This document shows positions 1-64,000 of a stretch of DNA of 64,000 nucleotides, piece by piece (the stretch's first letter is position 1; each line of letters begins with the position of its first letter). The stretch is taken from positions 1,745,444-1,809,443 of the forward strand of contig NC_020812.1 of assembly GCF_000348745.1 (NCBI RefSeq), given 5' to 3'. This stretch comes from Micavibrio aeruginosavorus EPB. GTDB lineage: Bacteria; Pseudomonadota; Alphaproteobacteria; Micavibrionales; Micavibrionaceae. The notes beneath the pieces are model-generated. The model worked only from the letters and a program-made list of their open reading frames with translations, did no database searches and was not told where the DNA came from. The position numbers and the translations under genes are program-made.

Positions 1-452
1 AATGCGACGCCGTCTTCACCCTTGCCGCCCTTCTCCATATAGCCCAGCCACGCGATACCGTATTCAACAACGCGGGACAGAACATCCAGATTGCCCATGA
101 CATCATGATCGCGCGCCAGTTCGGCGGCGGCCTTCATCGCGGCCAGTTCATGCGTCGGCAAATTCACTTTGCCCGCAATAAAGCGCGCCAGAATAACATC
201 AACCATGACACAGAATGCCAATTGGCGACGGGTCAGGCCCACAACACCATCATCAAACCCGGCCGCGGCCAACACATTGTTCATCACGGCCTTGCACACG
301 GCGGAGGTCATGACATAGCGATCCCAGTCCGGCGCGGCCTGCGGCTCTGGCGCAATCTCAATCGCAAAGTTCTGGGCCAATTGGTCCAGATAGGGGCCCA
401 GATTACTGGACGATTGATCATTGGCGATGGTTGCGGCGGTGTTGACAGTCAT
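1..452 (-). CDS. Hypothetical protein, N-terminal part (runs off the window)
   Basis: The minus-strand frame opens with ATG at 452 and stays open to the edge of the window, giving about 150 residues. A clean AGGAGTT ribosome binding site lies 7-8 bases upstream. The sequence is soluble and mostly helical in appearance, beginning MTVNTAATIANDQSSSN, with a later stretch of small hydrophobic and charged residues around AGFDDGVVGLTRRQLAFC. There is no signal peptide or membrane segment. I do not recognise a family. The 3' end is missing, so the length and any C-terminal domain are unknown. Confidence 0.6.
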   Translation of the reverse strand, partial: MTVNTAATIANDQSSSNLGPYLDQLAQNFAIEIAPEPQAAPDWDRYVMTSAVCKAVMNNVLAAAGFDDGVVGLTRRQLAFCVMVDVILARFIAGKVNLPTHELAAMKAAAELARDHDVMGNLDVLSRVVEYGIAWLGYMEKGGKGEDGVA

Positions 453-525
453 GGCTTAACTCCTCTTATCTGGCCCGTTTATAGCCCGCCCCAGCCCCAA
501 AAACCACAAAAAACCCCTTTATCTC

Positions 526-547
526 CTCCCCCCTTCCAAGGGGGGAG
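526..547. repeat. C-rich/G-rich palindromic repeat
   Basis: An inverted repeat made of a CTCCCCCC arm, a TTCCAA loop and a GGGGGGAG arm, followed by a G-rich tail to about 562. It lies in the intergenic stretch between the start of the first gene and the terminator at 643. It looks like one of the dispersed intergenic palindromes of proteobacteria. No second copy of this exact type was seen in the window. Confidence 0.45.
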
Positions 548-642
548 GGTCAGGGTGGGGGGATGTCCACATAGAGGCGGAAAAGCGGGTATTAAAAGGG
601 GGTATTAAACGACGCGACCGCCCCGCCCCCGGCAAGAAAAGA

Positions 643-678
643 CACAAAAAAAACAGGGGCGACCCGTTTGGATCGCCC
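643..678 (-). terminator. Intrinsic terminator of the 119-aa gene
   Basis: A 9-bp perfect stem (CAGGGGCGA paired with TCGCCCCTG, 651-678) is followed, reading the minus strand, by a run of T given by the A-run at 643-650. It lies 47 bases after the stop codon of the minus-strand gene ending at 725. Confidence 0.8.
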
Positions 679-724
679 CTGCCCTGGTTCCAGATAATCT
701 TATGCCAATCCCCGGATCGCGGTT

Positions 725-1084
725 TTAGTGTAACCGCATCCCCGTCCGGAAATCGCCCTCCAGCAACATCGCCTCAGCCTTTGAGGCGACCAACACACCC
801 GGAGAGTCCTTGGGCGCATGGATATGGTTGTCCAGCGTATCGGTCTTGTCCGTTGTTGTCGGACGTAACGGCTGACCGTCATTCCGCTCCAGCGTGTCCA
901 CACGCTGGTCCAACTGATAAATCTGATCGCTGAAAAAGCCCGTCTGCTTGCGGATTGTTTCGAACCCGTGGCGCAGGCGTTCATAGCCGATACCCAGCAC
1001 CACGCTGGACCCGACCGTCATAACGGCAGCAAACACGGCAAAAGCCAATGCGACCACCAAACAGGTTTCGACAGTGATTGTCAT
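725..1084 (-). CDS. Hypothetical single-pass membrane protein with coiled coil
   Basis: A 119-residue protein. Residues 1-35 form an alanine/valine-rich membrane segment (VETCLVVALAFAVFAAVMTV). It is followed by a charged, heptad-like stretch (GYERLRHGFETIRKQ to QLDQRVDTLERND) that should form a coiled coil, then a polar tail. The ATG at 1084 is preferred over the GTG at 1093 because the AAAGG ribosome binding site is well spaced only for the ATG. The topology resembles small DUF-type or LemA-like membrane proteins, but no family is recognised. It is transcribed alone and ends in a strong terminator. Confidence 0.6.
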   Translation of the reverse strand: MTITVETCLVVALAFAVFAAVMTVGSSVVLGIGYERLRHGFETIRKQTGFFSDQIYQLDQRVDTLERNDGQPLRPTTTDKTDTLDNHIHAPKDSPGVLVASKAEAMLLEGDFRTGMRLH

Positions 1085-1407
1085 GACACCCACCTTTCCC
1101 CTTTCATCCTGGAGGAGTATTTGGCGACAGGTTTACAACGTGAATAAAAGGCAGTTCGCAAAACCCGAATTGAAAGCAACTCAACTCAACCTGTCTGGAT
1201 TTTTGCGATCCGCAAACCCCGTGGATCAACGACCCTACAAAAATTATGTTAAATGATGTTCGCTTAAAGCGACGTAACTTTTCAATCACACACGCGACAA
1301 ATCAGAATCAAAACCATTTCAAAAATGGATCAATTTTGATGCAATTTTTTTCGATGCAAAAAACATGCGGTTTTATTGGGCTTTTTTAAAATTTTTCTTT
1401 GGATTGG

Positions 1408-1475
1408 TGTTCCCGCCAACGCGGGAATCCATGCCCCGCACCCCTCTGAATCCCCGTTTTCACGGGAATTCCGTG
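1408..1475. repeat. REP-like pair of palindromes in a gene-free, AT-rich stretch
   Basis: From about 1100 to 1520 no gene is supported; the DNA is AT-rich. Inside it two short palindromes stand close together: GTTCCCGC-CAAC-GCGGGAAT near 1409-1428 and CCCGT-TTTC-ACGGG near 1453-1466. Paired G+C palindromes in intergenic DNA are typical of REP/BIME-like elements. Related but longer elements with TCATCCCG ends occur at 15139 and 17592. Confidence 0.5.
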
Positions 1476-1516
1476 CCAGGGTTGAGAAAAATAAATCGCA
1501 ATCCGCACATGCAAAT

Positions 1517-1592
1517 TAAAAAAATCCCCACCAAAAGTGCGGTGGGGATTTGCAAAGTTGAAGAGGGTTGGCCCGTCGAAGGGAGACGGGCC
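1517..1592 (-). terminator. Double hairpin terminator after the lipoprotein gene
   Basis: Reading leftwards from the lipoprotein stop at 1613 there is first an 8-bp hairpin (GGCCCGTC/GACGGGCC, 1570-1592). A second, 11-bp hairpin follows (1522-1532 with 1541-1551, loop AAAAGTGC), with a T-run on the minus strand. The second hairpin is a canonical intrinsic terminator. Confidence 0.75.
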
Positions 1593-1612
1593 ATAGATAC
1601 ACAACGGAAAAA

Positions 1613-1903
1613 CTATTTGCCCATCTTGGTGGTGAACACCTTGTCCGCTTCCTGCGGCGGGGTCTGAACAACCGGTTCCGGCTCAGGTGCAGGCTCCGGC
1701 GCTGGCGGCGCGACAGGCGCCGTCACCGGGCCCTTGGCCGGCATCATCGCGGCGCGCACATACATCACGCCCTTGCCCGCCGTGCGTTCCATCGTATACG
1801 GAACCATGTTGGTCATCTCAACAGCTTCATACCCATCGCACGCAGCCAGAAACAACATCGGCGCAGCGGCAGAAACCAGAATCAGAGTCTTGATAGACGG
1901 CAT
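1613..1903 (-). CDS. Small proline-rich lipoprotein
   Basis: A 96-residue protein. Residues 1-22 form a signal peptide ending in a lipobox (FLAAC), so the mature protein should begin with a lipidated Cys. The middle (YEAVEMTNMVPYTMERTAGKG) contains no motif I recognise. Residues 60-85 are a Pro/Ala/Glu-rich tether (APPAPEPAPEPEP). I placed the start at ATG 1903 because it gives a standard lipoprotein signal, although the frame stays open further upstream. Likely cell-envelope anchored; function unknown. Confidence 0.7.
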   Translation of the reverse strand: MPSIKTLILVSAAAPMLFLAACDGYEAVEMTNMVPYTMERTAGKGVMYVRAAMMPAKGPVTAPVAPPAPEPAPEPEPVVQTPPQEADKVFTTKMGK

Positions 1904-2100
1904 GGGCAAACCCCCAAAGGTGAAAAATTCGTCAGGCGGAAAAATCAAAAGATCGTGCGAACGCACAAGCACAGTGTACACGCTGTGAATCTGAATGCAA
2001 AGGGGGTGAATAAACCATTCCCCACGCACGGTGCTTATCTTTGTTGCCCTCCATCCCACTGCCTGCTATGGTCCAGCTTATAATTTATATGGATAATACA

Positions 2101-2757
2101 ATGTCATTCCGCACCGCGATCCTTTGTGCGGGCCTGTTGGCCTGTTTTGTGCCCTCTTCCGCCCATGCGGCGGATGCGGTTAATTGTGATGTGGCTTATC
2201 AGAACATCGCCCAGGATTATTGGGTGATTGTGAATGATATGGTGCAATTCAAATCCATGTTCGATCACTATGATCGCATCTGCACCCAACATGCGCCGGA
2301 TCAAATTGCCGCCTTGCAACCCACCGCCAATCAATTGCGCACACAGGTCAAGCGCGATATCGACAATGCCCGTGCGGTCATGAATCATCTGTTCGACGAA
2401 ACATTCCCGACCATGGTTCCCGCCGCCTGCAAGGGCGATGCAAAGGCACGCGAGGGGGTGAAGAAAAGCTTCCTGAAAAATATGGATGACAAGGCTGCCA
2501 TTACGCAGAAGCGTTTGGATAAAGGATACGTCACCAATGGAAAGGATGACCCGGCGCTGGCCCTGTGCGCGAACCTTGCTCCGATGAAGGTGAAAGTTGA
2601 AAAGCATCTGGGCCCGACACTGGAACACCCACTGCTGGAAATGGCCACGCTGCACAGCAGCCTGATCCGTCACGCGCCCAAGCAACGTAAGAAAGCGTTC
2701 GCGTTGTATCGCGCGGCGTTGGACGATGTGAGCGCAGGAAAAGAGACGACGCCTTAA
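2101..2757 (+). CDS. Secreted alpha-helical protein of unknown function
   Basis: A 218-residue protein with a Sec signal peptide (SFRTAILCAGLLACFVPSS, cleavage near AHA-AD). The mature part has four cysteines, likely in two disulfides (NCDVAY, RICTQH, AACKGD, LALCAN), consistent with a periplasmic location. The rest is helix-rich. I recognise no family. ATG 2089 would add four residues before the signal and is an alternative start. The gene stands alone and converges with the next one, overlapping its 3' end by four bases. Confidence 0.6.
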   Translation: MSFRTAILCAGLLACFVPSSAHAADAVNCDVAYQNIAQDYWVIVNDMVQFKSMFDHYDRICTQHAPDQIAALQPTANQLRTQVKRDIDNARAVMNHLFDETFPTMVPAACKGDAKAREGVKKSFLKNMDDKAAITQKRLDKGYVTNGKDDPALALCANLAPMKVKVEKHLGPTLEHPLLEMATLHSSLIRHAPKQRKKAFALYRAALDDVSAGKETTP

Positions 2758-3452
2758 CGTTCGACAAGAACGTGATAATACGTGTATTGCCCTAATGATT
2801 TGTCCCTGAAACACCCGAAAAGGTGACCAGCCAGCGTCTCTTGAGCAACACGCGCAAGGGGTTCCTTGGGTGGCACGTGGGGCGCGCTTGGGAAATCAAC
2901 AATATTAAATTTATAGAACGCGGAAATATCCTGCTCCAACTCTGGAACACCTTCAATATCGCTCCCTATATTTTCTAAAGCACATATTTTTTGCGTTACA
3001 CCCGGTAAATACGCCACCAAATCGGCCTGATTGCTTCCAATTCCAGGCCAAGCTATATTCATATTGAAATACCAATCCCCTTCTTTTTGCGCCTCCATCA
3101 CATGGGGAAAGGCTTTTTTATACTGCGCCCCACCACCGTCAGGAGAGAAAACCCCATCACGCTGATGAACGAGCGCACCCAATTCATCCGGGCTATTAAA
3201 ACGAATATCTTCCACCGCAACGCCACTAATCATCATCCGCACAATGAATGTTCGCACCCCAGCCGGATAGCGCGAAAATCGCGATTCATCAATAAAAGGG
3301 ATTCCTTCGCTTTGAATTCGGTGGTTTTTATTATTTTGCTCACCCAAAATCACCCACACACATGTAAGGGTCAAAACCGCAACGGCACAAGCAATCCAAG
3401 CGGCCATCTTGAAAGACCAAAACTTTCTTATTTCATGTATGAGATTAGACAT
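2754..3452 (-). CDS. Membrane-anchored protein of unknown function
   Basis: A 232-residue protein. Residues 1-15 are charged, residues 16-36 form one transmembrane helix (AAWIACAVAVLTLTCVWVIL), and the rest should face the periplasm. The distal part contains a YPAGVRTFIVRMM segment, a glycine turn (SPDGGGAQYKKAFP) and a Cys near each end of the C-terminal half. The Gly-rich turn after a hydrophobic N-terminus faintly recalls pseudopilin-like proteins, but no prepilin cleavage site (G followed by F/M and E5) is visible. I make no functional call. This stretch is more AT-rich than its neighbours. ATG 3452 is chosen because upstream codons give implausible sequence. Confidence 0.55.
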   Translation of the reverse strand: MSNLIHEIRKFWSFKMAAWIACAVAVLTLTCVWVILGEQNNKNHRIQSEGIPFIDESRFSRYPAGVRTFIVRMMISGVAVEDIRFNSPDELGALVHQRDGVFSPDGGGAQYKKAFPHVMEAQKEGDWYFNMNIAWPGIGSNQADLVAYLPGVTQKICALENIGSDIEGVPELEQDISAFYKFNIVDFPSAPHVPPKEPLARVAQETLAGHLFGCFRDKSLGQYTYYHVLVER

Positions 3453-3472
3453 TGGCAAATGAGTGGATGTGG

Positions 3473-3796
3473 TTAAACCAAAACCCGCAGGACAACATTC
3501 CCGGTATCCAATTCCACCGCCTTCTGCGCGGATTTGGGCAGCGGGATGCGGTGGCCACGGCAAAACAGCATCAACGCCGCCGCCAGAAAGTCACGGGAAA
3601 ATTCAACATCAATTGCGGTTTGCTTGCGGTCATCGCGGATCTGCACCAGCACCTTGGCCGGATCAACCGGATGAACAATCACCTTGCCCACCGTGCCGGC
3701 CGGTGGTGGCTTCAATTCTTTCTGCACGCACAGGGAATAGAGGGCCTTATAGACCTCTTCATGCTCAAAAATAATCCGGCGGTCTTCGCGTGGCAT
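3473..3796 (-). CDS. Hypothetical small cytoplasmic protein
   Basis: A 107-residue protein starting MPREDRRIIFEHEEVYKAL. A helical N-terminus is followed by an alternating beta-like region (VGKVIVHPVDPAKVLVQIRDD) and a Lys/Val-rich C-terminus. There is no signal peptide or membrane segment. An ATG four codons upstream is possible. It lies 20 bases upstream of the membrane protein on the same strand and may be cotranscribed with it. No family recognised. Confidence 0.55.
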   Translation of the reverse strand: MPREDRRIIFEHEEVYKALYSLCVQKELKPPPAGTVGKVIVHPVDPAKVLVQIRDDRKQTAIDVEFSRDFLAAALMLFCRGHRIPLPKSAQKAVELDTGNVVLRVLV

Positions 3797-3850
3797 GCAA
3801 AATCTCAAATATAAATTTCAAATACCATTGTACGCGATTAACCGCGCGGA

Positions 3851-4096
3851 TCAATGATGGCCAGCATCGTCCGCAGCAGGGTCCGCGCCATGCGTGTCCG
3901 CCGGAGCATGCGCCGCCGGGGCACCGTGACCGCCTTCTGCCGATTGGATAAACATATAATGCCCCGCATAGGTCAGCACCCAGAACAACGCCAGCACGAA
4001 AATCACGCCGGGCAGAACCTTTCTCGGATCAGCGGGCGCGTGATGATGTGAATTTTTTTCATGCGCGTGGTCGTCGTGATGGGCGGTATGGGCCAT
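3851..4096 (-). CDS. Histidine-rich small membrane protein
   Basis: An 81-residue protein with three parts: a His-rich N-terminus (MAHTAHHDDHAHEKNSHHHAP), one transmembrane helix (VLPGVIFVLALFWVLTYAGHYMFI, about residues 28-51), and a His/Ala/Asp tail ending DDAGHH. About 13 of 81 residues are His, spread on both sides of the membrane. This suggests metal binding or buffering (Ni, Zn, Co or Cu), but no recognised metal-transport domain is present. The gene is monocistronic with no homologue known to me. Confidence 0.55.
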   Translation of the reverse strand: MAHTAHHDDHAHEKNSHHHAPADPRKVLPGVIFVLALFWVLTYAGHYMFIQSAEGGHGAPAAHAPADTHGADPAADDAGHH

Positions 4097-4321
4097 AAAA
4101 TCCTCCAGAAACAGTCGTCAGCCGGATCGTAAATCAGCCCCAGCCTATTGAAAAGCCTCGATTTTTCACCTTATGCAAAATTTGCCTAAAATTTTAGATA
4201 AATGCACTTAACACACTGATTTAAAACATAAAATTTGATCCATTATTAAATGCCCTTTTACCCTTCCCCGCTATGGTGGGGGTAACAAAAAACGAAACAA
4301 ACCTTTTGGGGCAAAAAAGAA

Positions 4322-4879
4322 ATGAAACACGGCTTTAACATGATCGCTTCGGGCAAACGGCAGCATATTGAGGGTGTACTGACGGGCCTGCGTCGTGAAT
4401 TTAACAAGCTGGCACCGAACCCGGATCAACCGGGCGCAAAAGGCCCCCAACTGGTTCGCGAAACCGGCCGCGGGATGGACAGCAACGACTCCATCATGGG
4501 CACCCTGATCGCCGAAAGCTTTCTGGGTGGCGTTTATGGCGAAGCCGTGATGGACGCCCTGGGCGCACCGGATTGGGCCGCGCATCTGGATTACGGCAAG
4601 ATGGTGGATATGTACGACACCTATAACCGGGACCGCGCATCCAGCCCGCAAAACAACGCGTCCAGCGATTTGACCATGGTGGTGCAACGCGCCCCGATGA
4701 CCATGGATGAGTTTATTGGCAAAGCCATGCGCAAAGCCTGGGCCGAAGACATGCCCGCCCGCATGAAACTGGAAACCAGCTTTGCCCATTTCAGCGCCAT
4801 GCTGGACCGGCTGGAAGCAGCACAGTTTGACATGCCAGCCCACAAAATGAAGGATTTTGGCTTCCATAAAGCCGCATAA
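4322..4879 (+). CDS. Hypothetical protein
   Basis: A 185-residue soluble protein. The middle has a small-residue-rich segment (MGTLIAESFLGGVYGEAVMDALG) that could be an amphipathic or weakly membrane-active helix. It is followed by a Tyr-rich acidic part and a C-terminal pair of amphipathic helices. There is no signal peptide. Upstream, 4097-4321 is gene-free and AT-rich and probably carries the promoter. I recognise no family. Codon use is like that of the neighbouring housekeeping genes. Confidence 0.55.
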   Translation: MKHGFNMIASGKRQHIEGVLTGLRREFNKLAPNPDQPGAKGPQLVRETGRGMDSNDSIMGTLIAESFLGGVYGEAVMDALGAPDWAAHLDYGKMVDMYDTYNRDRASSPQNNASSDLTMVVQRAPMTMDEFIGKAMRKAWAEDMPARMKLETSFAHFSAMLDRLEAAQFDMPAHKMKDFGFHKAA

Positions 4880-5030
4880 GACGGACAAACGGGGGAAGTA
4901 CGGAAAATAAGAATAATAAGATGGTGTGGAATTCGGGCGGATTGGCGACAATCCGCCCACTTTTTTACCAATTTTCCACCTGTCCCCTGTATGTTAGGAT
5001 GCTGCTAACGCTTCATTTTTGGCCCTACCG

Positions 5031-6002
5031 ATGAAAAATTTCAATACGACCCTGTTACGCGAAAAATTTGTGATCCGCGATGCCTTTGCCAACAAGGGCA
5101 AGGATCTGACCGGGGAGAAAGCGCCCGTCGTCGCCATGTCCAACCGCATGGTGATTCCGCTGATCAATCGCGATGGATCGGTGCATGAAAAATTTGTCAT
5201 CCGCGCCCAGAACATGCACACCTGCGCCCGCATGGCGGCCAAGATCGTGCAGGAGTTTCAAGACACCGGCCCCATCCTGAACCGCCAAGTTCCGTTTGAT
5301 TGGGAATTTGCGTGGCTGTCCATCACCAAGGGGTATGAAAAGCAATTCAACCCCAATCGCTGGATCGCCGTGTACAACAAGGGCCGCGTCATATACGAAG
5401 CGGGCGATGCCGAACGCCATCCCTTCCTCGACATCATCGAACAATGCGACGCCCGCAATCAGGATAATTACGAGAAAGCCGTATCCGTTGCCGAAGACGC
5501 GTTCAAGCAAGCCGGACGTCTGGTTACCATTGAACATGATTCAAACATTGCCCTGGTCATCACCGTTGAAAATGACGGCGAAATTCGCAATGGCGTGATT
5601 GTGCGCGGGCCCAACCGCACGACCACATTCAATTTCATCGCCCGCGAAAAACGCGGCACCCCGGCCAAGGTATCCCAATGCCTGAGCGCCGCCGCCGCAT
5701 TTTTGGAGGGCATCCAGCTGGCGTTCCAGGCCGGGTTCCTGCGCCAGAAAGAATTGTATGAATTGATCAGCCCATCATCCGAAGAAGCGGCAAAAGCCCG
5801 CGAAGCCGGGCAGAAACTGGGCCGCCTGAACGGCGCGATCCAGCAATTTGAACAATTGGCCGAAGTATCCTACCGCCCCGAACGCCCGGATTTCAGCGAG
5901 ATGATGGACGCCGCCAAGGACTTCGCCAAAACCGCTCTGGCCGATGAAATTCAACGCCGCGTGGAATCGGGCGATATTGACAAGAATGAATGGGTCACCT
6001 GA
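5031..6002 (+). CDS. Conserved-looking hypothetical protein
   Basis: A 323-residue soluble protein starting MKNFNTTLLREKFVIRDAF. ATG 5031 is preferred to the in-frame TTG at 5019. Residues 1-230 alternate beta-like and helical parts (IPLINRDGSVHEKFVIR, RLVTIEHDSNIALVITV, TFNFIAREKRG). Residues 230-323 are helical with coiled-coil character and many Ala/Glu residues. No catalytic motif or known domain is visible. It converges with the antiporter gene, 11 bases apart. Confidence 0.6.
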   Translation: MKNFNTTLLREKFVIRDAFANKGKDLTGEKAPVVAMSNRMVIPLINRDGSVHEKFVIRAQNMHTCARMAAKIVQEFQDTGPILNRQVPFDWEFAWLSITKGYEKQFNPNRWIAVYNKGRVIYEAGDAERHPFLDIIEQCDARNQDNYEKAVSVAEDAFKQAGRLVTIEHDSNIALVITVENDGEIRNGVIVRGPNRTTTFNFIAREKRGTPAKVSQCLSAAAAFLEGIQLAFQAGFLRQKELYELISPSSEEAAKAREAGQKLGRLNGAIQQFEQLAEVSYRPERPDFSEMMDAAKDFAKTALADEIQRRVESGDIDKNEWVT

Positions 6003-6013
6003 GCCGCCGGGTT

Positions 6014-7819
6014 TTATTCGGCATCCATTTTTTCAAAGACAATCATAACATCCCCCTCTTTAGGCACAGGCCGGATATTTGAATCCGGCGTGAAGAAGGT
6101 TACGACGCCATTCTTGGAAATCATTCCAATATGGATACGGTTTTCATTCTCATCCGGAACGATCAGTTTGTCATCATTGGCTTCCTTGCCCACACGCATG
6201 GTTCGAAATTTCCACCCTGATCGAAAATCATCCCACACCTTGTCAAGAACAAGAGCCTCGCTGACCCACTGACGACCATGGTGGATATCGGCCATACGGC
6301 GGCGTTCATGCTGTTCCTGCCGCCCTGAGCTGATTTGGAACATCCGTTCACGTCCAAATTCATGCCCGAATTTTTCACACACAAGACTGTTGTATGGCGG
6401 GTTATATGTCGCGGCCAGAATTGTGTTGTATTTATTCATTTCCAACGCAAATTCCGTCTCTTCCGACAAAAGATCTCCGTAATATGTCGGTAAGTTCGCC
6501 AGCCGCGCTTTCTTAAGAACATTCCAATTACTATCCACCATCATCACAGGAACATTCCGCCCCTTCAGGATTTCGGCCAGCTGAATAGACCATGGATAGG
6601 ACCCGACAAAAATGATCCCGTTGCTTTCCGTTGTGGTCAATTGCAACCGTTTTGCCAACGGCTTGATCATCAGGCTGTGCAGAATAACGCTGACAACAAC
6701 GACAGAGAACGCGATGGGCAGGATTTTTTCCCCATCCTCAAACCCCGCATCGATCAGCAAGGGGCCAATAACTCCTGCCATCGCCGCACACACAACCCCG
6801 CGCGGAGCAATCAGACCGGCCAAGACCACTTCACGCCATGTCATATTGGCCCGCGCCAGGCACAGGAACATCGTCGCCGGACGTATCACAAACAGCAAAA
6901 TCAAAACAAACAGAATCCCGCGCCAGCTCATATCCGCCAGAACAGACACATCCAGATCAGCGGTAAGCAACAGGAACACGCCGGACACAAGCAGCAAGGT
7001 GATCGTTTCCTTGAAACGGCGAATATCATCAATACTGGATGTCTGAATATTGGCCAGAGTCATGCCCAAAACTGTCACTGCAATCAATCCGGATTCATGG
7101 ATAATCATGTTGCAGAGAAAAAACAGACCCAGAACAGCAGATAAAATGAACGGTGCCTTTAAATATTCCGGCATCCATCCCCTGTCAAAAATACGCGCGA
7201 TGCCAAACGCCATCGCCATGCTTCCCACGGCAATACCCAAAACCATTACGCCATGTTCGATAAAGAACGTGTCCAGAGCATCGCCGCGGGCCTGACCAAC
7301 GAAATATTCGTATGACAAAATCGCCAGAATAACGCCCAGCGAGTCATTCACGATACCTTCCCATTTCAGGACAGCCCCAATACGCGGATTGAGACGGGCA
7401 TGCCGCAGCATCGGCATGATAACGGTCGGCCCCGTTACAACCAGCATGGCCCCCAACGGTACGGCCACAGCCCATTGCAACCCCGCGATATAATGCGCAC
7501 CCGCCGCAATCAACGCCCACCCCAAAGGCGCGCCGATAAAAATAACGCGACGCACAGCCTTTCCAGCTTCGCGCAATTCACGGAACCGTAATTGCAGGCT
7601 TCCCTCAAACAAAATGATCGCCACCGCGGCGGAAATCGCGGGCTGGAGCAAATCACCCATCATATTTTCAGGCTGCAATAAACCCGTCACAGGCCCCAGA
7701 AGAAACCCAAAGCCGAGCAAGAATAAAATAGCCGGAACATGTAACCGCCATGCCGTCCATTGCGCGATCAGGCTGACCACCGCGATCAAAACAATCTGGA
7801 ATCCAACAACATCGTGCAT
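6014..7819 (-). CDS. CPA1-type cation:proton antiporter with C-terminal RCK-like region
   Basis: A 601-residue inner-membrane protein. Residues 1-395 hold about 12 hydrophobic helices of the Na+/H+ exchanger fold, including the discontinuous-helix region (VTGPTVIMPML) and the conserved polar WEGIVNDSLGVILA segment, where the paired Asn-Asp is the expected ion/proton site of CPA1 antiporters. Residues from about 405 have a Rossmann-like TrkA-N/RCK part (GIIFVGSYPWSIQLAEIL) and a C-terminal TrkA-C-like part (ENRIHIGMISKNG). It should exchange Na+ or K+ for H+ under nucleotide or ion control. NhaP-type and KefB-type labels are both possible; the VND motif favours NhaP. Confidence 0.85.
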   Translation of the reverse strand: MHDVVGFQIVLIAVVSLIAQWTAWRLHVPAILFLLGFGFLLGPVTGLLQPENMMGDLLQPAISAAVAIILFEGSLQLRFRELREAGKAVRRVIFIGAPLGWALIAAGAHYIAGLQWAVAVPLGAMLVVTGPTVIMPMLRHARLNPRIGAVLKWEGIVNDSLGVILAILSYEYFVGQARGDALDTFFIEHGVMVLGIAVGSMAMAFGIARIFDRGWMPEYLKAPFILSAVLGLFFLCNMIIHESGLIAVTVLGMTLANIQTSSIDDIRRFKETITLLLVSGVFLLLTADLDVSVLADMSWRGILFVLILLFVIRPATMFLCLARANMTWREVVLAGLIAPRGVVCAAMAGVIGPLLIDAGFEDGEKILPIAFSVVVVSVILHSLMIKPLAKRLQLTTTESNGIIFVGSYPWSIQLAEILKGRNVPVMMVDSNWNVLKKARLANLPTYYGDLLSEETEFALEMNKYNTILAATYNPPYNSLVCEKFGHEFGRERMFQISSGRQEQHERRRMADIHHGRQWVSEALVLDKVWDDFRSGWKFRTMRVGKEANDDKLIVPDENENRIHIGMISKNGVVTFFTPDSNIRPVPKEGDVMIVFEKMDAE

Positions 7820-7935
7820 GGGTGCGGCCCTCTATCCATTTTTTTACAGGGGCCCATTGTGCCGAACTCGCACGCATCGCTCAACCCGAACAAGGCACCG
7901 CATACGAAAAAGGCCCCCATCGGGACCCTTTTTCT

Positions 7936-9072
7936 TTAAGATGGCTTGATTGCCGGACCGGATGGCTTTGCAGACTGTTGTCCTGCCGCCGGGGCCGGGC
8001 TTGCCGCAATATCCTGCGCATTGACCTGCGCCTCCGCCACTTTCGGGTGGACGTTGGTGTTTGCGGCCAGTTCCTTGCGCTTCAGATATTCATACATCGG
8101 ACCATTGGTCTTATACGGCACACGGCCCGTCGGGCAGAAATGCGCGCCGGGTCCCAGATGCGCTTGTTGGTCATCAAAGAACACATGCGGACGGTACGCC
8201 GCCAGCCAATCGGATTTGGCGGCACCGGATACATACGCACAATCACCATTGAAATCGATGCCGTGATCCAATGCCGTCGCGATGGCACGGGCGCGCGCTT
8301 CCGTCCCACGCGCGGTCAGCAGGCTGAGCGAGAACGGCGCTTCGCCCTTTGGAAATTCGGCATTCAATTGCGTCAGCTTGGCCAGCAACGCGGTAAACGG
8401 TCCCTGCTCTACCGGCTGGCCCATATCGCGTTTTTCGCCGTCGACGTAAATTTGCAACCCTTCTTCCGGTGTTTTTCCGGTATCCAGCGCTTCGCGGTAA
8501 CGCACTTCGGCACTGTCACCAAAGGCCACGGCATCACCGTCAACAACGATATGAATGGGGTGCAGGTCGTGATCGAAATCATATGTGCCTTGCGGCGGAA
8601 AATTCATCACGGCGGCGGCAATGCCCAGATCAATCGCGGCCTGCGCATCGGAATCACTGCGGGTCAGGAACAGATCGGTTTTGAACGCGCGGTGCGCCTT
8701 TTCCGATACCGGGCCGCCCGATGTGCTGGTGCTGTAGGTCATGGCCGCGGCCAGCGCGGTCGCATTCATATTTTTTTCGAGAACAAGGCCGGTATCCACC
8801 GTGTCCTTGGCCGACATGCCCAGCTCAACCAACGGCTTGCCCGCTTTTTGATTCAAACGGTTGAGGGCGAGCGCCATATCGAACAACGGCCCCTTGTTGA
8901 AACGGCGGCACCCCAGTTCGGGGTCGCGGTCTTTTTCATACGCCCCGGTGCAGAGCATATAGTCGCGATAGCCTTCAACGCCTTTTTCTTTAAAAACCTG
9001 GTCGGCCTCCTCCAGATCCAGCAAAACGCGAGAGCTGAAAAGAATGCGGATATGACCCATCGGACGCGGCAT
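7936..9072 (-). CDS. 5'-nucleotidase of the cytosolic NT5C1 family
   Basis: A 378-residue protein. It matches the NT5C1 (cN-I, PF06189) pattern: a start of IRILFSSRVLLDLEEADQVF, a central LFLTRSDSDAQAAIDLGI, a LTARGTEARARAIATALDHG block and PHVFFDDQQAHL, the acidic DDQ near the C-terminus being the HAD-like metal site. The family dephosphorylates nucleoside 5'-monophosphates. The last 45 residues are an Ala/Pro-rich tail not needed for the fold. An alternative start lies four codons in. It could work with the thymidylate synthase-like enzyme at 10251 in deoxynucleotide balance; that is inference. Confidence 0.85.
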   Translation of the reverse strand: MPRPMGHIRILFSSRVLLDLEEADQVFKEKGVEGYRDYMLCTGAYEKDRDPELGCRRFNKGPLFDMALALNRLNQKAGKPLVELGMSAKDTVDTGLVLEKNMNATALAAAMTYSTSTSGGPVSEKAHRAFKTDLFLTRSDSDAQAAIDLGIAAAVMNFPPQGTYDFDHDLHPIHIVVDGDAVAFGDSAEVRYREALDTGKTPEEGLQIYVDGEKRDMGQPVEQGPFTALLAKLTQLNAEFPKGEAPFSLSLLTARGTEARARAIATALDHGIDFNGDCAYVSGAAKSDWLAAYRPHVFFDDQQAHLGPGAHFCPTGRVPYKTNGPMYEYLKRKELAANTNVHPKVAEAQVNAQDIAASPAPAAGQQSAKPSGPAIKPS

Positions 9073-9306
9073 GGCGAACCCCTTATAATCCTGTAAACCC
9101 TGTTTTTCTTGTTATGGCCGTACCCTAGAATAATTGCGATAAGGGGCACAAGGTTTTCTTAAAACCACCCCCGGATTTACGGGTTATCCACGGTTTTCCA
9201 CGTCATTAAAATTAACATAATCTAATAAACTTGCCCCATCGCCCGGCATTTGCTATCCCAGCCGTTCGCATTTGAACCATAAATAAGAACACAGGGATTA
9301 TTCACC

Positions 9307-10239
9307 ATGCGCGATTTCCACCTTGAACAGGCCCGCATCCACTACACCAACGCACTCAAATACCCACAGGGTGACGCCCATCACAACAGCATCCAGGAAA
9401 TTCACCGCCATTTGTCCGCCGATGGATATGATCTGAACGATGACACCACTTACGCCCTGCTCGATCAGGGCCTGACCAAGGCCAAGTTTGATGAACTGAC
9501 CTTCATCGCCACGACCCACATGATCACCAAGATGTTTGTATCGACCCAGGCGGTAGACACCCGCAATTACGGCGGATGGCTGGTGCCCGGCCGCCGCTTT
9601 CATGCGATGAAAGAATTGATCCGCCTGCTGGACGAACACGCCGATGCCATCGAAAACCATTCCGATGCGATTGGAACGGATCGTTACCACAACGCCCTGC
9701 TCGACTTCGTTATGACGGAATACAGGAATGGCGGACTGAAAACCTATCAGGCCGCATTGAAAGTGGATTATGCGGTCCACAAGGTCGAAAATTTGCAAGA
9801 CCTGACTCAACAGGTTCTGGCCGCACAGGACCGTGGCGATCTGGATCATTATCTGCGTCAGGCCACCGACTGTGCCAGAACGCTGGATGGTTTGATGGCT
9901 GAATTGGACAAGGGCCAGAGGGATGAAGTCCTGCAACGCACGGACCAGACGAAGAAGACGCTGAAAAATTCGCGCCAAACGCTGGCTCTGACCTTCGCTC
10001 GCTATGCCGTAACCCATGACATCGTCCCGAAATGGGAACCGATCTTCCTCGGCTATCAAAGCGCATTGGAAGAATTGGAAGATGCGGGCGTCAACCTGAA
10101 CGCCAAATCAACGTTCAAGGCCATTGGCATGGACGCCCAAACCTTCTGGGACAATTACCGCAAGCAGGTTGAGTGGATGAATGAGTCGGGCCGCAATTAT
10201 GGCGCACGCAAAATCTATACCCCGGCCCCGAAACCATAA
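9307..10239 (+). CDS. Hypothetical all-helical protein upstream of the TS-like gene
   Basis: A 310-residue soluble protein, predicted almost entirely helical. It has a long charged stretch (residues 190-225, LDGLMAELDKGQRDEV onward) of coiled-coil type. There is no signal peptide, membrane helix or recognised motif. It ends 11 bases before the thymidylate synthase-fold gene, so the two probably form an operon, and a partner role in nucleotide or DNA metabolism is possible. The 9100-9300 intergenic region should carry the promoter. Confidence 0.6.
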   Translation: MRDFHLEQARIHYTNALKYPQGDAHHNSIQEIHRHLSADGYDLNDDTTYALLDQGLTKAKFDELTFIATTHMITKMFVSTQAVDTRNYGGWLVPGRRFHAMKELIRLLDEHADAIENHSDAIGTDRYHNALLDFVMTEYRNGGLKTYQAALKVDYAVHKVENLQDLTQQVLAAQDRGDLDHYLRQATDCARTLDGLMAELDKGQRDEVLQRTDQTKKTLKNSRQTLALTFARYAVTHDIVPKWEPIFLGYQSALEELEDAGVNLNAKSTFKAIGMDAQTFWDNYRKQVEWMNESGRNYGARKIYTPAPKP

Positions 10240-10250
10240 AGAGAGCGGAT

Positions 10251-11255
10251 ATGGGCGAATATTCTTACTACGACATCATACGTGAAAACCCCAAGTGCAA
10301 CCCACGGAAACGGGCTTTCGCGTTGGTGGCGCGTGGGCATTTTGTTATTGATCCAGAATTCCCCGATTTTTATATCGAAGATCCATCAATCGACGATCTG
10401 GCCAACCGCCGCGCCTATCAAACCCATGGCGACCGGGTGTTCAGCCGCCGTTACATGAATTTGGTCCGTGAGATCGTGAATGACGGCATGGACCAGATCA
10501 ATGCCCGCACCGAAAGCGTTGTGCGCACATTGATCCACCGCAATATCAATGCCGAAATCAAATTCGGCATTCCCCTGCCCGGCATGCGCCGGGTGAACCC
10601 GGCCATCGCCGCCGCCGAACTGGCATGGGTGTTGATGGGGACCGAGGATATTACGTGGTTACAAAAACACACGAAAATCTGGGACAAATTCGCGGTCGAT
10701 GGCAAGGTCGAAGGCGCCTATGGCCAACGCTGGCGCAATGAATTTGGCCGCGACCAATTGGCCGGGGCCATTGACGTCCTGGGCCGCGAACCATCCAGCC
10801 GCCAGATCATGGTGTCGGCATGGCACCCGGGGAAAGATGGGCTGAACGCGCACAGCAAGGCGCTCGTTCCCTGCCCGGTGGATTTTACGATGCAGGTTTT
10901 GAACAACCGCCTGAACGTCGCCGTACATATGCGCAGTTCGGATGTGGCCGTCGGCCTGCCCTATGACACGATGTTTTATGCATTGTTGTTGGATGCGTTG
11001 GCCCGTGAAACCGGGCTGAAGAACGGCAAGCTGACCATGAATCTGGATCATGCGCATATTTATGAAACGCATTTGCATGACATGAAAACCCTGCCACATG
11101 CTGAGGCCACCACCATGGCATTGCCCGGCTATTCCATTTCACGGATCATGCAAAACCCGGATGCGTATGTCCGCCGCGTTAAAACATTGGCCGCACGCGC
11201 GTACCAGCCGGATTCATCGTTGAAATTTTCTGCTGTCGCCGCCCCGAAATTATAG
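10251..11255 (+). CDS. Thymidylate synthase-fold enzyme, probable (d)CMP hydroxymethylase-like
   Basis: A 334-residue protein with the TS fold. It shows YGQRWR (157-162), SSRQIMVSAWHP (182-193), the catalytic Cys208 in LVPCPVDF, the phosphate-binding RSSD motif (228-231), GLPYD (235-239) and the HxY motif H269/Y271. Two features depart from ThyA. The ThyA His after the catalytic Cys is Pro here, and the residue equal to E. coli Asn177, which selects uracil, is Asp239. Asp at this place is the signature of T4 dCMP hydroxymethylase, whose MRSNDVVFGFRND segment lines up with MRSSDVAVGLPYD here. The N-terminal 110 residues are longer than in ThyA. I expect a cytosine nucleotide as substrate, but thymidylate synthesis cannot be excluded. 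Confidence 0.75.
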   Translation: MGEYSYYDIIRENPKCNPRKRAFALVARGHFVIDPEFPDFYIEDPSIDDLANRRAYQTHGDRVFSRRYMNLVREIVNDGMDQINARTESVVRTLIHRNINAEIKFGIPLPGMRRVNPAIAAAELAWVLMGTEDITWLQKHTKIWDKFAVDGKVEGAYGQRWRNEFGRDQLAGAIDVLGREPSSRQIMVSAWHPGKDGLNAHSKALVPCPVDFTMQVLNNRLNVAVHMRSSDVAVGLPYDTMFYALLLDALARETGLKNGKLTMNLDHAHIYETHLHDMKTLPHAEATTMALPGYSISRIMQNPDAYVRRVKTLAARAYQPDSSLKFSAVAAPKL

Positions 11256-11263
11256 GACTAAAA

Positions 11264-12055
11264 CTATAGGGCCAGCTTGCGCACATTCCGCGCCAGATCG
11301 GAATGGGGGGACAGATGGTCGCGCATGGTGCGCAGATATTCCGGATCAGCCGCAAACCCCAGCCATTTCAGTGGCAGATCATTCGCCGCATCATTGTATT
11401 GATACCGCAGGTCAGGCTTGGTTTCGATATCGTATGTGATGTCATCGCGGATCGGCGGGCCAACATAATCACCCACATTGTGGGATGGCGTCGGCAACAC
11501 AACACGCAATCCCGAAACATCATTTGCAACGACTAAGTTGTCCGTTCCAATTTCACCAGCCCCGCCATAAGTCACAACCAGTTTCGTACCGGCCTGTTTC
11601 AAACGATCCTGCCATCCTTCGTAGGAATGGTGCGGGCTGAGCGCGGGGCCAAAGAATTGGTGGAAATTCTCCGCGCCTTCGGCCCGTTCATGCAGTTGCG
11701 GTGAATATGTCGTCGTCATGCGGTACATATGACGCGCGGGGATAAAGGCGACGAACACCATATCCGCCTGTTTATCCTCGGCCAGAAAATCGCGGCCATC
11801 GCGGAAATTGATGCGATCCAATTCAAAATCGGGATCAATCATAAACCCACTGCACAGCAGATATTCCATGATCCGGGTCAGACGGTCGCTATCCACGCCC
11901 TTGCCCCCCACATCCAATTCATACGCGCCGACAACGGCAATGGTTTTCAAACGGGGAAGATCGGGATTGCGGGCGCAAATTTCGGCACACACCCGGCGGG
12001 CCTGGGCCTCGTCGGTCAATGCAACCTTGTTAAATTCATCGCACCATTGGGTCAT
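11264..12055 (-). CDS. Hypothetical protein
   Basis: A 263-residue soluble protein. It alternates strands and helices as in a Rossmann-like or SAM-binding fold: LKTIAVVGAYELDVGGKG near residue 35, ADMVFVAFIPARHM near 100 and TKLVVTYGGAGEIGTDNLVV near 155. The second glycine cluster could bind a nucleotide or phosphate. No named family is recognised. It converges with the TS-like gene (8 bases apart) and lies downstream of the aconitase terminator, so it is transcribed on its own. Confidence 0.55.
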   Translation of the reverse strand: MTQWCDEFNKVALTDEAQARRVCAEICARNPDLPRLKTIAVVGAYELDVGGKGVDSDRLTRIMEYLLCSGFMIDPDFELDRINFRDGRDFLAEDKQADMVFVAFIPARHMYRMTTTYSPQLHERAEGAENFHQFFGPALSPHHSYEGWQDRLKQAGTKLVVTYGGAGEIGTDNLVVANDVSGLRVVLPTPSHNVGDYVGPPIRDDITYDIETKPDLRYQYNDAANDLPLKWLGFAADPEYLRTMRDHLSPHSDLARNVRKLAL

Positions 12056-12093
12056 GGGTCATGAAATTACACGATTCTGGAAAATAAACCAAG

Positions 12094-12129
12094 AAAAAAC
12101 CCCGCTGGGCGGTCCCGGCGGGGTTTTTT
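12094..12129. terminator. Bidirectional-looking terminator after aconitase
   Basis: AAAAAACCCCGC (12094-12105) pairs with GCGGGGTTTTTT (12118-12129) around a 12-base loop, 17 bases beyond the aconitase stop. A-run and T-run flanks make it an intrinsic terminator in either direction. It separates acnA from the next minus-strand gene. Confidence 0.85.
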
Positions 12130-12145
12130 GTGTTGTTAGAGTGAC

Positions 12146-14929
<2,784 letters not shown>

Positions 14930-15138
14930 GGATGAAGTCCTTGGTCGTAGAGTGGAGTGGTTGAAAATTCGGCAGATGAATTGTGCAGATAACTTAGCAT
15001 GCTGGCGCAAAAATCAAAGTGTTCGACCCACATGAGGATGCAGTTGAGAACGCCTTGCAAATAGCGCGCGCAAGGGAGTGTAGGACGGGATGTTTAATGG
15101 AGTGTTAAGCCCATTTTTCTTATGACAATCACCCCATA

Positions 15139-15213
15139 TCATCCCGACAGAGCGAAGCGACGAGGGATCTCCTCTTGTGTGAAGGTGGGATCCCTCACAT
15201 CCGTTCGGGATGA
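15139..15213. repeat. TCATCCCG-ended palindromic element, copy 1
   Basis: A 75-bp element bounded by TCATCCCGA and its inverse TCGGGATGA, with an inner pair GAGGGATC (15162) / GATCCCTC (15189). The whole folds into one long imperfect hairpin. The same outer ends and a GGATC/GATCC core occur in the element at 17592-17676, so they belong to one dispersed family. It lies in the 15010-15540 gene-free stretch. Confidence 0.65.
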
Positions 15214-15339
15214 CACAATCGTTCAGCCAACGCCAAAGTCTTTAAAAATCAAAACCCTGCCCCGAACCCCTTAACAAAACCCTAACAAAAAACCGCAGAA
15301 ATCCGCCAATTTTTGCCTTATTCTTTGGTCTACGGCCCT

Positions 15340-15465
15340 TAATTTGGCCATATTTGGCCGTCAAGCTTGAAGGGTGAGAGCGAAGTTTTCCAGCTTCCTC
15401 CTTCGCAAATGGTTCCAGCTTATTACCGAATCCGTCGCCTTCCCCGGGCGACGGATTTTTCTTTT
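15340..15465 (+). ncRNA. Candidate small RNA with anti-Shine-Dalgarno loop
   Basis: No gene occupies 15010-15537, but the right-hand end holds a strong plus-strand intrinsic terminator: an 11-bp stem (15429-15439 with 15447-15457) followed by TTTTTCTTTT. Just before it is a hairpin with arms GCGAAG/CTTCGC (15380-15406) whose 15-base loop displays CTTCCTC, complementary to ribosome binding sites. A loop with CCUCC-type sequence plus a 3' terminator is the architecture of the alphaproteobacterial ar14/suhB-type trans-acting RNAs. The 5' end is a guess. It could instead be a ccm leader, though the terminator would stop transcription before ccmA. Confidence 0.4.
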
Positions 15466-15537
15466 ACCGCCCATTTCCTACCCATTTCAGCTTTGTTCCC
15501 CTTGTCCCCATGGCACCCCCACGCTAAAACCTCCCCC

Positions 15538-16173
15538 ATGATGATATCCGCTGAAAATCTGGCGTTGCACCGGGGGTTAACTCCGGTCCTGCACGGCCTG
15601 TCCTTTGCCGTTCCGGCGGGGCAACTGGCCGCGTTGACGGGCGCGAATGGCAGCGGCAAAACCACCCTGCTTCAAACCATCGCCGGATTGATCACCCCGG
15701 ATGCGGGCCGCATCCTGTTCGACGGTGTTGAACGCGATGTCGAAGACCGCGCGCCGCTGATCCACTGGATCGCGCCGGACAATCCGTTCAAACTGGCCCT
15801 GACCGTTTCCGAAAACCTGATCTTCTGGGCCGCCATGATGGGCGTGCGCGCCGATGACGATATGATCGCCGCCGCCTTGCACCGGATGGAGGTCGCGCAT
15901 CTGGCCGGGCGTATCGTCGGCACACTGTCCACCGGGCAACGTCGCCGCACGGCGTTGTGCCGTTTGTTTCTGGCCCCGCGCCCGATCTGGTTGCTGGATG
16001 AACCGGCGCTGGCGCTGGACGATCACGCGGCGGATGAATTGATCGCCCTGACCCACGCGCATTGCGGCGATGGCGGATGCGCCATTGTCGCCACGCACCG
16101 CCCGCCGCGGTGGGACGCCAATATGATCATCCCGCTGTCCCCCGAATATCATTTGATGTCGGAGGTTGCGTAA
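15538..16173 (+). CDS. ccmA: Heme exporter ATP-binding subunit CcmA
   Basis: A 211-residue ABC ATPase. It shows Walker A (GANGSGKTTL), an LSTGQRRRTALCRL signature and Walker B (IWLLDEPALALDD), with a switch His (ATHRPP). With CcmB it powers the CcmABCD complex that releases holo-CcmE in System I cytochrome c maturation. ATG 15538 is followed at once by ATG 15541 and either may start translation. The frame extends upstream only into the sRNA-like region. First gene of the ccm operon, six bases before ccmB. Confidence 0.93.
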   Translation: MMISAENLALHRGLTPVLHGLSFAVPAGQLAALTGANGSGKTTLLQTIAGLITPDAGRILFDGVERDVEDRAPLIHWIAPDNPFKLALTVSENLIFWAAMMGVRADDDMIAAALHRMEVAHLAGRIVGTLSTGQRRRTALCRLFLAPRPIWLLDEPALALDDHAADELIALTHAHCGDGGCAIVATHRPPRWDANMIIPLSPEYHLMSEVA

Positions 16174-16178
16174 TTGCC

Positions 16179-16844
16179 ATGTTGTCCATGACCGCCACCA
16201 TAAAACGGGATTTAACCCTCGCCCGGCGCAGCCCGGCGCGCATGATTGCGGTGCCGACATTCTTCATCTTGCTGGTCACGATTTTTCCGCTGGCCCTGGG
16301 CCCCGATCCTGACTTGCTGGCCCGCATTGCCCCCGGCGTGTTGATGGCCGCTGCGTTGATGGCGACGCTGGTCCATCTGGACCGCCTGTTTCGTGATGAT
16401 GCCGAAGATGGCACGCTGGATGCCGTCATCCTGTCGCCTGCACCGCTGTCGCTTTACACCGCCGGGCGGATTGTGGCGCATTGGATGGTGACGGGCCTGC
16501 CCTTGCTGATCCTGTGTCCGGTCATGGCGATGATTTTGAACGCACCGTTGCCGTTTGCGGAATCGGTGTTTGGCGTCATCCTGCCCGCGACATTGCTTCT
16601 GACCCTAATCGGCGCAGCGGTTCAGGGATTAAGCCTGGGGTCCGGCCTTGGCGGTGTGTTGTTGGCCGTGTTGGCCCTGCCCCTTTATATTCCGGTTTTG
16701 ATTTTTTCCGGGGCGGCGTTGCATCTGCTGTCCACCGGTATGAATGCCGCCATGCCGATGGCGATTTTATGGGCGTGCGTGGCCCTGGCCACGCCGTTAA
16801 CACCGCTGGTCACGGCGGCCACTTTGCGTATGGCACGAGGGTAA
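16179..16844 (+). CDS. ccmB: Heme exporter membrane subunit CcmB
   Basis: A 221-residue protein with six hydrophobic helices, the usual length of CcmB. The start MLSMTATIKRDLTLARRSP fits the family's cytoplasmic N-terminus, and DRLFRDDAEDGTLD is the conserved cytoplasmic loop that contacts CcmA. It is the permease half of the CcmAB ATPase in the inner membrane. The ATG lies five bases after the ccmA stop, and ccmC follows four bases downstream. Confidence 0.92.
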   Translation: MLSMTATIKRDLTLARRSPARMIAVPTFFILLVTIFPLALGPDPDLLARIAPGVLMAAALMATLVHLDRLFRDDAEDGTLDAVILSPAPLSLYTAGRIVAHWMVTGLPLLILCPVMAMILNAPLPFAESVFGVILPATLLLTLIGAAVQGLSLGSGLGGVLLAVLALPLYIPVLIFSGAALHLLSTGMNAAMPMAILWACVALATPLTPLVTAATLRMARG

Positions 16845-16848
16845 AATT

Positions 16849-17580
16849 ATGAAACTGGCCAACCCCACACGATTTAACCGCATCAGCGCGATTGTCACGC
16901 CATTGATGGCGCTGCTGTGCATTGCGTTGCTGATCCCCGGTCTGTACACCGCGCTTTATTCCTCCCCGCCGGATTATCAGCAACATGATTCCGTGCGCAT
17001 CATGTATGTCCACGTCCCCGCCGCATGGGTGGCGTTGATGGCGTATGCCAGCCTTGGCATCGCTGGCATCGTCATGCTGGTGTGGAAACATATGCTGGCG
17101 GGATTGTGGATTCGCGCCGTGGCCCCCATCGGCATGGCGTTCACCGCCATCTGTCTGGTTTCGGGCAGTTTGTGGGGCATGCCCACATGGGGCACATGGT
17201 GGGTATGGGATGCGCGGCTGACCTCCGTGCTTGTCCTCTTCTTCCTCTATGTCGGGATTTTCGCCCTCGACCTGGCCTATGACGACCGGGACAAGGGGCT
17301 GCACGCCGCCGCATGGCTGGCCGCCATTGGCCTGATCAATTTGCCGATCATCAAATTCTCGGTCGAATGGTGGAACACGCTGCACCAACCCGCCAGCATC
17401 ACCAGCATCAATCGCATGGCCAACCCCGCCATCGACCCCAGCATGATGACCCCACTGTTTTTGATGGCAGGGGCCTTTACGGCGCTGTTTTTTGCTTTGG
17501 CGCTGACCCGGCTGAACATTGTGATGACACATCGGAAGAAACGGTTAAAAGCCCTGCGCATGCTGGCTGATTCAATATAG
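16849..17580 (+). CDS. ccmC: Heme-handling protein CcmC
   Basis: A 243-residue, six-helix membrane protein carrying the tryptophan-rich WWD motif (WGMPTWGTWWVWDARLTS, residues about 109-126). It binds heme at the periplasmic face, with external His ligands near residues 50 (IMYVHVPAAW) and 183 (VEWWNTLHQP), and presents heme to CcmE. Standard length. A palindromic element separates it from ccmD, unlike the tight spacing elsewhere in the operon. Confidence 0.95.
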   Translation: MKLANPTRFNRISAIVTPLMALLCIALLIPGLYTALYSSPPDYQQHDSVRIMYVHVPAAWVALMAYASLGIAGIVMLVWKHMLAGLWIRAVAPIGMAFTAICLVSGSLWGMPTWGTWWVWDARLTSVLVLFFLYVGIFALDLAYDDRDKGLHAAAWLAAIGLINLPIIKFSVEWWNTLHQPASITSINRMANPAIDPSMMTPLFLMAGAFTALFFALALTRLNIVMTHRKKRLKALRMLADSI

Positions 17581-17591
17581 CAACATAACGC

Positions 17592-17676
17592 GTCATCCCG
17601 GCGAAAGCCGGGATCCAGAAGACCGGGACAATTCTGCGCCTGTGGCTCTGGATCCCGGGTCAAGCCCGGGATGACA
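17592..17676. repeat. TCATCCCG-ended palindromic element inside the ccm operon, copy 2
   Basis: An 85-bp element bounded by GTCATCCCGG and CCGGGATGAC. It contains two hairpins: ATCCCGGC-GAAA-GCCGGGAT at 17595-17614 and ATCCCGGG-TCAAG-CCCGGGAT at 17652-17672. It fills the ccmC-ccmD gap and should fold in the operon mRNA, perhaps tuning expression of the distal ccm genes. No T-run follows, so it is not a standard terminator. Confidence 0.75.
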
Positions 17677-17692
17677 AGATGGAGAGTATAAA

Positions 17693-17833
17693 GTGACATT
17701 CGAAACCTTTATCGCCATGAACGGTTACGGCCTCTATGTCTGGGGCTCTTACGGTTTTGCCGCGATTGTGCTTATCGTGCTGACCTTGGCCACGTTTATC
17801 CGTGCCCATGAAATTAAACAGGATGATGAATAA
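17693..17833 (+). CDS. ccmD: Heme exporter small subunit CcmD
   Basis: A 46-residue protein opened by GTG at 17693, after a GGAGAG ribosome binding site. It has the CcmD pattern: an aromatic N-terminal part (FETFIAMNGYGLYVWGSYGF) leading into one transmembrane helix (AAIVLIVLTLATFI) and a short charged cytoplasmic tail (RAHEIKQDDE). It sits in the inner membrane and is needed to release holo-CcmE from the CcmABC complex. It is in the usual place, between ccmC and ccmE. Confidence 0.9.
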   Translation: MTFETFIAMNGYGLYVWGSYGFAAIVLIVLTLATFIRAHEIKQDDE

Positions 17834-17834
17834 G

Positions 17835-18284
17835 ATGACGCGTAAAAACCGCCGTCTGGTGGCTCTGGCTTTAATTCTCACGGGTGTTGCGCTGGCGACC
17901 GCATTGCTGCTGTTCGCCCTGCGCCAGAATGTGACCTATTTCATGAGCCCGACCGATCTGGTCTCGACCAGCGCCCGACCGCTGGCTGGGGGGCGCCCGA
18001 TCCGCGTCGGCGGTATGGTTGTGTATGGCACCGTGAAACGCGATGGCACCATCACCCGCTTCACCATCACTGACAATGAAAACAATGTCGTGATTGAATA
18101 TGACGGCATCGTCCCCGATTTATTCCGCGAAGGCCAAGGCATCATCGCCACCGGAACCATCAACGACGATCATGTTTTTATCGCCACGCAATTGCTGGCC
18201 AAGCATGATGAAAATTACATGCCACCCGAGGTGGCCAAAGCCATGAAACCGCATTACGACGCCATTGAGGCCAAAAAGCAATGA
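17835..18284 (+). CDS. ccmE: Periplasmic heme chaperone CcmE
   Basis: A 149-residue protein with an N-terminal membrane anchor after MTRKNRR, an OB-fold with RVGGMVVYGTVKRDG and VEYDGIVPDLFREGQG-like strands, and the heme-linking motif LAKHDENYMP, whose His binds heme covalently. It carries heme from CcmC to CcmF. ATG 17835, one base after the ccmD stop, gives the typical MTRK start; ATG 17823 or 17826 would overlap ccmD. It overlaps ccmF by four bases. Confidence 0.95.
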   Translation: MTRKNRRLVALALILTGVALATALLLFALRQNVTYFMSPTDLVSTSARPLAGGRPIRVGGMVVYGTVKRDGTITRFTITDNENNVVIEYDGIVPDLFREGQGIIATGTINDDHVFIATQLLAKHDENYMPPEVAKAMKPHYDAIEAKKQ

Positions 18285-20197
18285 TTGCGGAACTGGGCCA
18301 TTTTGCGTTGATCCTGTCTTTGCTCTGCGCCACCCTGCAAATGGCCGCGGGGTGGAAAGCGCGCAAGCCCGGCATGGATTCATGGCTGGTGGTGGCTCGC
18401 CGCGCAGCCATTATTCAATGCGCAACCATCGTCGCCGCCTTTGCTGCGCTGATTTATTCCTTCGTTGTGTCGGATTTCTCGGTCGCACTGGTCGTGAATA
18501 ACAGCCACACACTCAAACCCTTGCTGTATAAAATCGCAGGTACGTGGGGCAACCACGAGGGGTCGATGGTTCTGTGGGTTCTGATCCTTGCGCTGTTCGG
18601 TGCCCTGTCCCTGCGCCAGACCATGCCGGATGCCATGCGATCCATGGTGCTGGCCGTGCAGGGAATGCAGGCGGTGGGCATTCTGGCCTTCATCCTGTTT
18701 ACATCCAATCCGTTCACACGTTTGGACCCCGCACCGGCGGACGGGATGGATTTAAATCCCCTTTTACAGGACCCGGGCCTCGCCTTTCACCCGCCCCTGC
18801 TCTATCTGGGCTATGTCGGGTTTTCGATTGTGTTTTCCTTTGCGTGTGCGGGCCTCCTGACCAACGCCATCAACCGCGACTGGGCCGCCCTCGTCCGCCC
18901 GTGGGTTCTGGCCGCATGGGCGGGGTTGAGCGCGGGCATCGCGCTTGGATCATGGTGGGCGTATTACGAACTGGGCTGGGGCGGGTTTTGGTTCTGGGAC
19001 CCGGTGGAAAACGCATCTCTGATGCCATGGCTGTGTGGCACGGCGCTGTTGCATTCCATTATCATCACGCGCCATCGTGGGGCCTTGCCACGGTGGAGCG
19101 TCCTGCTCGCATTACTGGCTTACACTTTCTCCCTGCTTGGCACGTTCCTGGTGCGCTCCGGCGTTTTGACGTCGGTGCATGCCTTTGCCACCGATCCGTC
19201 ACGCGGCTTGTTTATCCTCGGCCTGTTGACCGTGTTTGCGGGTGGCGGGTTCCTGCTCTACGGCTTGCGCGCGCCAGATTTGAAAAGCGATGCCGGGTTT
19301 AAACCCATCAGCCGCGAAAGCGCATTGGTCGTCAACAATCTGATTTTAACGGCGATGGCGGCGACCATTTTGGTCGGTACGCTCTATCCGCTGATTTTGT
19401 CATCACTGAATGCCGGGCAAATTTCGGTGGGGCCGCCCTTTTTCAACGCGACCATCCTGCCGCTGGCTGTGCCGCTGATCCTGCTCATGGGGGTTGGCCC
19501 ATTTCTGGCGTGGAAGAAAGCCGATTTAAACGCCATTCGCGAGCAATTGGTTGCGGGTGCGTTGATGACCGCGACCATCGTTGGATTGATCATTGCCATT
19601 CAAACGGAAACATCCCTGATCGTTTTGGGCGGCTTTGCCCTTGGGATCTGGGCCATTGTCACAACGCTGGCCGACACCTGGGCGCGCCGTGGCAAACTGA
19701 CCTTATCCGGCTGGGGTATGCGGCTGGCCCATGCGGGGCTGGGCGTGGCCGTGATTGGCATCGTCGGCACCACGCTGTGGAAAATTGAAACCGCGCAAAT
19801 TTTAAAACCGGGCGAACATTTAACCGCCGGACGCTGGACCGTCACATTGGATTCGGTTGATGCCGGATTCGGCCCGAATTATTCCACCATCATGGCCCAT
19901 GTCACGGCACGGGCGGGCGATACATCCATCAACCTGTCCCCCGAACGTCGCTATTACCCCGTCGGCGGCATGGCTACGACCGAGGCCGCCATTCGCACGT
20001 CCCTGCGCGATGACATTTATGTTGTGTTAGGGCAACAGGATACGATTGATAAAGGCGATGGCCAAGGAAACGGATGGATTATTCGCGCCACCACCCATCC
20101 GCTGGTTGCCCTGATTTGGGGCGGGTTTGCGATGATCGCAAGCGGCGGGCTATGCGCGTTGTTCGGGCAACGTCGGAAAAATAAGGAAGGGTCATAA
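18281..20197 (+). CDS. ccmF: Cytochrome c heme lyase subunit CcmF
   Basis: A 638-residue, many-helix membrane protein with the WWD signature (WGGFWFWDPVENASLMPWL). It joins heme from CcmE to reduced apocytochrome c together with CcmH and CcmI. Length matches family members. The start ATG overlaps the ccmE stop (ATGA), indicating translational coupling; ccmG begins two bases after its stop. Confidence 0.96.
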   Translation: MIAELGHFALILSLLCATLQMAAGWKARKPGMDSWLVVARRAAIIQCATIVAAFAALIYSFVVSDFSVALVVNNSHTLKPLLYKIAGTWGNHEGSMVLWVLILALFGALSLRQTMPDAMRSMVLAVQGMQAVGILAFILFTSNPFTRLDPAPADGMDLNPLLQDPGLAFHPPLLYLGYVGFSIVFSFACAGLLTNAINRDWAALVRPWVLAAWAGLSAGIALGSWWAYYELGWGGFWFWDPVENASLMPWLCGTALLHSIIITRHRGALPRWSVLLALLAYTFSLLGTFLVRSGVLTSVHAFATDPSRGLFILGLLTVFAGGGFLLYGLRAPDLKSDAGFKPISRESALVVNNLILTAMAATILVGTLYPLILSSLNAGQISVGPPFFNATILPLAVPLILLMGVGPFLAWKKADLNAIREQLVAGALMTATIVGLIIAIQTETSLIVLGGFALGIWAIVTTLADTWARRGKLTLSGWGMRLAHAGLGVAVIGIVGTTLWKIETAQILKPGEHLTAGRWTVTLDSVDAGFGPNYSTIMAHVTARAGDTSINLSPERRYYPVGGMATTEAAIRTSLRDDIYVVLGQQDTIDKGDGQGNGWIIRATTHPLVALIWGGFAMIASGGLCALFGQRRKNKEGS

Positions 20198-20199
20198 GA

Positions 20200-20748
20200 A
20201 TGGTCACAAAAATCCAACGCCTGTATTTCCTTTTACCGCTCGTTTTGCTCGGGTTCCTGATCGCAACGGCTGTGACGCCTTTGTTAAAAGGCACCGACCC
20301 GTCTGTTCTGGACAGCCCCCTGATCGGGCAGCAGGCCCCCGCTTACACCGCGGACGGGTTTGATCCGGCCATTGTCGATACGGTTCTGCGCGGCCCCGGC
20401 CCTGTGCGGGTTGTCAATTTCTTCGCCAGCTGGTGCCCGCCATGCGAAGCCGAACACCCCATGCTGAAAACCATGGCGACAATGGACAATGTCATGATTA
20501 TCGGTATCAATGTTCGCGATATGCCGGAAAAACGCGATGCGTTTCTGGCCCGGCTTGGAAATCCATTCGACACAATCCTGAACGATCCCGATGGTGGCCT
20601 GTCCATCGCCTGGGGCACCAGCGGAACCCCCGAAACATTCATTATTGATATGGACGGCATCATCCGCCACCGCATCACCGGACCGATCACGCAAACGGAT
20701 ATTGACGCCCTGATCGTTCCGCTGGTCAAACAGGAAAACGCCCCATGA
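20200..20748 (+). CDS. ccmG: Thiol:disulfide interchange protein CcmG (DsbE)
   Basis: A 182-residue membrane-anchored thioredoxin-fold protein. Residues 8-25 form the anchor (LPLVLLGFLIATAVTP). The periplasmic domain carries the active site FFASWCPPCEAEHPM and the cis-Pro loop GTPETFI. It keeps apocytochrome c cysteines reduced before heme attachment. It overlaps ccmH by four bases. Confidence 0.94.
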   Translation: MVTKIQRLYFLLPLVLLGFLIATAVTPLLKGTDPSVLDSPLIGQQAPAYTADGFDPAIVDTVLRGPGPVRVVNFFASWCPPCEAEHPMLKTMATMDNVMIIGINVRDMPEKRDAFLARLGNPFDTILNDPDGGLSIAWGTSGTPETFIIDMDGIIRHRITGPITQTDIDALIVPLVKQENAP

Positions 20749-21146
20749 TCCGCGTTGTTCTGGCCCTTCTGTTTCTCTCTACACCGGCGTGGGCCATGCA
20801 GGACCCGCGCGAAGCCCTGGCCAATCCGGCACAGGAGCAACGCGCGCAAGCCCTGTTCCACGATTTGCGCTGTGTCGTGTGCCAGAACCAGACCATTGCC
20901 GAATCCGATGCCGCAATTGCACGCGACATGCGGAAACTGGTGCGCGACCGCATTGAATCCGGCGCGACCGACACCGACATCGTCAACGAACTGCACCGCA
21001 ATTACGGCGATTTCGTTCTCATGACACCCCCCTTTGACCCACGCACATGGATTTTATGGGGTATGCCGCTTCTGATTCTGGGGGTTGGCGGGTTTGTCGC
21101 CGTTCGTTCTTTAAGCCGTGCATCCAATATGGATGATCCATCATGA
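20745..21146 (+). CDS. ccmH: Cytochrome c maturation protein CcmH
   Basis: A 133-residue protein with a signal peptide (VVLALLFLSTPAWA), the redox motif LRCVVCQNQTIAES and a C-terminal transmembrane helix (WILWGMPLLILGVGGFVAV). It receives apocytochrome disulfides and cooperates with CcmF. This is the short, N-terminal type of CcmH; the TPR part is encoded separately by the next gene, which overlaps by four bases. Confidence 0.94.
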   Translation: MIRVVLALLFLSTPAWAMQDPREALANPAQEQRAQALFHDLRCVVCQNQTIAESDAAIARDMRKLVRDRIESGATDTDIVNELHRNYGDFVLMTPPFDPRTWILWGMPLLILGVGGFVAVRSLSRASNMDDPS

Positions 21147-21709
21147 TCCTGTTTGTTATCACCGCCATTCTGACCGCGATTATCATGGTCATTCTGTCTG
21201 ATCCGCTGATGAAATCGGCAACGACGTGGCAATCCGGCGTTAAATTGCTGATCACGGGCGCGCTCTGCGTTCTGGCGCTGTATTTGTTTTTGGGCTCGCC
21301 CGACACGCCATCCCGCGCCGCCGCTTTCGAAACACTGGACAATCCGCGCGCACAAATCCGACTGAAGCAACAGGAAGAACTGGTTTTGTTGCAAGCCCTG
21401 TCCGGGGAACCGGACAACACCGGCTTGCTGCTGCGTCTGGGAACGATCCAGATTGAATCGGGCCGTGCGGATGATGCCATTCCCCATCTGGCCCGCGCCA
21501 ACACGCTACGCCCCGGCAATGCAGACATTCAAATTGCCCTGGCCGCGGCGTATTTCAGCAATGGCTTGAGAATTGCGGAAGAAAACAAACCCGGCGCAAT
21601 GGACGCGGCCCGCAAAGAGATGGAAGCCGCCCTGACCTATGCCCCCAAGGGACATCCCATCCGTGCCGATATTCAACGCGCCATTTCCGCCACAGCATCC
21701 GGGCATTGA
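21143..21709 (+). CDS. CcmI-like TPR protein of cytochrome c maturation
   Basis: A 188-residue protein with an N-terminal hydrophobic helix (ILFVITAILTAIIMVIL), a second helix (LLITGALCVLALYLFLG) and then TPR-like helices (LLLRLGTIQIESGRADDAIPHLARANTL). This is the layout of CcmI/CycH, which holds apocytochrome c for CcmF/CcmH, but it is much shorter than full CcmI. The last ccm gene; its 3' end overlaps the convergent gene by 37 bases. Confidence 0.75.
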   Translation: MILFVITAILTAIIMVILSDPLMKSATTWQSGVKLLITGALCVLALYLFLGSPDTPSRAAAFETLDNPRAQIRLKQQEELVLLQALSGEPDNTGLLLRLGTIQIESGRADDAIPHLARANTLRPGNADIQIALAAAYFSNGLRIAEENKPGAMDAARKEMEAALTYAPKGHPIRADIQRAISATASGH

Positions 21710-22392
21710 TTCATCAAGGCGGCGTAATTTTGCGGAGAATCCAGCGCGTTTTGGCGCGCCATGCGGTCGGCATACATGTCACGTAAAATCTGTTCTGTCT
21801 GGTTAATGACGGCCTGTTGCATCCGGCTGCGCATCACCGTTACTTCGTTATCGGCAATCGGCGGGGATTGGCGGTTGCCATCAACTTCGAACACAAAATC
21901 AAACGCCCGATCAATTTGCGCGGCATAGGATTCGATTGCAGTGCGATCAATGGCCACATGTTCCATTTCATGATCGCGCACGGCATTATACACACATCCA
22001 CCCCGCGCAAAATCGCGCGCGATGAAAATGGTTGGCTCCAGCGTCAGAATAATATTCACTTCCGCAAAGTGCAGACAGCTTAAGCCGCCGGTTTCCGCCG
22101 GTTGCCAATCCATTTCAATACTGTATTCAATTCCGATATTGCCGCGCATGACACCACCCGTTTTGGCGTGGGTCATATTGGTGGCCGATTTGGCCGTGTC
22201 TGTATCCATCTCAAATGTTTCAAGCACGCTCATCGGCAATGAATCATCGATTTTCGTCGCCGCCGTCACGGCATAGACGCTGACATTCGGAACGGGCGGA
22301 GCCGGGCAGCCGGGCACACTGCCCGCCGCCAACCACAAACCCGAGGCCATCAACCCGGCCTGTATCGATTCCAGCAACATCTCTGGACCCAT
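21673..22392 (-). CDS. Putative envelope metallopeptidase, HExxH type (paralogue A)
   Basis: A 239-residue protein with a hydrophobic N-terminal segment (AGLMASGLWLAAGSVPG, likely signal or anchor) and an HEMEH motif at residues 141-145, matching the zincin HExxH signature. Before it comes a beta-rich block (VNIILTLEPTIFIARDFARGG). The next gene encodes a paralogue with the same order: SIEW-type strand, VNVTVTLSP-type strand, a Cys, then HExxH followed by ID/VDR. I recognise no named family; DUF922-like secreted proteases are a weak comparison. Activity is not shown. Confidence 0.65.
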   Translation of the reverse strand: MGPEMLLESIQAGLMASGLWLAAGSVPGCPAPPVPNVSVYAVTAATKIDDSLPMSVLETFEMDTDTAKSATNMTHAKTGGVMRGNIGIEYSIEMDWQPAETGGLSCLHFAEVNIILTLEPTIFIARDFARGGCVYNAVRDHEMEHVAIDRTAIESYAAQIDRAFDFVFEVDGNRQSPPIADNEVTVMRSRMQQAVINQTEQILRDMYADRMARQNALDSPQNYAALMNQCPDAVAEMAR

Positions 22393-22439
22393 TTAAAATA
22401 CGCCTTTTGATTATATCAGTAACTTATAATATAGATAAG

Positions 22440-23192
22440 TTACCGTTTCAGCCTGACCAGCCCCTTACAAATGGCGCTGATCCGGTCGTATTCGGCGCGT
22501 GAATCGACCTGAGCCTGTAAATTATATTGATCCTGTTCCAATGCGGCTTTGCGGTCCTGCATTGCCTGCTTTACCTGTTCCAGCGTGGTGGTTTTGTAAT
22601 CTTCAACCCGCGCAATCGATACGGGGCCAATCACCCCGGTCTGATCGACCGCCCGCTTCACCAATGTCCCCACAGCCTGCACATACGCGTTCATGATCCG
22701 GCGATCAACTTCGATATGTTTTAATTCGTGTTCAATCACGGCATCACGACACGGGGGTTTTGAAAATTCCTGTGCGACGTAAACGACGGGGGATAATGTA
22801 ACGGTTACATTCACGCTCTTATACTGCATACAGGCCTGCCCCAGATCGGGGCTTTCGAAAATTTGCCACTCGATGGACAGTGACGTCACAACTTCATCGT
22901 GGCGCATGCCGCCGGTCGCGGTGTCGGCCATTCCGGCATAGGGATTGTAATTATTCTCCCGCCGCATCGCGGCGGTCAGGTCCGCCGATTTTTTGGAAAA
23001 GTCATATTGGATGGGGTTGCTGACCGGATTGATATTGATCACCGGGGGCACACCCGGCGGACACACCATTTTACCGTTGCGGATTTTCAGCGGATACGAC
23101 TCGGCCTGCCCCTTGGCCGCCCACAGGGCAACCGGCCACATCATGCCGAAACCACACACAAGGGCGGTGAAAAACAGCAGCTTTATCCGCAT
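22440..23192 (-). CDS. Putative secreted metallopeptidase, HExxH type (paralogue B)
   Basis: A 250-residue protein with a Sec signal peptide (RIKLLFFTALVCGFGMMWPVALWAA). Residues 105-140 are beta-rich (TSLSIEWQIF, VNVTVTLSPVVYVAQEF), and HELKH lies at 155-159 with a downstream VDRRIMNAY. The C-terminal third is a charged helix (EQVKQAMQDRKAALEQDQ). It pairs with paralogue A, 48 bases downstream on the same strand, so the two are probably cotranscribed. Periplasmic or secreted; zinc-peptidase role inferred from the motif only. Confidence 0.65.
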   Translation of the reverse strand: MRIKLLFFTALVCGFGMMWPVALWAAKGQAESYPLKIRNGKMVCPPGVPPVININPVSNPIQYDFSKKSADLTAAMRRENNYNPYAGMADTATGGMRHDEVVTSLSIEWQIFESPDLGQACMQYKSVNVTVTLSPVVYVAQEFSKPPCRDAVIEHELKHIEVDRRIMNAYVQAVGTLVKRAVDQTGVIGPVSIARVEDYKTTTLEQVKQAMQDRKAALEQDQYNLQAQVDSRAEYDRISAICKGLVRLKR

Positions 23193-23299
23193 AACCCCTT
23201 AATTTTATCAGAAAATTCGCCCCTTCGCCCTTTTATATTTGCCCTTGCCATACTATGATGGGCGCACCTGAAACTGGCTGAATACGGGGATTTTCGACC

Positions 23300-23608
23300 A
23301 TGATGCACGCCATTGGACAATTGCTGATCACGTTACTGAATATTTACCTTTTCATTATTATCGCTGGCGTTGTCATCAGCTGGCTGATCGCTTTTGACGT
23401 GATCAACACCCGCAACCCCCAGGCCGGCAATCTGGTCCGCTTGATCGAACGCATCACGCAACCGGTTTACGCCCCGCTGCGCAAATTCATTCCGCCGATT
23501 GGTGGCATTGATATTACGCCGATTATTATCATCTTCGGCATCTACCTGTTGCAAAGCATTATCGCCAGCATGTTCTTCAGCGCTCCGGCGATTACCATTA
23601 CGGGCTAA
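23300..23608 (+). CDS. YggT family membrane protein
   Basis: A 102-residue protein with two membrane segments (LLNIYLFIIIAGVVISWLIAF and DITPIIIIFGIYLLQSII) around the family's hallmark RITQPVYAPLRKFIPPIGGIDITP motif. YggT proteins are linked to ion homeostasis and cell division or envelope functions; the exact role is unsettled. Ten bases before folD, likely one operon. Confidence 0.9.
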   Translation: MMHAIGQLLITLLNIYLFIIIAGVVISWLIAFDVINTRNPQAGNLVRLIERITQPVYAPLRKFIPPIGGIDITPIIIIFGIYLLQSIIASMFFSAPAITITG

Positions 23609-23618
23609 GCCATAAGCA

Positions 23619-24482
23619 ATGACGAACAAGGCCGCCACCATCATCGACGGGAAAATGATTGCCGCCACCATGCGGCAATCCATCGCCGGTGATGTGACGG
23701 CCTTGCGCGCCCGGGGCATTTTACCGGGGTTGGCCGTTATTTTAATTGGTGATGACCCGGCGTCCGATATCTATGTCCGCAATAAAATGCGCGCCTGTGA
23801 ATCCGTCGGCATCCACAGTGCGGAATACCGCCTGCCCGCCACGGTGACCCAGGGTGCCGTGGACACATTGATCGACACGTTGAATGCCGATCAATCCATC
23901 CACGGCATTTTGCTGCAACTGCCCGCACCCACGCAGATTGACACGCGCGCCCTGATCAACCGGATCAACCCGGCGAAGGATGTCGACGGATTGCATCCGC
24001 TGAACATCGGGAAACTGGTATCGGGCGCAAGGGATGCCATTATTCCGTGCACACCGCAGGGCGCATTAAAACTGATCCAATCCGTCCGCGCGGATTTAAC
24101 CGGATTACACGCCGTCGTTCTGGGCCGATCGATTTTGTTCGGAAAGCCGATGGCGCAATTATTATTGGCCCAAAATTGCACGGTCACCACCGCCCATTCC
24201 AAAAGCCGCGACCTGCCCGCCCTGTGCGCACAGGCCGATATTCTGATCGCCGCCGTGGGCCAGGCTGCCATGGTCAAGGCCGATTGGGTGAAAGACGGCG
24301 CCATTGTGATCGATGTGGGTATCAATCGCCGCGACGATGGCACGATTGTGGGGGATGTCGATTTTGCATCGATCATGCCGCGCGCCGCCGCCATCACCCC
24401 GGTTCCGGGCGGCGTTGGCCCGATGACCATTGCCTGCCTGCTGGCCAACACCGTTGCGGCGGCGCAACAAACCACCCCGTAA
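23619..24482 (+). CDS. folD: Bifunctional methylenetetrahydrofolate dehydrogenase/cyclohydrolase
   Basis: A 287-residue enzyme interconverting 5,10-methylene-, methenyl- and 10-formyl-tetrahydrofolate with NADP. It shows the family blocks YVRNKMRACESVGI (with catalytic Lys), HGILLQLPAP, PAKDVDGLHPLNIG, VVLGRSILFGKPMAQLL and the C-terminal TPVPGGVGPMTIACLL. Standard length. It supplies one-carbon units for purine synthesis and for TS-fold enzymes such as the one at 10251. Confidence 0.97.
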   Translation: MTNKAATIIDGKMIAATMRQSIAGDVTALRARGILPGLAVILIGDDPASDIYVRNKMRACESVGIHSAEYRLPATVTQGAVDTLIDTLNADQSIHGILLQLPAPTQIDTRALINRINPAKDVDGLHPLNIGKLVSGARDAIIPCTPQGALKLIQSVRADLTGLHAVVLGRSILFGKPMAQLLLAQNCTVTTAHSKSRDLPALCAQADILIAAVGQAAMVKADWVKDGAIVIDVGINRRDDGTIVGDVDFASIMPRAAAITPVPGGVGPMTIACLLANTVAAAQQTTP

Positions 24483-24551
24483 CCCACGCAAATCCGCGGC
24501 CGGGCATAATTTCCTTGTCATTTATTGGCGGATTTGGCCATACTCCCCGCC

Positions 24552-25568
24552 ATGCAGGGACAAAAAAACAACAATAATAAGAACGACGAAGCCTTACTGC
24601 CCGTGCCCATCAAAAAAGATGGCGACCGGGAAGGCATGATCGCGATCAAAGACAGCATACTGATTCAAAAACACGCGGAATTTCTCAACGATGCGGATCA
24701 CAGCCTTGATTCCGCCGATCTGGAAGCAAAGGCCGCCAGCCTGCATTACCTGCAACTTTATATCCACGCTGCCGAACGGCAATCGTTACGCGAAAACAAC
24801 CTGCCCGTTCCGAACACCATCGGTTACGCGATTGATGAAAAAAAATTCACGCGCGAAATTGCCCTGATGCGCCGCATTATTAAAACGCTGGATTATTCCG
24901 AAGCTTATTTGAACGAACTCGACCAATCCGTTGATACAATCCACGCCGCCTTACAGCGCAGCGAATTTGTCCGCGAAACACAGGACGCATGGCCGCATTT
25001 GGGGCCCGTATACCGCAAAACCGCCCTGAACCACATTCAGAAAATTCACGCGCAAACGCAGAATATTGCCGGCGTGCAAACACCGCCGACATTAACCATG
25101 CGCTTTAACCAAAGCGCCATGACCCTGCCCGCCACGCCGGGCGCGCATGCCACGATTGTAATGGCGTATGAAAGCGACAATCTGGACGAAGCCGCTGGCG
25201 TCAGCGCCCTGGGGCAAGCGTGCATTCAAAAAAGCGGTGTGGCCCCACCGTTGCGCCCGCAAATTTTTTACAACACCCATGCCGATACAAATTTCCTGGA
25301 ACGGGATTTTGCCAGCGCCGCGTCCACCGTGCACCATGAACAACATCATGTCATGCAATCGGCCCTGATGCTGGCCTATGCCCAGGGGCGCATTCCCAAA
25401 TGCCACCCCATCGCGCGTGATGTTGAAATCATGTGGGCGCTCCACAAAGAACGCGCCTACATCACCCATGCGATCCAAAGCATTTACCGCATCCAGCACA
25501 AGGAACAGGATACCCACTACATCCAGAACCGGATGCAGGAACGCCTGACCCGAAGTTTACGCGCATAA
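24552..25568 (+). CDS. Putative metallopeptidase, YNTH...HHEQxH family, paralogue 1
   Basis: A 338-residue protein without signal peptide. An N-terminal helical half is followed by a conserved C-terminal core: FYNTHADTNFLERDFASAA leading to HHEQHH, with HExxH at 262-266, and about 50 residues later a QxxExD motif (QHKEQDTHY) that could give the third zinc ligand, as in gluzincins. It is the first of three tandem paralogues of similar length (338, 354, 353 residues). ATG 24552 is preferred to an upstream TTG. I know no characterised member. Confidence 0.7.
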   Translation: MQGQKNNNNKNDEALLPVPIKKDGDREGMIAIKDSILIQKHAEFLNDADHSLDSADLEAKAASLHYLQLYIHAAERQSLRENNLPVPNTIGYAIDEKKFTREIALMRRIIKTLDYSEAYLNELDQSVDTIHAALQRSEFVRETQDAWPHLGPVYRKTALNHIQKIHAQTQNIAGVQTPPTLTMRFNQSAMTLPATPGAHATIVMAYESDNLDEAAGVSALGQACIQKSGVAPPLRPQIFYNTHADTNFLERDFASAASTVHHEQHHVMQSALMLAYAQGRIPKCHPIARDVEIMWALHKERAYITHAIQSIYRIQHKEQDTHYIQNRMQERLTRSLRA

Positions 25569-25699
25569 ACCATAATCCCGCAAAAGCCCGTCACGCTTGA
25601 TCAAACGCGAATCCTCGCGTACAATTTTTTTGTGCATAACTAAAATCGCACATCATAAAAATAAAAATCACGATTCTCGAACAGGGATCACGAAGCCAC

Positions 25700-26764
25700 A
25701 TGATGAATCAAAACGCCGCCTCACCATCCGAACGGGATGGTGATAACACCCGGTTTTTGTCTTCAACCTTTCACAGCCACATGCCCACATTGCGGGCCCG
25801 GTTCGACCGATATAACCGGATTTTGAAATCCGGTACGGCGGATGAAAAACTGGATCTGATCCAGGAACTGCGCGATTACATTTTTGCCGAGGAGGAAAAA
25901 ATCCTCTTCCCTAACGGGGACGCACCCGAAGGGATCATGTGGCAAACCCCGGTGGATGAATCCCGCTATGGCGTTGAAATTCACCTGATGCTGAAACTCT
26001 GCGCCGATTTTGAATATTCGGGTGAATACCGCCTGAAAATGCGGGAAATCGCCAATAATATCGCCATCGCAATGGCTGCCGACAAAGATATGCAGTTTGC
26101 CCAGCACAATTGGAACGGCATGGATATGACGCAAAAGAAAGCCATCCTGCGCAAGGCCCAGAAAATCCACGCCCAGGTCCAACAGCTGGATGGCATTCAA
26201 ACCGGCCAGAATATCAGCGTGATTTTCAACAACGAGGCCCGCGCCCTGCCCGACGGGCAACACAATCCGCAATTTGGCTATGCGTCCCACAGCGACAGCC
26301 TGCACAGTATTTTTAACAGCAAAGCCTTGGGTTGGATGTTCGGCACACCGGACAGCGTCATCAATTACAACACCCACCCCGATAACAGTTTCATGCGCGG
26401 TGGATTCGCAACAGCGCTCAGCGCGATGCACCACGAACAACAACACGCGTTTCAATCCGCCATGGCGCTGGCCTATTTTGAAAAGCGCATCGATCCGGCC
26501 AGCCCGTATTACAAGGATGCCGAATTGCTTTATCGCCTGCGCGTGCATGATTGTTACGTTCCGCCATCTATCTACAGCGTGTATCGCAGACAGGCGCTGG
26601 AGCGCGACACGTTTGATTTCCAGCATTTGATGGAAACGCATTTGCGCCGCCCCTTTCCCGGCTCCGGCTGGGCCAAGGACCCCACCCAGGCCCGCGCCCA
26701 TGGCAATACGCTGGACGGATTCTTTGGCCGGATCCGCAAATGGTTTCGCGGCCCCGAAGCCTGA
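25700..26764 (+). CDS. Putative metallopeptidase, YNTH...HHEQxH family, paralogue 2
   Basis: A 354-residue cytoplasmic-looking protein. Residues 1-165 are helical and charged. The shared core has an INYNTHPDNSFMRGGFATAL block, MHHEQQH with HExxH at 245-249, and RRQALERDTFDFQ with the putative Glu ligand. The C-terminus adds a basic tail (FFGRIRKWFRG). A gene-free stretch of about 130 bases separates it from paralogue 1, so it may have its own promoter. Divergence between copies is high outside the core, which argues for old duplication with retained active site. Confidence 0.7.
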   Translation: MMNQNAASPSERDGDNTRFLSSTFHSHMPTLRARFDRYNRILKSGTADEKLDLIQELRDYIFAEEEKILFPNGDAPEGIMWQTPVDESRYGVEIHLMLKLCADFEYSGEYRLKMREIANNIAIAMAADKDMQFAQHNWNGMDMTQKKAILRKAQKIHAQVQQLDGIQTGQNISVIFNNEARALPDGQHNPQFGYASHSDSLHSIFNSKALGWMFGTPDSVINYNTHPDNSFMRGGFATALSAMHHEQQHAFQSAMALAYFEKRIDPASPYYKDAELLYRLRVHDCYVPPSIYSVYRRQALERDTFDFQHLMETHLRRPFPGSGWAKDPTQARAHGNTLDGFFGRIRKWFRGPEA

Positions 26765-26867
26765 TAAATCATAATATTTCAATGAATTAGGGAGCGGTCA
26801 CGGAATGTTTGACCGCCCTCTTTTGTTGACATAATATACGCCCTGTACTTTAGAACAGGGCCACATC

Positions 26868-27929
26868 ATGCACGCGAACGACAGCGGCCATTCCGATCCC
26901 CTCGCCCGGCTGGTGCACCTGCTGGCCCGGCACATGCGCAACATGTCCACCGCCGATGCACTGCTTCTGGAAGAACAAATCAACGTTATTCGCCACGGTG
27001 ATGATTTAACCCGGATCGCGCTGGCGAAAAACCTGGCATACAAAATCTTGCGCACCGAGCAGGCCCGTTTGGCCGCACGGGGTATTCTCCTGACCCCCAA
27101 CACGTATGTTCGCGAAGACTATTACCCGCTGGATATCACCTTGATCCATGCAACAATGGATCATTTCCGCCTGTCGGATGCCTATCAATCCAGAATGGCC
27201 GTGGTCGCCAATGATGTCGCCCACGCCATGGCACAGAGCAAGACACTGCAATACGCGCAACGCCATTGGCCGTCGATGAACGATGATCAAAAAATTCGCG
27301 CCCTGAAAATCGTTCAGCATTTGCATGAAAAACATCAAAAACTTGGTGATTTGCGCTGCGAAATGCTGACCGGACTGACATTTTCGAATATTCCAATGAC
27401 GCGCAAGAACGGGAGCATAAACCCAAAATTCTTTCTGGCGTTCCAGCATAACGCTTTCAGCAATGTGTTTAACAACTCGTCCGGGTCCGTTATATCGACC
27501 GCGATGGACCGCATGGGTGCGCATATTTACTACAACACCCATAACGACAATTTTTATTTCAGACGCAGCTTCGCCGCCGCGGCCGGGGCGATGCACCATG
27601 AACAGCAACACGTATTCCAGGGTGCCCTGGCCATGGCGTTTCACGATGGGCGCATCGAAAAATCAAATCCGTATTATAATGACGCGCGGATCTTCTATCT
27701 GCTGACACGCGAAGAATGTTACATGCCCGGAAATATTCCATCGCTCTACCGTACACAGGCGATTGAAACCGATGCTTTCGCGTTTCAAACCGCCATGACC
27801 CGCCGCCTGTATCGCCCGTTCAATGAAGGCGCGTGGGCCGATGACCCGGACCAGCGCGCCGCTTACGAAAACGGCGGCTGTGCCCTGTTCAAAAAATTAA
27901 AGGCGCGGATTTTTGGTCCGCGCCCTTAA
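26868..27929 (+). CDS. Putative metallopeptidase, YNTH...HHEQxH family, paralogue 3
   Basis: A 353-residue protein. A helical N-terminal half precedes the core: YYNTHNDNFYFRRSFAAAA, MHHEQQH with HExxH at 244-248, and RTQAIETDAFAFQ. The C-terminus is basic (FKKLKARIFG), as in paralogue 2, hinting at nucleic-acid or membrane contact. It converges with the icd gene 21 bases away. No secretion signal is seen, so if exported it would need a non-Sec route. Confidence 0.7.
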   Translation: MHANDSGHSDPLARLVHLLARHMRNMSTADALLLEEQINVIRHGDDLTRIALAKNLAYKILRTEQARLAARGILLTPNTYVREDYYPLDITLIHATMDHFRLSDAYQSRMAVVANDVAHAMAQSKTLQYAQRHWPSMNDDQKIRALKIVQHLHEKHQKLGDLRCEMLTGLTFSNIPMTRKNGSINPKFFLAFQHNAFSNVFNNSSGSVISTAMDRMGAHIYYNTHNDNFYFRRSFAAAAGAMHHEQQHVFQGALAMAFHDGRIEKSNPYYNDARIFYLLTREECYMPGNIPSLYRTQAIETDAFAFQTAMTRRLYRPFNEGAWADDPDQRAAYENGGCALFKKLKARIFGPRP

Positions 27930-27950
27930 ATTCATTGATCGAATGGTGAT

Positions 27951-29426
27951 TTATTCACCCTGCGCGGCGGTAAAGCCCGGTTTCCCGTCGAAATTATAAA
28001 GGTTTTCAACCTTGATAAAATCAATGTTCGCAGCGTCAAATTTCGCCAGCAACGCCATAATGGCATCGTGTTTGATTCCGCTGTTGCTCATAAACCGCAA
28101 ACGCCAATGGTCGGAACAGAATGTTTCCGGCTGTCCATCGGGCCAGACTTTGGTCCCACGGTTTGCAATGGATTCCATGGCCAGACCGTTATCATTCACA
28201 CCCAGCGCCAGAATACGATCCGCCAGACCGTTCGGGTCACATTGGTCAATGTTCACGAACACATCCACGCCGACCAGTTTTTTGTCCTGCGTCACACGCG
28301 GTTTCAGCGGCGGCAGAACCATGCCCCCGGCGGCCCCAATGACCGGCGCACCATAATCCACGGCGCGCAATTTTTCCGGCGTGGCACCAATGCGTTCAAT
28401 CACGGCCTTGGAGAACCCGTCGGTGCCGACCTTTTCCACCGATTTGCCCAAACGGTAAATATCCCCGGTGTGAATGCCATCCTCGATGGTTTTCAACCAG
28501 GCATTATGAACCCGCGTGGCGATGTCCTTCTGGCCGATATGCACCAGCATCATCACCGCGCCCAGCAACAGGCCCGACGGGTTGGCAATGCCCTTGCCCG
28601 CAATATCCGGGGCGGACCCGTGAATGGCTTCGAACATCGCACATTGCGTACCAACATTCGATGACCCACCCAGGCCGACCGATCCCGTCACCTCGGCCGC
28701 GATATCGGAAATAATATCGCCATACAGGTTTTCGGTCACGATCACGTCGAACATATGCGGCTGCACCGCCACCTTGGCGGACCCGATGTCGATGATCATG
28801 TGGCTTTGCTCAATATCCGGGTATTCCGCGCCAATTTCATCGAATGTGCGGTGGAACAAACCATCCGCCATTTTCATGATGTTGTCCTTGGACATACAGG
28901 TCACTTTTTTCCGGCCATTGGCGCGCGCATACTCAAAGGCGTAGCGGATAATCCGCTCCGACCCCGGACGGCTGATAATCTTGACCGATTCAACAACGTC
29001 CTGCGTATGGCGATATTCAATACCGCCGTACAAATCTTCCTCGTTCTCGCGCACGATCACCAGATCCATCGTCGGATGGTTGGTTTCCACATACGGCGCA
29101 TAGGACACGCACGGGCGCACGTTGGCGAACAGCCCCAGCGATTTCCGCACCGTGACGTTCAGGCTTTTAAACCCGCCGCCCTGCGGTGTCGTGATGGGGG
29201 ATTTCAGGAACACCTTGGTCCGGCGCAGGGAATCCCACGCGGAATCCTCGATCCCGCTCTTGATGCCGCTTTTATACACGGCCTCGCCAATGGCGATTTC
29301 CTCAATCGCCAAGGCCGCGCCCGCCGCATCCAGGATTTTCAGCGTCGCATCCATGATTTCCGGGCCGATACCATCGCCCCGCGCCACCGTGATGGGAACC
29401 AGATTCGTTTTACTTGTACTTACCAT
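27951..29426 (-). CDS. icd: NADP-dependent isocitrate dehydrogenase, long (Thermus/Rickettsia) type
   Basis: A 491-residue enzyme oxidising isocitrate to 2-oxoglutarate. It shows the decarboxylating dehydrogenase blocks TVARGDGIGPEIM, NVTVRKSLGLFANVRP, IVRENEEDLYGGIEYR, VTENLYGDIISDIAAE and EAIHGSAPDIAGKGIANPSG. The C-terminal extension of about 140 residues places it with the Thermus-like subgroup rather than the E. coli 416-residue or the 740-residue monomeric enzymes. Its ATG overlaps the nhaA stop by seven bases, so translation is probably coupled. Confidence 0.93.
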   Translation of the reverse strand: MVSTSKTNLVPITVARGDGIGPEIMDATLKILDAAGAALAIEEIAIGEAVYKSGIKSGIEDSAWDSLRRTKVFLKSPITTPQGGGFKSLNVTVRKSLGLFANVRPCVSYAPYVETNHPTMDLVIVRENEEDLYGGIEYRHTQDVVESVKIISRPGSERIIRYAFEYARANGRKKVTCMSKDNIMKMADGLFHRTFDEIGAEYPDIEQSHMIIDIGSAKVAVQPHMFDVIVTENLYGDIISDIAAEVTGSVGLGGSSNVGTQCAMFEAIHGSAPDIAGKGIANPSGLLLGAVMMLVHIGQKDIATRVHNAWLKTIEDGIHTGDIYRLGKSVEKVGTDGFSKAVIERIGATPEKLRAVDYGAPVIGAAGGMVLPPLKPRVTQDKKLVGVDVFVNIDQCDPNGLADRILALGVNDNGLAMESIANRGTKVWPDGQPETFCSDHWRLRFMSNSGIKHDAIMALLAKFDAANIDFIKVENLYNFDGKPGFTAAQGE

Positions 29427-30760
29427 TTGGATTGGCCCTTTCGTTTGCCAAAGAGAAAATCAACCTGTTGCGTCATGCGTTGTTGCAAGGACGCGTCCGC
29501 CTTGCCGCGCCAGTCGGGCCGCATATTGGTCGGGCCATAGCGCAGGATGCAATAGCCCAGCGCTGCCGCCGCAATCGACCCCATCAGCACGCCCAGACGA
29601 ACCACGGCCTGCATATGCACATCGTGATAGGCCAGACCGCCGATAAACAACGACATGGTGAAACCAATCCCGCAAATAACCGATACGCCATAGAGTTGGG
29701 TCCAGTTGGCATTGTGCGGCTTGGGCGACAATCCGGTTTTGACGGCCAGAAAGATCATGCCGAAAATACCAATCTGTTTACCCAGCAACAGGCCCAGCGC
29801 GATACCCAGCGTCACCGGGTCGACCAACGCATCAACACCCATACCGGCAAACGGTACGCCCGCGTTGGCAAAACCAAATAACGGCAACACCAAAAAGGCG
29901 ACCCACGGATGCAAATTATGCTCCAGCGTTTTTGCCGGGGATTTTCCGGGGTGTTTCTTGCCATGCAGCGGAATAAACATGGCCGCAATCACACCAGCCA
30001 GCGTTGCATGGATGCCCGATTGCAAAACCGCAATCCACAAAACGAAGGTGAGCAGGATATACGGCGCAATGCGCAGAACATTCCGGCGATTCAGAATAAA
30101 CAAGCCAACCAAAGCCGCCGCCGCGAAATAGAGCGGGTCCGGGTTGAACCCGTGTGAATAGAAAATGGCGATAATGATAATCGCCCCCAAATCGTCAATC
30201 ACCGCCACAGCCGTCAGCAGGATTTTCAACGAAATCGGAATGCGATTCCCCACCAGGGTCAGGATGCACAGCGCAAAGGCAATATCCGTTGCCGACGGAA
30301 TGGCCCACCCGGCCAGGTTTTCCGGCGTATCCTTGTTGATGAACCAGAAAATGGCCGCCGGAACCACCATCCCGCCAACCGCGGCCAGCGCCGGAAGCAA
30401 GGCGCGATCCCGGCTGGATAATTCCCCTTCCAGAAATTCACGCTTAATTTCCAACCCGATCAGAAAGAAGAAGATCGCCATCAACCCGTCGTTGATCCAC
30501 AACAGAACAGATTTTTGCAGCGCCAGATCAAACCCATCCGCCGTCGAAAATCCGATGGTGAATTTCACATTATTTAATATGTGGTCATACAAACCGCTCA
30601 ACGGCGAATTGGCGATGATCAGCGCCAGAATGGACGCACAAATCAATACAATCCCGCCCGCTGCTTCCAAGCGGAAGAAATCGCGCATCATCACGACGAT
30701 GGATTTGCCATTTTCTGTATCGAGGTCGTGGGGTCCGTGATTGGAATGGTGTGATGCCAT
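29420..30760 (-). CDS. nhaA: Na+/H+ antiporter NhaA
   Basis: A 446-residue inner-membrane antiporter with 12 helices. It has the NhaA hallmarks: GLEIKREFLEGEL, AIPSATDIAFALCILTLVG with the two transport aspartates nearby (TAVAVIDDLGAIIIIAIFY), and a C-terminal GIGFTMSLFIGGLAY helix. It exchanges two H+ for one Na+ in alkaline or salty conditions. It is upstream of and overlaps icd, an unusual pairing. The 130-base gap to deoA should hold divergent promoters. Confidence 0.96.
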   Translation of the reverse strand: MASHHSNHGPHDLDTENGKSIVVMMRDFFRLEAAGGIVLICASILALIIANSPLSGLYDHILNNVKFTIGFSTADGFDLALQKSVLLWINDGLMAIFFFLIGLEIKREFLEGELSSRDRALLPALAAVGGMVVPAAIFWFINKDTPENLAGWAIPSATDIAFALCILTLVGNRIPISLKILLTAVAVIDDLGAIIIIAIFYSHGFNPDPLYFAAAALVGLFILNRRNVLRIAPYILLTFVLWIAVLQSGIHATLAGVIAAMFIPLHGKKHPGKSPAKTLEHNLHPWVAFLVLPLFGFANAGVPFAGMGVDALVDPVTLGIALGLLLGKQIGIFGMIFLAVKTGLSPKPHNANWTQLYGVSVICGIGFTMSLFIGGLAYHDVHMQAVVRLGVLMGSIAAAALGYCILRYGPTNMRPDWRGKADASLQQRMTQQVDFLFGKRKGQSKW

Positions 30761-30888
30761 GGGCCTGCCTTAAACTCCGGGATAAGATTATGGATATTGA
30801 TGACAAGACGGTCAAAAACCGCTAAATCTTGGGACGACAGGATACCTTATTTTTCAACGATTGTGCAGAGCCAACAGGACATCATCGC

Positions 30889-32217
30889 ATGCTGACCCAG
30901 GAAATCATTATCGCCCGTCGTCAGGCCCAACCGCTGGGCGAGGCCGAAATCGGCCAGTTCGTCCGTGGCATCGTCGATGGATCGGTGGGCGAAGGGCAAA
31001 TTGCTGCCTTTTGCATGGCCACCTGCCTGAACCCAATGGATGTTGCCGAACGTGTCGCCCTGACCCGCGCCATGGCCACATCGGGCATCACGCTGGACTG
31101 GTCGGACCAGTCGCTGGACGGGCCGGTGCTGGATAAACATTCGACGGGCGGTGTTGGTGACAAGGTGTCCCTGATGCTGGCCCCGATCGTCGCGGCCTGT
31201 GGCGGGTTTGTGCCGATGCTGTCGGGCCGTGGCCTTGGCCATACCGGCGGCACGCTGGACAAGATGGATTCCATACCCGGCTATGTCAGCCAGCCGCCGC
31301 TGGATAAAATCCGTAAAGTGGTCAAGGAACAAGGCTGTGCCATCATTGGCGCGACGAAGGACCTGGCCCCGGCTGATCGCACCATGTATGCCGTGCGTGA
31401 TGTCACCGGCACGGTGGAAAGCCTTGATTTGATCACCGCATCCATCTTGTCGAAAAAAATGGCCGCGGGCCTGAATGGGTTGGTGATGGATGTGAAATTC
31501 GGCTCTGGCGCCTTTATGCAGGATTATGATGACGCCCGCGCCTTGGCGGAATCCATTGTTGGCGTTGCCAATAATGGCGGCCTGCCCTGCACCGCATTGA
31601 TGACCGACATGGACCAGGTTTTGGGCCGCACGGCGGGCAACGCGATTGAAGTGCGCGAAGCGATTGAATTCCTGCGCAATGAAAATGTTGATCAACGCCT
31701 GTATGATGTCACCATTGAACTGTCTGCGGAACTTCTGCTGTTGGGTAAACTGGCGGATACGATCGAAGACGCGCGCGCGAAATGTGTTGAAAATTTAAAG
31801 AATGGCCGCGCCGCGCATTTCTTTGAACGCATGGTCGCTGCTCTGGGCGGGCCGTCCGATATTATCGATCGGTTCGACAAACACATGAAACTGGCCCCGA
31901 TTGAACATGCCGTATACCCGGATCAGGGCGGCGTGGTGCAATCCATCAATGTCCGCCAGATTGGCTATGCCGTCATTGAACTGGACGGGGGCCGCCGTCT
32001 GGTCACCGATAAAGTCGACCACGGCACCGGCATGGCCGCCATGGCCGCGATTGGTGAACGCGTGGGTCGCGACGCCGCCCCGCTCTGTGTTATTGTCGGT
32101 CGGGATGAAACCAAAATCAAACGCGCCGAAGACATCATCAAACGCGCTTACACCATCGTGCCACAGGGTGAAACCACCACACCCGGCCCGATTATTCGTG
32201 AACGGATCACACCCTGA
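30889..32217 (+). CDS. deoA: Thymidine phosphorylase
   Basis: A 442-residue enzyme splitting thymidine (and deoxyuridine) to base and deoxyribose-1-phosphate. Motifs are DKHSTGGVGDKVSLM (phosphate site), LSGRGLGHTGGTLDKMDSIPG and a LNGLVMDVKFGSGAFM block. ATG 30889 follows a CAGGA ribosome binding site; the upstream open frame is not DeoA-like. One base separates it from the EamA transporter gene, pointing to nucleoside or sugar salvage as an operon theme. Confidence 0.96.
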   Translation: MLTQEIIIARRQAQPLGEAEIGQFVRGIVDGSVGEGQIAAFCMATCLNPMDVAERVALTRAMATSGITLDWSDQSLDGPVLDKHSTGGVGDKVSLMLAPIVAACGGFVPMLSGRGLGHTGGTLDKMDSIPGYVSQPPLDKIRKVVKEQGCAIIGATKDLAPADRTMYAVRDVTGTVESLDLITASILSKKMAAGLNGLVMDVKFGSGAFMQDYDDARALAESIVGVANNGGLPCTALMTDMDQVLGRTAGNAIEVREAIEFLRNENVDQRLYDVTIELSAELLLLGKLADTIEDARAKCVENLKNGRAAHFFERMVAALGGPSDIIDRFDKHMKLAPIEHAVYPDQGGVVQSINVRQIGYAVIELDGGRRLVTDKVDHGTGMAAMAAIGERVGRDAAPLCVIVGRDETKIKRAEDIIKRAYTIVPQGETTTPGPIIRERITP

Positions 32218-32218
32218 T

Positions 32219-33121
32219 ATGAACACCACACACCACCATTTCCGCACCAACCTGTCCGCGATTGGTGCGGGGGTTTTGGGCTGGGCGTTTTTCTCGCTGG
32301 TCGATACCACGGCCAAATGGCTGTCACAAGATTATGCGGCGGCCCAGATCGTGTTCGTTTCATCCGCCATCGGGGCTGTGATTTGCGGGCTGTGGATCAT
32401 CGCACGGCATGGCTGGCGCGGGTTTGTACCGGCGCAATGGAAACTTTACACCGCGCGCGGCGTGTTGATGGCGATCAACGCCTATTGCATCATTCTGGCG
32501 CTCAAACATATTTCACTGGCGGATTTTTATGGCGTGGTGTTTTTGTCGCCGTTGATCGTCACACTTCTGGCCATGCTGATTTTAAAGGAAAAGGTCGGCA
32601 TTCATCGCATCACGGCCATTATTGCGGGCTTTATCGGCGTTATCGTTCTGGCCGGTCCACAATTTGCGGATAATAATATCGGGCTGATCATGGCCTTTGC
32701 CGCCACCTGCCTGACCAGCGTTGGCGCCATTATCGTGCGCAAAATCGGCCCGGGGGCCCGCGCCATTCACCACGCGTTCTTCCCCTTTATTGCGGGGACG
32801 GTTTTATACGCGCCGATGGTGATCTGGGGCGAACCGATGCGCATGCCGGAAACGCCGTTGGACATCACGTTGTTCCTCGCACTGGCACCGCTGTCATTCC
32901 TGGGATTTTTATTTTACGCGTCCGCGTTTTCCCGCGTGTCCGAAACCGCGATTGTGGCCCCGTTTCATTATACGCAAATGATCTGGGGTGTCCTTTTGGG
33001 TTACGCCCTTTTCGACCAATTACCGACCACCCCGACCATCGCCGGATCGGTGATCATCGCATGCGCAGGGTTATATGTGATATGGCGCGAACATATCCAT
33101 TATAAACAACACCTTACGTGA
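32219..33121 (+). CDS. EamA/DMT family transporter
   Basis: A 300-residue protein with ten membrane helices in two EamA repeats. The first holds RGVLMAINAYCIILALKHISLADFYGV, and the second ends with HYTQMIWGVLLGYALFDQLP, both typical of the family. Substrate unknown; DMT exporters handle metabolites, and the deoA context could suggest a nucleoside-related compound. ATG 32219 overlaps nothing and is one base after the deoA stop. Confidence 0.88.
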   Translation: MNTTHHHFRTNLSAIGAGVLGWAFFSLVDTTAKWLSQDYAAAQIVFVSSAIGAVICGLWIIARHGWRGFVPAQWKLYTARGVLMAINAYCIILALKHISLADFYGVVFLSPLIVTLLAMLILKEKVGIHRITAIIAGFIGVIVLAGPQFADNNIGLIMAFAATCLTSVGAIIVRKIGPGARAIHHAFFPFIAGTVLYAPMVIWGEPMRMPETPLDITLFLALAPLSFLGFLFYASAFSRVSETAIVAPFHYTQMIWGVLLGYALFDQLPTTPTIAGSVIIACAGLYVIWREHIHYKQHLT

Positions 33122-33161
33122 AACTTACAAGCATTTTGCAAAGCCGAATGCGCCATTTTTC

Positions 33162-33181
33162 GCATTTTGCATGCAAAATGC
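33162..33181. promoter_or_regulatory. Perfect 20-bp palindrome with an extra half-site
   Basis: GCATTTTGCATGCAAAATGC is a perfect 20-bp palindrome. The 10-bp half GCATTTTGCA occurs a third time at 33131-33140. It lies in the 260-base gap between the EamA gene and the 75-aa gene. No T-run follows, so it looks more like a repressor operator than a terminator. Confidence 0.45.
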
Positions 33182-33383
33182 TACCACCGCCCTATCCTCT
33201 GGGTCAGGACACTAATCGCCTCATCACAAACGCATATCAGTATATTTGAATGTAAGAAGTTTCTTAATTCAAACACATAGCCGTTCGGTCTTTATATCTG
33301 AAGGATAGGGTTCCCTCGCCTAGCACAATCTTTGCAGTACATCCATCAACAAGCCCCCTTACGTCTGATCTGGAGTACTGAAG

Positions 33384-33611
33384 ATGAGTAAAGAAAATAA
33401 TCATACGCCGCAGAATGCGGACCTCTTCGCCGGCCTGCGCGTCCTGCGTGATATTGGATTGCGCCTGACACCTGAACAACCGACAACCTATATGTGCGAT
33501 GCTGGCATGGCCGTCAGCGATCTGGACCCTGATACCGTCCGTCGCGTTTATTACGCCATGTTGCAAGCCGCTGCCCGCGCACCGTTGTGCGGGGAAGCCA
33601 GCCTGCATTAA
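33384..33611 (+). CDS. Small hypothetical protein beside the phage module
   Basis: A 75-residue protein (MSKENNHTPQNADLFAGLRVL), soluble, with two Cys (TYMCDAG, PLCGEA) and a helical C-terminus rich in Ala/Arg. A GGAG element sits about 10 bases before the ATG. It converges with the holin gene, ending three bases from its stop codon. No family recognised; it marks the right-hand limit of host DNA beside the phage cluster. Confidence 0.55.
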   Translation: MSKENNHTPQNADLFAGLRVLRDIGLRLTPEQPTTYMCDAGMAVSDLDPDTVRRVYYAMLQAAARAPLCGEASLH

Positions 33612-33613
33612 TA

Positions 33614-34189
33614 TTATTCATTCACCTTAAAATTCTGTCGCGTCTGTACAGAAGGTGCAGGCGCGACAGAATTTTTAACACTCGGCTTAACGCCCTGTGA
33701 CGGCGTTATTCTCTTTTCCTCGCTGCGCTTGTACACATAGATCCCTAGAACCGATAGCCCCACCATCCAGATGGTGCCCAGCGATTCCATGGATTGCAGG
33801 ACAATATCCGCCTGCGCCGTTTCAAAGACAATCACATAAGCCAAGGCCAGCATCTGCGCCGCCCATGTCAGCGCCATCAAATACCCGAATGTGGGCCGCA
33901 TGCGCCGGACATAGGGATCGCTGGAGGCTACTTCGGCCCGAAGAGATTCATTCACCTGCTGATACGCCGCCACGTTTTCCTGCGCCGCGACCTCGGCCAT
34001 TTTCTCGGCATGGCGATTGGCTTCGGCCATTTGTTCGGGCGTGATCTGCCCCATGCTGAGGGCGTCACTCACCTGCCCCAGCGATTTTGACGCCACCTGT
34101 GCCGCCGGATGTTTGATGGTGCCCAGAGCCTCGGACACGATGCTGGCCAGGACGGGCAGTCCCATTTGCAAAATGACGGGTGCGACCAT
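33614..34189 (-). CDS. Holin of the GTA three-helix type
   Basis: A 191-residue protein. Residues 1-95 are Ala/Gln-rich and amphipathic. Next comes the SSDPYVRRMRPTFGYLMALTWAAQM block, then two further membrane helices, and YVYKRSEEKR. This order matches PF11351 (holin of 3TMs for gene-transfer release), the family named after the gene transfer agent holin, though phages also carry it. It should open the inner membrane for the endolysin encoded just upstream. The C-terminal 30 residues are a disordered tail. Confidence 0.82.
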   Translation of the reverse strand: MVAPVILQMGLPVLASIVSEALGTIKHPAAQVASKSLGQVSDALSMGQITPEQMAEANRHAEKMAEVAAQENVAAYQQVNESLRAEVASSDPYVRRMRPTFGYLMALTWAAQMLALAYVIVFETAQADIVLQSMESLGTIWMVGLSVLGIYVYKRSEEKRITPSQGVKPSVKNSVAPAPSVQTRQNFKVNE

Positions 34190-34206
34190 GATATCTATCC
34201 CTTACA

Positions 34207-34683
34207 TCACACGATAAAAAATATGGCGGCCAATGACCGCTCCGCCAATGGTTTTTCGCCCCGTGTCCATGGCGGCGTAATGCCCGCGGCATGATAATGG
34301 GTGGCCCCGTTCGTCGGATCATCCAGAACCCCGGCCACCGCCCGCCGCGCAATGCGGACCGCCGTGGCAAAATGGATGTCGGATTCCGTTACGCCCATCA
34401 ATTTGACCCGGTTGGGATCATTGTCGTTCCAGCAACTGAATTGATAGGGTTTCTGACACACGGCAATAATACTGTTCCCCCACCAAAATTTTCCACCATG
34501 GGCCTCCGCCACTTTCACACGGTTTATGATCACGGCAGCCACGGCCTGCATACCGGCGCTGCCTTCGCCTCGGGCTTCCCCCCATAGGGTGCGGGCCAGA
34601 ATATCCACCGCCGTATCTTCATCAATACTGCGCGGTGTTGTTTTTGGTGTTTTACTGTCTTTGGGTTTTAAAAATCGAACCAT
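34207..34683 (-). CDS. Cell-wall hydrolase (SleB/Hydrolase_2 family), probable endolysin
   Basis: A 158-residue protein. The domain begins at about residue 27 (ILARTLWGEARGEGSAGMQAV) with the Glu expected to be catalytic, then IINRVKV, KPYQFSCWND and THYHAAGITPPW. This is PF07486, a lytic transglycosylase or amidase-like family used as phage and GTA endolysins. No signal peptide is visible, so holin-dependent export is likely. It lies 17 bases upstream of the holin gene. Confidence 0.85.
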   Translation of the reverse strand: MVRFLKPKDSKTPKTTPRSIDEDTAVDILARTLWGEARGEGSAGMQAVAAVIINRVKVAEAHGGKFWWGNSIIAVCQKPYQFSCWNDNDPNRVKLMGVTESDIHFATAVRIARRAVAGVLDDPTNGATHYHAAGITPPWTRGEKPLAERSLAAIFFIV

Positions 34684-34684
34684 T

Positions 34685-35008
34685 TTATCGTTCCTTCCGC
34701 GCGTTCAGCGCCTCTGTTTTCAATGCGGTGGCATCCAGTTTCGATTCGATGCGCAATAAATGCCCCACCAGGCGGGATTCAAGCTCTCGCATCTCCGCCA
34801 CGGATGCGTATGTCTTTGCGACTTCCAGCTTGAATGCCGCCAACCCTTCGCGCATTTGGCTGTGGCGCGTGTCAATCAGATCGCGCAAATGCCGCTCGGC
34901 GTTTTCTGACTCATTGCGGATATGCCAGATCAGCCAGAACATTCCGCCCAAAACGGGAATCTGGATAACGGTGACCCACCAATTCATATCGAATGCAAAA
35001 TGATCCAT
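34685..35008 (-). CDS. Small membrane protein with coiled coil, possible i-spanin
   Basis: A 107-residue protein with one N-terminal transmembrane helix (WVTVIQIPVLGGMFWLIWHI) and then about 75 residues of charged coiled coil (ENAERHLRDLIDTRHSQMREG onward). This is the shape of an inner-membrane spanin such as T7 gp18.5, and the gene stands where T7 has 18.5, between small and large terminase and the lysis genes. No nested outer-membrane lipoprotein partner was found, so the spanin label is tentative. Confidence 0.55.
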   Translation of the reverse strand: MDHFAFDMNWWVTVIQIPVLGGMFWLIWHIRNESENAERHLRDLIDTRHSQMREGLAAFKLEVAKTYASVAEMRELESRLVGHLLRIESKLDATALKTEALNARKER

Positions 35009-35013
35009 GCCCT

Positions 35014-36495
35014 TTAAACCTCAAATTCCGTGCGGGCTTCGTGTGTGATGGCGTCCCCGCGCCATGTCGGCCCACCCGATACAGCGACCAACCGTTGCAG
35101 GCGGACCGGTTGCAATGACAACGCCCCCGCCACGGCGTCCAGGCCATCATCCGCCCCGTTATCCCGCGTGGGCGTCCAATCCTGCATCTCGGTTAAAAAT
35201 GGCGTTTTCCACACATCGCCATGCACGCGCAACAGGCGCGCCGCCATGATGGTTTCAAACGATTCCAGAATGCGGATATTTTTGGGCCGCGTGCTGGAAT
35301 GTTCAACCACCGCGCACGGCACGCGCCCCTTGGCCAGTTCCCGTCGCAAAATCGCAGGCAGGAAACGACCGATCCCGTTAATTTCAATGGTGACCGCCGG
35401 AACATGAAACCGCTTCACGGCATCAACCACGGCGCGGGATTGTGCGGTGGCTTCATCTTCTGTCGCCGCATCGCAATTCATGTACAACACATGGTGTAAA
35501 TAAAGATTGCCATCCGTATCCGTAAACACGATGGCCAGAACGGACCGATCCCCGCCGCTGCGCCCAAACGCCGGGTCCCAGTACGCCGCGCACGAAACCA
35601 TGCGGGCCGTGCCGATATGCAATTGCCGCAATTCCGGCGAAAAAACGGCCTCATCCCCATAGCGGACCAGCCGCGCCGGGTCCAAACGCCCTTCGGCAAT
35701 ATTGACGGGCTCCAGCATCATTTGGCTGCGGAAACGGTTTTCACCCGTGCTGGCGCGCATGCGGGCAATATCCTGCACGCTGTACCGTTCCGGCCATGCG
35801 CTGTTCCCATCGCGATCCAAAACGGGGATTTTCAAGCGGCGAAATCCGTCCAAAAACGGGCGTACTTCACCAATCTCGCTGCGTGCCTTGTCCGCGTAGA
35901 TCGTGAACCAGCTATGCGGTGTGCCGACATACAGCATCGTACCGCCGGGGGTCAGGATAAAATCCATCTCCGCCAGACGGTCGCGCAAATTGCGGCGTTT
36001 GTCCGCCGTGTCGCATGTATTGGGCACCTCGACATCATCGCAGATGATCACATCGGCCCGGCTGCCCGTGGCGTTGGCGGTAATACCCGCCGCGACCATG
36101 GACGGATCGCGCAATTCCATCGCGCGATTAACCGTGAACCGGTCCGCGCCCCATTGGTCCGCGTTTTTCGGTTTCAAATTTTGCGTCAGTGGGTGGCGTT
36201 CGATAATTCGGCGTACATTGCGGACCATGCGCCGTGCCAACGACGTTTCCGCCGCCACCACCAAAATCCGCAAATCCGGATTGGTGTACAGCAACCACGC
36301 CGCAAACAGGCCCACCAAGGTACTTTTGCCGCACGACCGAAAAGCCATTAATAACAACCGCTTATCACCTGCCCGCCACGCCGATTCCAGCCATGTGGCC
36401 ATGAACAGATGCACCGATGGCGTGGCCAGCCCCTGGCGCTGGTTCCACAACACAACGAACAGACGAAAGGCCATGGGATTGGTTTTTTGAATCAT
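35014..36495 (-). CDS. Phage terminase large subunit
   Basis: A 493-residue packaging motor. The ATPase half has a Walker A-like MAFRSCGKSTLVGLF (residues about 45-60), an RILVVAAET segment and Walker B VIICDDVEVP, followed by a coupling motif GTMLYVGTPHS. The nuclease half contains AAYWDPAFGRSGGDRSVLAIVF with an acidic residue at the expected first metal site, and DDGLDAVAGAL near the C-terminus. It cuts and pumps DNA into procapsids. Its ATG overlaps the upstream small-terminase-like gene (ATGA). It appears intact, with no frameshift. Confidence 0.92.
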   Translation of the reverse strand: MIQKTNPMAFRLFVVLWNQRQGLATPSVHLFMATWLESAWRAGDKRLLLMAFRSCGKSTLVGLFAAWLLYTNPDLRILVVAAETSLARRMVRNVRRIIERHPLTQNLKPKNADQWGADRFTVNRAMELRDPSMVAAGITANATGSRADVIICDDVEVPNTCDTADKRRNLRDRLAEMDFILTPGGTMLYVGTPHSWFTIYADKARSEIGEVRPFLDGFRRLKIPVLDRDGNSAWPERYSVQDIARMRASTGENRFRSQMMLEPVNIAEGRLDPARLVRYGDEAVFSPELRQLHIGTARMVSCAAYWDPAFGRSGGDRSVLAIVFTDTDGNLYLHHVLYMNCDAATEDEATAQSRAVVDAVKRFHVPAVTIEINGIGRFLPAILRRELAKGRVPCAVVEHSSTRPKNIRILESFETIMAARLLRVHGDVWKTPFLTEMQDWTPTRDNGADDGLDAVAGALSLQPVRLQRLVAVSGGPTWRGDAITHEARTEFEV

Positions 36496-36818
36496 TCCCC
36501 ATCCCCCTTTTCATCATCGTCCTCACCAAATTTTTCATGATAATCGGCCAGTTCGCTTTCCGCATTTTTGACCATGGCGGCCAGATCATCATGACCATCA
36601 TCCGCACTCGGCAAATCCGCCCACCGCGCCAGCTTGATCAACAGGTCGATATGCGCAATCGCGACCTTGCACGCATTATGATATTCCTTGAACGCCTTGA
36701 TATCCGTCGGCACATTTTCGCCGGAAAACGCGTGATAGGAATTGAGCGCCCGCGCCAGCGCATCGGGTAAAAAAATGGCGACACGCTCGCGCGCATCGCC
36801 TGTCATGTCATTCGTCAT
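36492..36818 (-). CDS. Putative terminase small subunit
   Basis: A 108-residue, acidic, helical protein (GDARERVAIFLPDALARALN to an acidic tail DDDEKGDGE). It lies directly upstream of and overlaps the large terminase gene, the place and size of T7 gp18 (89 residues). I see no clear helix-turn-helix, so DNA-recognition ability cannot be judged. Position is the main support. Confidence 0.6.
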   Translation of the reverse strand: MTNDMTGDARERVAIFLPDALARALNSYHAFSGENVPTDIKAFKEYHNACKVAIAHIDLLIKLARWADLPSADDGHDDLAAMVKNAESELADYHEKFGEDDDEKGDGE

Positions 36819-36842
36819 TTTTCTTACGCTTTCCCTAAGGTC

Positions 36843-38870
36843 TTAGGTGAATTTTGACACGATATACCATTGCGACCCATTCGACGTGACTGTGATCGCG
36901 TTATATTGCCCGGATAAAGGTTGCGTGTATTGATCCGGCCCGGATCCGCCCTGTTCGCTGACCATCACTGCATTGGCGGACCCATCGACCTTTTTAATGG
37001 TCACGGTGCGCCCCACCGCCTTGGCCGCGTTTGCGGGGGGCAAACGCGCGGTCAACACCCCGCCATAGCTGGACAACAGATAGACATCCACCGCCATATC
37101 AATGTCATACGTCCCCGACCCGTCATAATACCGGGTGTTTCCCGCCATGCGGTTCGACGAAATAATCGACCAGGCCGCGCCATTGGAAATCATTTCCGCG
37201 TAATCATACCGACCACCCAGTTGCAATGTCGTGCCATCCGGCCCATTGCCGTCATCTTCGCCGATGGTGACAATGTTGGATGTGTCATCCAGTTTTTTCA
37301 CCACCATGACCACCCCCGGCGCATCACCCGCATTGGGCAAATCCACACGAATGGCACCGCTGGTCGCGTTGACCAGATGGACGGAATGCGACAAATCCAA
37401 CTGCGTCGTGCCCGGCGTGTCGATAAATTCCGTATCATGGCGCAATAATGTGGCCTTTAGATCCGTGACACTGGTTTTGCGCAGGCGGTTTTTATCCGGC
37501 CACCCGGCATTCACCGCGTCATAATTTCCACCGGATAAATCATAAATCGCCGCCCCATCACTCTGCGCCGATAGATTGATAATGGCGGTTTCTTCCGATC
37601 CTGCGTCAATCTGCACGTTTGGCACGCCATTATTCGATTCCGTGAACAGGTTGACCAGCAGGGTCTTGTTGCTGCCCGACCCCATGCGCACACACGCCGC
37701 CGCAGTGCCCTTCACATTGGCTTCGCAATCGACAAAGCTGTTATTAAACGACCCGTGCTCAACATAAATCCCGCCCCCGGTAATATCCGCCCCCAGCGAA
37801 TAGACGCGACAGGATTGGAATCGGTTGGCATTCGGCGTATCCCCCGCGCCTGATAAGGTCAGGTGTATGCCATGTGTGGCCATTTGCGCCACCAGAACAC
37901 GAGTAAAATTGTTCCAGTAACAGGGTTTATTGGTGTCACTGCCCCCATCCAGTTGCAGACCAATGTCGGACAGCCAGATGGTCACATCCGCCACGGCATT
38001 TTGAACGCACGGCCCATCCACACCGATTAAACGTAACCCGATGCTTCCCCCTTCAATCCGCAAATGCTGGATATTGGCATACCCAGCGGGACATTCCACG
38101 GCGACAAAGCTATTATTGATGGCCTGCATGACCGATTTTTGTCCCGCGCCGATCAGGCTTTTGCGATTTTTCACCTGAACGGTATTGCTGATCAAATATG
38201 TCCCCGACGGCACAAACACATAATCATGTGCCGCCAGCGCGTTTTGAAAGGCCAATGTGTCATCATTCAAACCATCGCCCACCGCACCAAAATCCTTCAC
38301 CGACACCAGATCGCCCAGCTTGTCTGTGCTGGTCCGTGTTTCTGCCCCCGTGCCCGTTGCGGTAAAATCGGGCGCGGCCATTGATCCGTCCAGCGACACC
38401 GCAATCGGGTCACCATCCGCGTTAAACCCCAAAGCCCGATTGGCCCGCTGCGCGCGGGATGGCAACGTGATATCCCCCGGTGTTTCGTGGTCGCCATAGC
38501 GCAACATTTGCCCCTGCATCCGGTCCACCTGTTGCAAACCGGCCATCAACATGTCCAGCTCTGTATTGATGGCCCGGGCGGAAAAATCGCCGCCTTCGAT
38601 AAAATCGGTCAGGCGTTCCAACGGCAGGCGGCGTTCCAGTGTCACAACAACACCACTGGCCGGGGCCGTATCAAACACCACCGTTCCACCATCCGTATTG
38701 CCCGCGCCATTGACGGTGAAGCCATAGGCCTGTTCCGCCCCGTTCAGCGACACCACCATGTCTTCGGATGCAAACAGGGGGAAGTCATAGGTGAACGTAT
38801 CCTGTACGCCGTCACCAAGACTGCGAACAATTGGAGCAATCGCGGGAATTCTAATGTGATCGGAGGGCAT
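36843..38870 (-). CDS. Tail spike: T7-fibre-type adaptor plus pectate-lyase-like beta helix
   Basis: A 675-residue protein. Residues 1-125 match the T7 tail-fibre N-terminal domain (DGVQDTFTYDFPLFASEDMVV, LERRLPLERLTDF, INTELDMLMAGLQQVDRM), which docks on the tail. Residues 180-470 begin with VSVKDFGAVGDGLNDDTLAFQ and form a pectate-lyase-type right-handed beta helix, as in polysaccharide-binding or cutting spikes. The C-terminus has two copies of a repeat of about 65 residues (KKLDDTSNIVTIGEDDGNGP and KKVDGSANAVMVSEQGGSGP). ATG 38870 follows an AGGACG ribosome binding site. Confidence 0.88.
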   Translation of the reverse strand: MPSDHIRIPAIAPIVRSLGDGVQDTFTYDFPLFASEDMVVSLNGAEQAYGFTVNGAGNTDGGTVVFDTAPASGVVVTLERRLPLERLTDFIEGGDFSARAINTELDMLMAGLQQVDRMQGQMLRYGDHETPGDITLPSRAQRANRALGFNADGDPIAVSLDGSMAAPDFTATGTGAETRTSTDKLGDLVSVKDFGAVGDGLNDDTLAFQNALAAHDYVFVPSGTYLISNTVQVKNRKSLIGAGQKSVMQAINNSFVAVECPAGYANIQHLRIEGGSIGLRLIGVDGPCVQNAVADVTIWLSDIGLQLDGGSDTNKPCYWNNFTRVLVAQMATHGIHLTLSGAGDTPNANRFQSCRVYSLGADITGGGIYVEHGSFNNSFVDCEANVKGTAAACVRMGSGSNKTLLVNLFTESNNGVPNVQIDAGSEETAIINLSAQSDGAAIYDLSGGNYDAVNAGWPDKNRLRKTSVTDLKATLLRHDTEFIDTPGTTQLDLSHSVHLVNATSGAIRVDLPNAGDAPGVVMVVKKLDDTSNIVTIGEDDGNGPDGTTLQLGGRYDYAEMISNGAAWSIISSNRMAGNTRYYDGSGTYDIDMAVDVYLLSSYGGVLTARLPPANAAKAVGRTVTIKKVDGSANAVMVSEQGGSGPDQYTQPLSGQYNAITVTSNGSQWYIVSKFT

Positions 38871-38899
38871 AGTTCGTCCTTTCTCAAAAATTTGGCACA

Positions 38900-38929
38900 A
38901 AAAAACCCGCCACAACCGGCGGGTTTTTT
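38900..38929 (-). terminator. Terminator between rlpA and the tail spike gene
   Basis: AAAAAACCCGCC (38900-38911) pairs with GGCGGGTTTTTT (38918-38929) around a six-base loop. It works as an intrinsic terminator on the minus strand just after rlpA and 30 bases before the tail spike start, so it would stop upstream phage transcription from reaching the spike and terminase genes unless read through. Confidence 0.85.
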
Positions 38930-38947
38930 AAAATCGTTTTTAATGGC

Positions 38948-39454
38948 TTAGGCGTTGGTCGCCGGCTTCTGCCCCGGAACAACGGGTTGCGTATTTTCGC
39001 ACATCACGGTAATGGCAACGTTGCCAAGACCATCATGATCCATATCCAGCGCCTTTGCGGCGGCCAGGGACAGATCAATCACGCGTTTGCCCACATACGG
39101 GCCACGGTCATTGATGCGAACAATAACGGTTTCACCATTATTTTTGTTGGTCACTTTGACCATTGTATCCATCGGTAACGTGCGATGGGCGGCGGTCAAC
39201 TCATTCATGTTGTAAATTTCGCCACTGGACGTTTTACGGCCATGGAACCCAGGACCATACCAGGATGCAACGCCGTTCTGTGCGGTACCAACCTGAATTT
39301 CAGGACGGCAGAAGCCAGGGGCGTTTTCGGATTTCTGGGCCAGAACATCACCGGCAGCCAGCATACCCAGCATCAGAAAACAAATCGGCAAAACGATTGC
39401 AAAACGTTTTTGTACGCAGATTGTTTTCACAGTTTCTAACAGTCGATAAATCAT
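38948..39454 (-). CDS. RlpA-like septal lytic transglycosylase embedded in the phage module
   Basis: A 168-residue protein with a signal peptide or anchor (AIVLPICFLMLGMLAAGDVLA) and an RlpA double-psi beta-barrel: NGVASWYGPGFHGRKTSSGE, LTAAHRTLP and VRINDRGPYVGKRVIDLS. Against P. aeruginosa RlpA the catalytic Glu (E79) and His (H90) are kept, while the middle Asp is Asn82. There is no SPOR domain, so septum targeting through denuded glycan is not expected. It has its own terminator and sits exactly where T7 has genes 15 and 16, whose products eject DNA and degrade peptidoglycan. Confidence 0.85.
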   Translation of the reverse strand: MIYRLLETVKTICVQKRFAIVLPICFLMLGMLAAGDVLAQKSENAPGFCRPEIQVGTAQNGVASWYGPGFHGRKTSSGEIYNMNELTAAHRTLPMDTMVKVTNKNNGETVIVRINDRGPYVGKRVIDLSLAAAKALDMDHDGLGNVAITVMCENTQPVVPGQKPATNA

Positions 39455-39620
39455 TACTCCGTGCTCGCTGTTGTTAACGATGGCGGTGTTATAGATGATT
39501 TATCTCAAATGCCGCAAGTTAACCCGTCAAAAGCATGGTATTCCAAAGCGTTAGCATGCTTCGAAAAGTGTTAATTTCCGGGCTTTTTTGAATATTAAAC
39601 CCCTATCCACACCCAAAAGG

Positions 39621-40142
39621 TTACAACAACATCGTGTCCAGTTTTTGCCGTTCCTGCAGCTGCGTGCGCTGTAAAACGTTGATGCGGTTGCGGTCGGCAA
39701 TATCCAGATCAATCGCCTGATTGCGCAAGCCATCAAGCTTCTCACGCGTTTGCCGCTCCTGATCACTCTCTTCAAACATACCGAGAAGAACGGCTTCGCC
39801 CGATCCATCCACCGCGGACAATCCCGATGAACCGTATTGCACTTTCTGCCGTGCCATGGCGCGTTTCAATGCGGCGCGCCGTGTCGTTTCTGCGCTTTGC
39901 GCATCGGCAGAAATTTTTTGCCGCTCCAGCCCGGCCTGCTCTTCGGCTTTTTGCAGGCCTGCATTCTGGGCCTCGATCAACTGGCGCATGGCCAGTTCCT
40001 GTTCCCGGCGCAGCGCGTCTTTCTGATCGGAATCGCCCAGCAATGTTTTGGCGGCGTTATAGCCGGAGTAAATTGAACTGATGCTGCCGGCCATGTTGCC
40101 GAACTGGCCCAGAACCTTAACGGCGGAGGAAAGCGTTCCCAT
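39621..40142 (-). CDS. Internal virion protein, T7 gp14-like
   Basis: A 173-residue protein. A small-residue-rich N-terminus (AVKVLGQFGNMAGSISSIYSGYNAA) is followed by a long charged coiled coil (LRREQELAMRQLIEAQNAGL) and the AKVQYGSSGLSAVDGSG-like block (here RQKVQYGSSGLSAVDGSGEA), typical of podovirus gp14-type internal core proteins that form the outer-membrane channel during DNA ejection. It abuts the tail tubular B gene. Partner gp15/gp16 genes are absent. Confidence 0.75.
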   Translation of the reverse strand: MGTLSSAVKVLGQFGNMAGSISSIYSGYNAAKTLLGDSDQKDALRREQELAMRQLIEAQNAGLQKAEEQAGLERQKISADAQSAETTRRAALKRAMARQKVQYGSSGLSAVDGSGEAVLLGMFEESDQERQTREKLDGLRNQAIDLDIADRNRINVLQRTQLQERQKLDTMLL

Positions 40143-42043
40143 TAGTCATTCACCTTCATTTCAGTTGTTACAGACAAAAGCGTAAACGGCAAAGCCGCTG
40201 ATTGCTCAATCCGCCACAGCGGATTGGCCCCGGTTGTATTCCACCCGATGGCCCGAACCGATACATCCCGGCTGACCAGTGGCGGCGGACCATCCGGTGG
40301 ATCAATATCCCCCACATGACGCAGTGGAATATCGCGCAGGCCCCGCCCCACATCCAATCGCAGGGCAGACGTGTCCTGCACCCGGAAAAGGGCCTCGATC
40401 AACCGCACCGCCCGCCCCGCCCCGGCCTCCGCCACGGCGGATGGGGGCAAGGGTTCGACAATATGTGTATAGGGCAAACCGATGACGACGGAACTGGCCG
40501 GTTCATCCAATGTGATTTCCCCGTCAATCACCGTGCGCGGGTCATGCAAAATACCATCCGCAACGATGGACACTTCACGCCCATCCAGATGATCCAGCCC
40601 CGCCCATGTATCGGTCGGGGTTTCGGATTCGCCGTTCAACGCGGCATCCAGAAACAATTCATCATCAAATTCCTCGATATGGATCGCCTCGCCGCGGTTG
40701 ACCAACGCGTAAACATTTTCGCCCACCACCGCAACGGACAGGACATGCCCATCGGTTTCGAGCAAAGTCCACGCCGCCACGGCTTCGGCCCGATACACGG
40801 TCAGGGTCGCGATTTTCCCATCCGCCCGCACCATGAACAGCAAACGGCGATTGGCATCGAAATCCTGGTCAATCGGGTCGTTAATCAAATGCCGGGACAA
40901 CAGGGCAAGATCGGTCGCCTGATAGGCCTGTTCGATATCGGTGTAGATAAATTCCCGCACCTCTTTCTTGTTCCGGGCAATGAACAACGTCGCCCCATCT
41001 ACACTGACCGGCGGCACATGACGATCCGTCAATGATCCAATGCGGGTCTGGCGTTTCAACTGCACATTGGTCGGGGTCAGCGGGTCCCCCGTGACCATCC
41101 ATTCCGCACCCGATGTAAAAACCTGCAAATGCCGTCCGGAAAACAGGCCGCGAATGGCGTTCACCTGATCCGACAAAATGGCAAATTCAATGGATTCGTC
41201 ATCCAGACCCGTACCGGTATCAAAATTGAACAAATCCCCGGATTTTGAAAACCACAACCGGTTGGGCAAATCGCGGCTGCCGCCCAGGACCAGACGATCC
41301 TGGTGGAATGCCACATTGGCCGGGTAACCGCGCACGGCACTGAACGCCTGTTCCATCCAATCAATGGTCGCGTTGGTGTTTGGTAATGTTTCAATCACGG
41401 TTACCGTCACCACGGTGGGGGAGTTAAAGGCGGTAATCTCCACCTCTTTCCCGGCCACGCGCAGGCGTGTGTTTTCATGATCTTCGGTAAACACGCTGGC
41501 CGACGCGGTCAGGGTGATGGTTCCGGTGGTGGCCGATGGTGTCAACGTGACCGTGACATCGGCATATTTATAATAAGGCTGGAATTTCACCCCGTCATCG
41601 TCAACGAAAAACGCCCAGTCATTCAGGCCAAAGACCCCACCCGCCCCGCGCACCAGCTTCATCGGCGTCAGATCGGGATGGACGATCAGCAACGTATCCG
41701 CACTCTGCGTCCAGGCAATATTGGCGATCTGGTCTGCATCCCACGGCGCGGCCAGACTTTGTAAAAATCCGCCATCGGCATAAATGTCCAATTGCCCGTC
41801 GCTGAGGCAGAGAAGATAGGTTTGTTCCGTGTTGAATTCAAACGCGATCAAACGCCCGGCCCCTGCCGCAACATCAATATGGCGCAAGCCCGCCCGGCGG
41901 GTCACACCCCCCGTGGGTTGGATAAAGACGTTGGTCAAGGACAGCGCTCCGTTATCATAGGCGCGCAAATCCCCGCGCCCCAGCAAGCTGCGTGACACTT
42001 CACCGGCGGTGAACGTGGTTTTTACGTTGCGAATACGGCTCAT
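40142..42043 (-). CDS. Tail tubular protein B (T7 gp12-like nozzle)
   Basis: A 633-residue beta-rich protein beginning SRIRNVKTTFTAGEVSRSLLGRGDLRAYDNGALSLTN-like text, the classic start of gp12-type nozzle proteins (GEVSP.L.GR.DL..Y..G...N). It continues with NVFIQPTGGVTRRAGLRHID and RLVLGGSRDLPNRLWFSKSGD, further family marks. It forms the tail nozzle below the gp11 ring. T7 gp12 is longer (794 residues). It overlaps the tail tubular A stop by four bases. Confidence 0.88.
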   Translation of the reverse strand: MSRIRNVKTTFTAGEVSRSLLGRGDLRAYDNGALSLTNVFIQPTGGVTRRAGLRHIDVAAGAGRLIAFEFNTEQTYLLCLSDGQLDIYADGGFLQSLAAPWDADQIANIAWTQSADTLLIVHPDLTPMKLVRGAGGVFGLNDWAFFVDDDGVKFQPYYKYADVTVTLTPSATTGTITLTASASVFTEDHENTRLRVAGKEVEITAFNSPTVVTVTVIETLPNTNATIDWMEQAFSAVRGYPANVAFHQDRLVLGGSRDLPNRLWFSKSGDLFNFDTGTGLDDESIEFAILSDQVNAIRGLFSGRHLQVFTSGAEWMVTGDPLTPTNVQLKRQTRIGSLTDRHVPPVSVDGATLFIARNKKEVREFIYTDIEQAYQATDLALLSRHLINDPIDQDFDANRRLLFMVRADGKIATLTVYRAEAVAAWTLLETDGHVLSVAVVGENVYALVNRGEAIHIEEFDDELFLDAALNGESETPTDTWAGLDHLDGREVSIVADGILHDPRTVIDGEITLDEPASSVVIGLPYTHIVEPLPPSAVAEAGAGRAVRLIEALFRVQDTSALRLDVGRGLRDIPLRHVGDIDPPDGPPPLVSRDVSVRAIGWNTTGANPLWRIEQSAALPFTLLSVTTEMKVND

Positions 42044-42612
42044 GAATTCCTCACATCGATCAGGCTGAAATCTTCAATGCGGTTGGGGGAGTCCTGTTGT
42101 GCGTCAATCTGGCGCGCGCGCTGGAATTCTCCGTCGGCCAGACGGAACATCGCCTCGGCCCGGGACGTATTTTCGGTGACCGGGATGCAAAATTCAGCGC
42201 TCAGCCGTGCGATCAGCGCCGCGTCAAAGTACGGTGGAAATTCTTCTTCCTCTGGCCGGAAGATATAGGTCAGCAGGACCGAATCCGAATTGGCCTGTAA
42301 CCGTCCGCGGGCAATGCGGTAATTCAAACCCCGCCCGCGCCCCGCCGTGCCGGCGGATAAAGCGCGCAGATAATCGGACGGCAAATGGAACGCATGGGCG
42401 TAATCCGCCGCCGGCGCGGTCGCATTGGGATTCAACGCCACCTGCCCCGTGGCAAAGCTCCAGCCATAGGCGGAGAGCAGCGCATCGCGCACAGGCCCAA
42501 ACAAGGCCCCGGCAATATCGGATTCAGCGGTGCCGTCCAGAAACGATGTAATGGGTGCCGCGCCCAGGCGGATCAGCGCCCGGCTGCACAGGGCAATATC
42601 GGAAAGAGCCAT
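42040..42612 (-). CDS. Tail tubular protein A (T7 gp11-like gatekeeper)
   Basis: A 190-residue protein, close to T7 gp11 (196). It starts MALSDIALCSRALIRLGAAPI, the usual N-terminus of the family, with LSAYGWSFATGQVAL and AFHLPSDYLRAL blocks. It forms the adaptor ring between portal and nozzle. ATG 42612 is chosen because it restores the family start; six upstream codons are possible. It overlaps the next gene. Confidence 0.88.
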   Translation of the reverse strand: MALSDIALCSRALIRLGAAPITSFLDGTAESDIAGALFGPVRDALLSAYGWSFATGQVALNPNATAPAADYAHAFHLPSDYLRALSAGTAGRGRGLNYRIARGRLQANSDSVLLTYIFRPEEEEFPPYFDAALIARLSAEFCIPVTENTSRAEAMFRLADGEFQRARQIDAQQDSPNRIEDFSLIDVRNS

Positions 42613-42667
42613 TTGAAAGCCTGCCTTCAATCATAAAATGTGGAATGGTTAAAAAATCGGGGCCGTA

Positions 42668-42706
42668 CCCCGCCGGATTGAATGACACACAAACAATCCG
42701 GCGGGG
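42668..42706 (-). terminator. Strong hairpin between the 81-aa gene and tail tubular A
   Basis: A perfect 12-bp stem (42668-42679 with 42695-42706; CCCCGCCGGATT and its inverse) around a 15-base loop. There is no clear T-run on the minus strand, so it may be an attenuator or mRNA-processing element rather than a full terminator. It divides the capsid and tail parts of the module. Confidence 0.6.
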
Positions 42707-42829
42707 GGCCCGATACCGATGGGCATGGACGTCGCCCGTCACACGCATGAACCGACCAGAGGAACCAAAATGGTCGATTACCATGCGGATCCGCGCAAGC
42801 CCGCCATCACGGCAACCGGCAATACAGCC

Positions 42830-43075
42830 TTAGCTGTACAGCGCGATCGTCACGGCGCCGCCGCTGTTCCCGGTCACGATATAAAATTTCGTCGCCGGGG
42901 TGCCATCGGTATCAAGATTGGCAATGATCAGATCATTCACGCGCATCATGTCCGATGCCGTGTTGAAATAACCACCGCCGGTCACAACGCCAGATGCATC
43001 CACGGTGGTGTAGTGCCACAACGTGAAATTATTGGCATAGGCCAGAACGCTTAAGTCGCTTGCTTTGAAAGCCAT
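42830..43075 (-). CDS. Small phage structural protein
   Basis: An 81-residue beta-rich protein (SDLSVLAYANNFTLWHYTTVD, MMRVNDLIIANL, FYIVTGNSGGAVTIAL). Small proteins of this shape follow the major capsid gene in BPP-1-like and other podoviruses, where they may decorate the head. It lies 37 bases downstream of the capsid gene. Family assignment is by position and look only. Confidence 0.6.
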   Translation of the reverse strand: MAFKASDLSVLAYANNFTLWHYTTVDASGVVTGGGYFNTASDMMRVNDLIIANLDTDGTPATKFYIVTGNSGGAVTIALYS

Positions 43076-43111
43076 TGTTTTTGTCCTTCTTCTTTAAGGT
43101 TGCACAGACGA

Positions 43112-43939
43112 TTACGGAGTTTCGTCACATTCGATGACAACAACGCCGTTGCCATCGATCAGGGATGCACCCTGGCTCATCATGTTGTTGACGAAATGCG
43201 CTGCACGGTCGCCGTGCCACGTAATATCCGTCTGAACATCCGAACCCGACGCATGGCCGATGGCCGTTTTGTGGAACCAGAAGCAGGACCGCACACCCGT
43301 GCCATCAATCGGCAGGCCGGAATGCGGAATAAACAACGTACCCAGGAAGCGTTTTGCCTGAATCCCACGGAACGGCAATTCATCCGGGCCGACATAATCG
43401 GCGCTGGTGAATTCGTCGGTGGCCAGCAATTCGCTCCATTGCTTGTAACCAACAATGGCATAACGCTCGCCATCATCCGGAACGTCGGCTTCGCCCAGCT
43501 GTTCAAAAGCCTCCAGAATTTTGGCAATCGACATGCCTGCACCCGCATCAGCCACCACGTTGGTGCTGGCCGTGGCCAGGGCGTTGATGATCAGCTCGTC
43601 CGTTTTGCGGCCCAGGGCATAGGCACCGGCATTGGCGATCACCTGACGTTCGTCGATGTTGGTTTTCAGTTCGTCCAGACGGTCGACCCAGTCACCGGCG
43701 TAATAATCCTGCAACGCGGTTTCCACCGTGGAATGGGACAGGTTCATCACCGGAACCATGCCGTGGGTGGATTTGGTCGACGCCACGCCCTTGCCGACTT
43801 TTTGGAAGACGGTGCTGGAGCCCTGGACGTTGGAGATGGTGCGCACAGTGTTCCGCAGTTTGGAGCCCATACGCTGGTAGGATTCATGCACTTCGCGTTC
43901 GAATTGCTTGATAAAGGCTTGGTCAATGGATGTGGCCAT
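43112..43939 (-). CDS. Major capsid protein, podovirus type
   Basis: A 275-residue protein. Its helical N-terminus (DQAFIKQFEREVHESYQRMG) and the VGKGVASTKSTHGMVPVMNL, YYAGDWVDRLDELKTNIDERQVI and ERYAIVGYKQWSELL blocks match the capsid family of BPP-1-like and T7-like podoviruses, a HK97-fold group. ATG 43939 has a strong GAGGAA ribosome binding site, whereas the open frame further upstream is not capsid-like. It would package DNA in an icosahedral head. The gene follows a 500-base gap and so probably has its own promoter. Confidence 0.82.
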   Translation of the reverse strand: MATSIDQAFIKQFEREVHESYQRMGSKLRNTVRTISNVQGSSTVFQKVGKGVASTKSTHGMVPVMNLSHSTVETALQDYYAGDWVDRLDELKTNIDERQVIANAGAYALGRKTDELIINALATASTNVVADAGAGMSIAKILEAFEQLGEADVPDDGERYAIVGYKQWSELLATDEFTSADYVGPDELPFRGIQAKRFLGTLFIPHSGLPIDGTGVRSCFWFHKTAIGHASGSDVQTDITWHGDRAAHFVNNMMSQGASLIDGNGVVVIECDETP

Positions 43940-44200
43940 GACATTTCCTCGTTCTGTATGTTGTTGATGAAAAACACGTTGTGAAAACCGGGGGCGGTTG
44001 TCGTTCGTCACGGCCACGAAAAGAAAACCCGGCAAAAACACCCTGAAAAGCATGGCAACGGGCGGCGCGAAAACCGCGACCGTTGTCCGTCACCACGAAG
44101 TTTCAAAGGGAGATCAAAACCGTCATACCCCGCAACCCCGGCCCCACTCTAAGAGCGAAACCAAACCGCGGACGCAATGAGGGCGTCGACAGGAGTTAAT

Positions 44201-44218
44201 TTAGGATTAAATTCCTAA
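44201..44218. promoter_or_regulatory. TTAGGA-N6-TCCTAA palindrome upstream of pilZ
   Basis: An 18-bp palindrome, TTAGGA-TTAAAT-TCCTAA, in the AT-rich 43940-44438 gap between the capsid and PilZ genes. The core TAGGA-N6-TCCTA recurs at 51120-51135 over the promoter upstream of the pyrE-region operon. Two copies with identical arms and spacing suggest a shared regulator. The rest of the gap holds no gene that I can support. Confidence 0.45.
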
Positions 44219-44438
44219 GTTGTCAATTCTTATTTTTAAAACTGGCAATTTATTTTTTGAAAATTATATAAGGGTGTGAAAGACTGAGGTTGGGCATAAA
44301 AAACAAATAATCCTTCCCGCCCGTCTTTTTCTTGCATGCGGCAATAGAGGTCTGATATTAACCGCGTTACGGAAATAACTTCCGTACAAAAGGGCTGCGT
44401 TCCTGTGTGTTTTCACGCGCCCGATGGAGAGTTAGAGC

Positions 44439-44822
44439 ATGCTGAATATCCTTCTCGCTGGCCTGCGCGCCAATGGCAGCAATGATGCCGCCGAAACACG
44501 CCGCCGCTACCCCCGCCGTCACGTCGACCGTTGTGTCGCCAGCGTGAACGGGAGCATTTTCCCTATCGAAAACTGGAGCTTTGGCGGATTGCAGATCATG
44601 GCCGATGAACGCCTGTTCGGAATTGGGCAGAGCGTCGACATGGTGTTGAAATTCAAACTGCGCAATACAATCGTTGATATTGATGTGCGCGGCACCGTCA
44701 TCCGCAAGACCGCCGATCATGTTGGCGTTGAATTCGAACCGCTGAGCCACACGATCCGCCGCGCGTTCCAACAGGTGATTGACGATCACGTTGCGGCCGA
44801 ATTCGCCAATTCACAGATTTAA
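44439..44822 (+). CDS. PilZ-domain (c-di-GMP receptor) protein inside the phage module
   Basis: A 127-residue protein read against the phage genes. The PilZ signature is complete: an RRRYPRR box (R22 to R26) and NWSFGG (N45, S47, G50), followed by the barrel strands LRNTIVDIDVRGTVIRK and DHVGVEFEPL. PilZ proteins bind cyclic di-GMP and change motility, biofilm or surface traits. It has its own upstream region and a terminator, so it is an independent transcription unit lying between the scaffold and capsid genes. Confidence 0.85.
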   Translation: MLNILLAGLRANGSNDAAETRRRYPRRHVDRCVASVNGSIFPIENWSFGGLQIMADERLFGIGQSVDMVLKFKLRNTIVDIDVRGTVIRKTADHVGVEFEPLSHTIRRAFQQVIDDHVAAEFANSQI

Positions 44823-44840
44823 TTGGATCACAGAACAATA

Positions 44841-44870
44841 AAAACCCCTCCGCCGAAACGGAGGGGTTTT
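44841..44870. terminator. Bidirectional terminator between pilZ and the scaffold gene
   Basis: AAAACCCCTCCG (44841-44852) pairs with CGGAGGGGTTTT (44859-44870) around CCGAAA. With A-run and T-run flanks it can end both pilZ (plus) and the portal-scaffold unit (minus, whose last stop is at 44875). It would therefore cut the phage module into separate transcripts. Confidence 0.88.
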
Positions 44871-44874
44871 TGTT

Positions 44875-45651
44875 TTACTCAGCGCCACCATAAATGCGCT
44901 GGAACCCTTGGGTGACCTGCGCAATCGTGGATGGATCGCGGTCGCGCCAGTATTTCGGGTCACGCATCATGGACCGCAGGGCGTTTTCATCCGGAGCCAG
45001 ACCGGATGCATCCTTGCCCGCCGGGTGATCCAACGCGGATTCCCCACCCTGCATCATGCGATACAGCGCCATGACGCCTTCAAAGCTGGAGGACAGGTTG
45101 GTCAGAACATCCGCTGGCAGGTTCTTGCGGCCATAGGCCAACAACTGGCGCGAAATCTCGGCCCAGCGTTCCGGCCCGCCAAAGGCGGAGATCAAACGGT
45201 CAACCTCGCGGTCGGCCTTGAACTCCTCGGCAATCTCCAGAATCATCGGCACCATTTTTTCGGCGGCCAGATCGTAAACCATCTGCACCTGATCCGGGGT
45301 GAAACCACGTTCGTGCATACGCTTGTTCAAATCCGCATCCGCCGTAAACAGGCCGTGATCGCAACGGACATTATAGGCATCCGGCGTATCCGGCACGCCC
45401 AGCGCACGATGGATACGGCTGCGGTCTTCCCCCTCGCCCGGCAGAGCGACCATGGTGGAGAGTTTTTTCTCCAGCGCCAGATAGGATTGCACCAGCGCCT
45501 CCACCCGCACAGAACGCTTTTCGGCATCCCAGAATTTATCGGGCAGGCCCGCCGGACGCGCCGGATCAGTAGCCGAAGCATTCATGGCGCCCGCATTATC
45601 CGCGGTCATTTTGGATTCATCTTCCGGGGTCAGTAAATTATCAACACTCAT
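44875..45651 (-). CDS. Putative capsid scaffold protein
   Basis: A 258-residue acidic, helical protein. It has a central GLPDKFWDAEKRSVRVEALVQSYLALEKKL block, the usual mark of podovirus scaffold-type proteins (LPDKF.d...g.v..e.l..sY..LE), then ALGVPDTPDAYNV. The C-terminus is Ala/Arg-rich. Its position between portal and capsid equals T7 gene 9. It should guide procapsid assembly and then leave. Confidence 0.75.
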   Translation of the reverse strand: MSVDNLLTPEDESKMTADNAGAMNASATDPARPAGLPDKFWDAEKRSVRVEALVQSYLALEKKLSTMVALPGEGEDRSRIHRALGVPDTPDAYNVRCDHGLFTADADLNKRMHERGFTPDQVQMVYDLAAEKMVPMILEIAEEFKADREVDRLISAFGGPERWAEISRQLLAYGRKNLPADVLTNLSSSFEGVMALYRMMQGGESALDHPAGKDASGLAPDENALRSMMRDPKYWRDRDPSTIAQVTQGFQRIYGGAE

Positions 45652-45683
45652 CGTCTTTCTCCTTCTTTCATTAAAAATTTCAG

Positions 45684-45965
45684 TTATCGACTGGAACGGC
45701 CACGATCGACCATCCGCATGACCGAGGCGACCAGCGCCCTCTGCCCCTCGGCATAGCGCAGATGCGTGTCGCTGATATCCGGGCCATGGGCGCGGGCGAA
45801 GGTCATCACCTGCAAATGGGCCAGAACCTTTTTCCCGTCATCGCTGGAAAAACAGCGGGCGAACAGGCGGTCAATATCCTGCTGCGTCATCGCCGGGGTG
45901 TCATCACCCTTAGAAAACAGATGCGGCGGCACGGGCAGATGCTTCGTCATTGGCAAGAAGTTCAT
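45684..45965 (-). CDS. Bbp19-like small phage protein
   Basis: A 93-residue protein whose core (DIDRLFARCFSSDDGKKVLAHLQ then LRYAEGQRALVASVMRMVDRG) resembles the Bbp19-like family first named in Bordetella phage BPP-1, encoded near the portal in many podoviruses. Role unknown. Its start overlaps the 3' end of the portal gene by 56 bases; a start five codons in is possible. Confidence 0.65.
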   Translation of the reverse strand: MNFLPMTKHLPVPPHLFSKGDDTPAMTQQDIDRLFARCFSSDDGKKVLAHLQVMTFARAHGPDISDTHLRYAEGQRALVASVMRMVDRGRSSR

Positions 45966-47517
45966 CGTTCAAAATCTCCATATCAAGAGTGGGTTGGGCT
46001 TGCGACGCGGGTTGGACATCGTTCAGGATCAAATCAGACGGCACGCCCAGCGCATCGCCCAGGAACCGCGCGGCCTGTGGCAGGTTGACGGCGGCCAGGG
46101 CCTCCGGCCCCATGGCCTGAACCGCCTGCAGCCAGCTGAGCGTATTCTGGACGTTGCGTTGTCCCTGCGCCCGGGCCAGCGGTGAGCGGTAATCCAGCGT
46201 GACCAGACGGCCATCAATGGCGATATCCGGCACCTCGCCCCGGCGGCGCAGGATGGCGAAGGCCCGCATGATCAGCGGCGTCATCAATTCTGTCTGCAAC
46301 CGGCCATAGGTCGCACCGAGCAACAGCGCCATTTCCCCCGATCGTTCCAAAACTTCCGTCGCGGTCATGCGGCGATCGGAAATCTGTCCCAACCGATCGG
46401 TCAGCAGGGCGTGGCGAATGCGCGCGCGCAAATCATCCAGAACCAGCTGCGAAATATCGAACCGCCCCGGCATTTCCAGCGGCTTCAGCCCCTGCGACCC
46501 GACCGCCTTTGGAATAATCACACCGGGTTTCAGTTCGATGTTGGCGGGGTTGAGAACGCCGTCATCATCCGCCTGCCAGATCCCGGTTACGGCGATGGAG
46601 GCGTTTTTCAAAATCAGCTCCACCACCTTGTTCGCAGTCTTAATATCGGGCAGCGATTTCATCACCGGTGACCGGCCATAAATTTCCCCCGGTGATTTCA
46701 GCCAGCGGAAGGCAATCATCGGCGTATCGGCCATGCGTGATTGTTTCAACACTGTGGCATTACTGCCCGCGCTTTGTAATGTGGCCTGCAACACATATCC
46801 GCCACGCCCATCGGGCAGGATGGATTCCAGAACCGGGAACCGGGCCTGGGCATCGCGCTCACCGCTGCGGATCACATCGGCGGGCAAATCCGCCAGCGGA
46901 TAGCGTTCGCGCAATTGCGCCAACGTCATGTTCACTTCGCGGTACAGGCCGTTCAGGTACCCATCGGCCCCCTCCTCCAGCACCAGTTGATGCAAAGGCA
47001 CCGCCGTAAAACGGAAGGCGGAGAACGATCCCGGCGGCGCTTCCTCAACGAACAAACACGCCGTTCCACCGACGATCAAATCGAGGAAGCATTGATGGAT
47101 TTCAACGATGAAGTTGGACCGATCCAGATGCGCCTGAATCGTGCGCGCCGCCTTTTCCAGCGCCGGGGCCAGACGTTCGGCATCACTCGCGCTGAGATCC
47201 GGCCCGGGTTTCAAACCGAACCATTGCGTCCAGGGCGGGGTCAGGTTACCCAGCAGGCTGGCCGCCAGTTGTTCGACACAATCCAGCGCCGTGGCGTCAT
47301 ACAGACGATCCATGCGCGTATCGCCGGGGCGAATGCCGCCACCAAACCCCTGACGTTGCGGCAAAGCGTAATCATACGCATCCTGCCACAACGATTCCCA
47401 CTGGGACCGGCGCGATTTTGCCGCGTTAAACCGTTGCATCAACGCATCCCGCGCCGTTGCATCCATCACCGTAGTCGGTTTCGCGGTATCCAGAACAAAA
47501 TTTGATACCATGATCAT
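45910..47517 (-). CDS. Portal (head-to-tail connector) protein, T7 gp8-like
   Basis: A 535-residue protein, the length of T7 gp8 (536). It shows the family start SKRSQWESLW-like (here SRRSQWESLWQDAYDYALPQRQGF), then RLYDATALDCVEQLAASLLGNLTPP, a long KTANKVVELILKNASIAVTG block and RMTATEVLERSGEMALLLGATYGRLQTEL. It forms the dodecameric gate for DNA packaging and ejection. Intact, with no frameshift. It overlaps the upstream 87-aa gene by four bases. Confidence 0.92.
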   Translation of the reverse strand: MIMVSNFVLDTAKPTTVMDATARDALMQRFNAAKSRRSQWESLWQDAYDYALPQRQGFGGGIRPGDTRMDRLYDATALDCVEQLAASLLGNLTPPWTQWFGLKPGPDLSASDAERLAPALEKAARTIQAHLDRSNFIVEIHQCFLDLIVGGTACLFVEEAPPGSFSAFRFTAVPLHQLVLEEGADGYLNGLYREVNMTLAQLRERYPLADLPADVIRSGERDAQARFPVLESILPDGRGGYVLQATLQSAGSNATVLKQSRMADTPMIAFRWLKSPGEIYGRSPVMKSLPDIKTANKVVELILKNASIAVTGIWQADDDGVLNPANIELKPGVIIPKAVGSQGLKPLEMPGRFDISQLVLDDLRARIRHALLTDRLGQISDRRMTATEVLERSGEMALLLGATYGRLQTELMTPLIMRAFAILRRRGEVPDIAIDGRLVTLDYRSPLARAQGQRNVQNTLSWLQAVQAMGPEALAAVNLPQAARFLGDALGVPSDLILNDVQPASQAQPTLDMEILNDELLANDEASARAAASVF

Positions 47518-47777
47518 TCCCCCAGCAAGGTTTTGCGTTGCGGGGTGTCCCCTTGGGACAATAGCCCACGGAACCCCGTGGTAATCGTGCTGAGCCGTCC
47601 GCGCCCGCGCTCCAGCAGGCTGGCCGCACGTTGGGCGGACCGTGTTTCATCATCGGTCGGCGTGGTCGTTCCGGTATCCGTCCCCGTTCCCGTAGATGGT
47701 GTGGTGGTCGGGGTCGGCGTATAGACCGGGACATATTGGACAGACGGCGTCTTCGGACGCGAAGCAAAGCTTCCCAT
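47514..47777 (-). CDS. Thr/Pro-rich small phage protein
   Basis: An 87-residue protein starting MGSFASRPKTPSVQYVPVYTP with a Thr/Pro/Gly-rich low-complexity stretch (TTTPSTGTGTDTGTTTP) and a basic C-terminus (RGRGRLSTITTGFRGLL). Small proteins of this type often lie next to podovirus portals. ATG 47777 has a strong AAGGAG ribosome binding site. Function unknown. Confidence 0.7.
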   Translation of the reverse strand: MGSFASRPKTPSVQYVPVYTPTPTTTPSTGTGTDTGTTTPTDDETRSAQRAASLLERGRGRLSTITTGFRGLLSQGDTPQRKTLLGE

Positions 47778-47813
47778 CGTGTTCTCCTTCGATAACAATG
47801 TTGGTTTAAAAAA

Positions 47814-48212
47814 TCAGGCGGCCGCGATATGGCGATACAATTGCCACGGCGTCATGATCCATCGATCATGCAGGCCGAGAATACGCTTCACCGCCTCGAC
47901 ACAGGTGAACGGCATCGGCGGCGCACAACGGCGCGGCGCTTGCCGTACCGTGGTCGGCACCACGCGTTGCCCCCGCCCCGCCAGCCATGCCGGCAAATCG
48001 AAATCGGCCGGAACGTGATGCACGGTGATTTCCGTTTTATTGGCCAGCGGATCACACGACAGCCAATGCCGCCCGTCATTCAGCAGAACGAAACAATGAC
48101 GGAACCCCGGACGCAGGAAGCGCAGCCACGGCAAATCCGTTTCCCCGGTGAACACCACCCACGCGTTTTGGCGGTTGGACGACGAATTGGAAAATTTGGA
48201 CATCATGCTCAT
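47814..48212 (-). CDS. Hypothetical protein with His...Cys pattern, possible permuted papain fold
   Basis: A 132-residue protein. RPGFRHCFVLLNDGRHW is followed after about 65 residues by PMPFTCVEAVKRILG. A His on a strand first and a Cys at the head of a helix later is the order seen in circularly permuted NlpC/P60 (LRAT/YaeF-like) enzymes. This is a pattern-based guess. ATG 48212 overlaps the upstream stop (ATGA), so the two genes are coupled. It lies upstream of the portal and may be a moron or an adsorption/lysis factor. Confidence 0.6.
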   Translation of the reverse strand: MSMMSKFSNSSSNRQNAWVVFTGETDLPWLRFLRPGFRHCFVLLNDGRHWLSCDPLANKTEITVHHVPADFDLPAWLAGRGQRVVPTTVRQAPRRCAPPMPFTCVEAVKRILGLHDRWIMTPWQLYRHIAAA

Positions 48213-48649
48213 TCTGCGGCCTCCTGTAATACATGCATGGGAACGACAACGGACCCGCCCCAAAACCGCACCATGTCGGCGCGCGGGCTTAAAATTCCCT
48301 TGTCGATAAACGGTTGTTCCATCACCGCCATGGCTTCGGTCCACAGGCGGTGGGCGCGCTGTTCCTGGGCGCGGCGCGGATCGGGCGGCAACATGCGCAG
48401 CCCGTAATGACGCAGGACCAGCATGTGATCCATGCTCAAATCCCGATTGCGGTGCAGGCGGTCCAGAACGCGCAGGACGTCAATCGGCTCGCACGGGCGG
48501 GCCACCAGCCCGGCCCCCTGCAGGGATTTGGCGCCATCAATGCGCGCCTGTTGCGCCTGTATGAACCAGAACCAGAGCGCGTCCATCGAATCGAAGGCCT
48601 GCGCCGCTGCAATCGTGACGGGGGTCGGGATATATCGGTCTCTCGCCAT
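48209..48649 (-). CDS. First gene of the phage module, unknown function
   Basis: A 146-residue soluble, helical protein starting MARDRYIPTPVTIAAAQAFDSMDALWFWFIQAQQARIDGA. It has an Arg-rich middle (DVLRVLDRLHRNRDLSMDHMLVLRHYG) and no membrane segment. ATG 48649 is supported by GGAG 11 bases upstream. It opens the minus-strand operon, 20 bases from the nearer GTTC-N7-GTTC box, and could be a head, packaging or regulatory protein. No family recognised. Confidence 0.6.
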   Translation of the reverse strand: MARDRYIPTPVTIAAAQAFDSMDALWFWFIQAQQARIDGAKSLQGAGLVARPCEPIDVLRVLDRLHRNRDLSMDHMLVLRHYGLRMLPPDPRRAQEQRAHRLWTEAMAVMEQPFIDKGILSPRADMVRFWGGSVVVPMHVLQEAAE

Positions 48650-48668
48650 GCCTTTACTCCACACAAAG

Positions 48669-48683
48669 GTTCGTATAATGTTC
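48669..48683. promoter_or_regulatory. Alphaproteobacterial LexA-type box 1
   Basis: GTTC-GTATAAT-GTTC, a perfect GTTC-N7-GTTC direct repeat, the known LexA (SOS) operator of Alphaproteobacteria. It lies 20 bases upstream of the first phage-module start codon, where a bound repressor would block transcription. Confidence 0.75.
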
Positions 48684-48693
48684 TCAAAGAACA
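48679..48693. promoter_or_regulatory. TGTTCT-CAA-AGAACA palindrome overlapping box 1
   Basis: A perfect 6-bp-arm palindrome with a three-base spacer. It uses the right half of LexA-type box 1 and adds an inverted half. It could be the operator of the divergent helix-turn-helix regulator, giving competition or cooperation with LexA at the same place. Confidence 0.5.
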
Positions 48694-48712
48694 CACGGCC
48701 CCACACCGCTTT

Positions 48713-48727
48713 GTTCTCATTTTGTTC
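48713..48727. promoter_or_regulatory. Alphaproteobacterial LexA-type box 2
   Basis: GTTC-TCATTTT-GTTC, a second perfect GTTC-N7-GTTC repeat in the same 177-base divergent region, 64 bases upstream of the phage-module start and 99 bases before the regulator start. A lone GTTC half-site at 48774 lies in an AGGAA-AATG-TTCCT palindrome nearer the regulator. Confidence 0.75.
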
Positions 48728-48825
48728 TTTATGACGGAGAAGTTTCGCCCTGTCAAGCCCAAAATAGGAAAATGTTCCTTTCTTTTTTGGTTTACGGGCG
48801 AAAAATATGATGGGATTATTCTCCT

Positions 48826-49470
48826 ATGTTTACCCATGATCAAATCTGGACCGCAATCGACCGCCTGGCCAAAGACCGGGGCTATTCCGCATCAGGATTA
48901 GCCCGTCAGGCCGGGCTGGACCCGACATCCTTTAACCGCAGCAAGCGCGTGAGCCCCAGTGGCAAGCCGCGCTGGCCGTCGACCGAATCCATCGCCAAAA
49001 TCCTGTCCGTTACGGCCTGCGCCGTCGGGGACTTCCTGTCGATGGGGGGGATCGAAACCACGGGCAAGGCCGCAACCGCCGTCCCCTTGCTGGACCTGGC
49101 CACGCTGGCGGGCGGGCGTAATCCGGCCGCCGCGCGCGAAAAAAGCAATAAAGACAAGGACAAAACCGCCCCGGCCACCATTGCGGCGGCGGCGGCGCAC
49201 TATGGCCCGGCCTGCTTTGCAACCCATATTGATGACAAACGGTTTGAACCGCTGTTCCGCAAGGGGGCCGATTTGCTGATTGATACCGATGGTGACATTG
49301 GCCCCGGTGACCGTATTTTGGCATTTTCCCGCCGGGATGGGCTGGTCTGTGGCGTTGTGAAAGCCGCGCAGAAAGCTGGATGGGACTTAACCCTGCCCGA
49401 TGGCACGCACAAAACGATGGCCGCCACCGACACGGCATGGATGGGCCGCATCGTGCTGGCCACCCAATAA
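48826..49470 (+). CDS. S24-like helix-turn-helix regulator lacking the catalytic serine
   Basis: A 214-residue protein. Residues 1-70 form a helix-turn-helix domain (GYSASGLARQAGLDPTSFNRSKR, WPSTESIAKIL). After a Lys-rich linker, residues 125-214 resemble the LexA/CI S24 domain, ending DTAWMGRIVLATQ like other alphaproteobacterial members. The usual GDSMEP box reads DKRFEP, so the nucleophilic Ser is Arg139, while a Lys at the expected partner place (K179) remains. It should bind DNA and dimerise but not cleave itself. It is divergent from the phage module across the LexA-type boxes. Confidence 0.82.
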   Translation: MFTHDQIWTAIDRLAKDRGYSASGLARQAGLDPTSFNRSKRVSPSGKPRWPSTESIAKILSVTACAVGDFLSMGGIETTGKAATAVPLLDLATLAGGRNPAAAREKSNKDKDKTAPATIAAAAAHYGPACFATHIDDKRFEPLFRKGADLLIDTDGDIGPGDRILAFSRRDGLVCGVVKAAQKAGWDLTLPDGTHKTMAATDTAWMGRIVLATQ

Positions 49471-49567
49471 GCGTAACCCCCTCTCTATATATAAGAGTGC
49501 GCGCGGGCTTGCCCGCCGGAATAAAACCCTTTAAACCATGCGAAACCCGAGAGTGGAGAGCATCGCC

Positions 49568-50089
49568 ATGACCGAAGTCCGGAACAACACACGCCCGGTA
49601 AACCAGGAAAGCCGCAGCGATTTGTACGTCCGCACCCTGTTGCGCGATGGTGAAACCCTGACCCTGATGGGCCAGATCCATTACGGCATTTACTGGAAGG
49701 CCGCCGCGCTGGGGGGCCTGAGCCTTCTTCTGCTGCTGAGCGTGTTTAATCTGGGCGTTTTCATGCTGATCATCACAGCGCTGGCCTTTGCCTATGCCGC
49801 GCTGACCAAACATTACCTTCTGCTGGCCCTGACCAACAAAAACGTCATTATCCGCTTCGGCATCATCAATCTGGACACGGTGCAGGTGCAGATGAACCGG
49901 ATCGAAAGCGTGCAACTGGCCCGCACCATCATGGGCCGCCTGCTGGGCTATGCCAGCGTTGTCGTTACCGGTACGGGTAACCGCGTGATGATGATCCCCT
50001 TTATCGCCAACGCGGACCAATTCCGTGCGGCGCTGGAACACCAATTGAATGCGCGCGATGACGCGCAAATAAAAAATCAGGACGCGTAA
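49568..50089 (+). CDS. PH-domain (YdbT-like, bPH2) membrane protein
   Basis: A 173-residue protein. Two close membrane helices (AAALGGLSLLLLLSVFNLGVF and IITALAFAYAAL) lead into a PF03703-type domain (HYLLLALTNKNVIIRFGIINLD, QMNRIESVQLARTIMGRLLGYASVVVTGTG). Such proteins are of uncertain function, some tied to stress or envelope. ATG 49568 is chosen over an upstream in-frame start because the extra residues are Arg-rich and not family-like. Five bases before the PfkB gene. Confidence 0.85.
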   Translation: MTEVRNNTRPVNQESRSDLYVRTLLRDGETLTLMGQIHYGIYWKAAALGGLSLLLLLSVFNLGVFMLIITALAFAYAALTKHYLLLALTNKNVIIRFGIINLDTVQVQMNRIESVQLARTIMGRLLGYASVVVTGTGNRVMMIPFIANADQFRAALEHQLNARDDAQIKNQDA

Positions 50090-50093
50090 CACT

Positions 50094-51071
50094 ATGTCGA
50101 ATACCCCTGCTGCCCTTTGTATCGGCGTTTGCAATGTTGATGTCATCGCGCATGTCGATGATTCATTTCTGGAACGCCACAATCTGGACAAGGGCACGAC
50201 GACGGTTTTGAGCAGCGACGCCCTCCTCAATCTGATGGGCTATCTGAACCGCCCGTTCTATCTGCCCGGCGGATGCGCGGCGAATACGGCCTGTGGCCTG
50301 GGGCTGGAAGATGTCGACACCACCTTCTGTGGCATGATCGGCACCGATTTTTACGGCGATATTTTCCGCAACGGTTTTAAATCGTACAACGTTGCCTATC
50401 ACCCGGTGACGGATGTGAAAAAACATACGTCGTTGTGCATCACATTGATCACACCGGACAAGGAACGCAGTTTCGTGCTGGCCACCGATATGGCCAGCTG
50501 GTTCCTGCCTGAAAACACGCTGCCGGACCGCGACACATCGCGCCCGTTGATCGTCTATATCGAAACCAACATGTTCCGCATGACCGCCGGAACGGATAAG
50601 CCGTCGATGGTTCATGCCGTGCTGGATAAATATGCGGCGGATGATACGCGCATCATCCTCAATCTGGTGGATACCGAAGTCACCGGCCACCACCGCGACC
50701 TGATCACCGCGCTGATGGGCGATCGCCTGGCCTTTATCGTCGGCAACCATGAAGAGATGAAGGTGCTGTTCAACACCGACAGCATCGAGGCGATGGAAAA
50801 CGCCGCATTGGCCTCCGGCCAGTCCTGCGTCATCACCATGGGTGATCGCGGCGTGACCCTGATCCATCAGGGAAAAATTTCGCGCATCCCATCCGTCGTC
50901 CACCTGAAACCCGCCGACATCGTCGATACGGTCGGCGCGGGCGACCAATTCTCCGCCGGATTTATCGCCGGACTGGTCGAGGGGCTGGATCTGGAAGCCT
51001 GCTGTGCCCAGGGCATGCAACACGCCACCGAAATCCTGCGCCAGCCGGGCGCCCGGCCGCTGGCTGCCTGA
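50094..51071 (+). CDS. PfkB-family sugar/nucleoside kinase
   Basis: A 325-residue kinase. It has the PfkB N-terminal glycine block (FYLPGGCAANTACGLG) and the C-terminal signature DIVDTVGAGDQFSAGFIAGL with the catalytic Asp. The adenosine kinase-like branch fits best (GNHEEMKVLF, VITMGDRGVTLI), but ribokinase-like sugars are possible. It is followed by a promoter region for the pyrE operon. Confidence 0.88.
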   Translation: MSNTPAALCIGVCNVDVIAHVDDSFLERHNLDKGTTTVLSSDALLNLMGYLNRPFYLPGGCAANTACGLGLEDVDTTFCGMIGTDFYGDIFRNGFKSYNVAYHPVTDVKKHTSLCITLITPDKERSFVLATDMASWFLPENTLPDRDTSRPLIVYIETNMFRMTAGTDKPSMVHAVLDKYAADDTRIILNLVDTEVTGHHRDLITALMGDRLAFIVGNHEEMKVLFNTDSIEAMENAALASGQSCVITMGDRGVTLIHQGKISRIPSVVHLKPADIVDTVGAGDQFSAGFIAGLVEGLDLEACCAQGMQHATEILRQPGARPLAA

Positions 51072-51105
51072 AACAACGATTCCACTGACGCTTTAGATGC
51101 CCGCC

Positions 51106-51135
51106 TTGACTTTTAGGCGTAGGAATTATATCCTA
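51106..51135 (+). promoter_or_regulatory. Promoter overlapped by a TAGGA-N6-TCCTA palindrome
   Basis: TTGACT at 51106-51111 and TATATC at 51127-51132 resemble -35 and -10 elements, though the 15-base spacing is short. The -10 is covered by TAGGA-ATTATA-TCCTA (51120-51135), the same palindrome as at 44201-44218. A protein bound there would block the promoter of the 78-aa/pyrE/nadK unit. Confidence 0.45.
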
Positions 51136-51140
51136 ATTTC

Positions 51141-51377
51141 ATGTTATCACCTGTATCCGACGCCCGCTATGACGGCCCCGTCCCACGGCACCTTCAAACC
51201 CGCGCGGCCCCGCCCGCGCTCTATGGCCCTCCCCCATCCCTGTCCGTCGATTTATGGGATTTGTTTTGTGCCCAACGGCGTTTGCGCCGCATGGGGACGA
51301 TGGATGAATCCCTCGGCCACCGGATCGCCGCCTTGCACGCACGGCTGGTTCGGTTAAAGTCATGGGACGTTTTTTAA
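51141..51377 (+). CDS. Small hypothetical protein upstream of pyrE
   Basis: A 78-residue protein (MLSPVSDARYDGPVPRHLQTR), Pro/Arg-rich at the start, then a helical, basic C-terminus (AQRRLRRMGTMDESLGHRIAAL). It lies 16 bases before pyrE and shares its promoter. There is no recognised family. Weak coding evidence: it could also be a leader of the pyrE mRNA. Confidence 0.45.
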   Translation: MLSPVSDARYDGPVPRHLQTRAAPPALYGPPPSLSVDLWDLFCAQRRLRRMGTMDESLGHRIAALHARLVRLKSWDVF

Positions 51378-51393
51378 AAACACGGATCAGGAC

Positions 51394-52080
51394 ATGAACA
51401 CAGACCGTAAAGAGATCGCCCGCATCGCCGCGCAAATCTTGCTGGATACCAAAAGCGTTTTGTTCAACGTCGAACAGCCCTTCATCTTTACATCCGGCCG
51501 CGCCAGCCCGGTCTATACCGATTGCCGCCGTCTGATCGCCTTCCCGGCGGAGCGCACGCAATTGATGGATTTCGGTGCCGACATCATCCGCACGCAATGC
51601 CCGAATGTGGACTATATCGCCGGGGGCGAAACGGCGGGCATTCCCTACGCCGCGTTTATCGCCGAACGGTTGAACAAGCCGATGCTGTATGTCCGTAAAA
51701 AGCCGAAAGGCTTTGGCCGCATGGCCCAGATCGAGGGATGTATGGACCAAGAAGGCGCGGAAGCCCTTCTGGTCGAAGACATGCAAAGCGATGGTGCCAG
51801 CAAGAAAGTCTTTATCGACGCGCTGCGCGCCGCCGGGGCCACGATCAACCATTCCTTCGTCATTTTCCATTACGGCATCTTCCCGTCCAGCGAGGCCAAC
51901 ATGAAGGCCATGGGCGTGACATTGCACGCATTGACCACGTTCTGGGACGTTCTGGCCGTGGCGCGGGATCGCAATTATTTTGACACCGCCACGTTGGATG
52001 AAGTTGAAAAATTCCTGCACGCGCCGGAAGACTGGTCCAACGCCCATGGCGGCCATGTGAAAGAAGGAATTTCCCATTGA
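51394..52080 (+). CDS. pyrE: Orotate phosphoribosyltransferase
   Basis: A 228-residue enzyme making OMP from orotate and PRPP in pyrimidine synthesis. It shows FIFTSGRASPVYTDCRRL (orotate site), YVRKKPKGFG (flexible-loop Lys) and the PRPP motif ALLVEDMQSDGASK; the family commonly has DVxTTG there, so this is the alphaproteobacterial variant. It shares one base with the nadK start (TGATG). Confidence 0.93.
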   Translation: MNTDRKEIARIAAQILLDTKSVLFNVEQPFIFTSGRASPVYTDCRRLIAFPAERTQLMDFGADIIRTQCPNVDYIAGGETAGIPYAAFIAERLNKPMLYVRKKPKGFGRMAQIEGCMDQEGAEALLVEDMQSDGASKKVFIDALRAAGATINHSFVIFHYGIFPSSEANMKAMGVTLHALTTFWDVLAVARDRNYFDTATLDEVEKFLHAPEDWSNAHGGHVKEGISH

Positions 52081-52838
52081 TGCGGATTCATTTTACAGCC
52101 AACGACACCGATGAAGCGCAGGATGCCATCCGCACCCTGACCGCCGCCCATGGCCAGACCGGCGTGGCGGATGCCGATGTCATTGTCGTTCTGGGCGGTG
52201 ATGGCACGTTGCTGGAAACCGTGCATAAAACGCTGAAACACAACAAGCCGGTTTACGGCATGAACCGCGGATCGGTCGGGTTCCTGCTGAACCCTTACCG
52301 CCCGGACAATCTGCTGGACCGGTTACAGGGCGCGCGCGCCATCACACTGTATCCGTTGAAAATGATCGCCAAGGACAAAAACGGCCGCACGATTGAAGCG
52401 CTGGCGTTTAACGAAGTCTCCCTGCTGCGTCAAAGCCGTCAGGCGGCAAAGATCGGCATTGCGCTGGATGGTGTGGAACGCCTGCCGGAATTGATCTGTG
52501 ATGGCGTTTTGGTCGCCACCCCGGCGGGATCAACGGCCTATAATTTCTCTGCCCACGGGCCGATTATTCCGATGTCGGCCAACGTGCTGGCCTTAACACC
52601 GATCAGCGCGTTCCGCCCACGCCGCTGGCGCGGGGCATTGTTGCCCAGCCATACCACAGTCCGCTTTGAAATTCTGGAAGCCGAAAAACGCCCGGTCAGC
52701 GCCACCGCCGATTACACGGAGATGCGCGACGTGGTGCAGGTGGACATTGCCCAGGACAACACCACCCCGTTCACAATCCTGTATGATTCCGACCATATGC
52801 TGGACGAACGGATTTTGCGGGAACAATTTGAGCCGTAA
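52080..52838 (+). CDS. nadK: NAD kinase
   Basis: A 252-residue enzyme phosphorylating NAD to NADP. It has the GGDGT motif (VIVVLGGDGTLLETVHK) and YGMNRGSVGFLLN, ELICDGVLVATPAGSTAYNFSAHGPIIPM, the two family signatures. ATG 52080 is translationally coupled to pyrE. Slightly short, like other alphaproteobacterial NadK. Confidence 0.95.
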   Translation: MRIHFTANDTDEAQDAIRTLTAAHGQTGVADADVIVVLGGDGTLLETVHKTLKHNKPVYGMNRGSVGFLLNPYRPDNLLDRLQGARAITLYPLKMIAKDKNGRTIEALAFNEVSLLRQSRQAAKIGIALDGVERLPELICDGVLVATPAGSTAYNFSAHGPIIPMSANVLALTPISAFRPRRWRGALLPSHTTVRFEILEAEKRPVSATADYTEMRDVVQVDIAQDNTTPFTILYDSDHMLDERILREQFEP

Positions 52839-52841
52839 GGC

Positions 52842-53741
52842 CTATAGCGTGGGTTTCGCCTTGGCCGCGCGCGCCGCATGCAACAGGAACAATCCCGTTT
52901 CCGACGGGTGGTTCAGGATAATATCCGCTCCACCATCCGTCGCGGTCCGCCGGATATCCGGGGCCCGGCCATTGCGCACCTGAACCACCACGCCTTGCGG
53001 GAATTTTTCCGCGTTGCTGACCAGCAACGCCGCCGCACGATCATTGCCACCGGGTGACAGGCTGTCCCCCATAAAAATGGTCAGGGCGTTGCGATCCACA
53101 TAATCGGCATTATCAATCGCATAGCCCTTGTTGAACACTTCGGACAACACCGTCACGTCATGTTCCGTATCGCTGTGGATCACGAATATTTTTTCACCAT
53201 TCACCACCGGATGGTGCGGCGATTGCAGGATGACCTCAAACGCGCCACGCGCCTCGGCCAGAATGGCGGCACGCACTTGCGGATTTGTATCAACCATATT
53301 GCGCGCATCAATATTCACGCACCCGTGTTTGTAATGCGCGATCAGCCCCGGCGTCAGCGCGCCCAGCGCCCCCGCCACCTTGTTAAACTGTTCAATGATG
53401 TAATCGGCCCCGGATGGCAAAGGCAGTTTTTCAATGACAGTCCCTCCGGCTCGCATCAACTCCGTTCCGTGGCTGCCCATAATGTGAAAGGGCGGCTTTG
53501 TTTTTGAAACCGGCAACCGGGCCAGCATATTCGTTGCCGACCGCCCGGTAATCATCGTAAAGGACACATTCGTATGATTGATCAGCGACCGGATCCCCAC
53601 CAGCGCATTGCGATCAATCTTGGCGCGCAACGGGTCATTGCCGGAATGGCACAGCGTATCGTCAAAATCGCTAAAAATCTGGACGCGTTCCCCGGCACGG
53701 ATGGCGGTGGAAACGCGATCAATCAATGTTTTAATATCCAT
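52842..53741 (-). CDS. HAD-superfamily phosphatase, trehalose-phosphatase-like
   Basis: A 299-residue protein. HAD motif I is FSDFDDTLCHSG, then FTMITGRSATNML (motif II), a cap with GSHGTELMRAGG, and motif IV in FMGDSLSPGGNDRAAALL. The order and GSHGTE block fit the trehalose-6-phosphate phosphatase (OtsB) or sucrose-phosphatase branch of type IIB HADs. No OtsA partner is in the window, so the substrate is uncertain. It converges with nadK. Confidence 0.8.
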   Translation of the reverse strand: MDIKTLIDRVSTAIRAGERVQIFSDFDDTLCHSGNDPLRAKIDRNALVGIRSLINHTNVSFTMITGRSATNMLARLPVSKTKPPFHIMGSHGTELMRAGGTVIEKLPLPSGADYIIEQFNKVAGALGALTPGLIAHYKHGCVNIDARNMVDTNPQVRAAILAEARGAFEVILQSPHHPVVNGEKIFVIHSDTEHDVTVLSEVFNKGYAIDNADYVDRNALTIFMGDSLSPGGNDRAAALLVSNAEKFPQGVVVQVRNGRAPDIRRTATDGGADIILNHPSETGLFLLHAARAAKAKPTL

Positions 53742-53771
53742 TTTTATACCCTGTTCAATTCAGTTGGCCAA

Positions 53772-54665
53772 TTAAGCCTTGCGCGGTTTTCCCGGCGTCG
53801 GACCTTTGGGGATGGATCGCAATTGGCGTTCCTGCCCCAAATCATTTTCAATCGTGGCCAAGGATGCCGCCAATTGTTCGTTGATGTTGCCGCCATCAAT
53901 AATGCCCGTCTGTGGCACAAGGCCCAGACGCTTTGCAACATCCTGATACGCTTCGATCACGCCCCCCAGATCATGGCGGAAACGATCCTTGTCCAGCTTC
54001 TCGCCCGTTTGCGCATCCCACAGACGGCAATTGTCCGGCGAAATTTCATCGGCCAGGAACAAATATAATTCCCCGAACTCACCGTGCATCCGGCCAAATT
54101 CCAATTTGAAATCGACCAGGCGCAAACCAACGCCCGTGAACAGGCCGTTCAAATAATCATTGATCCGCCATGCCATAGCCAGCAATTCATCCAGCTCATA
54201 CGGGTCGAGCCAGTTGAACGCGATGATGTGGTCTTCGTTCACCAGCGCGTCGCCGCTTTCGGCTTTCTTATAATAAAACTCCACCACCGGACGGGGCAGG
54301 ATGGTGCCCTCTTTCACACCCAAACGCTGGCACACGGGGCCGGCGGCAATATTGCGCACAACCACCGACAACGGGATCATGTCCAGTTGCCGCACCAATT
54401 GTTCGCGCATGTTGATGGATTTCAGGAAATGGGTCGGAATGCCGATCGTTTCCAGACGCGTCATCAGGTGCGCGGAAATGCGGTTGTTCAACACGCCCTT
54501 GCCCGCGATCACGGCCTTTTTGGAATTGTTGAATGCGCTGGCGTCATCCTTGAAATACTGGATCACCGTTCCCGGTTCCGGTCCTTCATAGATAATCTTG
54601 GCCGCACCTTCATAAATCACGCGACGTCTTGACGTCCGCGGGTCTTTGTTCCACATCATGGGCAC
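53772..54665 (-). CDS. purC: Phosphoribosylaminoimidazole-succinocarboxamide synthase
   Basis: A 297-residue enzyme joining aspartate to CAIR in purine synthesis. It shows [28 protein letters not shown]-type N-terminus, [31 protein letters not shown], and DFKLEFGR (SAICAR synthetase signature 2). The C-terminal extension is usual in alphaproteobacteria. The exact start is uncertain by two codons (ATG 54665 or 54659). Confidence 0.94.
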
Positions 54666-54782
54666 AAACTTTACAGAATGAGGTCGATAAGGCCCCTATA
54701 TAACCATGGATTCAGCGGCTTTCAAATGCTAGATTTGCCCCGAAATTCGCATTTTTAACCCCGATCAAGAGGACCGGACAGT

Positions 54783-55103
54783 ATGTCGAGCTTTAATGAC
54801 CGCAAGGACGCTTTTGAAAACAAATTCGCCCATGACGAAGGCCTGCGCTTCCGGGTCGAGGCCCGCACCTGCAAGCTGTTCGGCCTGTGGGTCGCGGAAC
54901 AGCTGGGCCTGACCGGCGCGGACGCAACCACCTATGCCGGCGAAGTCGTGGCCGCCAACCTGGAAGAAGCCGGATTTGACGATGTGAAGCGCAAGGTCCG
55001 CCCGGACATTGATGCCAAGGGCCTGGATATTTCCGACCACATGCTGGACACCATGCTGGACCAGTGCGGCCAAACCGCCAAAGAGCAGATCATGGCGGAA
55101 TAA
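54783..55103 (+). CDS. F1F0-ATPase zeta inhibitor (DUF1476)
   Basis: A 106-residue helical protein beginning SSFNDRKDAFENKFAHDEGLRFRVEARTCKLFGLWVAEQLGL, the family hallmark of PF07345. In alphaproteobacteria the zeta subunit inhibits ATP hydrolysis by F1. A good ribosome binding site (GAGG) precedes the ATG. Monocistronic, with terminator at 55125. Confidence 0.93.
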   Translation: MSSFNDRKDAFENKFAHDEGLRFRVEARTCKLFGLWVAEQLGLTGADATTYAGEVVAANLEEAGFDDVKRKVRPDIDAKGLDISDHMLDTMLDQCGQTAKEQIMAE

Positions 55104-55124
55104 ACCCGGAACCGCAGAACAATT

Positions 55125-55153
55125 AAAAAAGCCCCGTAAAACGGGGCTTTTTT
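55125..55153. terminator. Shared terminator of the zeta gene and 6S RNA
   Basis: AAAAAAGCCCCGT (55125-55137) pairs with ACGGGGCTTTTTT (55141-55153) around AAA. It serves the plus-strand gene ending at 55103 and, on the other strand, the 6S RNA gene. Confidence 0.88.
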
Positions 55154-55162
55154 GTATTCGGT

Positions 55163-55332
55163 TTTTTACTTTGTGTTCCCTAGTCCAACTCGCGGCTGGG
55201 TCTCTTCAGCGGACCCATAACCTTCGAACGTGCGCCTGTGGGAAGTCTCTCTTGCGGACTTTTGCACAGGGCGTGACCACCTCTTCAAATTTGGTATGGG
55301 AGAATTGTTAGCCAAGCGGGGCTGGGGATGCA
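55163..55332 (-). ncRNA. ssrS: 6S RNA
   Basis: Read on the minus strand this stretch has the 6S layout. A closing stem forms between the CTAAC near the 5' end and GTTGG near the 3' end. The middle opens into an asymmetric bubble, and the 3' side carries GTTCGAAGGTTATGGGTCCGC, equivalent to the E. coli 6S AAGGGTTACAGCCTGCGG. 6S RNA binds the sigma-70 RNA polymerase holoenzyme and lowers transcription in stationary phase. Ends are approximate. The rest of 55333-55620 holds no gene that I can support. Confidence 0.8.
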
Positions 55333-55620
55333 AGCAATAATCCATCCTTTCGTCGCAAAATCACGTAATAAAGTTGCGAATATAAGCATTTTTTCCGAAA
55401 ATTCGGTCTTTTGCGGCGCATCATGCCATTTTTTCGCCCTTTTTCACCGCCCAAACCACCCCCGCCCCGCCCCCGTTTTTCGCGTTTTGCGAACCGGGAT
55501 GGTAGGATGAAAGAATAAGCCAGCCAGACAGAGACCTTCGCAAGCCGCTTCCGTCGGACCGATTCCCTTGCTATGGCTTAAATACCCTTTAAAAACAGGC
55601 ACAAGGCTAGGCGCACAGAC

Positions 55621-56109
55621 ATGGCGACATTCTCCCTCCCCACGCTGAAAGGCGGCATCAAGCTGGATATTCCGCTCTCCGTCGCGGCCCTCATGCTGGT
55701 CGGAGGTGCCGTGTCCGATTACCCGTTGAACAATGTGTGCCTGATCGGGGCGATGATCGGCATCGTTTTCTTTATGGCGCGGGAGGCCGACCGCCTGTTT
55801 ACCGGGCGCGGCCGGACCGCCATTCTGGTGTGGTGGATGGCCTGTTTATGCGTGCTGTTCGTGGTCAACATCCCTCTGGCGCTGATTATGACCCTGTTAC
55901 CGGGCGTGGCCTACGCCCGCCGCCACCGGGCCCAGGCCGCCCTCTCCGACGATTTTCTGGACGCGATGAAGGACCGGGGTTATCGGCTGATCATTCTGGC
56001 CCTGCTGTTCATGGTCGCCACGGCGGCCCTGTATGGGTTCAAAGTGGTTCCGAAAATCATGGATAAACAGGCGATAGAGCTGGAAAGCTATTCCAAAGTT
56101 TCTATTTAA
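55621..56109 (+). CDS. Small membrane protein of unknown function
   Basis: A 162-residue protein with four membrane helices: VAALMLVGGAVSDYPL, VCLIGAMIGIVFFM, TAILVWWMACLCVLFVVNIPLALIM and LIILALLFMVATAALYGF. An RRHRAQAALSDDFLDAMKDRGY loop lies on the cytoplasmic side. I recognise no family. Upstream of bolA by 80 bases and possibly in the same operon. Confidence 0.6.
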   Translation: MATFSLPTLKGGIKLDIPLSVAALMLVGGAVSDYPLNNVCLIGAMIGIVFFMAREADRLFTGRGRTAILVWWMACLCVLFVVNIPLALIMTLLPGVAYARRHRAQAALSDDFLDAMKDRGYRLIILALLFMVATAALYGFKVVPKIMDKQAIELESYSKVSI

Positions 56110-56189
56110 CATCCGGAAAAGGCACGAAAACTTGCGCATTTTCGAGCGCATGAGTATGCTAAACCGATCAGAAGGATGAAAGTAACGCC

Positions 56190-56429
56190 ATGGGCATGAC
56201 CGCCGCCGCCATTGAAGACTTGATCCGCCAAGGCATCCCCGATGCACAGGTTCAAATTTCCGATTTGCGCGGCGATGGGGACCATTATGCGGCCTATATC
56301 GTGTCGGAATCCTTCCGTGGGAAAAGCCGCGTGCAACAGCACCAGATGGTCTATGCCGCGCTTCAGGGGAAAATGGGGGCCGAGCTGCATGCGCTGGCAA
56401 TCCAGACCGCAGTCCCGCCAGAAGAATAA
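56190..56429 (+). CDS. bolA: BolA family protein
   Basis: A 79-residue protein with the BolA fold: IEDLIRQGIPDAQVQISD, GDHYAAYIVSESFRGKSRVQQHQMVY and LGGKMGAELHAL-like ending. The conserved His and Cys-less type suits partnership with monothiol glutaredoxins, and grxD follows 41 bases later. Together they handle [2Fe-2S] clusters and iron sensing. Confidence 0.93.
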   Translation: MGMTAAAIEDLIRQGIPDAQVQISDLRGDGDHYAAYIVSESFRGKSRVQQHQMVYAALQGKMGAELHALAIQTAVPPEE

Positions 56430-56470
56430 TAGAATCAGAAACACTGCGTAGAGAAAGAGAGTGACGAGGA

Positions 56471-56809
56471 ATGGATAATATTGTTTTTGACCGCATCCGC
56501 AGCGAAATTACCGCCAATGATGTTGTTTTGTTTATGAAGGGCACCGCCGTGTTCCCGCAATGTGGTTTCTCCGCGGCGGCCGCACAAATTTTGACCCAAC
56601 TGAACATCGCCTTCAAGGACATCAATGTTCTGGAAGACAGCGGCATCCGTCAGGGGATCAAAGATTTCGCCCAGTGGCCGACCATTCCGCAATTATACGT
56701 CAAGGGTGAGTTCATCGGCGGGTGCGACATCATGCGCGAAATGTTCGCCAGCGGTGAATTGCAGGATTTGTTGCGCGACAAGGGCGTGGCCTTCAGCGAC
56801 GCGGCATAA
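56471..56809 (+). CDS. grxD: Monothiol glutaredoxin (Grx4 type)
   Basis: A 112-residue protein with FMKGTAVFPQCGFSAAAAQIL (CGFS active site), WPTIPQLYVKGEFIGGCDIM and a helical end. It binds a [2Fe-2S] cluster with glutathione and BolA and delivers it to targets. Standard length, followed by a terminator. Confidence 0.95.
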   Translation: MDNIVFDRIRSEITANDVVLFMKGTAVFPQCGFSAAAAQILTQLNIAFKDINVLEDSGIRQGIKDFAQWPTIPQLYVKGEFIGGCDIMREMFASGELQDLLRDKGVAFSDAA

Positions 56810-56835
56810 TCGCACTGTTTCAGATTTTGAATATC

Positions 56836-56863
56836 AAAAAGGCCGGATTGATCCGGCCTTTTT
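56836..56863. terminator. Bidirectional terminator between grxD and rodA
   Basis: AAAAAGGCCGGAT (56836-56848) pairs with ATCCGGCCTTTTT across a TG turn. T-runs on both strands let it end grxD and the convergent mre-mrd-rod cluster. Confidence 0.88.
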
Positions 56864-56882
56864 TGTTTCCATCGCAACCACG

Positions 56883-58013
56883 TCAGTTTCGTGGCAGTTT
56901 GCTGTCACGGTGAATATTGGCCGACATGACCAAACCAAACCCGATCATGGCCGCCAGCATGGATGTTCCACCATAGGACACCAGCGGCAACGGAATCCCC
57001 ACAACCGGGATCAACCCCATCACCATTGCAATATTGATAAACACATACAGGGAAAAGTTCACCATCAAACCAAAGGCCAGCAAACGCCCATAAACATGAC
57101 GGCAGCGGAACGAAATCCATCCGCAATAAATGAAGATCAACAACAACAGCCCGAGCAACACCAACCCACCCGTCAGCCCCCATTCCTCGGCCCACAGGGT
57201 AAAGATAAAATCCGTTTGCTTTTCCGGCAGGAAGTTCAGGTGGCTCTGGCTGCCATTCAGGAAGCCCTTGCCCTCAATCCCGCCAGACCCCAGCGCGATT
57301 TTCGATTGCATGATGTGATAGCCAGACCCCAGCGGATCGGCCTCTGGATCAAGGAAGGTCAGCACCCGCTGTTTCTGGTAATCATGCATGTAGAAATGCC
57401 AGACCAGCGGAATCGCCGCCAACCCCGCCGCAATGCCAACGATAAACAGCCAGATCGGCGCCCCACCCAGGAAGAACAACGCCGCCCCGTCCACCACCAG
57501 CATCACCGCCGTGCCCAGGTTCGGTTGCAACAACACCAGCCCGACAGGCGCAAGGATGAGTAACGCAGGCGGGATCAGGAAGGTCAGACGCCGCAAATCT
57601 TCGGATCGCGCGCCGTTAAAATACCGGGCCAGCGCCATCACCAGAGCCAGCTTCATCAATTCCGATGGCTGGATCTGTATAAAGCCCAGATTGATCCAGC
57701 GCTGCGCGCCCATGCCGATCTGTCCCATAAATTCGACGAAGATCAGCATGACAAAACCGGCGGCATAGATCAGGTACGACATGTTGTACCAAAAACGCTG
57801 ATCAATCAGCGCCACGATTATCATGGCCACCATACAGAAAACGAAGCGAACCGTCTGGCGCGACGCCCACGGATCCATACCATTCCCCGCGGAATAAAGC
57901 GCCGCAATCCCAATCAAGGCCACCAGCGAAATCAGGACAATAAGCCCCCAATTCATATTGGTCAGCTTTTGCGACAGGGTCGGGCCGGATTGAAGATCAA
58001 AACTGCCGAGCAT
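56883..58013 (-). CDS. rodA: Peptidoglycan glycosyltransferase RodA
   Basis: A 376-residue SEDS-family membrane enzyme with ten helices. It shows AQRWINLGFIQIQPSELMKLALVMALARYF, FLPEKQTDFIFTLWAEEWGLTGG and GIPLPLVSYGGTSMLAAM, the SEDS signatures. It polymerises glycan in the elongasome together with PBP2, encoded immediately upstream (one-base overlap). Confidence 0.95.
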   Translation of the reverse strand: MLGSFDLQSGPTLSQKLTNMNWGLIVLISLVALIGIAALYSAGNGMDPWASRQTVRFVFCMVAMIIVALIDQRFWYNMSYLIYAAGFVMLIFVEFMGQIGMGAQRWINLGFIQIQPSELMKLALVMALARYFNGARSEDLRRLTFLIPPALLILAPVGLVLLQPNLGTAVMLVVDGAALFFLGGAPIWLFIVGIAAGLAAIPLVWHFYMHDYQKQRVLTFLDPEADPLGSGYHIMQSKIALGSGGIEGKGFLNGSQSHLNFLPEKQTDFIFTLWAEEWGLTGGLVLLGLLLLIFIYCGWISFRCRHVYGRLLAFGLMVNFSLYVFINIAMVMGLIPVVGIPLPLVSYGGTSMLAAMIGFGLVMSANIHRDSKLPRN

Positions 58014-60016
58014 TATCCCGCCCCCTGCTCTGGTGATGGTTCGGTTTCAGGTGTAACCGGTTCGGATTCTGGTGCGACCTCGTCCTCAAAATCGACATCG
58101 GCATCCGCCGGGTCCGCGTTCAATGTCGTGGTGGCGTTCACCTTCATCGGTGCGGGCACCGCCCCATGGCCATCCGGCGAAACAACCCGCGCCGCCGGAT
58201 TACGCTGTTGCGCCATTAAAATCAGATCCTTGGCAATCGGCGCGGCCACAGCCGATCCCCCGCCGCCATGCTCCACCACCACAGACACGACATAGCGTGG
58301 GTCATTATAGGGCGCATATCCGACAAACAGCGCGTGGTGACGATGATTCCATGGCAGGTCTTCGTTCTTGATCCCCAGCGCGCGCTGCTCCTTGGTAATG
58401 CGGCGAACCTGTGATGTTCCGGTTTTACCGGCCATCTCCATTCCCTCAACCGTGATACGGGAGCCGTAGGCTGTGCCGCGCGGATACATCACGACATGTT
58501 CCATGCCATCACGCACAATCGCCAGGTGCGCCGGGTTGAAACCCATGGACGGCCATTCTTTCTTCTCTACCGGGACATCGCCGATCATGGCCGTCAGTTG
58601 CGGCATAACCGCGTGACCGCCATTCACCAGACGCGCCGTCATCACGGCCAGTTGCAACGGTGTGGCCTGCACATAGCCCTGCCCGATCGAGGCCACAACC
58701 GTTTCACCCCGGTGCCATGGCTGACCCAAATGGGACCGTTTCCAAGCCTGTGTCGGGATCAAACCTTTGCGTTCCTCGGCCAAACCGGTATCCAGCATCA
58801 CGCCCAACCCAAAACGGTTGGCCATTTCGCCAATCTTGTCGATGCCGATATCCAGCGCCACCTGATAAAAATACGTGTCGCAGGATTGCGCCAGCGCCGT
58901 CACCAGATCAACACTGCCGTGCCCGCCTTGTTTCCAGCAATGGAATCGCGTATCGCCCATATTGAAATGGCCGGGACAAAATACACGGCGACCCGGCGTA
59001 ATCGCACCGCTTTCCAGACCCGCCATGGCTGTGATCATCTTATAGGTTGATCCCGGTGGGTATTGCCCACCGATCGCCTTGTTGTTCAGCGGCACGCCCG
59101 GATCGGCCAGCAACCGGTTCCATGTTTCCGGAGTCAGGCCCCGGCTGAATTCATTCGGATCAAAAGACGGGACGGAGGCCATGGCATACACCGCCCCCGT
59201 TTTCGCATCCATAATGACCGCTGATGCCGAACGCTGAGCCGACAGGCGTTCACGCACGTAATCCTGTAATTCCGAATCAATGGTCAAGGTCACATTGCGG
59301 CCCGGCTCTCCCGGTTTGCGGCTGAGCTCACGCACTTCGCGTCCGACCACGTTGACTTCAACCTCGGCGGCACCGGCGCGGCCACGCAATTCACCGTCCA
59401 GAACTTTCTCCAGCCCGGTCTTGCCGATTTTAAATCCCGGCATTTTCAACAACGGATCATCGGTATTCTGGTCCGCCTTGTCCACCGCACCGACATAACC
59501 GATCATATGCGCAACCGCTTCACCCAACGGGTAATAGCGTACTTCGCCCACATCAATCGACACACCGGGCAAATCAGGCAAATTGACTTCAATCGTTGCC
59601 ACTTCATCCCACGACAAATTGTCGCGAATTTCCAGCGATGCAAAACGTGGGGATTTTTTGGCTGTTTTCAAAACGGTCTGTACCGTCCCCTCTTTCAAAG
59701 GGATGAGCCGGGCGACATTGTTCAGAACCTGTTCCAGATTGGTGGTTTGTTCCGGCACGACCAACGCACGGAAATTCTGGCTGTTCTCCGCCAGCGCCAC
59801 GCCATAGCGATCCAGGATCAAACCGCGCGACGGCGCCAGCAATTTAACGTTAATCCGGTTGTTTTCGGCCAGAGTCTTATAACGATGCCCTTCGACCACC
59901 TGCAGCCAGGCCAGACGGCCGGCCAGCACTGTCATCAACCCGCCCTGCATCGCGCCGATCAGCAGCGCGCGGCGGGTAAACGACATAGACCGGTCCTTGT
60001 CACGTCTGCGTTTCAT
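58013..60016 (-). CDS. mrdA: Penicillin-binding protein 2
   Basis: A 667-residue elongasome transpeptidase. It has a cytoplasmic/membrane anchor (ALLIGAMQGGLMTVLAGRLAW), a dimerisation domain with RGLILDRYGVALAEN, and a transpeptidase domain with the catalytic PPGSTYKM (SxxK), SCD and KTGTSQ motifs. The last 45 residues are a Pro/Glu/Asp-rich tail. It partners with RodA; overlaps mreD by four bases. Confidence 0.96.
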   Translation of the reverse strand: MKRRRDKDRSMSFTRRALLIGAMQGGLMTVLAGRLAWLQVVEGHRYKTLAENNRINVKLLAPSRGLILDRYGVALAENSQNFRALVVPEQTTNLEQVLNNVARLIPLKEGTVQTVLKTAKKSPRFASLEIRDNLSWDEVATIEVNLPDLPGVSIDVGEVRYYPLGEAVAHMIGYVGAVDKADQNTDDPLLKMPGFKIGKTGLEKVLDGELRGRAGAAEVEVNVVGREVRELSRKPGEPGRNVTLTIDSELQDYVRERLSAQRSASAVIMDAKTGAVYAMASVPSFDPNEFSRGLTPETWNRLLADPGVPLNNKAIGGQYPPGSTYKMITAMAGLESGAITPGRRVFCPGHFNMGDTRFHCWKQGGHGSVDLVTALAQSCDTYFYQVALDIGIDKIGEMANRFGLGVMLDTGLAEERKGLIPTQAWKRSHLGQPWHRGETVVASIGQGYVQATPLQLAVMTARLVNGGHAVMPQLTAMIGDVPVEKKEWPSMGFNPAHLAIVRDGMEHVVMYPRGTAYGSRITVEGMEMAGKTGTSQVRRITKEQRALGIKNEDLPWNHRHHALFVGYAPYNDPRYVVSVVVEHGGGGSAVAAPIAKDLILMAQQRNPAARVVSPDGHGAVPAPMKVNATTTLNADPADADVDFEDEVAPESEPVTPETEPSPEQGAG

Positions 60017-60537
60017 GAGGGCAACAGGCGGTGGGTCAAAATCAGGAACAACGTAATCACCGGGAACAGGAAAACCGTCATGGCCGCGGCCACCATGACC
60101 GGCATCAACGGTCCCCAGACCATATCAACCAGACCATACAGCCCCCATTGCAACAACGCCACCCCGCCAACGACAAATGAGAAAACAGCCCACGTTGTGA
60201 TATATGGCTGCGCCATCAGGAAGCGGCGTTGATCGCGCACAACCATCTGGACCAGAACAAACGAGATGGCATTCACGCCCAGCGCCGTACCGGAAATCAT
60301 GTCCAGCAAAATGCCCACGATGAAACACAACGCCGGCGGCATCAATGTCGGGCGATACACAGCCCAATAATAAACCGGCATCAACACCAAAAACGGTTTC
60401 ACCACGCCCATGTAAGGCACGGGCAAAGCCGTCACGTTCAACAGGAACAATACAGCCAGAAGGATGTACGGAACCGTCAACCGCAGGGCAGCATCAATGC
60501 TGGTGATTGAAATTTGTCGCGAACGGCGTCTTCGCAT
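60013..60537 (-). CDS. mreD: Rod shape-determining protein MreD
   Basis: A 174-residue membrane protein with five hydrophobic helices (YILLAVLFLLNVTALPVPY, FLVLMPVYYWAVYRPTLMPPALCFIVGILLDMISGTALG). The PxxxxxxGxLxDxxxGxxLG region is the family signature. It links MreC to the inner membrane. Six bases downstream of mreC. Confidence 0.9.
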   Translation of the reverse strand: MRRRRSRQISITSIDAALRLTVPYILLAVLFLLNVTALPVPYMGVVKPFLVLMPVYYWAVYRPTLMPPALCFIVGILLDMISGTALGVNAISFVLVQMVVRDQRRFLMAQPYITTWAVFSFVVGGVALLQWGLYGLVDMVWGPLMPVMVAAAMTVFLFPVITLFLILTHRLLPS

Positions 60538-60543
60538 GATGGA

Positions 60544-61446
60544 TCAAGGCGCAGGCGCGGCAGCAGGAGAGAGAACTGCAGGCGTTTCCGCAAGATTGCC
60601 CAGAACGGTGCGTTCCAGTACACGGTCAATGATACGAACGAAGGACAGATTATCGGCCTGCGCCAGCAATTGAACACTCACTTGGCCATTATCACCCAGA
60701 ACAACATATCCAACCGGAACACCCGGCGGAAACAAGCCACCATGGCCCGATGTCACGATGCGGGCACCAGCCTGTAATTCATGATCGCGCGGCAAATGAA
60801 TGAGCGCGGGCGTTGAACTGTTCTGCCCGGCAACGATCGCCTTGATGTCAGATCCTTCAATAACCACCGGCACGCGGGAGTTCATGTCCGTCAGCAACAA
60901 AATGCGTGCCGCACGGCCACCGGATTCAATCACACGGCCCACCAGCCCCTCGCCCGACAACACGGCCTGCCCCTTGATCACGCCATCATTCTGTCCGGCA
61001 AGGATCAACAGGCTGCGGGCAAACGTGTTCCCCGCATCAGCAATCACGCGGGCCGTAATATAAGTATACGGCGGCGGCAATTTCAGGTTCAGCAATTGCT
61101 GGAGCGATTCATTTTCGGATTTCAGGCTCAGCGCCGTCTGGTACCATTCGCGCAGACGGGCGTTTTCGGATTTCAGGCGTTCATTCTCCGCCTGCAATTC
61201 GGCCAGGCCGGTCACGGCCGTCACATAATCAGCCGCCACACGGAACGGTGTGTTCACCGCGGCCATCAACGGCGCGGCCACATCGGTCGCGGCCAGACGA
61301 ACCCCCTGCAACGTTGCCGGGTTCATTGCCGATGCCATAAACAGGATCACGCCAGTGGCGAGAAAGACGAGCGACGGAGTCCGCGTTCCCCACAAACGAA
61401 GGGACAGTAAACGGGTCATTCCTCTGCTGCGTGTGCGTATTCTCAA
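60544..61446 (-). CDS. mreC: Rod shape-determining protein MreC
   Basis: A 300-residue protein with an N-terminal membrane helix (LVFLATGVILFMASAMNP), a coiled coil (LAELQAENERLKSENARLREWYQ) and a periplasmic beta domain (ARVIADAGNTFARSLLILAGQNDGV, VLSGEGLVGRVIESGG). It positions PBP2/RodA under MreB. The TTG at 61446 has a well-spaced AAAAGG ribosome binding site, while the ATG nine codons in does not; either is possible. Confidence 0.93.
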   Translation of the reverse strand: MRIRTRSRGMTRLLSLRLWGTRTPSLVFLATGVILFMASAMNPATLQGVRLAATDVAAPLMAAVNTPFRVAADYVTAVTGLAELQAENERLKSENARLREWYQTALSLKSENESLQQLLNLKLPPPYTYITARVIADAGNTFARSLLILAGQNDGVIKGQAVLSGEGLVGRVIESGGRAARILLLTDMNSRVPVVIEGSDIKAIVAGQNSSTPALIHLPRDHELQAGARIVTSGHGGLFPPGVPVGYVVLGDNGQVSVQLLAQADNLSFVRIIDRVLERTVLGNLAETPAVLSPAAAPAP

Positions 61447-61650
61447 AACCCTGACCTTTTAAGCGCCCCTTTCGGACGGACGAAATGATATTCCTGAAGA
61501 GAAAATTACACCGAAAGAGGTAAAACAAATATGAAAGCCGTTTCAAGACCTTCCAATGTTTAATCTACCGGAAATTTTAACAATCGTCCACGACCATCGA
61601 TTCAAATACGGTGCGTATTGATTTCAAATGTATGTAAAATGCCAGCCAAT

Positions 61651-61686
61651 AAAAAACCCGGCCGCCCCTGGGACAGCCGGATTTTC
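61651..61686 (-). terminator. Terminator after mreB
   Basis: A GC-rich imperfect stem (CCGGC with GCCGG and an inner GCCCC/GGGAC pair) followed on the minus strand by GGGTTTTTT. It lies 20-55 bases after the mreB stop in the 260-base gap before mreC, so mreC-rodA probably start from their own promoter. Confidence 0.6.
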
Positions 61687-61707
61687 TAAATTCCTTGGCC
61701 AACGCGA

Positions 61708-62790
<1,083 letters not shown>

Positions 62791-62910
62791 TTATCCTGTA
62801 TAGCAGAGAAAAAATGGCTTTTCACCTGCTTTTCTTCATTATTGCGGACATGAAAAAAGGCTGGCGGCACCAACAGTGTCCCAGCCTCTGATCCTGTGTC
62901 ACAAGAGCAA

Positions 62911-63036
62911 TTAGCCCTGACGCACTTTCATGCGCGGGTTTTTCTTGTTGATGATGTATACGCGGCCACGGCGACGCACCATTTTGCAGTTGCGGTCACG
63001 GGATTTCAGCGTTTTCAGCGAGTTCACGACTTTCAT
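62911..63036 (-). CDS. rpmJ: 50S ribosomal protein L36
   Basis: A 41-residue basic protein, [20 protein letters not shown] followed by [21 protein letters not shown]. It is the alphaproteobacterial long L36 (41 residues) with the Cys-poor variant: only one Cys is seen, so the zinc ribbon of the classical C+ form is absent. Located outside the ribosomal operon, as usual in this class. Confidence 0.95.
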
Positions 63037-63166
63037 GGCACAATTCCATATATGTCCAAAATTCTTACAGAGGCCGCACAATAGCCATCGCCCGCCCCCC
63101 TGTCAAGCGTTCCTGCCCGACTTTTTTAAGAAAGAAAACGTATGTTTATCAAAGCATTAGGAAGGA

Positions 63167-63559
63167 TCAGGCCGCCACGCTCAGTAAAACAAGCATGATA
63201 TAAGCGAAATGAGTCAGGTTATGGGCCTCCTGATCCAGCCCAAACGACCACCAGAACCATCGGTCATTCGGGCCCCAGCCATACCGGCGGGTCACCATCC
63301 CCTTGGTCCGGTCAATCGTTCCATGCACCACGCAATCCACCAATCCCAGCCACCACAGGCCCGGCGCGAAGACCAACATTATCAAAAATGTCATCGCCCC
63401 ATGAATAACCGCATGGATCGCCAGAGCCGTATAGCCCGCAAGCCCGGGCGCGCCCTTGTTCATCGCCATCCAGTCGGTTTGCAGCAGGAAATCCCCCGCA
63501 AACTGCTTGGCACGGAAGGTGATATAGAGCAGCGGTAAAAGAATAACCCACGATGTCAT
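63167..63559 (-). CDS. DUF3307 family membrane protein
   Basis: A 130-residue protein with three to four membrane helices: a start of QFAGDFLLQTDWMAMNKG, then YTALAIHAVIHGAMTFLIMLVFA, and a conserved polar DCVVHGTIDRTKG and FGLDQEAHNLTHFAYI. The conserved Asp/His pairs fit PF11750. Function unknown. Confidence 0.82.
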   Translation of the reverse strand: MTSWVILLPLLYITFRAKQFAGDFLLQTDWMAMNKGAPGLAGYTALAIHAVIHGAMTFLIMLVFAPGLWWLGLVDCVVHGTIDRTKGMVTRRYGWGPNDRWFWWSFGLDQEAHNLTHFAYIMLVLLSVAA

Positions 63560-63752
63560 ACATATGTCCCCGTCATCGGCCCCTGCATATAATTATGGAA
63601 GCAATCTGCGATGCCGTCCAGCAAAGGATTGATTTCGTACGATTGCACCCGTTTTGTTAACCATCCATTCACCGACCTGCCCCATTATGGTGTGGGGGAA
63701 ATGCCCGAATACTCTGTTGCGACCATCACTTCAAAACCTGCGGACTTCGACT

Positions 63753-64000
63753 TTGACAAAATCCGATTCAAACGGCGCCAGCCATTCCAAACGCAGCTTT
63801 GACACCGGCGAAATCATCATGCGCCAGGGTGATGCGGGCGATTGCGCCTATATCATCGAAGAAGGCACCGTCGAAATTCTGATCGAAAAACCCGATGGCC
63901 GTGTTCAGCACGTGGGCACGCGTGGTCCCGGCGCATTGATCGGCGAAATGGCCATTGTTGACAGCGCACCCCGCACCGCAACCGTGCGCGCATTGAAACC
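63753..64000 (+). CDS. Cyclic nucleotide-binding domain protein, 5' part (runs off the window)
   Basis: A frame open to the end of the window encodes a cNMP-binding jelly roll: GEIIMRQGDAGDCAYIIEEG, VEILIEKPDGRVQ, then GALIGEMAIVDSAPRTATVRA with the Gly-Glu of the phosphate-binding cassette and the usual PRTATV. It may be a Crp-like regulator or a stand-alone sensor. The start is uncertain: TTG 63753 is used here, and ATG 63687 in the same frame would add 22 unlikely residues. The 3' end is missing. Confidence 0.7.
   Translation, partial: MTKSDSNGASHSKRSFDTGEIIMRQGDAGDCAYIIEEGTVEILIEKPDGRVQHVGTRGPGALIGEMAIVDSAPRTATVRALK

What the first reader, a model, noticed from the sequence alone, without database searches (positions are those of the whole stretch)
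33614..48649. A 15-kb T7-ordered podovirus virion module without replication or integration genes: candidate podovirus-type gene transfer agent
Seen: all on the minus strand and intact are portal (535 aa), Bbp19-like protein, scaffold, major capsid, tail tubular A, tail tubular B, gp14-like internal protein, T7-type tail spike, small and large terminase, a spanin-like protein, a Hydrolase_2 endolysin and a GTA-type 3TM holin. The order matches T7 genes 8 to 19. No integrase, excisionase, DNA or RNA polymerase, primase, early gene or att repeat was found, and flanks are host genes. Known: RcGTA and BaGTA are such reduced, intact, host-controlled modules of about 14-15 kb. Inference: the module is a domesticated agent rather than a live prophage. 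Alternative: a recently reduced prophage.
Basis: partly seen in the sequence, partly recalled or inferred. Interest (0 to 1): 0.88.

Follow-up and report, generated by a model that had tools for sequence, protein, structure and literature searches.

The report
Domesticated short-tailed phage particle module
A predatory bacterium and many of its relatives carry, as an inherited part of the chromosome, a kit for building short-tailed virus-like particles but no linked genes for copying or inserting a virus, which suggests that the cells use it to package and pass on their own DNA.

Summary
The 15-kb module is real and is not a recent prophage. TerL matches occur in 92 of 143 related genomes and, at E<=1e-50, in 57 of 385 genomes of the class (my count). 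Gene order and flanks are widely conserved. A seven-protein module tree shares 20 of 32 splits with RpoB (2000 shuffles: mean 0.2, maximum 3). Virion genes are under strong purifying selection. Among the integrases listed for 36 genomes, none lies within 20 kb of TerL (list truncated). [quoted passage not shown] Best reading: an old podovirus-type gene transfer agent lineage. Packaging and transfer are untested. Against: in some IMG/VR isolates replication and integrase genes abut the capsid half, probably a second element's insertion.

The parts
48826..49470 (+). Divergent regulator: Cro/C1 HTH with LexA/CI-like C-terminal half; in this copy the Ala-Gly site and the serine of the GDSM motif are lost
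   Evidence: PF13443; phrog_4 transcriptional repressor; alignment; fusion test in relatives
48766..48779 (.). Operator AGGA-N6-TCCT, exact, at the regulator/c1 promoters
48713..48727 (.). LexA-type box GTTC-N7-GTTC
48669..48683 (.). second LexA-type box
48209..48649 (-). c1: first gene, 146 aa, helical; weak structural likeness to antiterminator Q21
   Evidence: 108 sources with a match; model pLDDT 81; VIA-align Z 6.1; no family
47814..48212 (-). orf176 (true length about 132 aa), unknown
   Evidence: start found; no family; conserved
47514..47798 (-). orf94, unknown, before the portal
45910..47517 (-). Portal (head-tail connector)
   Evidence: phrog_332 1.2e-107
45684..45965 (-). Bbp19-like protein
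   Evidence: PF25181 3.6e-15
44875..45651 (-). Scaffold, T7 capsid-assembly type
   Evidence: PF05396 1.6e-07
44840..44871 (-). Terminator-like hairpin after scaffold
   Evidence: 30 sites found in the region, shuffled mean 22.2, so weak as a class
44439..44822 (+). PilZ-domain gene nested antisense between scaffold and capsid
   Evidence: PF07238 1.5e-08; 38 of 39 loci with both neighbours
44198..44226 (-). Promoter-like site before the capsid gene, with an exact AGGA-N6-TCCT operator at 44203-44216
43112..44053 (-). Major capsid protein (start probably the internal MATSID)
   Evidence: PF19821 8.2e-86; phrog_3437
42830..43075 (-). orf81, also matched in phage Hodr
   Evidence: phrog_18004
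42040..42630 (-). Tail tubular A
   Evidence: phrog_394 3.9e-43
40142..42043 (-). Tail tubular B
   Evidence: phrog_376 2e-142
39621..40142 (-). Internal-protein position (gp14-like by place only)
   Evidence: no family; 56 of 61 loci
38948..39454 (-). DPBB/RlpA-like gene, local addition
   Evidence: PF03330 3.2e-26; 6 of 61 loci
36843..38915 (-). Tail spike with pectate-lyase-like domain
   Evidence: dN/dS 0.031 and last sixth most conserved
36492..36818 (-). Putative small terminase: three long helices, no N-terminal HTH in the model
   Evidence: phrog_31793; pLDDT 79
35014..36495 (-). Large terminase, T7 type
   Evidence: NF033889 424 bits
34685..35008 (-). Spanin-like protein (label unconfirmed)
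   Evidence: phrog_29007
34207..34683 (-). Endolysin, Hydrolase_2
   Evidence: PF07486 5.1e-19
33614..34189 (-). Holin, GTA_holin_3TM
   Evidence: PF11351 37.2 bits, cut-off 24.8
27951..33121 (.). Host flank Icd, NhaA, EamA
   Evidence: EamA, NhaA or Icd past the lysis genes in 39 of 50 loci with at least 1.2 kb there
51394..52838 (+). Host flank: phosphoribosyltransferase and NAD kinase, near or (PRTase) fused with the regulator in relatives

Best explanation
The module is a domesticated podovirus: a vertically inherited, host-controlled virion-and-lysis unit that most likely works as a gene transfer agent. Proposed mechanism: a CI-type repressor sits on the same operator at two promoters, one before c1 and one before the capsid gene, and LexA adds a second lock at the first. 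DNA damage or another host cue opens the first promoter. c1, perhaps a Q21-like antiterminator, lets polymerase run past the hairpin after scaffold into the capsid operon. Heads form; a T7-type large terminase, with a small terminase that lacks a recognition domain, fills them with host chromosomal DNA. A conserved spike directs particles to close kin; holin, endolysin and the spanin-like protein lyse the producer. Shown: anatomy, synteny, co-descent, purifying selection, no listed integrase within 20 kb of TerL, conserved promoter motifs. Inferred: what binds the motifs, role of c1, packaging of host DNA, transfer.
For: Mostly one copy per genome in most relatives. Order and flanks conserved. 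20 of 32 splits shared with RpoB. Median pairwise identity MCP 0.74, TTA 0.67, TTB 0.65, portal 0.63, spike 0.61, TerL 0.54, against RpoB 0.78 (its RpoB set still held two wrong-frame rows). dN/dS 0.017-0.082 for portal, scaffold, MCP, TTA, TTB, spike, TerS, TerL in G000-G002. Spike end conserved. No listed integrase within 20 kb of TerL in 36 genomes. Portal half about 87 kb from TerL on one contig in G010, and mid-contig on two contigs in G017. LexA-type boxes in 27 of 30 order regions; shared operator. PilZ inside in 38 of 39 loci; regulator fused to an enzyme in at least 11 sources. TerS model without N-terminal HTH, which PMC6854486 proposes as the GTA type (passages). 9 phage portals fall on one side of a branch, 127 other rows on the other.
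Against: No packaged DNA, particle or transfer was seen. The TerL is T7 type, whose phage relatives cut concatemers (recalled), unlike the headful packaging described for CcGTA. A 15-kb module might fit a T7-sized head. LexA-type boxes in only 2 of 8 class regions, and no exact box before recA in the own genome. In isolate 2840619991 exonuclease, ssDNA-binding, helicase, methylase and integrase genes run up to the capsid half. 12 of 32 module splits are not in the RpoB tree, some with support 97-99. 51 of 143 relatives have no TerL match. G030 and G093 are misplaced in the TerL tree. TerS distances do not follow RpoB (263 of 999 permutations as high), portal only weakly (46 of 999). Q21 likeness is below the Z the tool trusts, and Foldseek found nothing (E>=2.5).
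Confidence: 0.72

Rival explanations
1. A PBSX-like killing particle: domesticated heads that package host DNA but serve to kill competitors or prey, without productive transfer.
For: It would leave the same genomic signature. The host is an obligate predator by the title of PMC3189940.
Against: The spike end is its most conserved part, which suits one fixed receptor. The module also occurs across the class, well beyond Micavibrio relatives.
Confidence: 0.1
2. A live temperate podovirus lineage that repeatedly integrates at one site; its replication and integration genes lie elsewhere or were lost in the copies seen.
For: A phage-type repressor, operators and intact virion genes. In IMG/VR isolate 2840619991 replication and integrase genes abut the capsid half; five of 80 TerL contigs are 33-57 kb and one portal contig is 61 kb.
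Against: Co-descent with RpoB. In isolate 2846958647 the portal stops at residue 278 where unrelated DNA begins, while close relatives on 18-kb contigs are intact, so foreign insertions do occur. All 80 best portal contigs are at most 26 kb. No listed integrase within 20 kb in 36 genomes.
Confidence: 0.08
3. A domesticated particle with another role, for instance protein delivery, or an immunity or storage use that needs heads but not DNA transfer.
For: The function is untested; a PilZ gene and other host-type genes sit inside.
Against: TerL is among the most constrained genes (dN/dS 0.017), so DNA packaging is probably used.
Confidence: 0.06
4. A decaying relic.
For: Remains or partial deletions in some genomes.
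Against: Open frames and strong purifying selection in most copies.
Confidence: 0.02

Closest known systems
RcGTA-like gene transfer agents (RcGTA, CcGTA)
   Same: Virion cluster in Alphaproteobacteria without replication or integration genes, host co-descent, GTA_holin_3TM, a TerS without N-terminal HTH (PMC6854486, passages); CcGTA also has a repressor and antitermination (PMC11150451, passages).
   Different: Podovirus type: T7-type TerL, PF19821 capsid, connector-type portal, tail tubular proteins and spike. Regulator, c1 and operators are linked to the cluster.
FpGTA of Faecalibacterium (PMC12946183; section 9 and passages read)
   Same: Podovirus-like GTA; TerS without obvious DNA-binding domain; two loci about 125 kb apart in one strain.
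   Different: Gram-positive host, 10.5 plus 5.5 kb operons, particles and packaged DNA demonstrated. Sequence relation to this module not tested.
BaGTA (Bartonella)
   Same: Inherited alphaproteobacterial GTA, about 14-kb structural cluster (PMC9662315, passages).
   Different: 29 genes over about 79 kb are needed, with a phage-derived replication origin nearby (same passages). No sequence comparison made here.
Pelagibacter podovirus EXVC031P Hodr
   Same: Portal, Bbp19, scaffold, MCP, orf81, TTA, TTB in the same order; MCP 50%, portal 35% identical.
   Different: 34-kb phage genome with many other genes, including 783- and 1247-aa genes between the spike-matching gene and TTB; no match to this module's TerL profile.
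PBSX-type defective phages (recalled)
   Same: Domesticated heads that package host DNA after DNA damage.
   Different: Other morphology and families; a killing role. Recalled only.

Membership tests
Gene transfer agent (general sense) | Virion genes derived from a tailed phage, enough for particles | tested here: met
Gene transfer agent (general sense) | Evolves in concert with the host | tested here: met
   20 of 32 splits shared with RpoB in 35 genomes; deep nodes conflict
Gene transfer agent (general sense) | No linked integration or replication genes | tested here: met
   window and own genome; 36 genomes by listed matches (truncated). Exception to explain: IMG/VR isolate 2840619991
Gene transfer agent (general sense) | TerS without N-terminal DNA-binding domain | tested here: inconclusive
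   The model has helices 6-31, 39-65, 76-99 and no HTH, but the protein is TerS by place only
Gene transfer agent (general sense) | Packages random host DNA, at best part of its own genes | not testable with these tools
   Split loci (G010, G017) argue against self-packaging there
Gene transfer agent (general sense) | Transfers DNA to recipient cells | not testable with these tools
   none
RcGTA-like (Rhodogtaviriformidae) | RcGTA-type capsid and portal families (types recalled) | tested here: not met
   MCP is PF19821, portal phrog_332/449
FpGTA-type | Sequence homology with FpGTA proteins | not tested
   FpGTA sequences were not fetched
Intact T7-like prophage or phage | Polymerase, primase, early region, integrase | tested here: not met
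   The module's reading frames leave no room for them; nearest integrase about 340 kb
Intact T7-like prophage or phage | Internal core proteins of gp15 and gp16 size | tested here: not met
   TTB is followed by 173-, 168- and 690-aa genes

The most novel reading that the evidence does not exclude
A class-wide podovirus-type gene transfer agent lineage in Alphaproteobacteria, of separate origin from RcGTA: a T7-type motor, a reduced ejection apparatus, and a linked switch made of a CI-type repressor (captured by a phosphoribosyltransferase in some genera), LexA boxes and a Q21-like antiterminator. It may account for so far unassigned particles with about 10 kb of random host DNA in Azospirillum lipoferum.
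Probability: 0.5. Interest if true: 0.95.

Novelty: new variant of a known kind. Interest (0 to 1): 0.88.

Why it matters
GTAs with known genes are few, and those of Alphaproteobacteria go back to RcGTA-type and BaGTA-type ancestors. A further, podovirus-based lineage spread over some 33 family codes would mean that phages were tamed for DNA exchange more than once in one class and that the result lasted. It would give an obligate predator a route of gene exchange with kin, show a T7-type motor working on cellular DNA, and offer a linked, testable switch. It also warns that many short 'proviruses' in virus collections may be inherited cell genes.

Tried and rejected
(1) CtrA control: an exact TTAA-N7-TTAA lies at the MCP promoter, but only 8 of 39 short regions have one (shuffled mean 1.0), and in the window it overlaps the repressor-type operator; dropped. 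(2) orf140 is the antisense frame of PilZ; orf113 has dN/dS 1.04; both dropped as genes. (3) An exact LexA-type box before recA: none; the genome has 71 boxes against 30 for the reversed pattern. (4) A first cut of promoter regions used bad coordinates and gave 9 regions; redone with motif anchors, 59 regions. (5) The first RpoB set had two wrong-frame rows (G036, G023), used and corrected; one search was not rerun. (6) Foldseek gave no useful hit for c1 or TerS; folds missing from VIA-align are no evidence. (7) Plasmid search found only distant portals, at most 31%; none for one L282 gene. (8) A one-sequence TerL scan of IMG/VR found nothing; the alignment was needed. (9) Unassigned frames: 100 of 163 in-module and 93 of 380 flank representatives were scanned, and only the first 25 of 62 and 25 of 188 families were shown, so these tables prove no absence. 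(10) Integrase distances were read by eye from listed matches; nearest G154 (about 22 kb) and G425 (about 26 kb). (11) Rows dropped: genes below length limits before alignment; genomes with fewer than 5 of 7 module proteins (35 kept of 42 with RpoB).
Full report
WHERE. The window lies in a single-contig genome of 2,458,610 bp. A congener, G002, has 2,481,983 bp, the size printed for Micavibrio aeruginosavorus ARL-13 (PMC3189940, passages). I recall 2,458,610 bp as strain EPB; no call shows it. NCBI taxonomy files Micavibrio under Bdellovibrionota, but the named TerL relatives are Micavibrio, other alphaproteobacterial, Rhodospirillales and Acetobacteraceae MAGs and 'Azospirillum sp. CAG:239'; I follow the genome grouping, which puts them in one class.

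ANATOMY. Three names stay unproven: small terminase, gp14-like, spanin. c1 (48209-48649), orf176 and orf94 precede the portal. A divergent regulator (48826-49470 +) faces c1. A PilZ gene is nested on the opposite strand between scaffold and capsid. A terminator-like hairpin follows scaffold and a promoter-like site precedes the capsid gene (such sites are only mildly above shuffles), which suggests two transcription units. No genes of T7 gp15/gp16 size are present; phage Hodr has 783- and 1247-aa genes there.

DISTRIBUTION AND SYNTENY. At E<=0.001: TerL in 92 of 143 relatives and 73 of 105 good genomes, two only weakly (G065, G138); portal in 97 of 143, nine of them only distantly (35% identity or less); regulator in 98 of 143. 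Sixty fetched loci mostly show one order; many are cut by contig ends, and G007 and G035 have large deletions. EamA, NhaA or Icd follow the lysis genes in 39 of 50 loci with at least 1.2 kb there. Upstream, phosphoribosyltransferase and NAD kinase genes recur. In the class, 71 of 385 genomes match TerL at E<=0.001 and 57 at E<=1e-50, over 33 family codes (the last two counts are mine). Of 20 class genomes mapped over up to 40 kb, 11 keep regulator - orf176 - portal - MCP - TTB - TerL in order; G331 lacks a portal hit; G215 is cut by a contig end; in G166 portal and MCP are 12 kb apart; in G231, G425, G502, G177 and G343 the portal half is outside the stretch held; in G297, as in L041 and L045, the terminase and lysis block sits between orf176 and orf94. 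In G010 portal and TerL are about 87 kb apart on one contig; in G017 they lie mid-contig on two contigs. Six genomes without a good TerL keep remains beside the regulator.

DESCENT AND SELECTION. The seven-protein tree and RpoB share 20 of 32 splits in 35 genomes; 2000 label shuffles gave a mean of 0.2 and a maximum of 3. Twelve splits differ, mostly deep, some with high support. In the TerL tree class families f100, f104, f112 and f138 each form one group, f58 does not, and G030 and G093 are misplaced. Pairwise distances follow RpoB for most genes, weakly for portal (46 of 999 permutations as high), not for TerS (263 of 999) (with two faulty RpoB rows). dN/dS for G000-G002: TerL 0.017, portal 0.027, TTB and spike 0.031, MCP 0.081; the highest real module genes are regulator 0.178, DPBB 0.177 and endolysin 0.157; in five other pairs module genes reach at most 0.244 (TerS). 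The last sixth of the spike is its most conserved part (median identity 0.70); I would expect the opposite in phage spikes (recalled).

REGULATION. Of 39 regulator rows aligned, by eye 19 keep the serine of the LexA/CI motif (mostly with an AQAG site), 9 have lost it (among them the window and its congeners G001 and G002), 9 have another C-terminal half and 2 are cut. That other half is a phosphoribosyltransferase like the one next door: 11 fused frames among 202 sources scanned, E 1.3e-105 to 2.9e-80. GTTC-N7-GTTC boxes, the LexA consensus in Caulobacter (PMC12700426, one passage), lie in 27 of 30 order, 2 of 8 class and 15 of 21 IMG/VR regulator-c1 regions; shuffles mean 0.1 or less; other spacings occur in 0 or 1 region. 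AGGA-N6-TCCT with at most one mismatch lies in 30 of 30, 8 of 8 and 14 of 21 of these (shuffled means 1.6, 0.3, 0.9) and in 32 of 42 PilZ-MCP regions (4.6): one operator, two promoters. That the regulator binds it is inferred. c1's model (pLDDT 81) is nearest Q21 (Z 6.1, 84 residues, 3.2 A; next row 4.6), below the Z the tool trusts. Caulobacter's GTA also uses a repressor and antitermination (PMC11150451, passages).

PHAGE OR NOT. The nearest phage genomes are distant: portal 35% and MCP 50% (Hodr), TerL at most 31%. A 5-kb unannotated fecal clone, MT838907, is closer (54% portal, 62% MCP) and groups with class genome G297. In the portal tree nine phages lie on one side of a branch and 127 rows on the other, with long branches. 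The own genome's nearest tyrosine integrase is about 340 kb off; in 36 genomes none of the listed ones is within 20 kb of TerL. IMG/VR: all 80 best portal contigs are at most 26 kb; by TerL five of 80 are 33-57 kb, and a second portal query found one of 61 kb. In 2840619991 (55.7 kb) exonuclease, ssDNA-binding, helicase, methylase and integrase genes run up to the capsid gene. In 2846958647 (34.4 kb) the portal stops at residue 278 where unrelated DNA begins, while close relatives are intact. Insertion of other elements into the module is the simplest reading, but the middle of these contigs was not seen.

KNOWN OR NEW. Searches with Micavibrio, Micavibrionales, Azospirillum, podovirus, prophage and gene transfer agent showed no description of this module in the open library, judged by listings and the passages read. 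FpGTA (2026) claims the first podovirus-like GTA, so the kind is known and the lineage appears new. A. lipoferum releases particles with random 10-kb host fragments, tentatively assigned by its authors to another prophage region (PMC3899980, section 2.8); a link to this module is only a lead.

VERDICT. Domesticated: about 0.9. GTA in function: 0.72.

Noticed in passing
G194, G313, G483 (family code f75, about 0.9 Mb genomes): TerL lies in two open pieces about 3.4 kb apart, broken near residues 200-210 in all three, as if by an insertion at one place.
   Followed up: no
L068 and L069 (G068): One genome carries two module copies on two contigs, each with a regulator nearby and Icd downstream.
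   Followed up: partly
L279-L318, also L076 and L096: Dihydroorotate dehydrogenase lies near the module in 9 of 20 class genomes and in G141 and G093, and a PyrE-like phosphoribosyltransferase near or fused to the regulator in Micavibrio relatives: pyrimidine-type genes recur at this site.
   Followed up: partly
cluster c4 (e.g. L049:495-1373): A peptidoglycan-binding gene recurs inside or beside the module in 22 loci, with other host-type insertions such as GGDEF, M50 and PadR.
   Followed up: no
MT838907.1 (L320), human fecal record: A 5-kb clone named bacteriophage carries orf94 to TTB in the module's order and groups with class genome G297.
   Followed up: partly
window 33264-33608 (-): Open frame with dN/dS near 1 between the two strains; probably not a gene.
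   Followed up: yes
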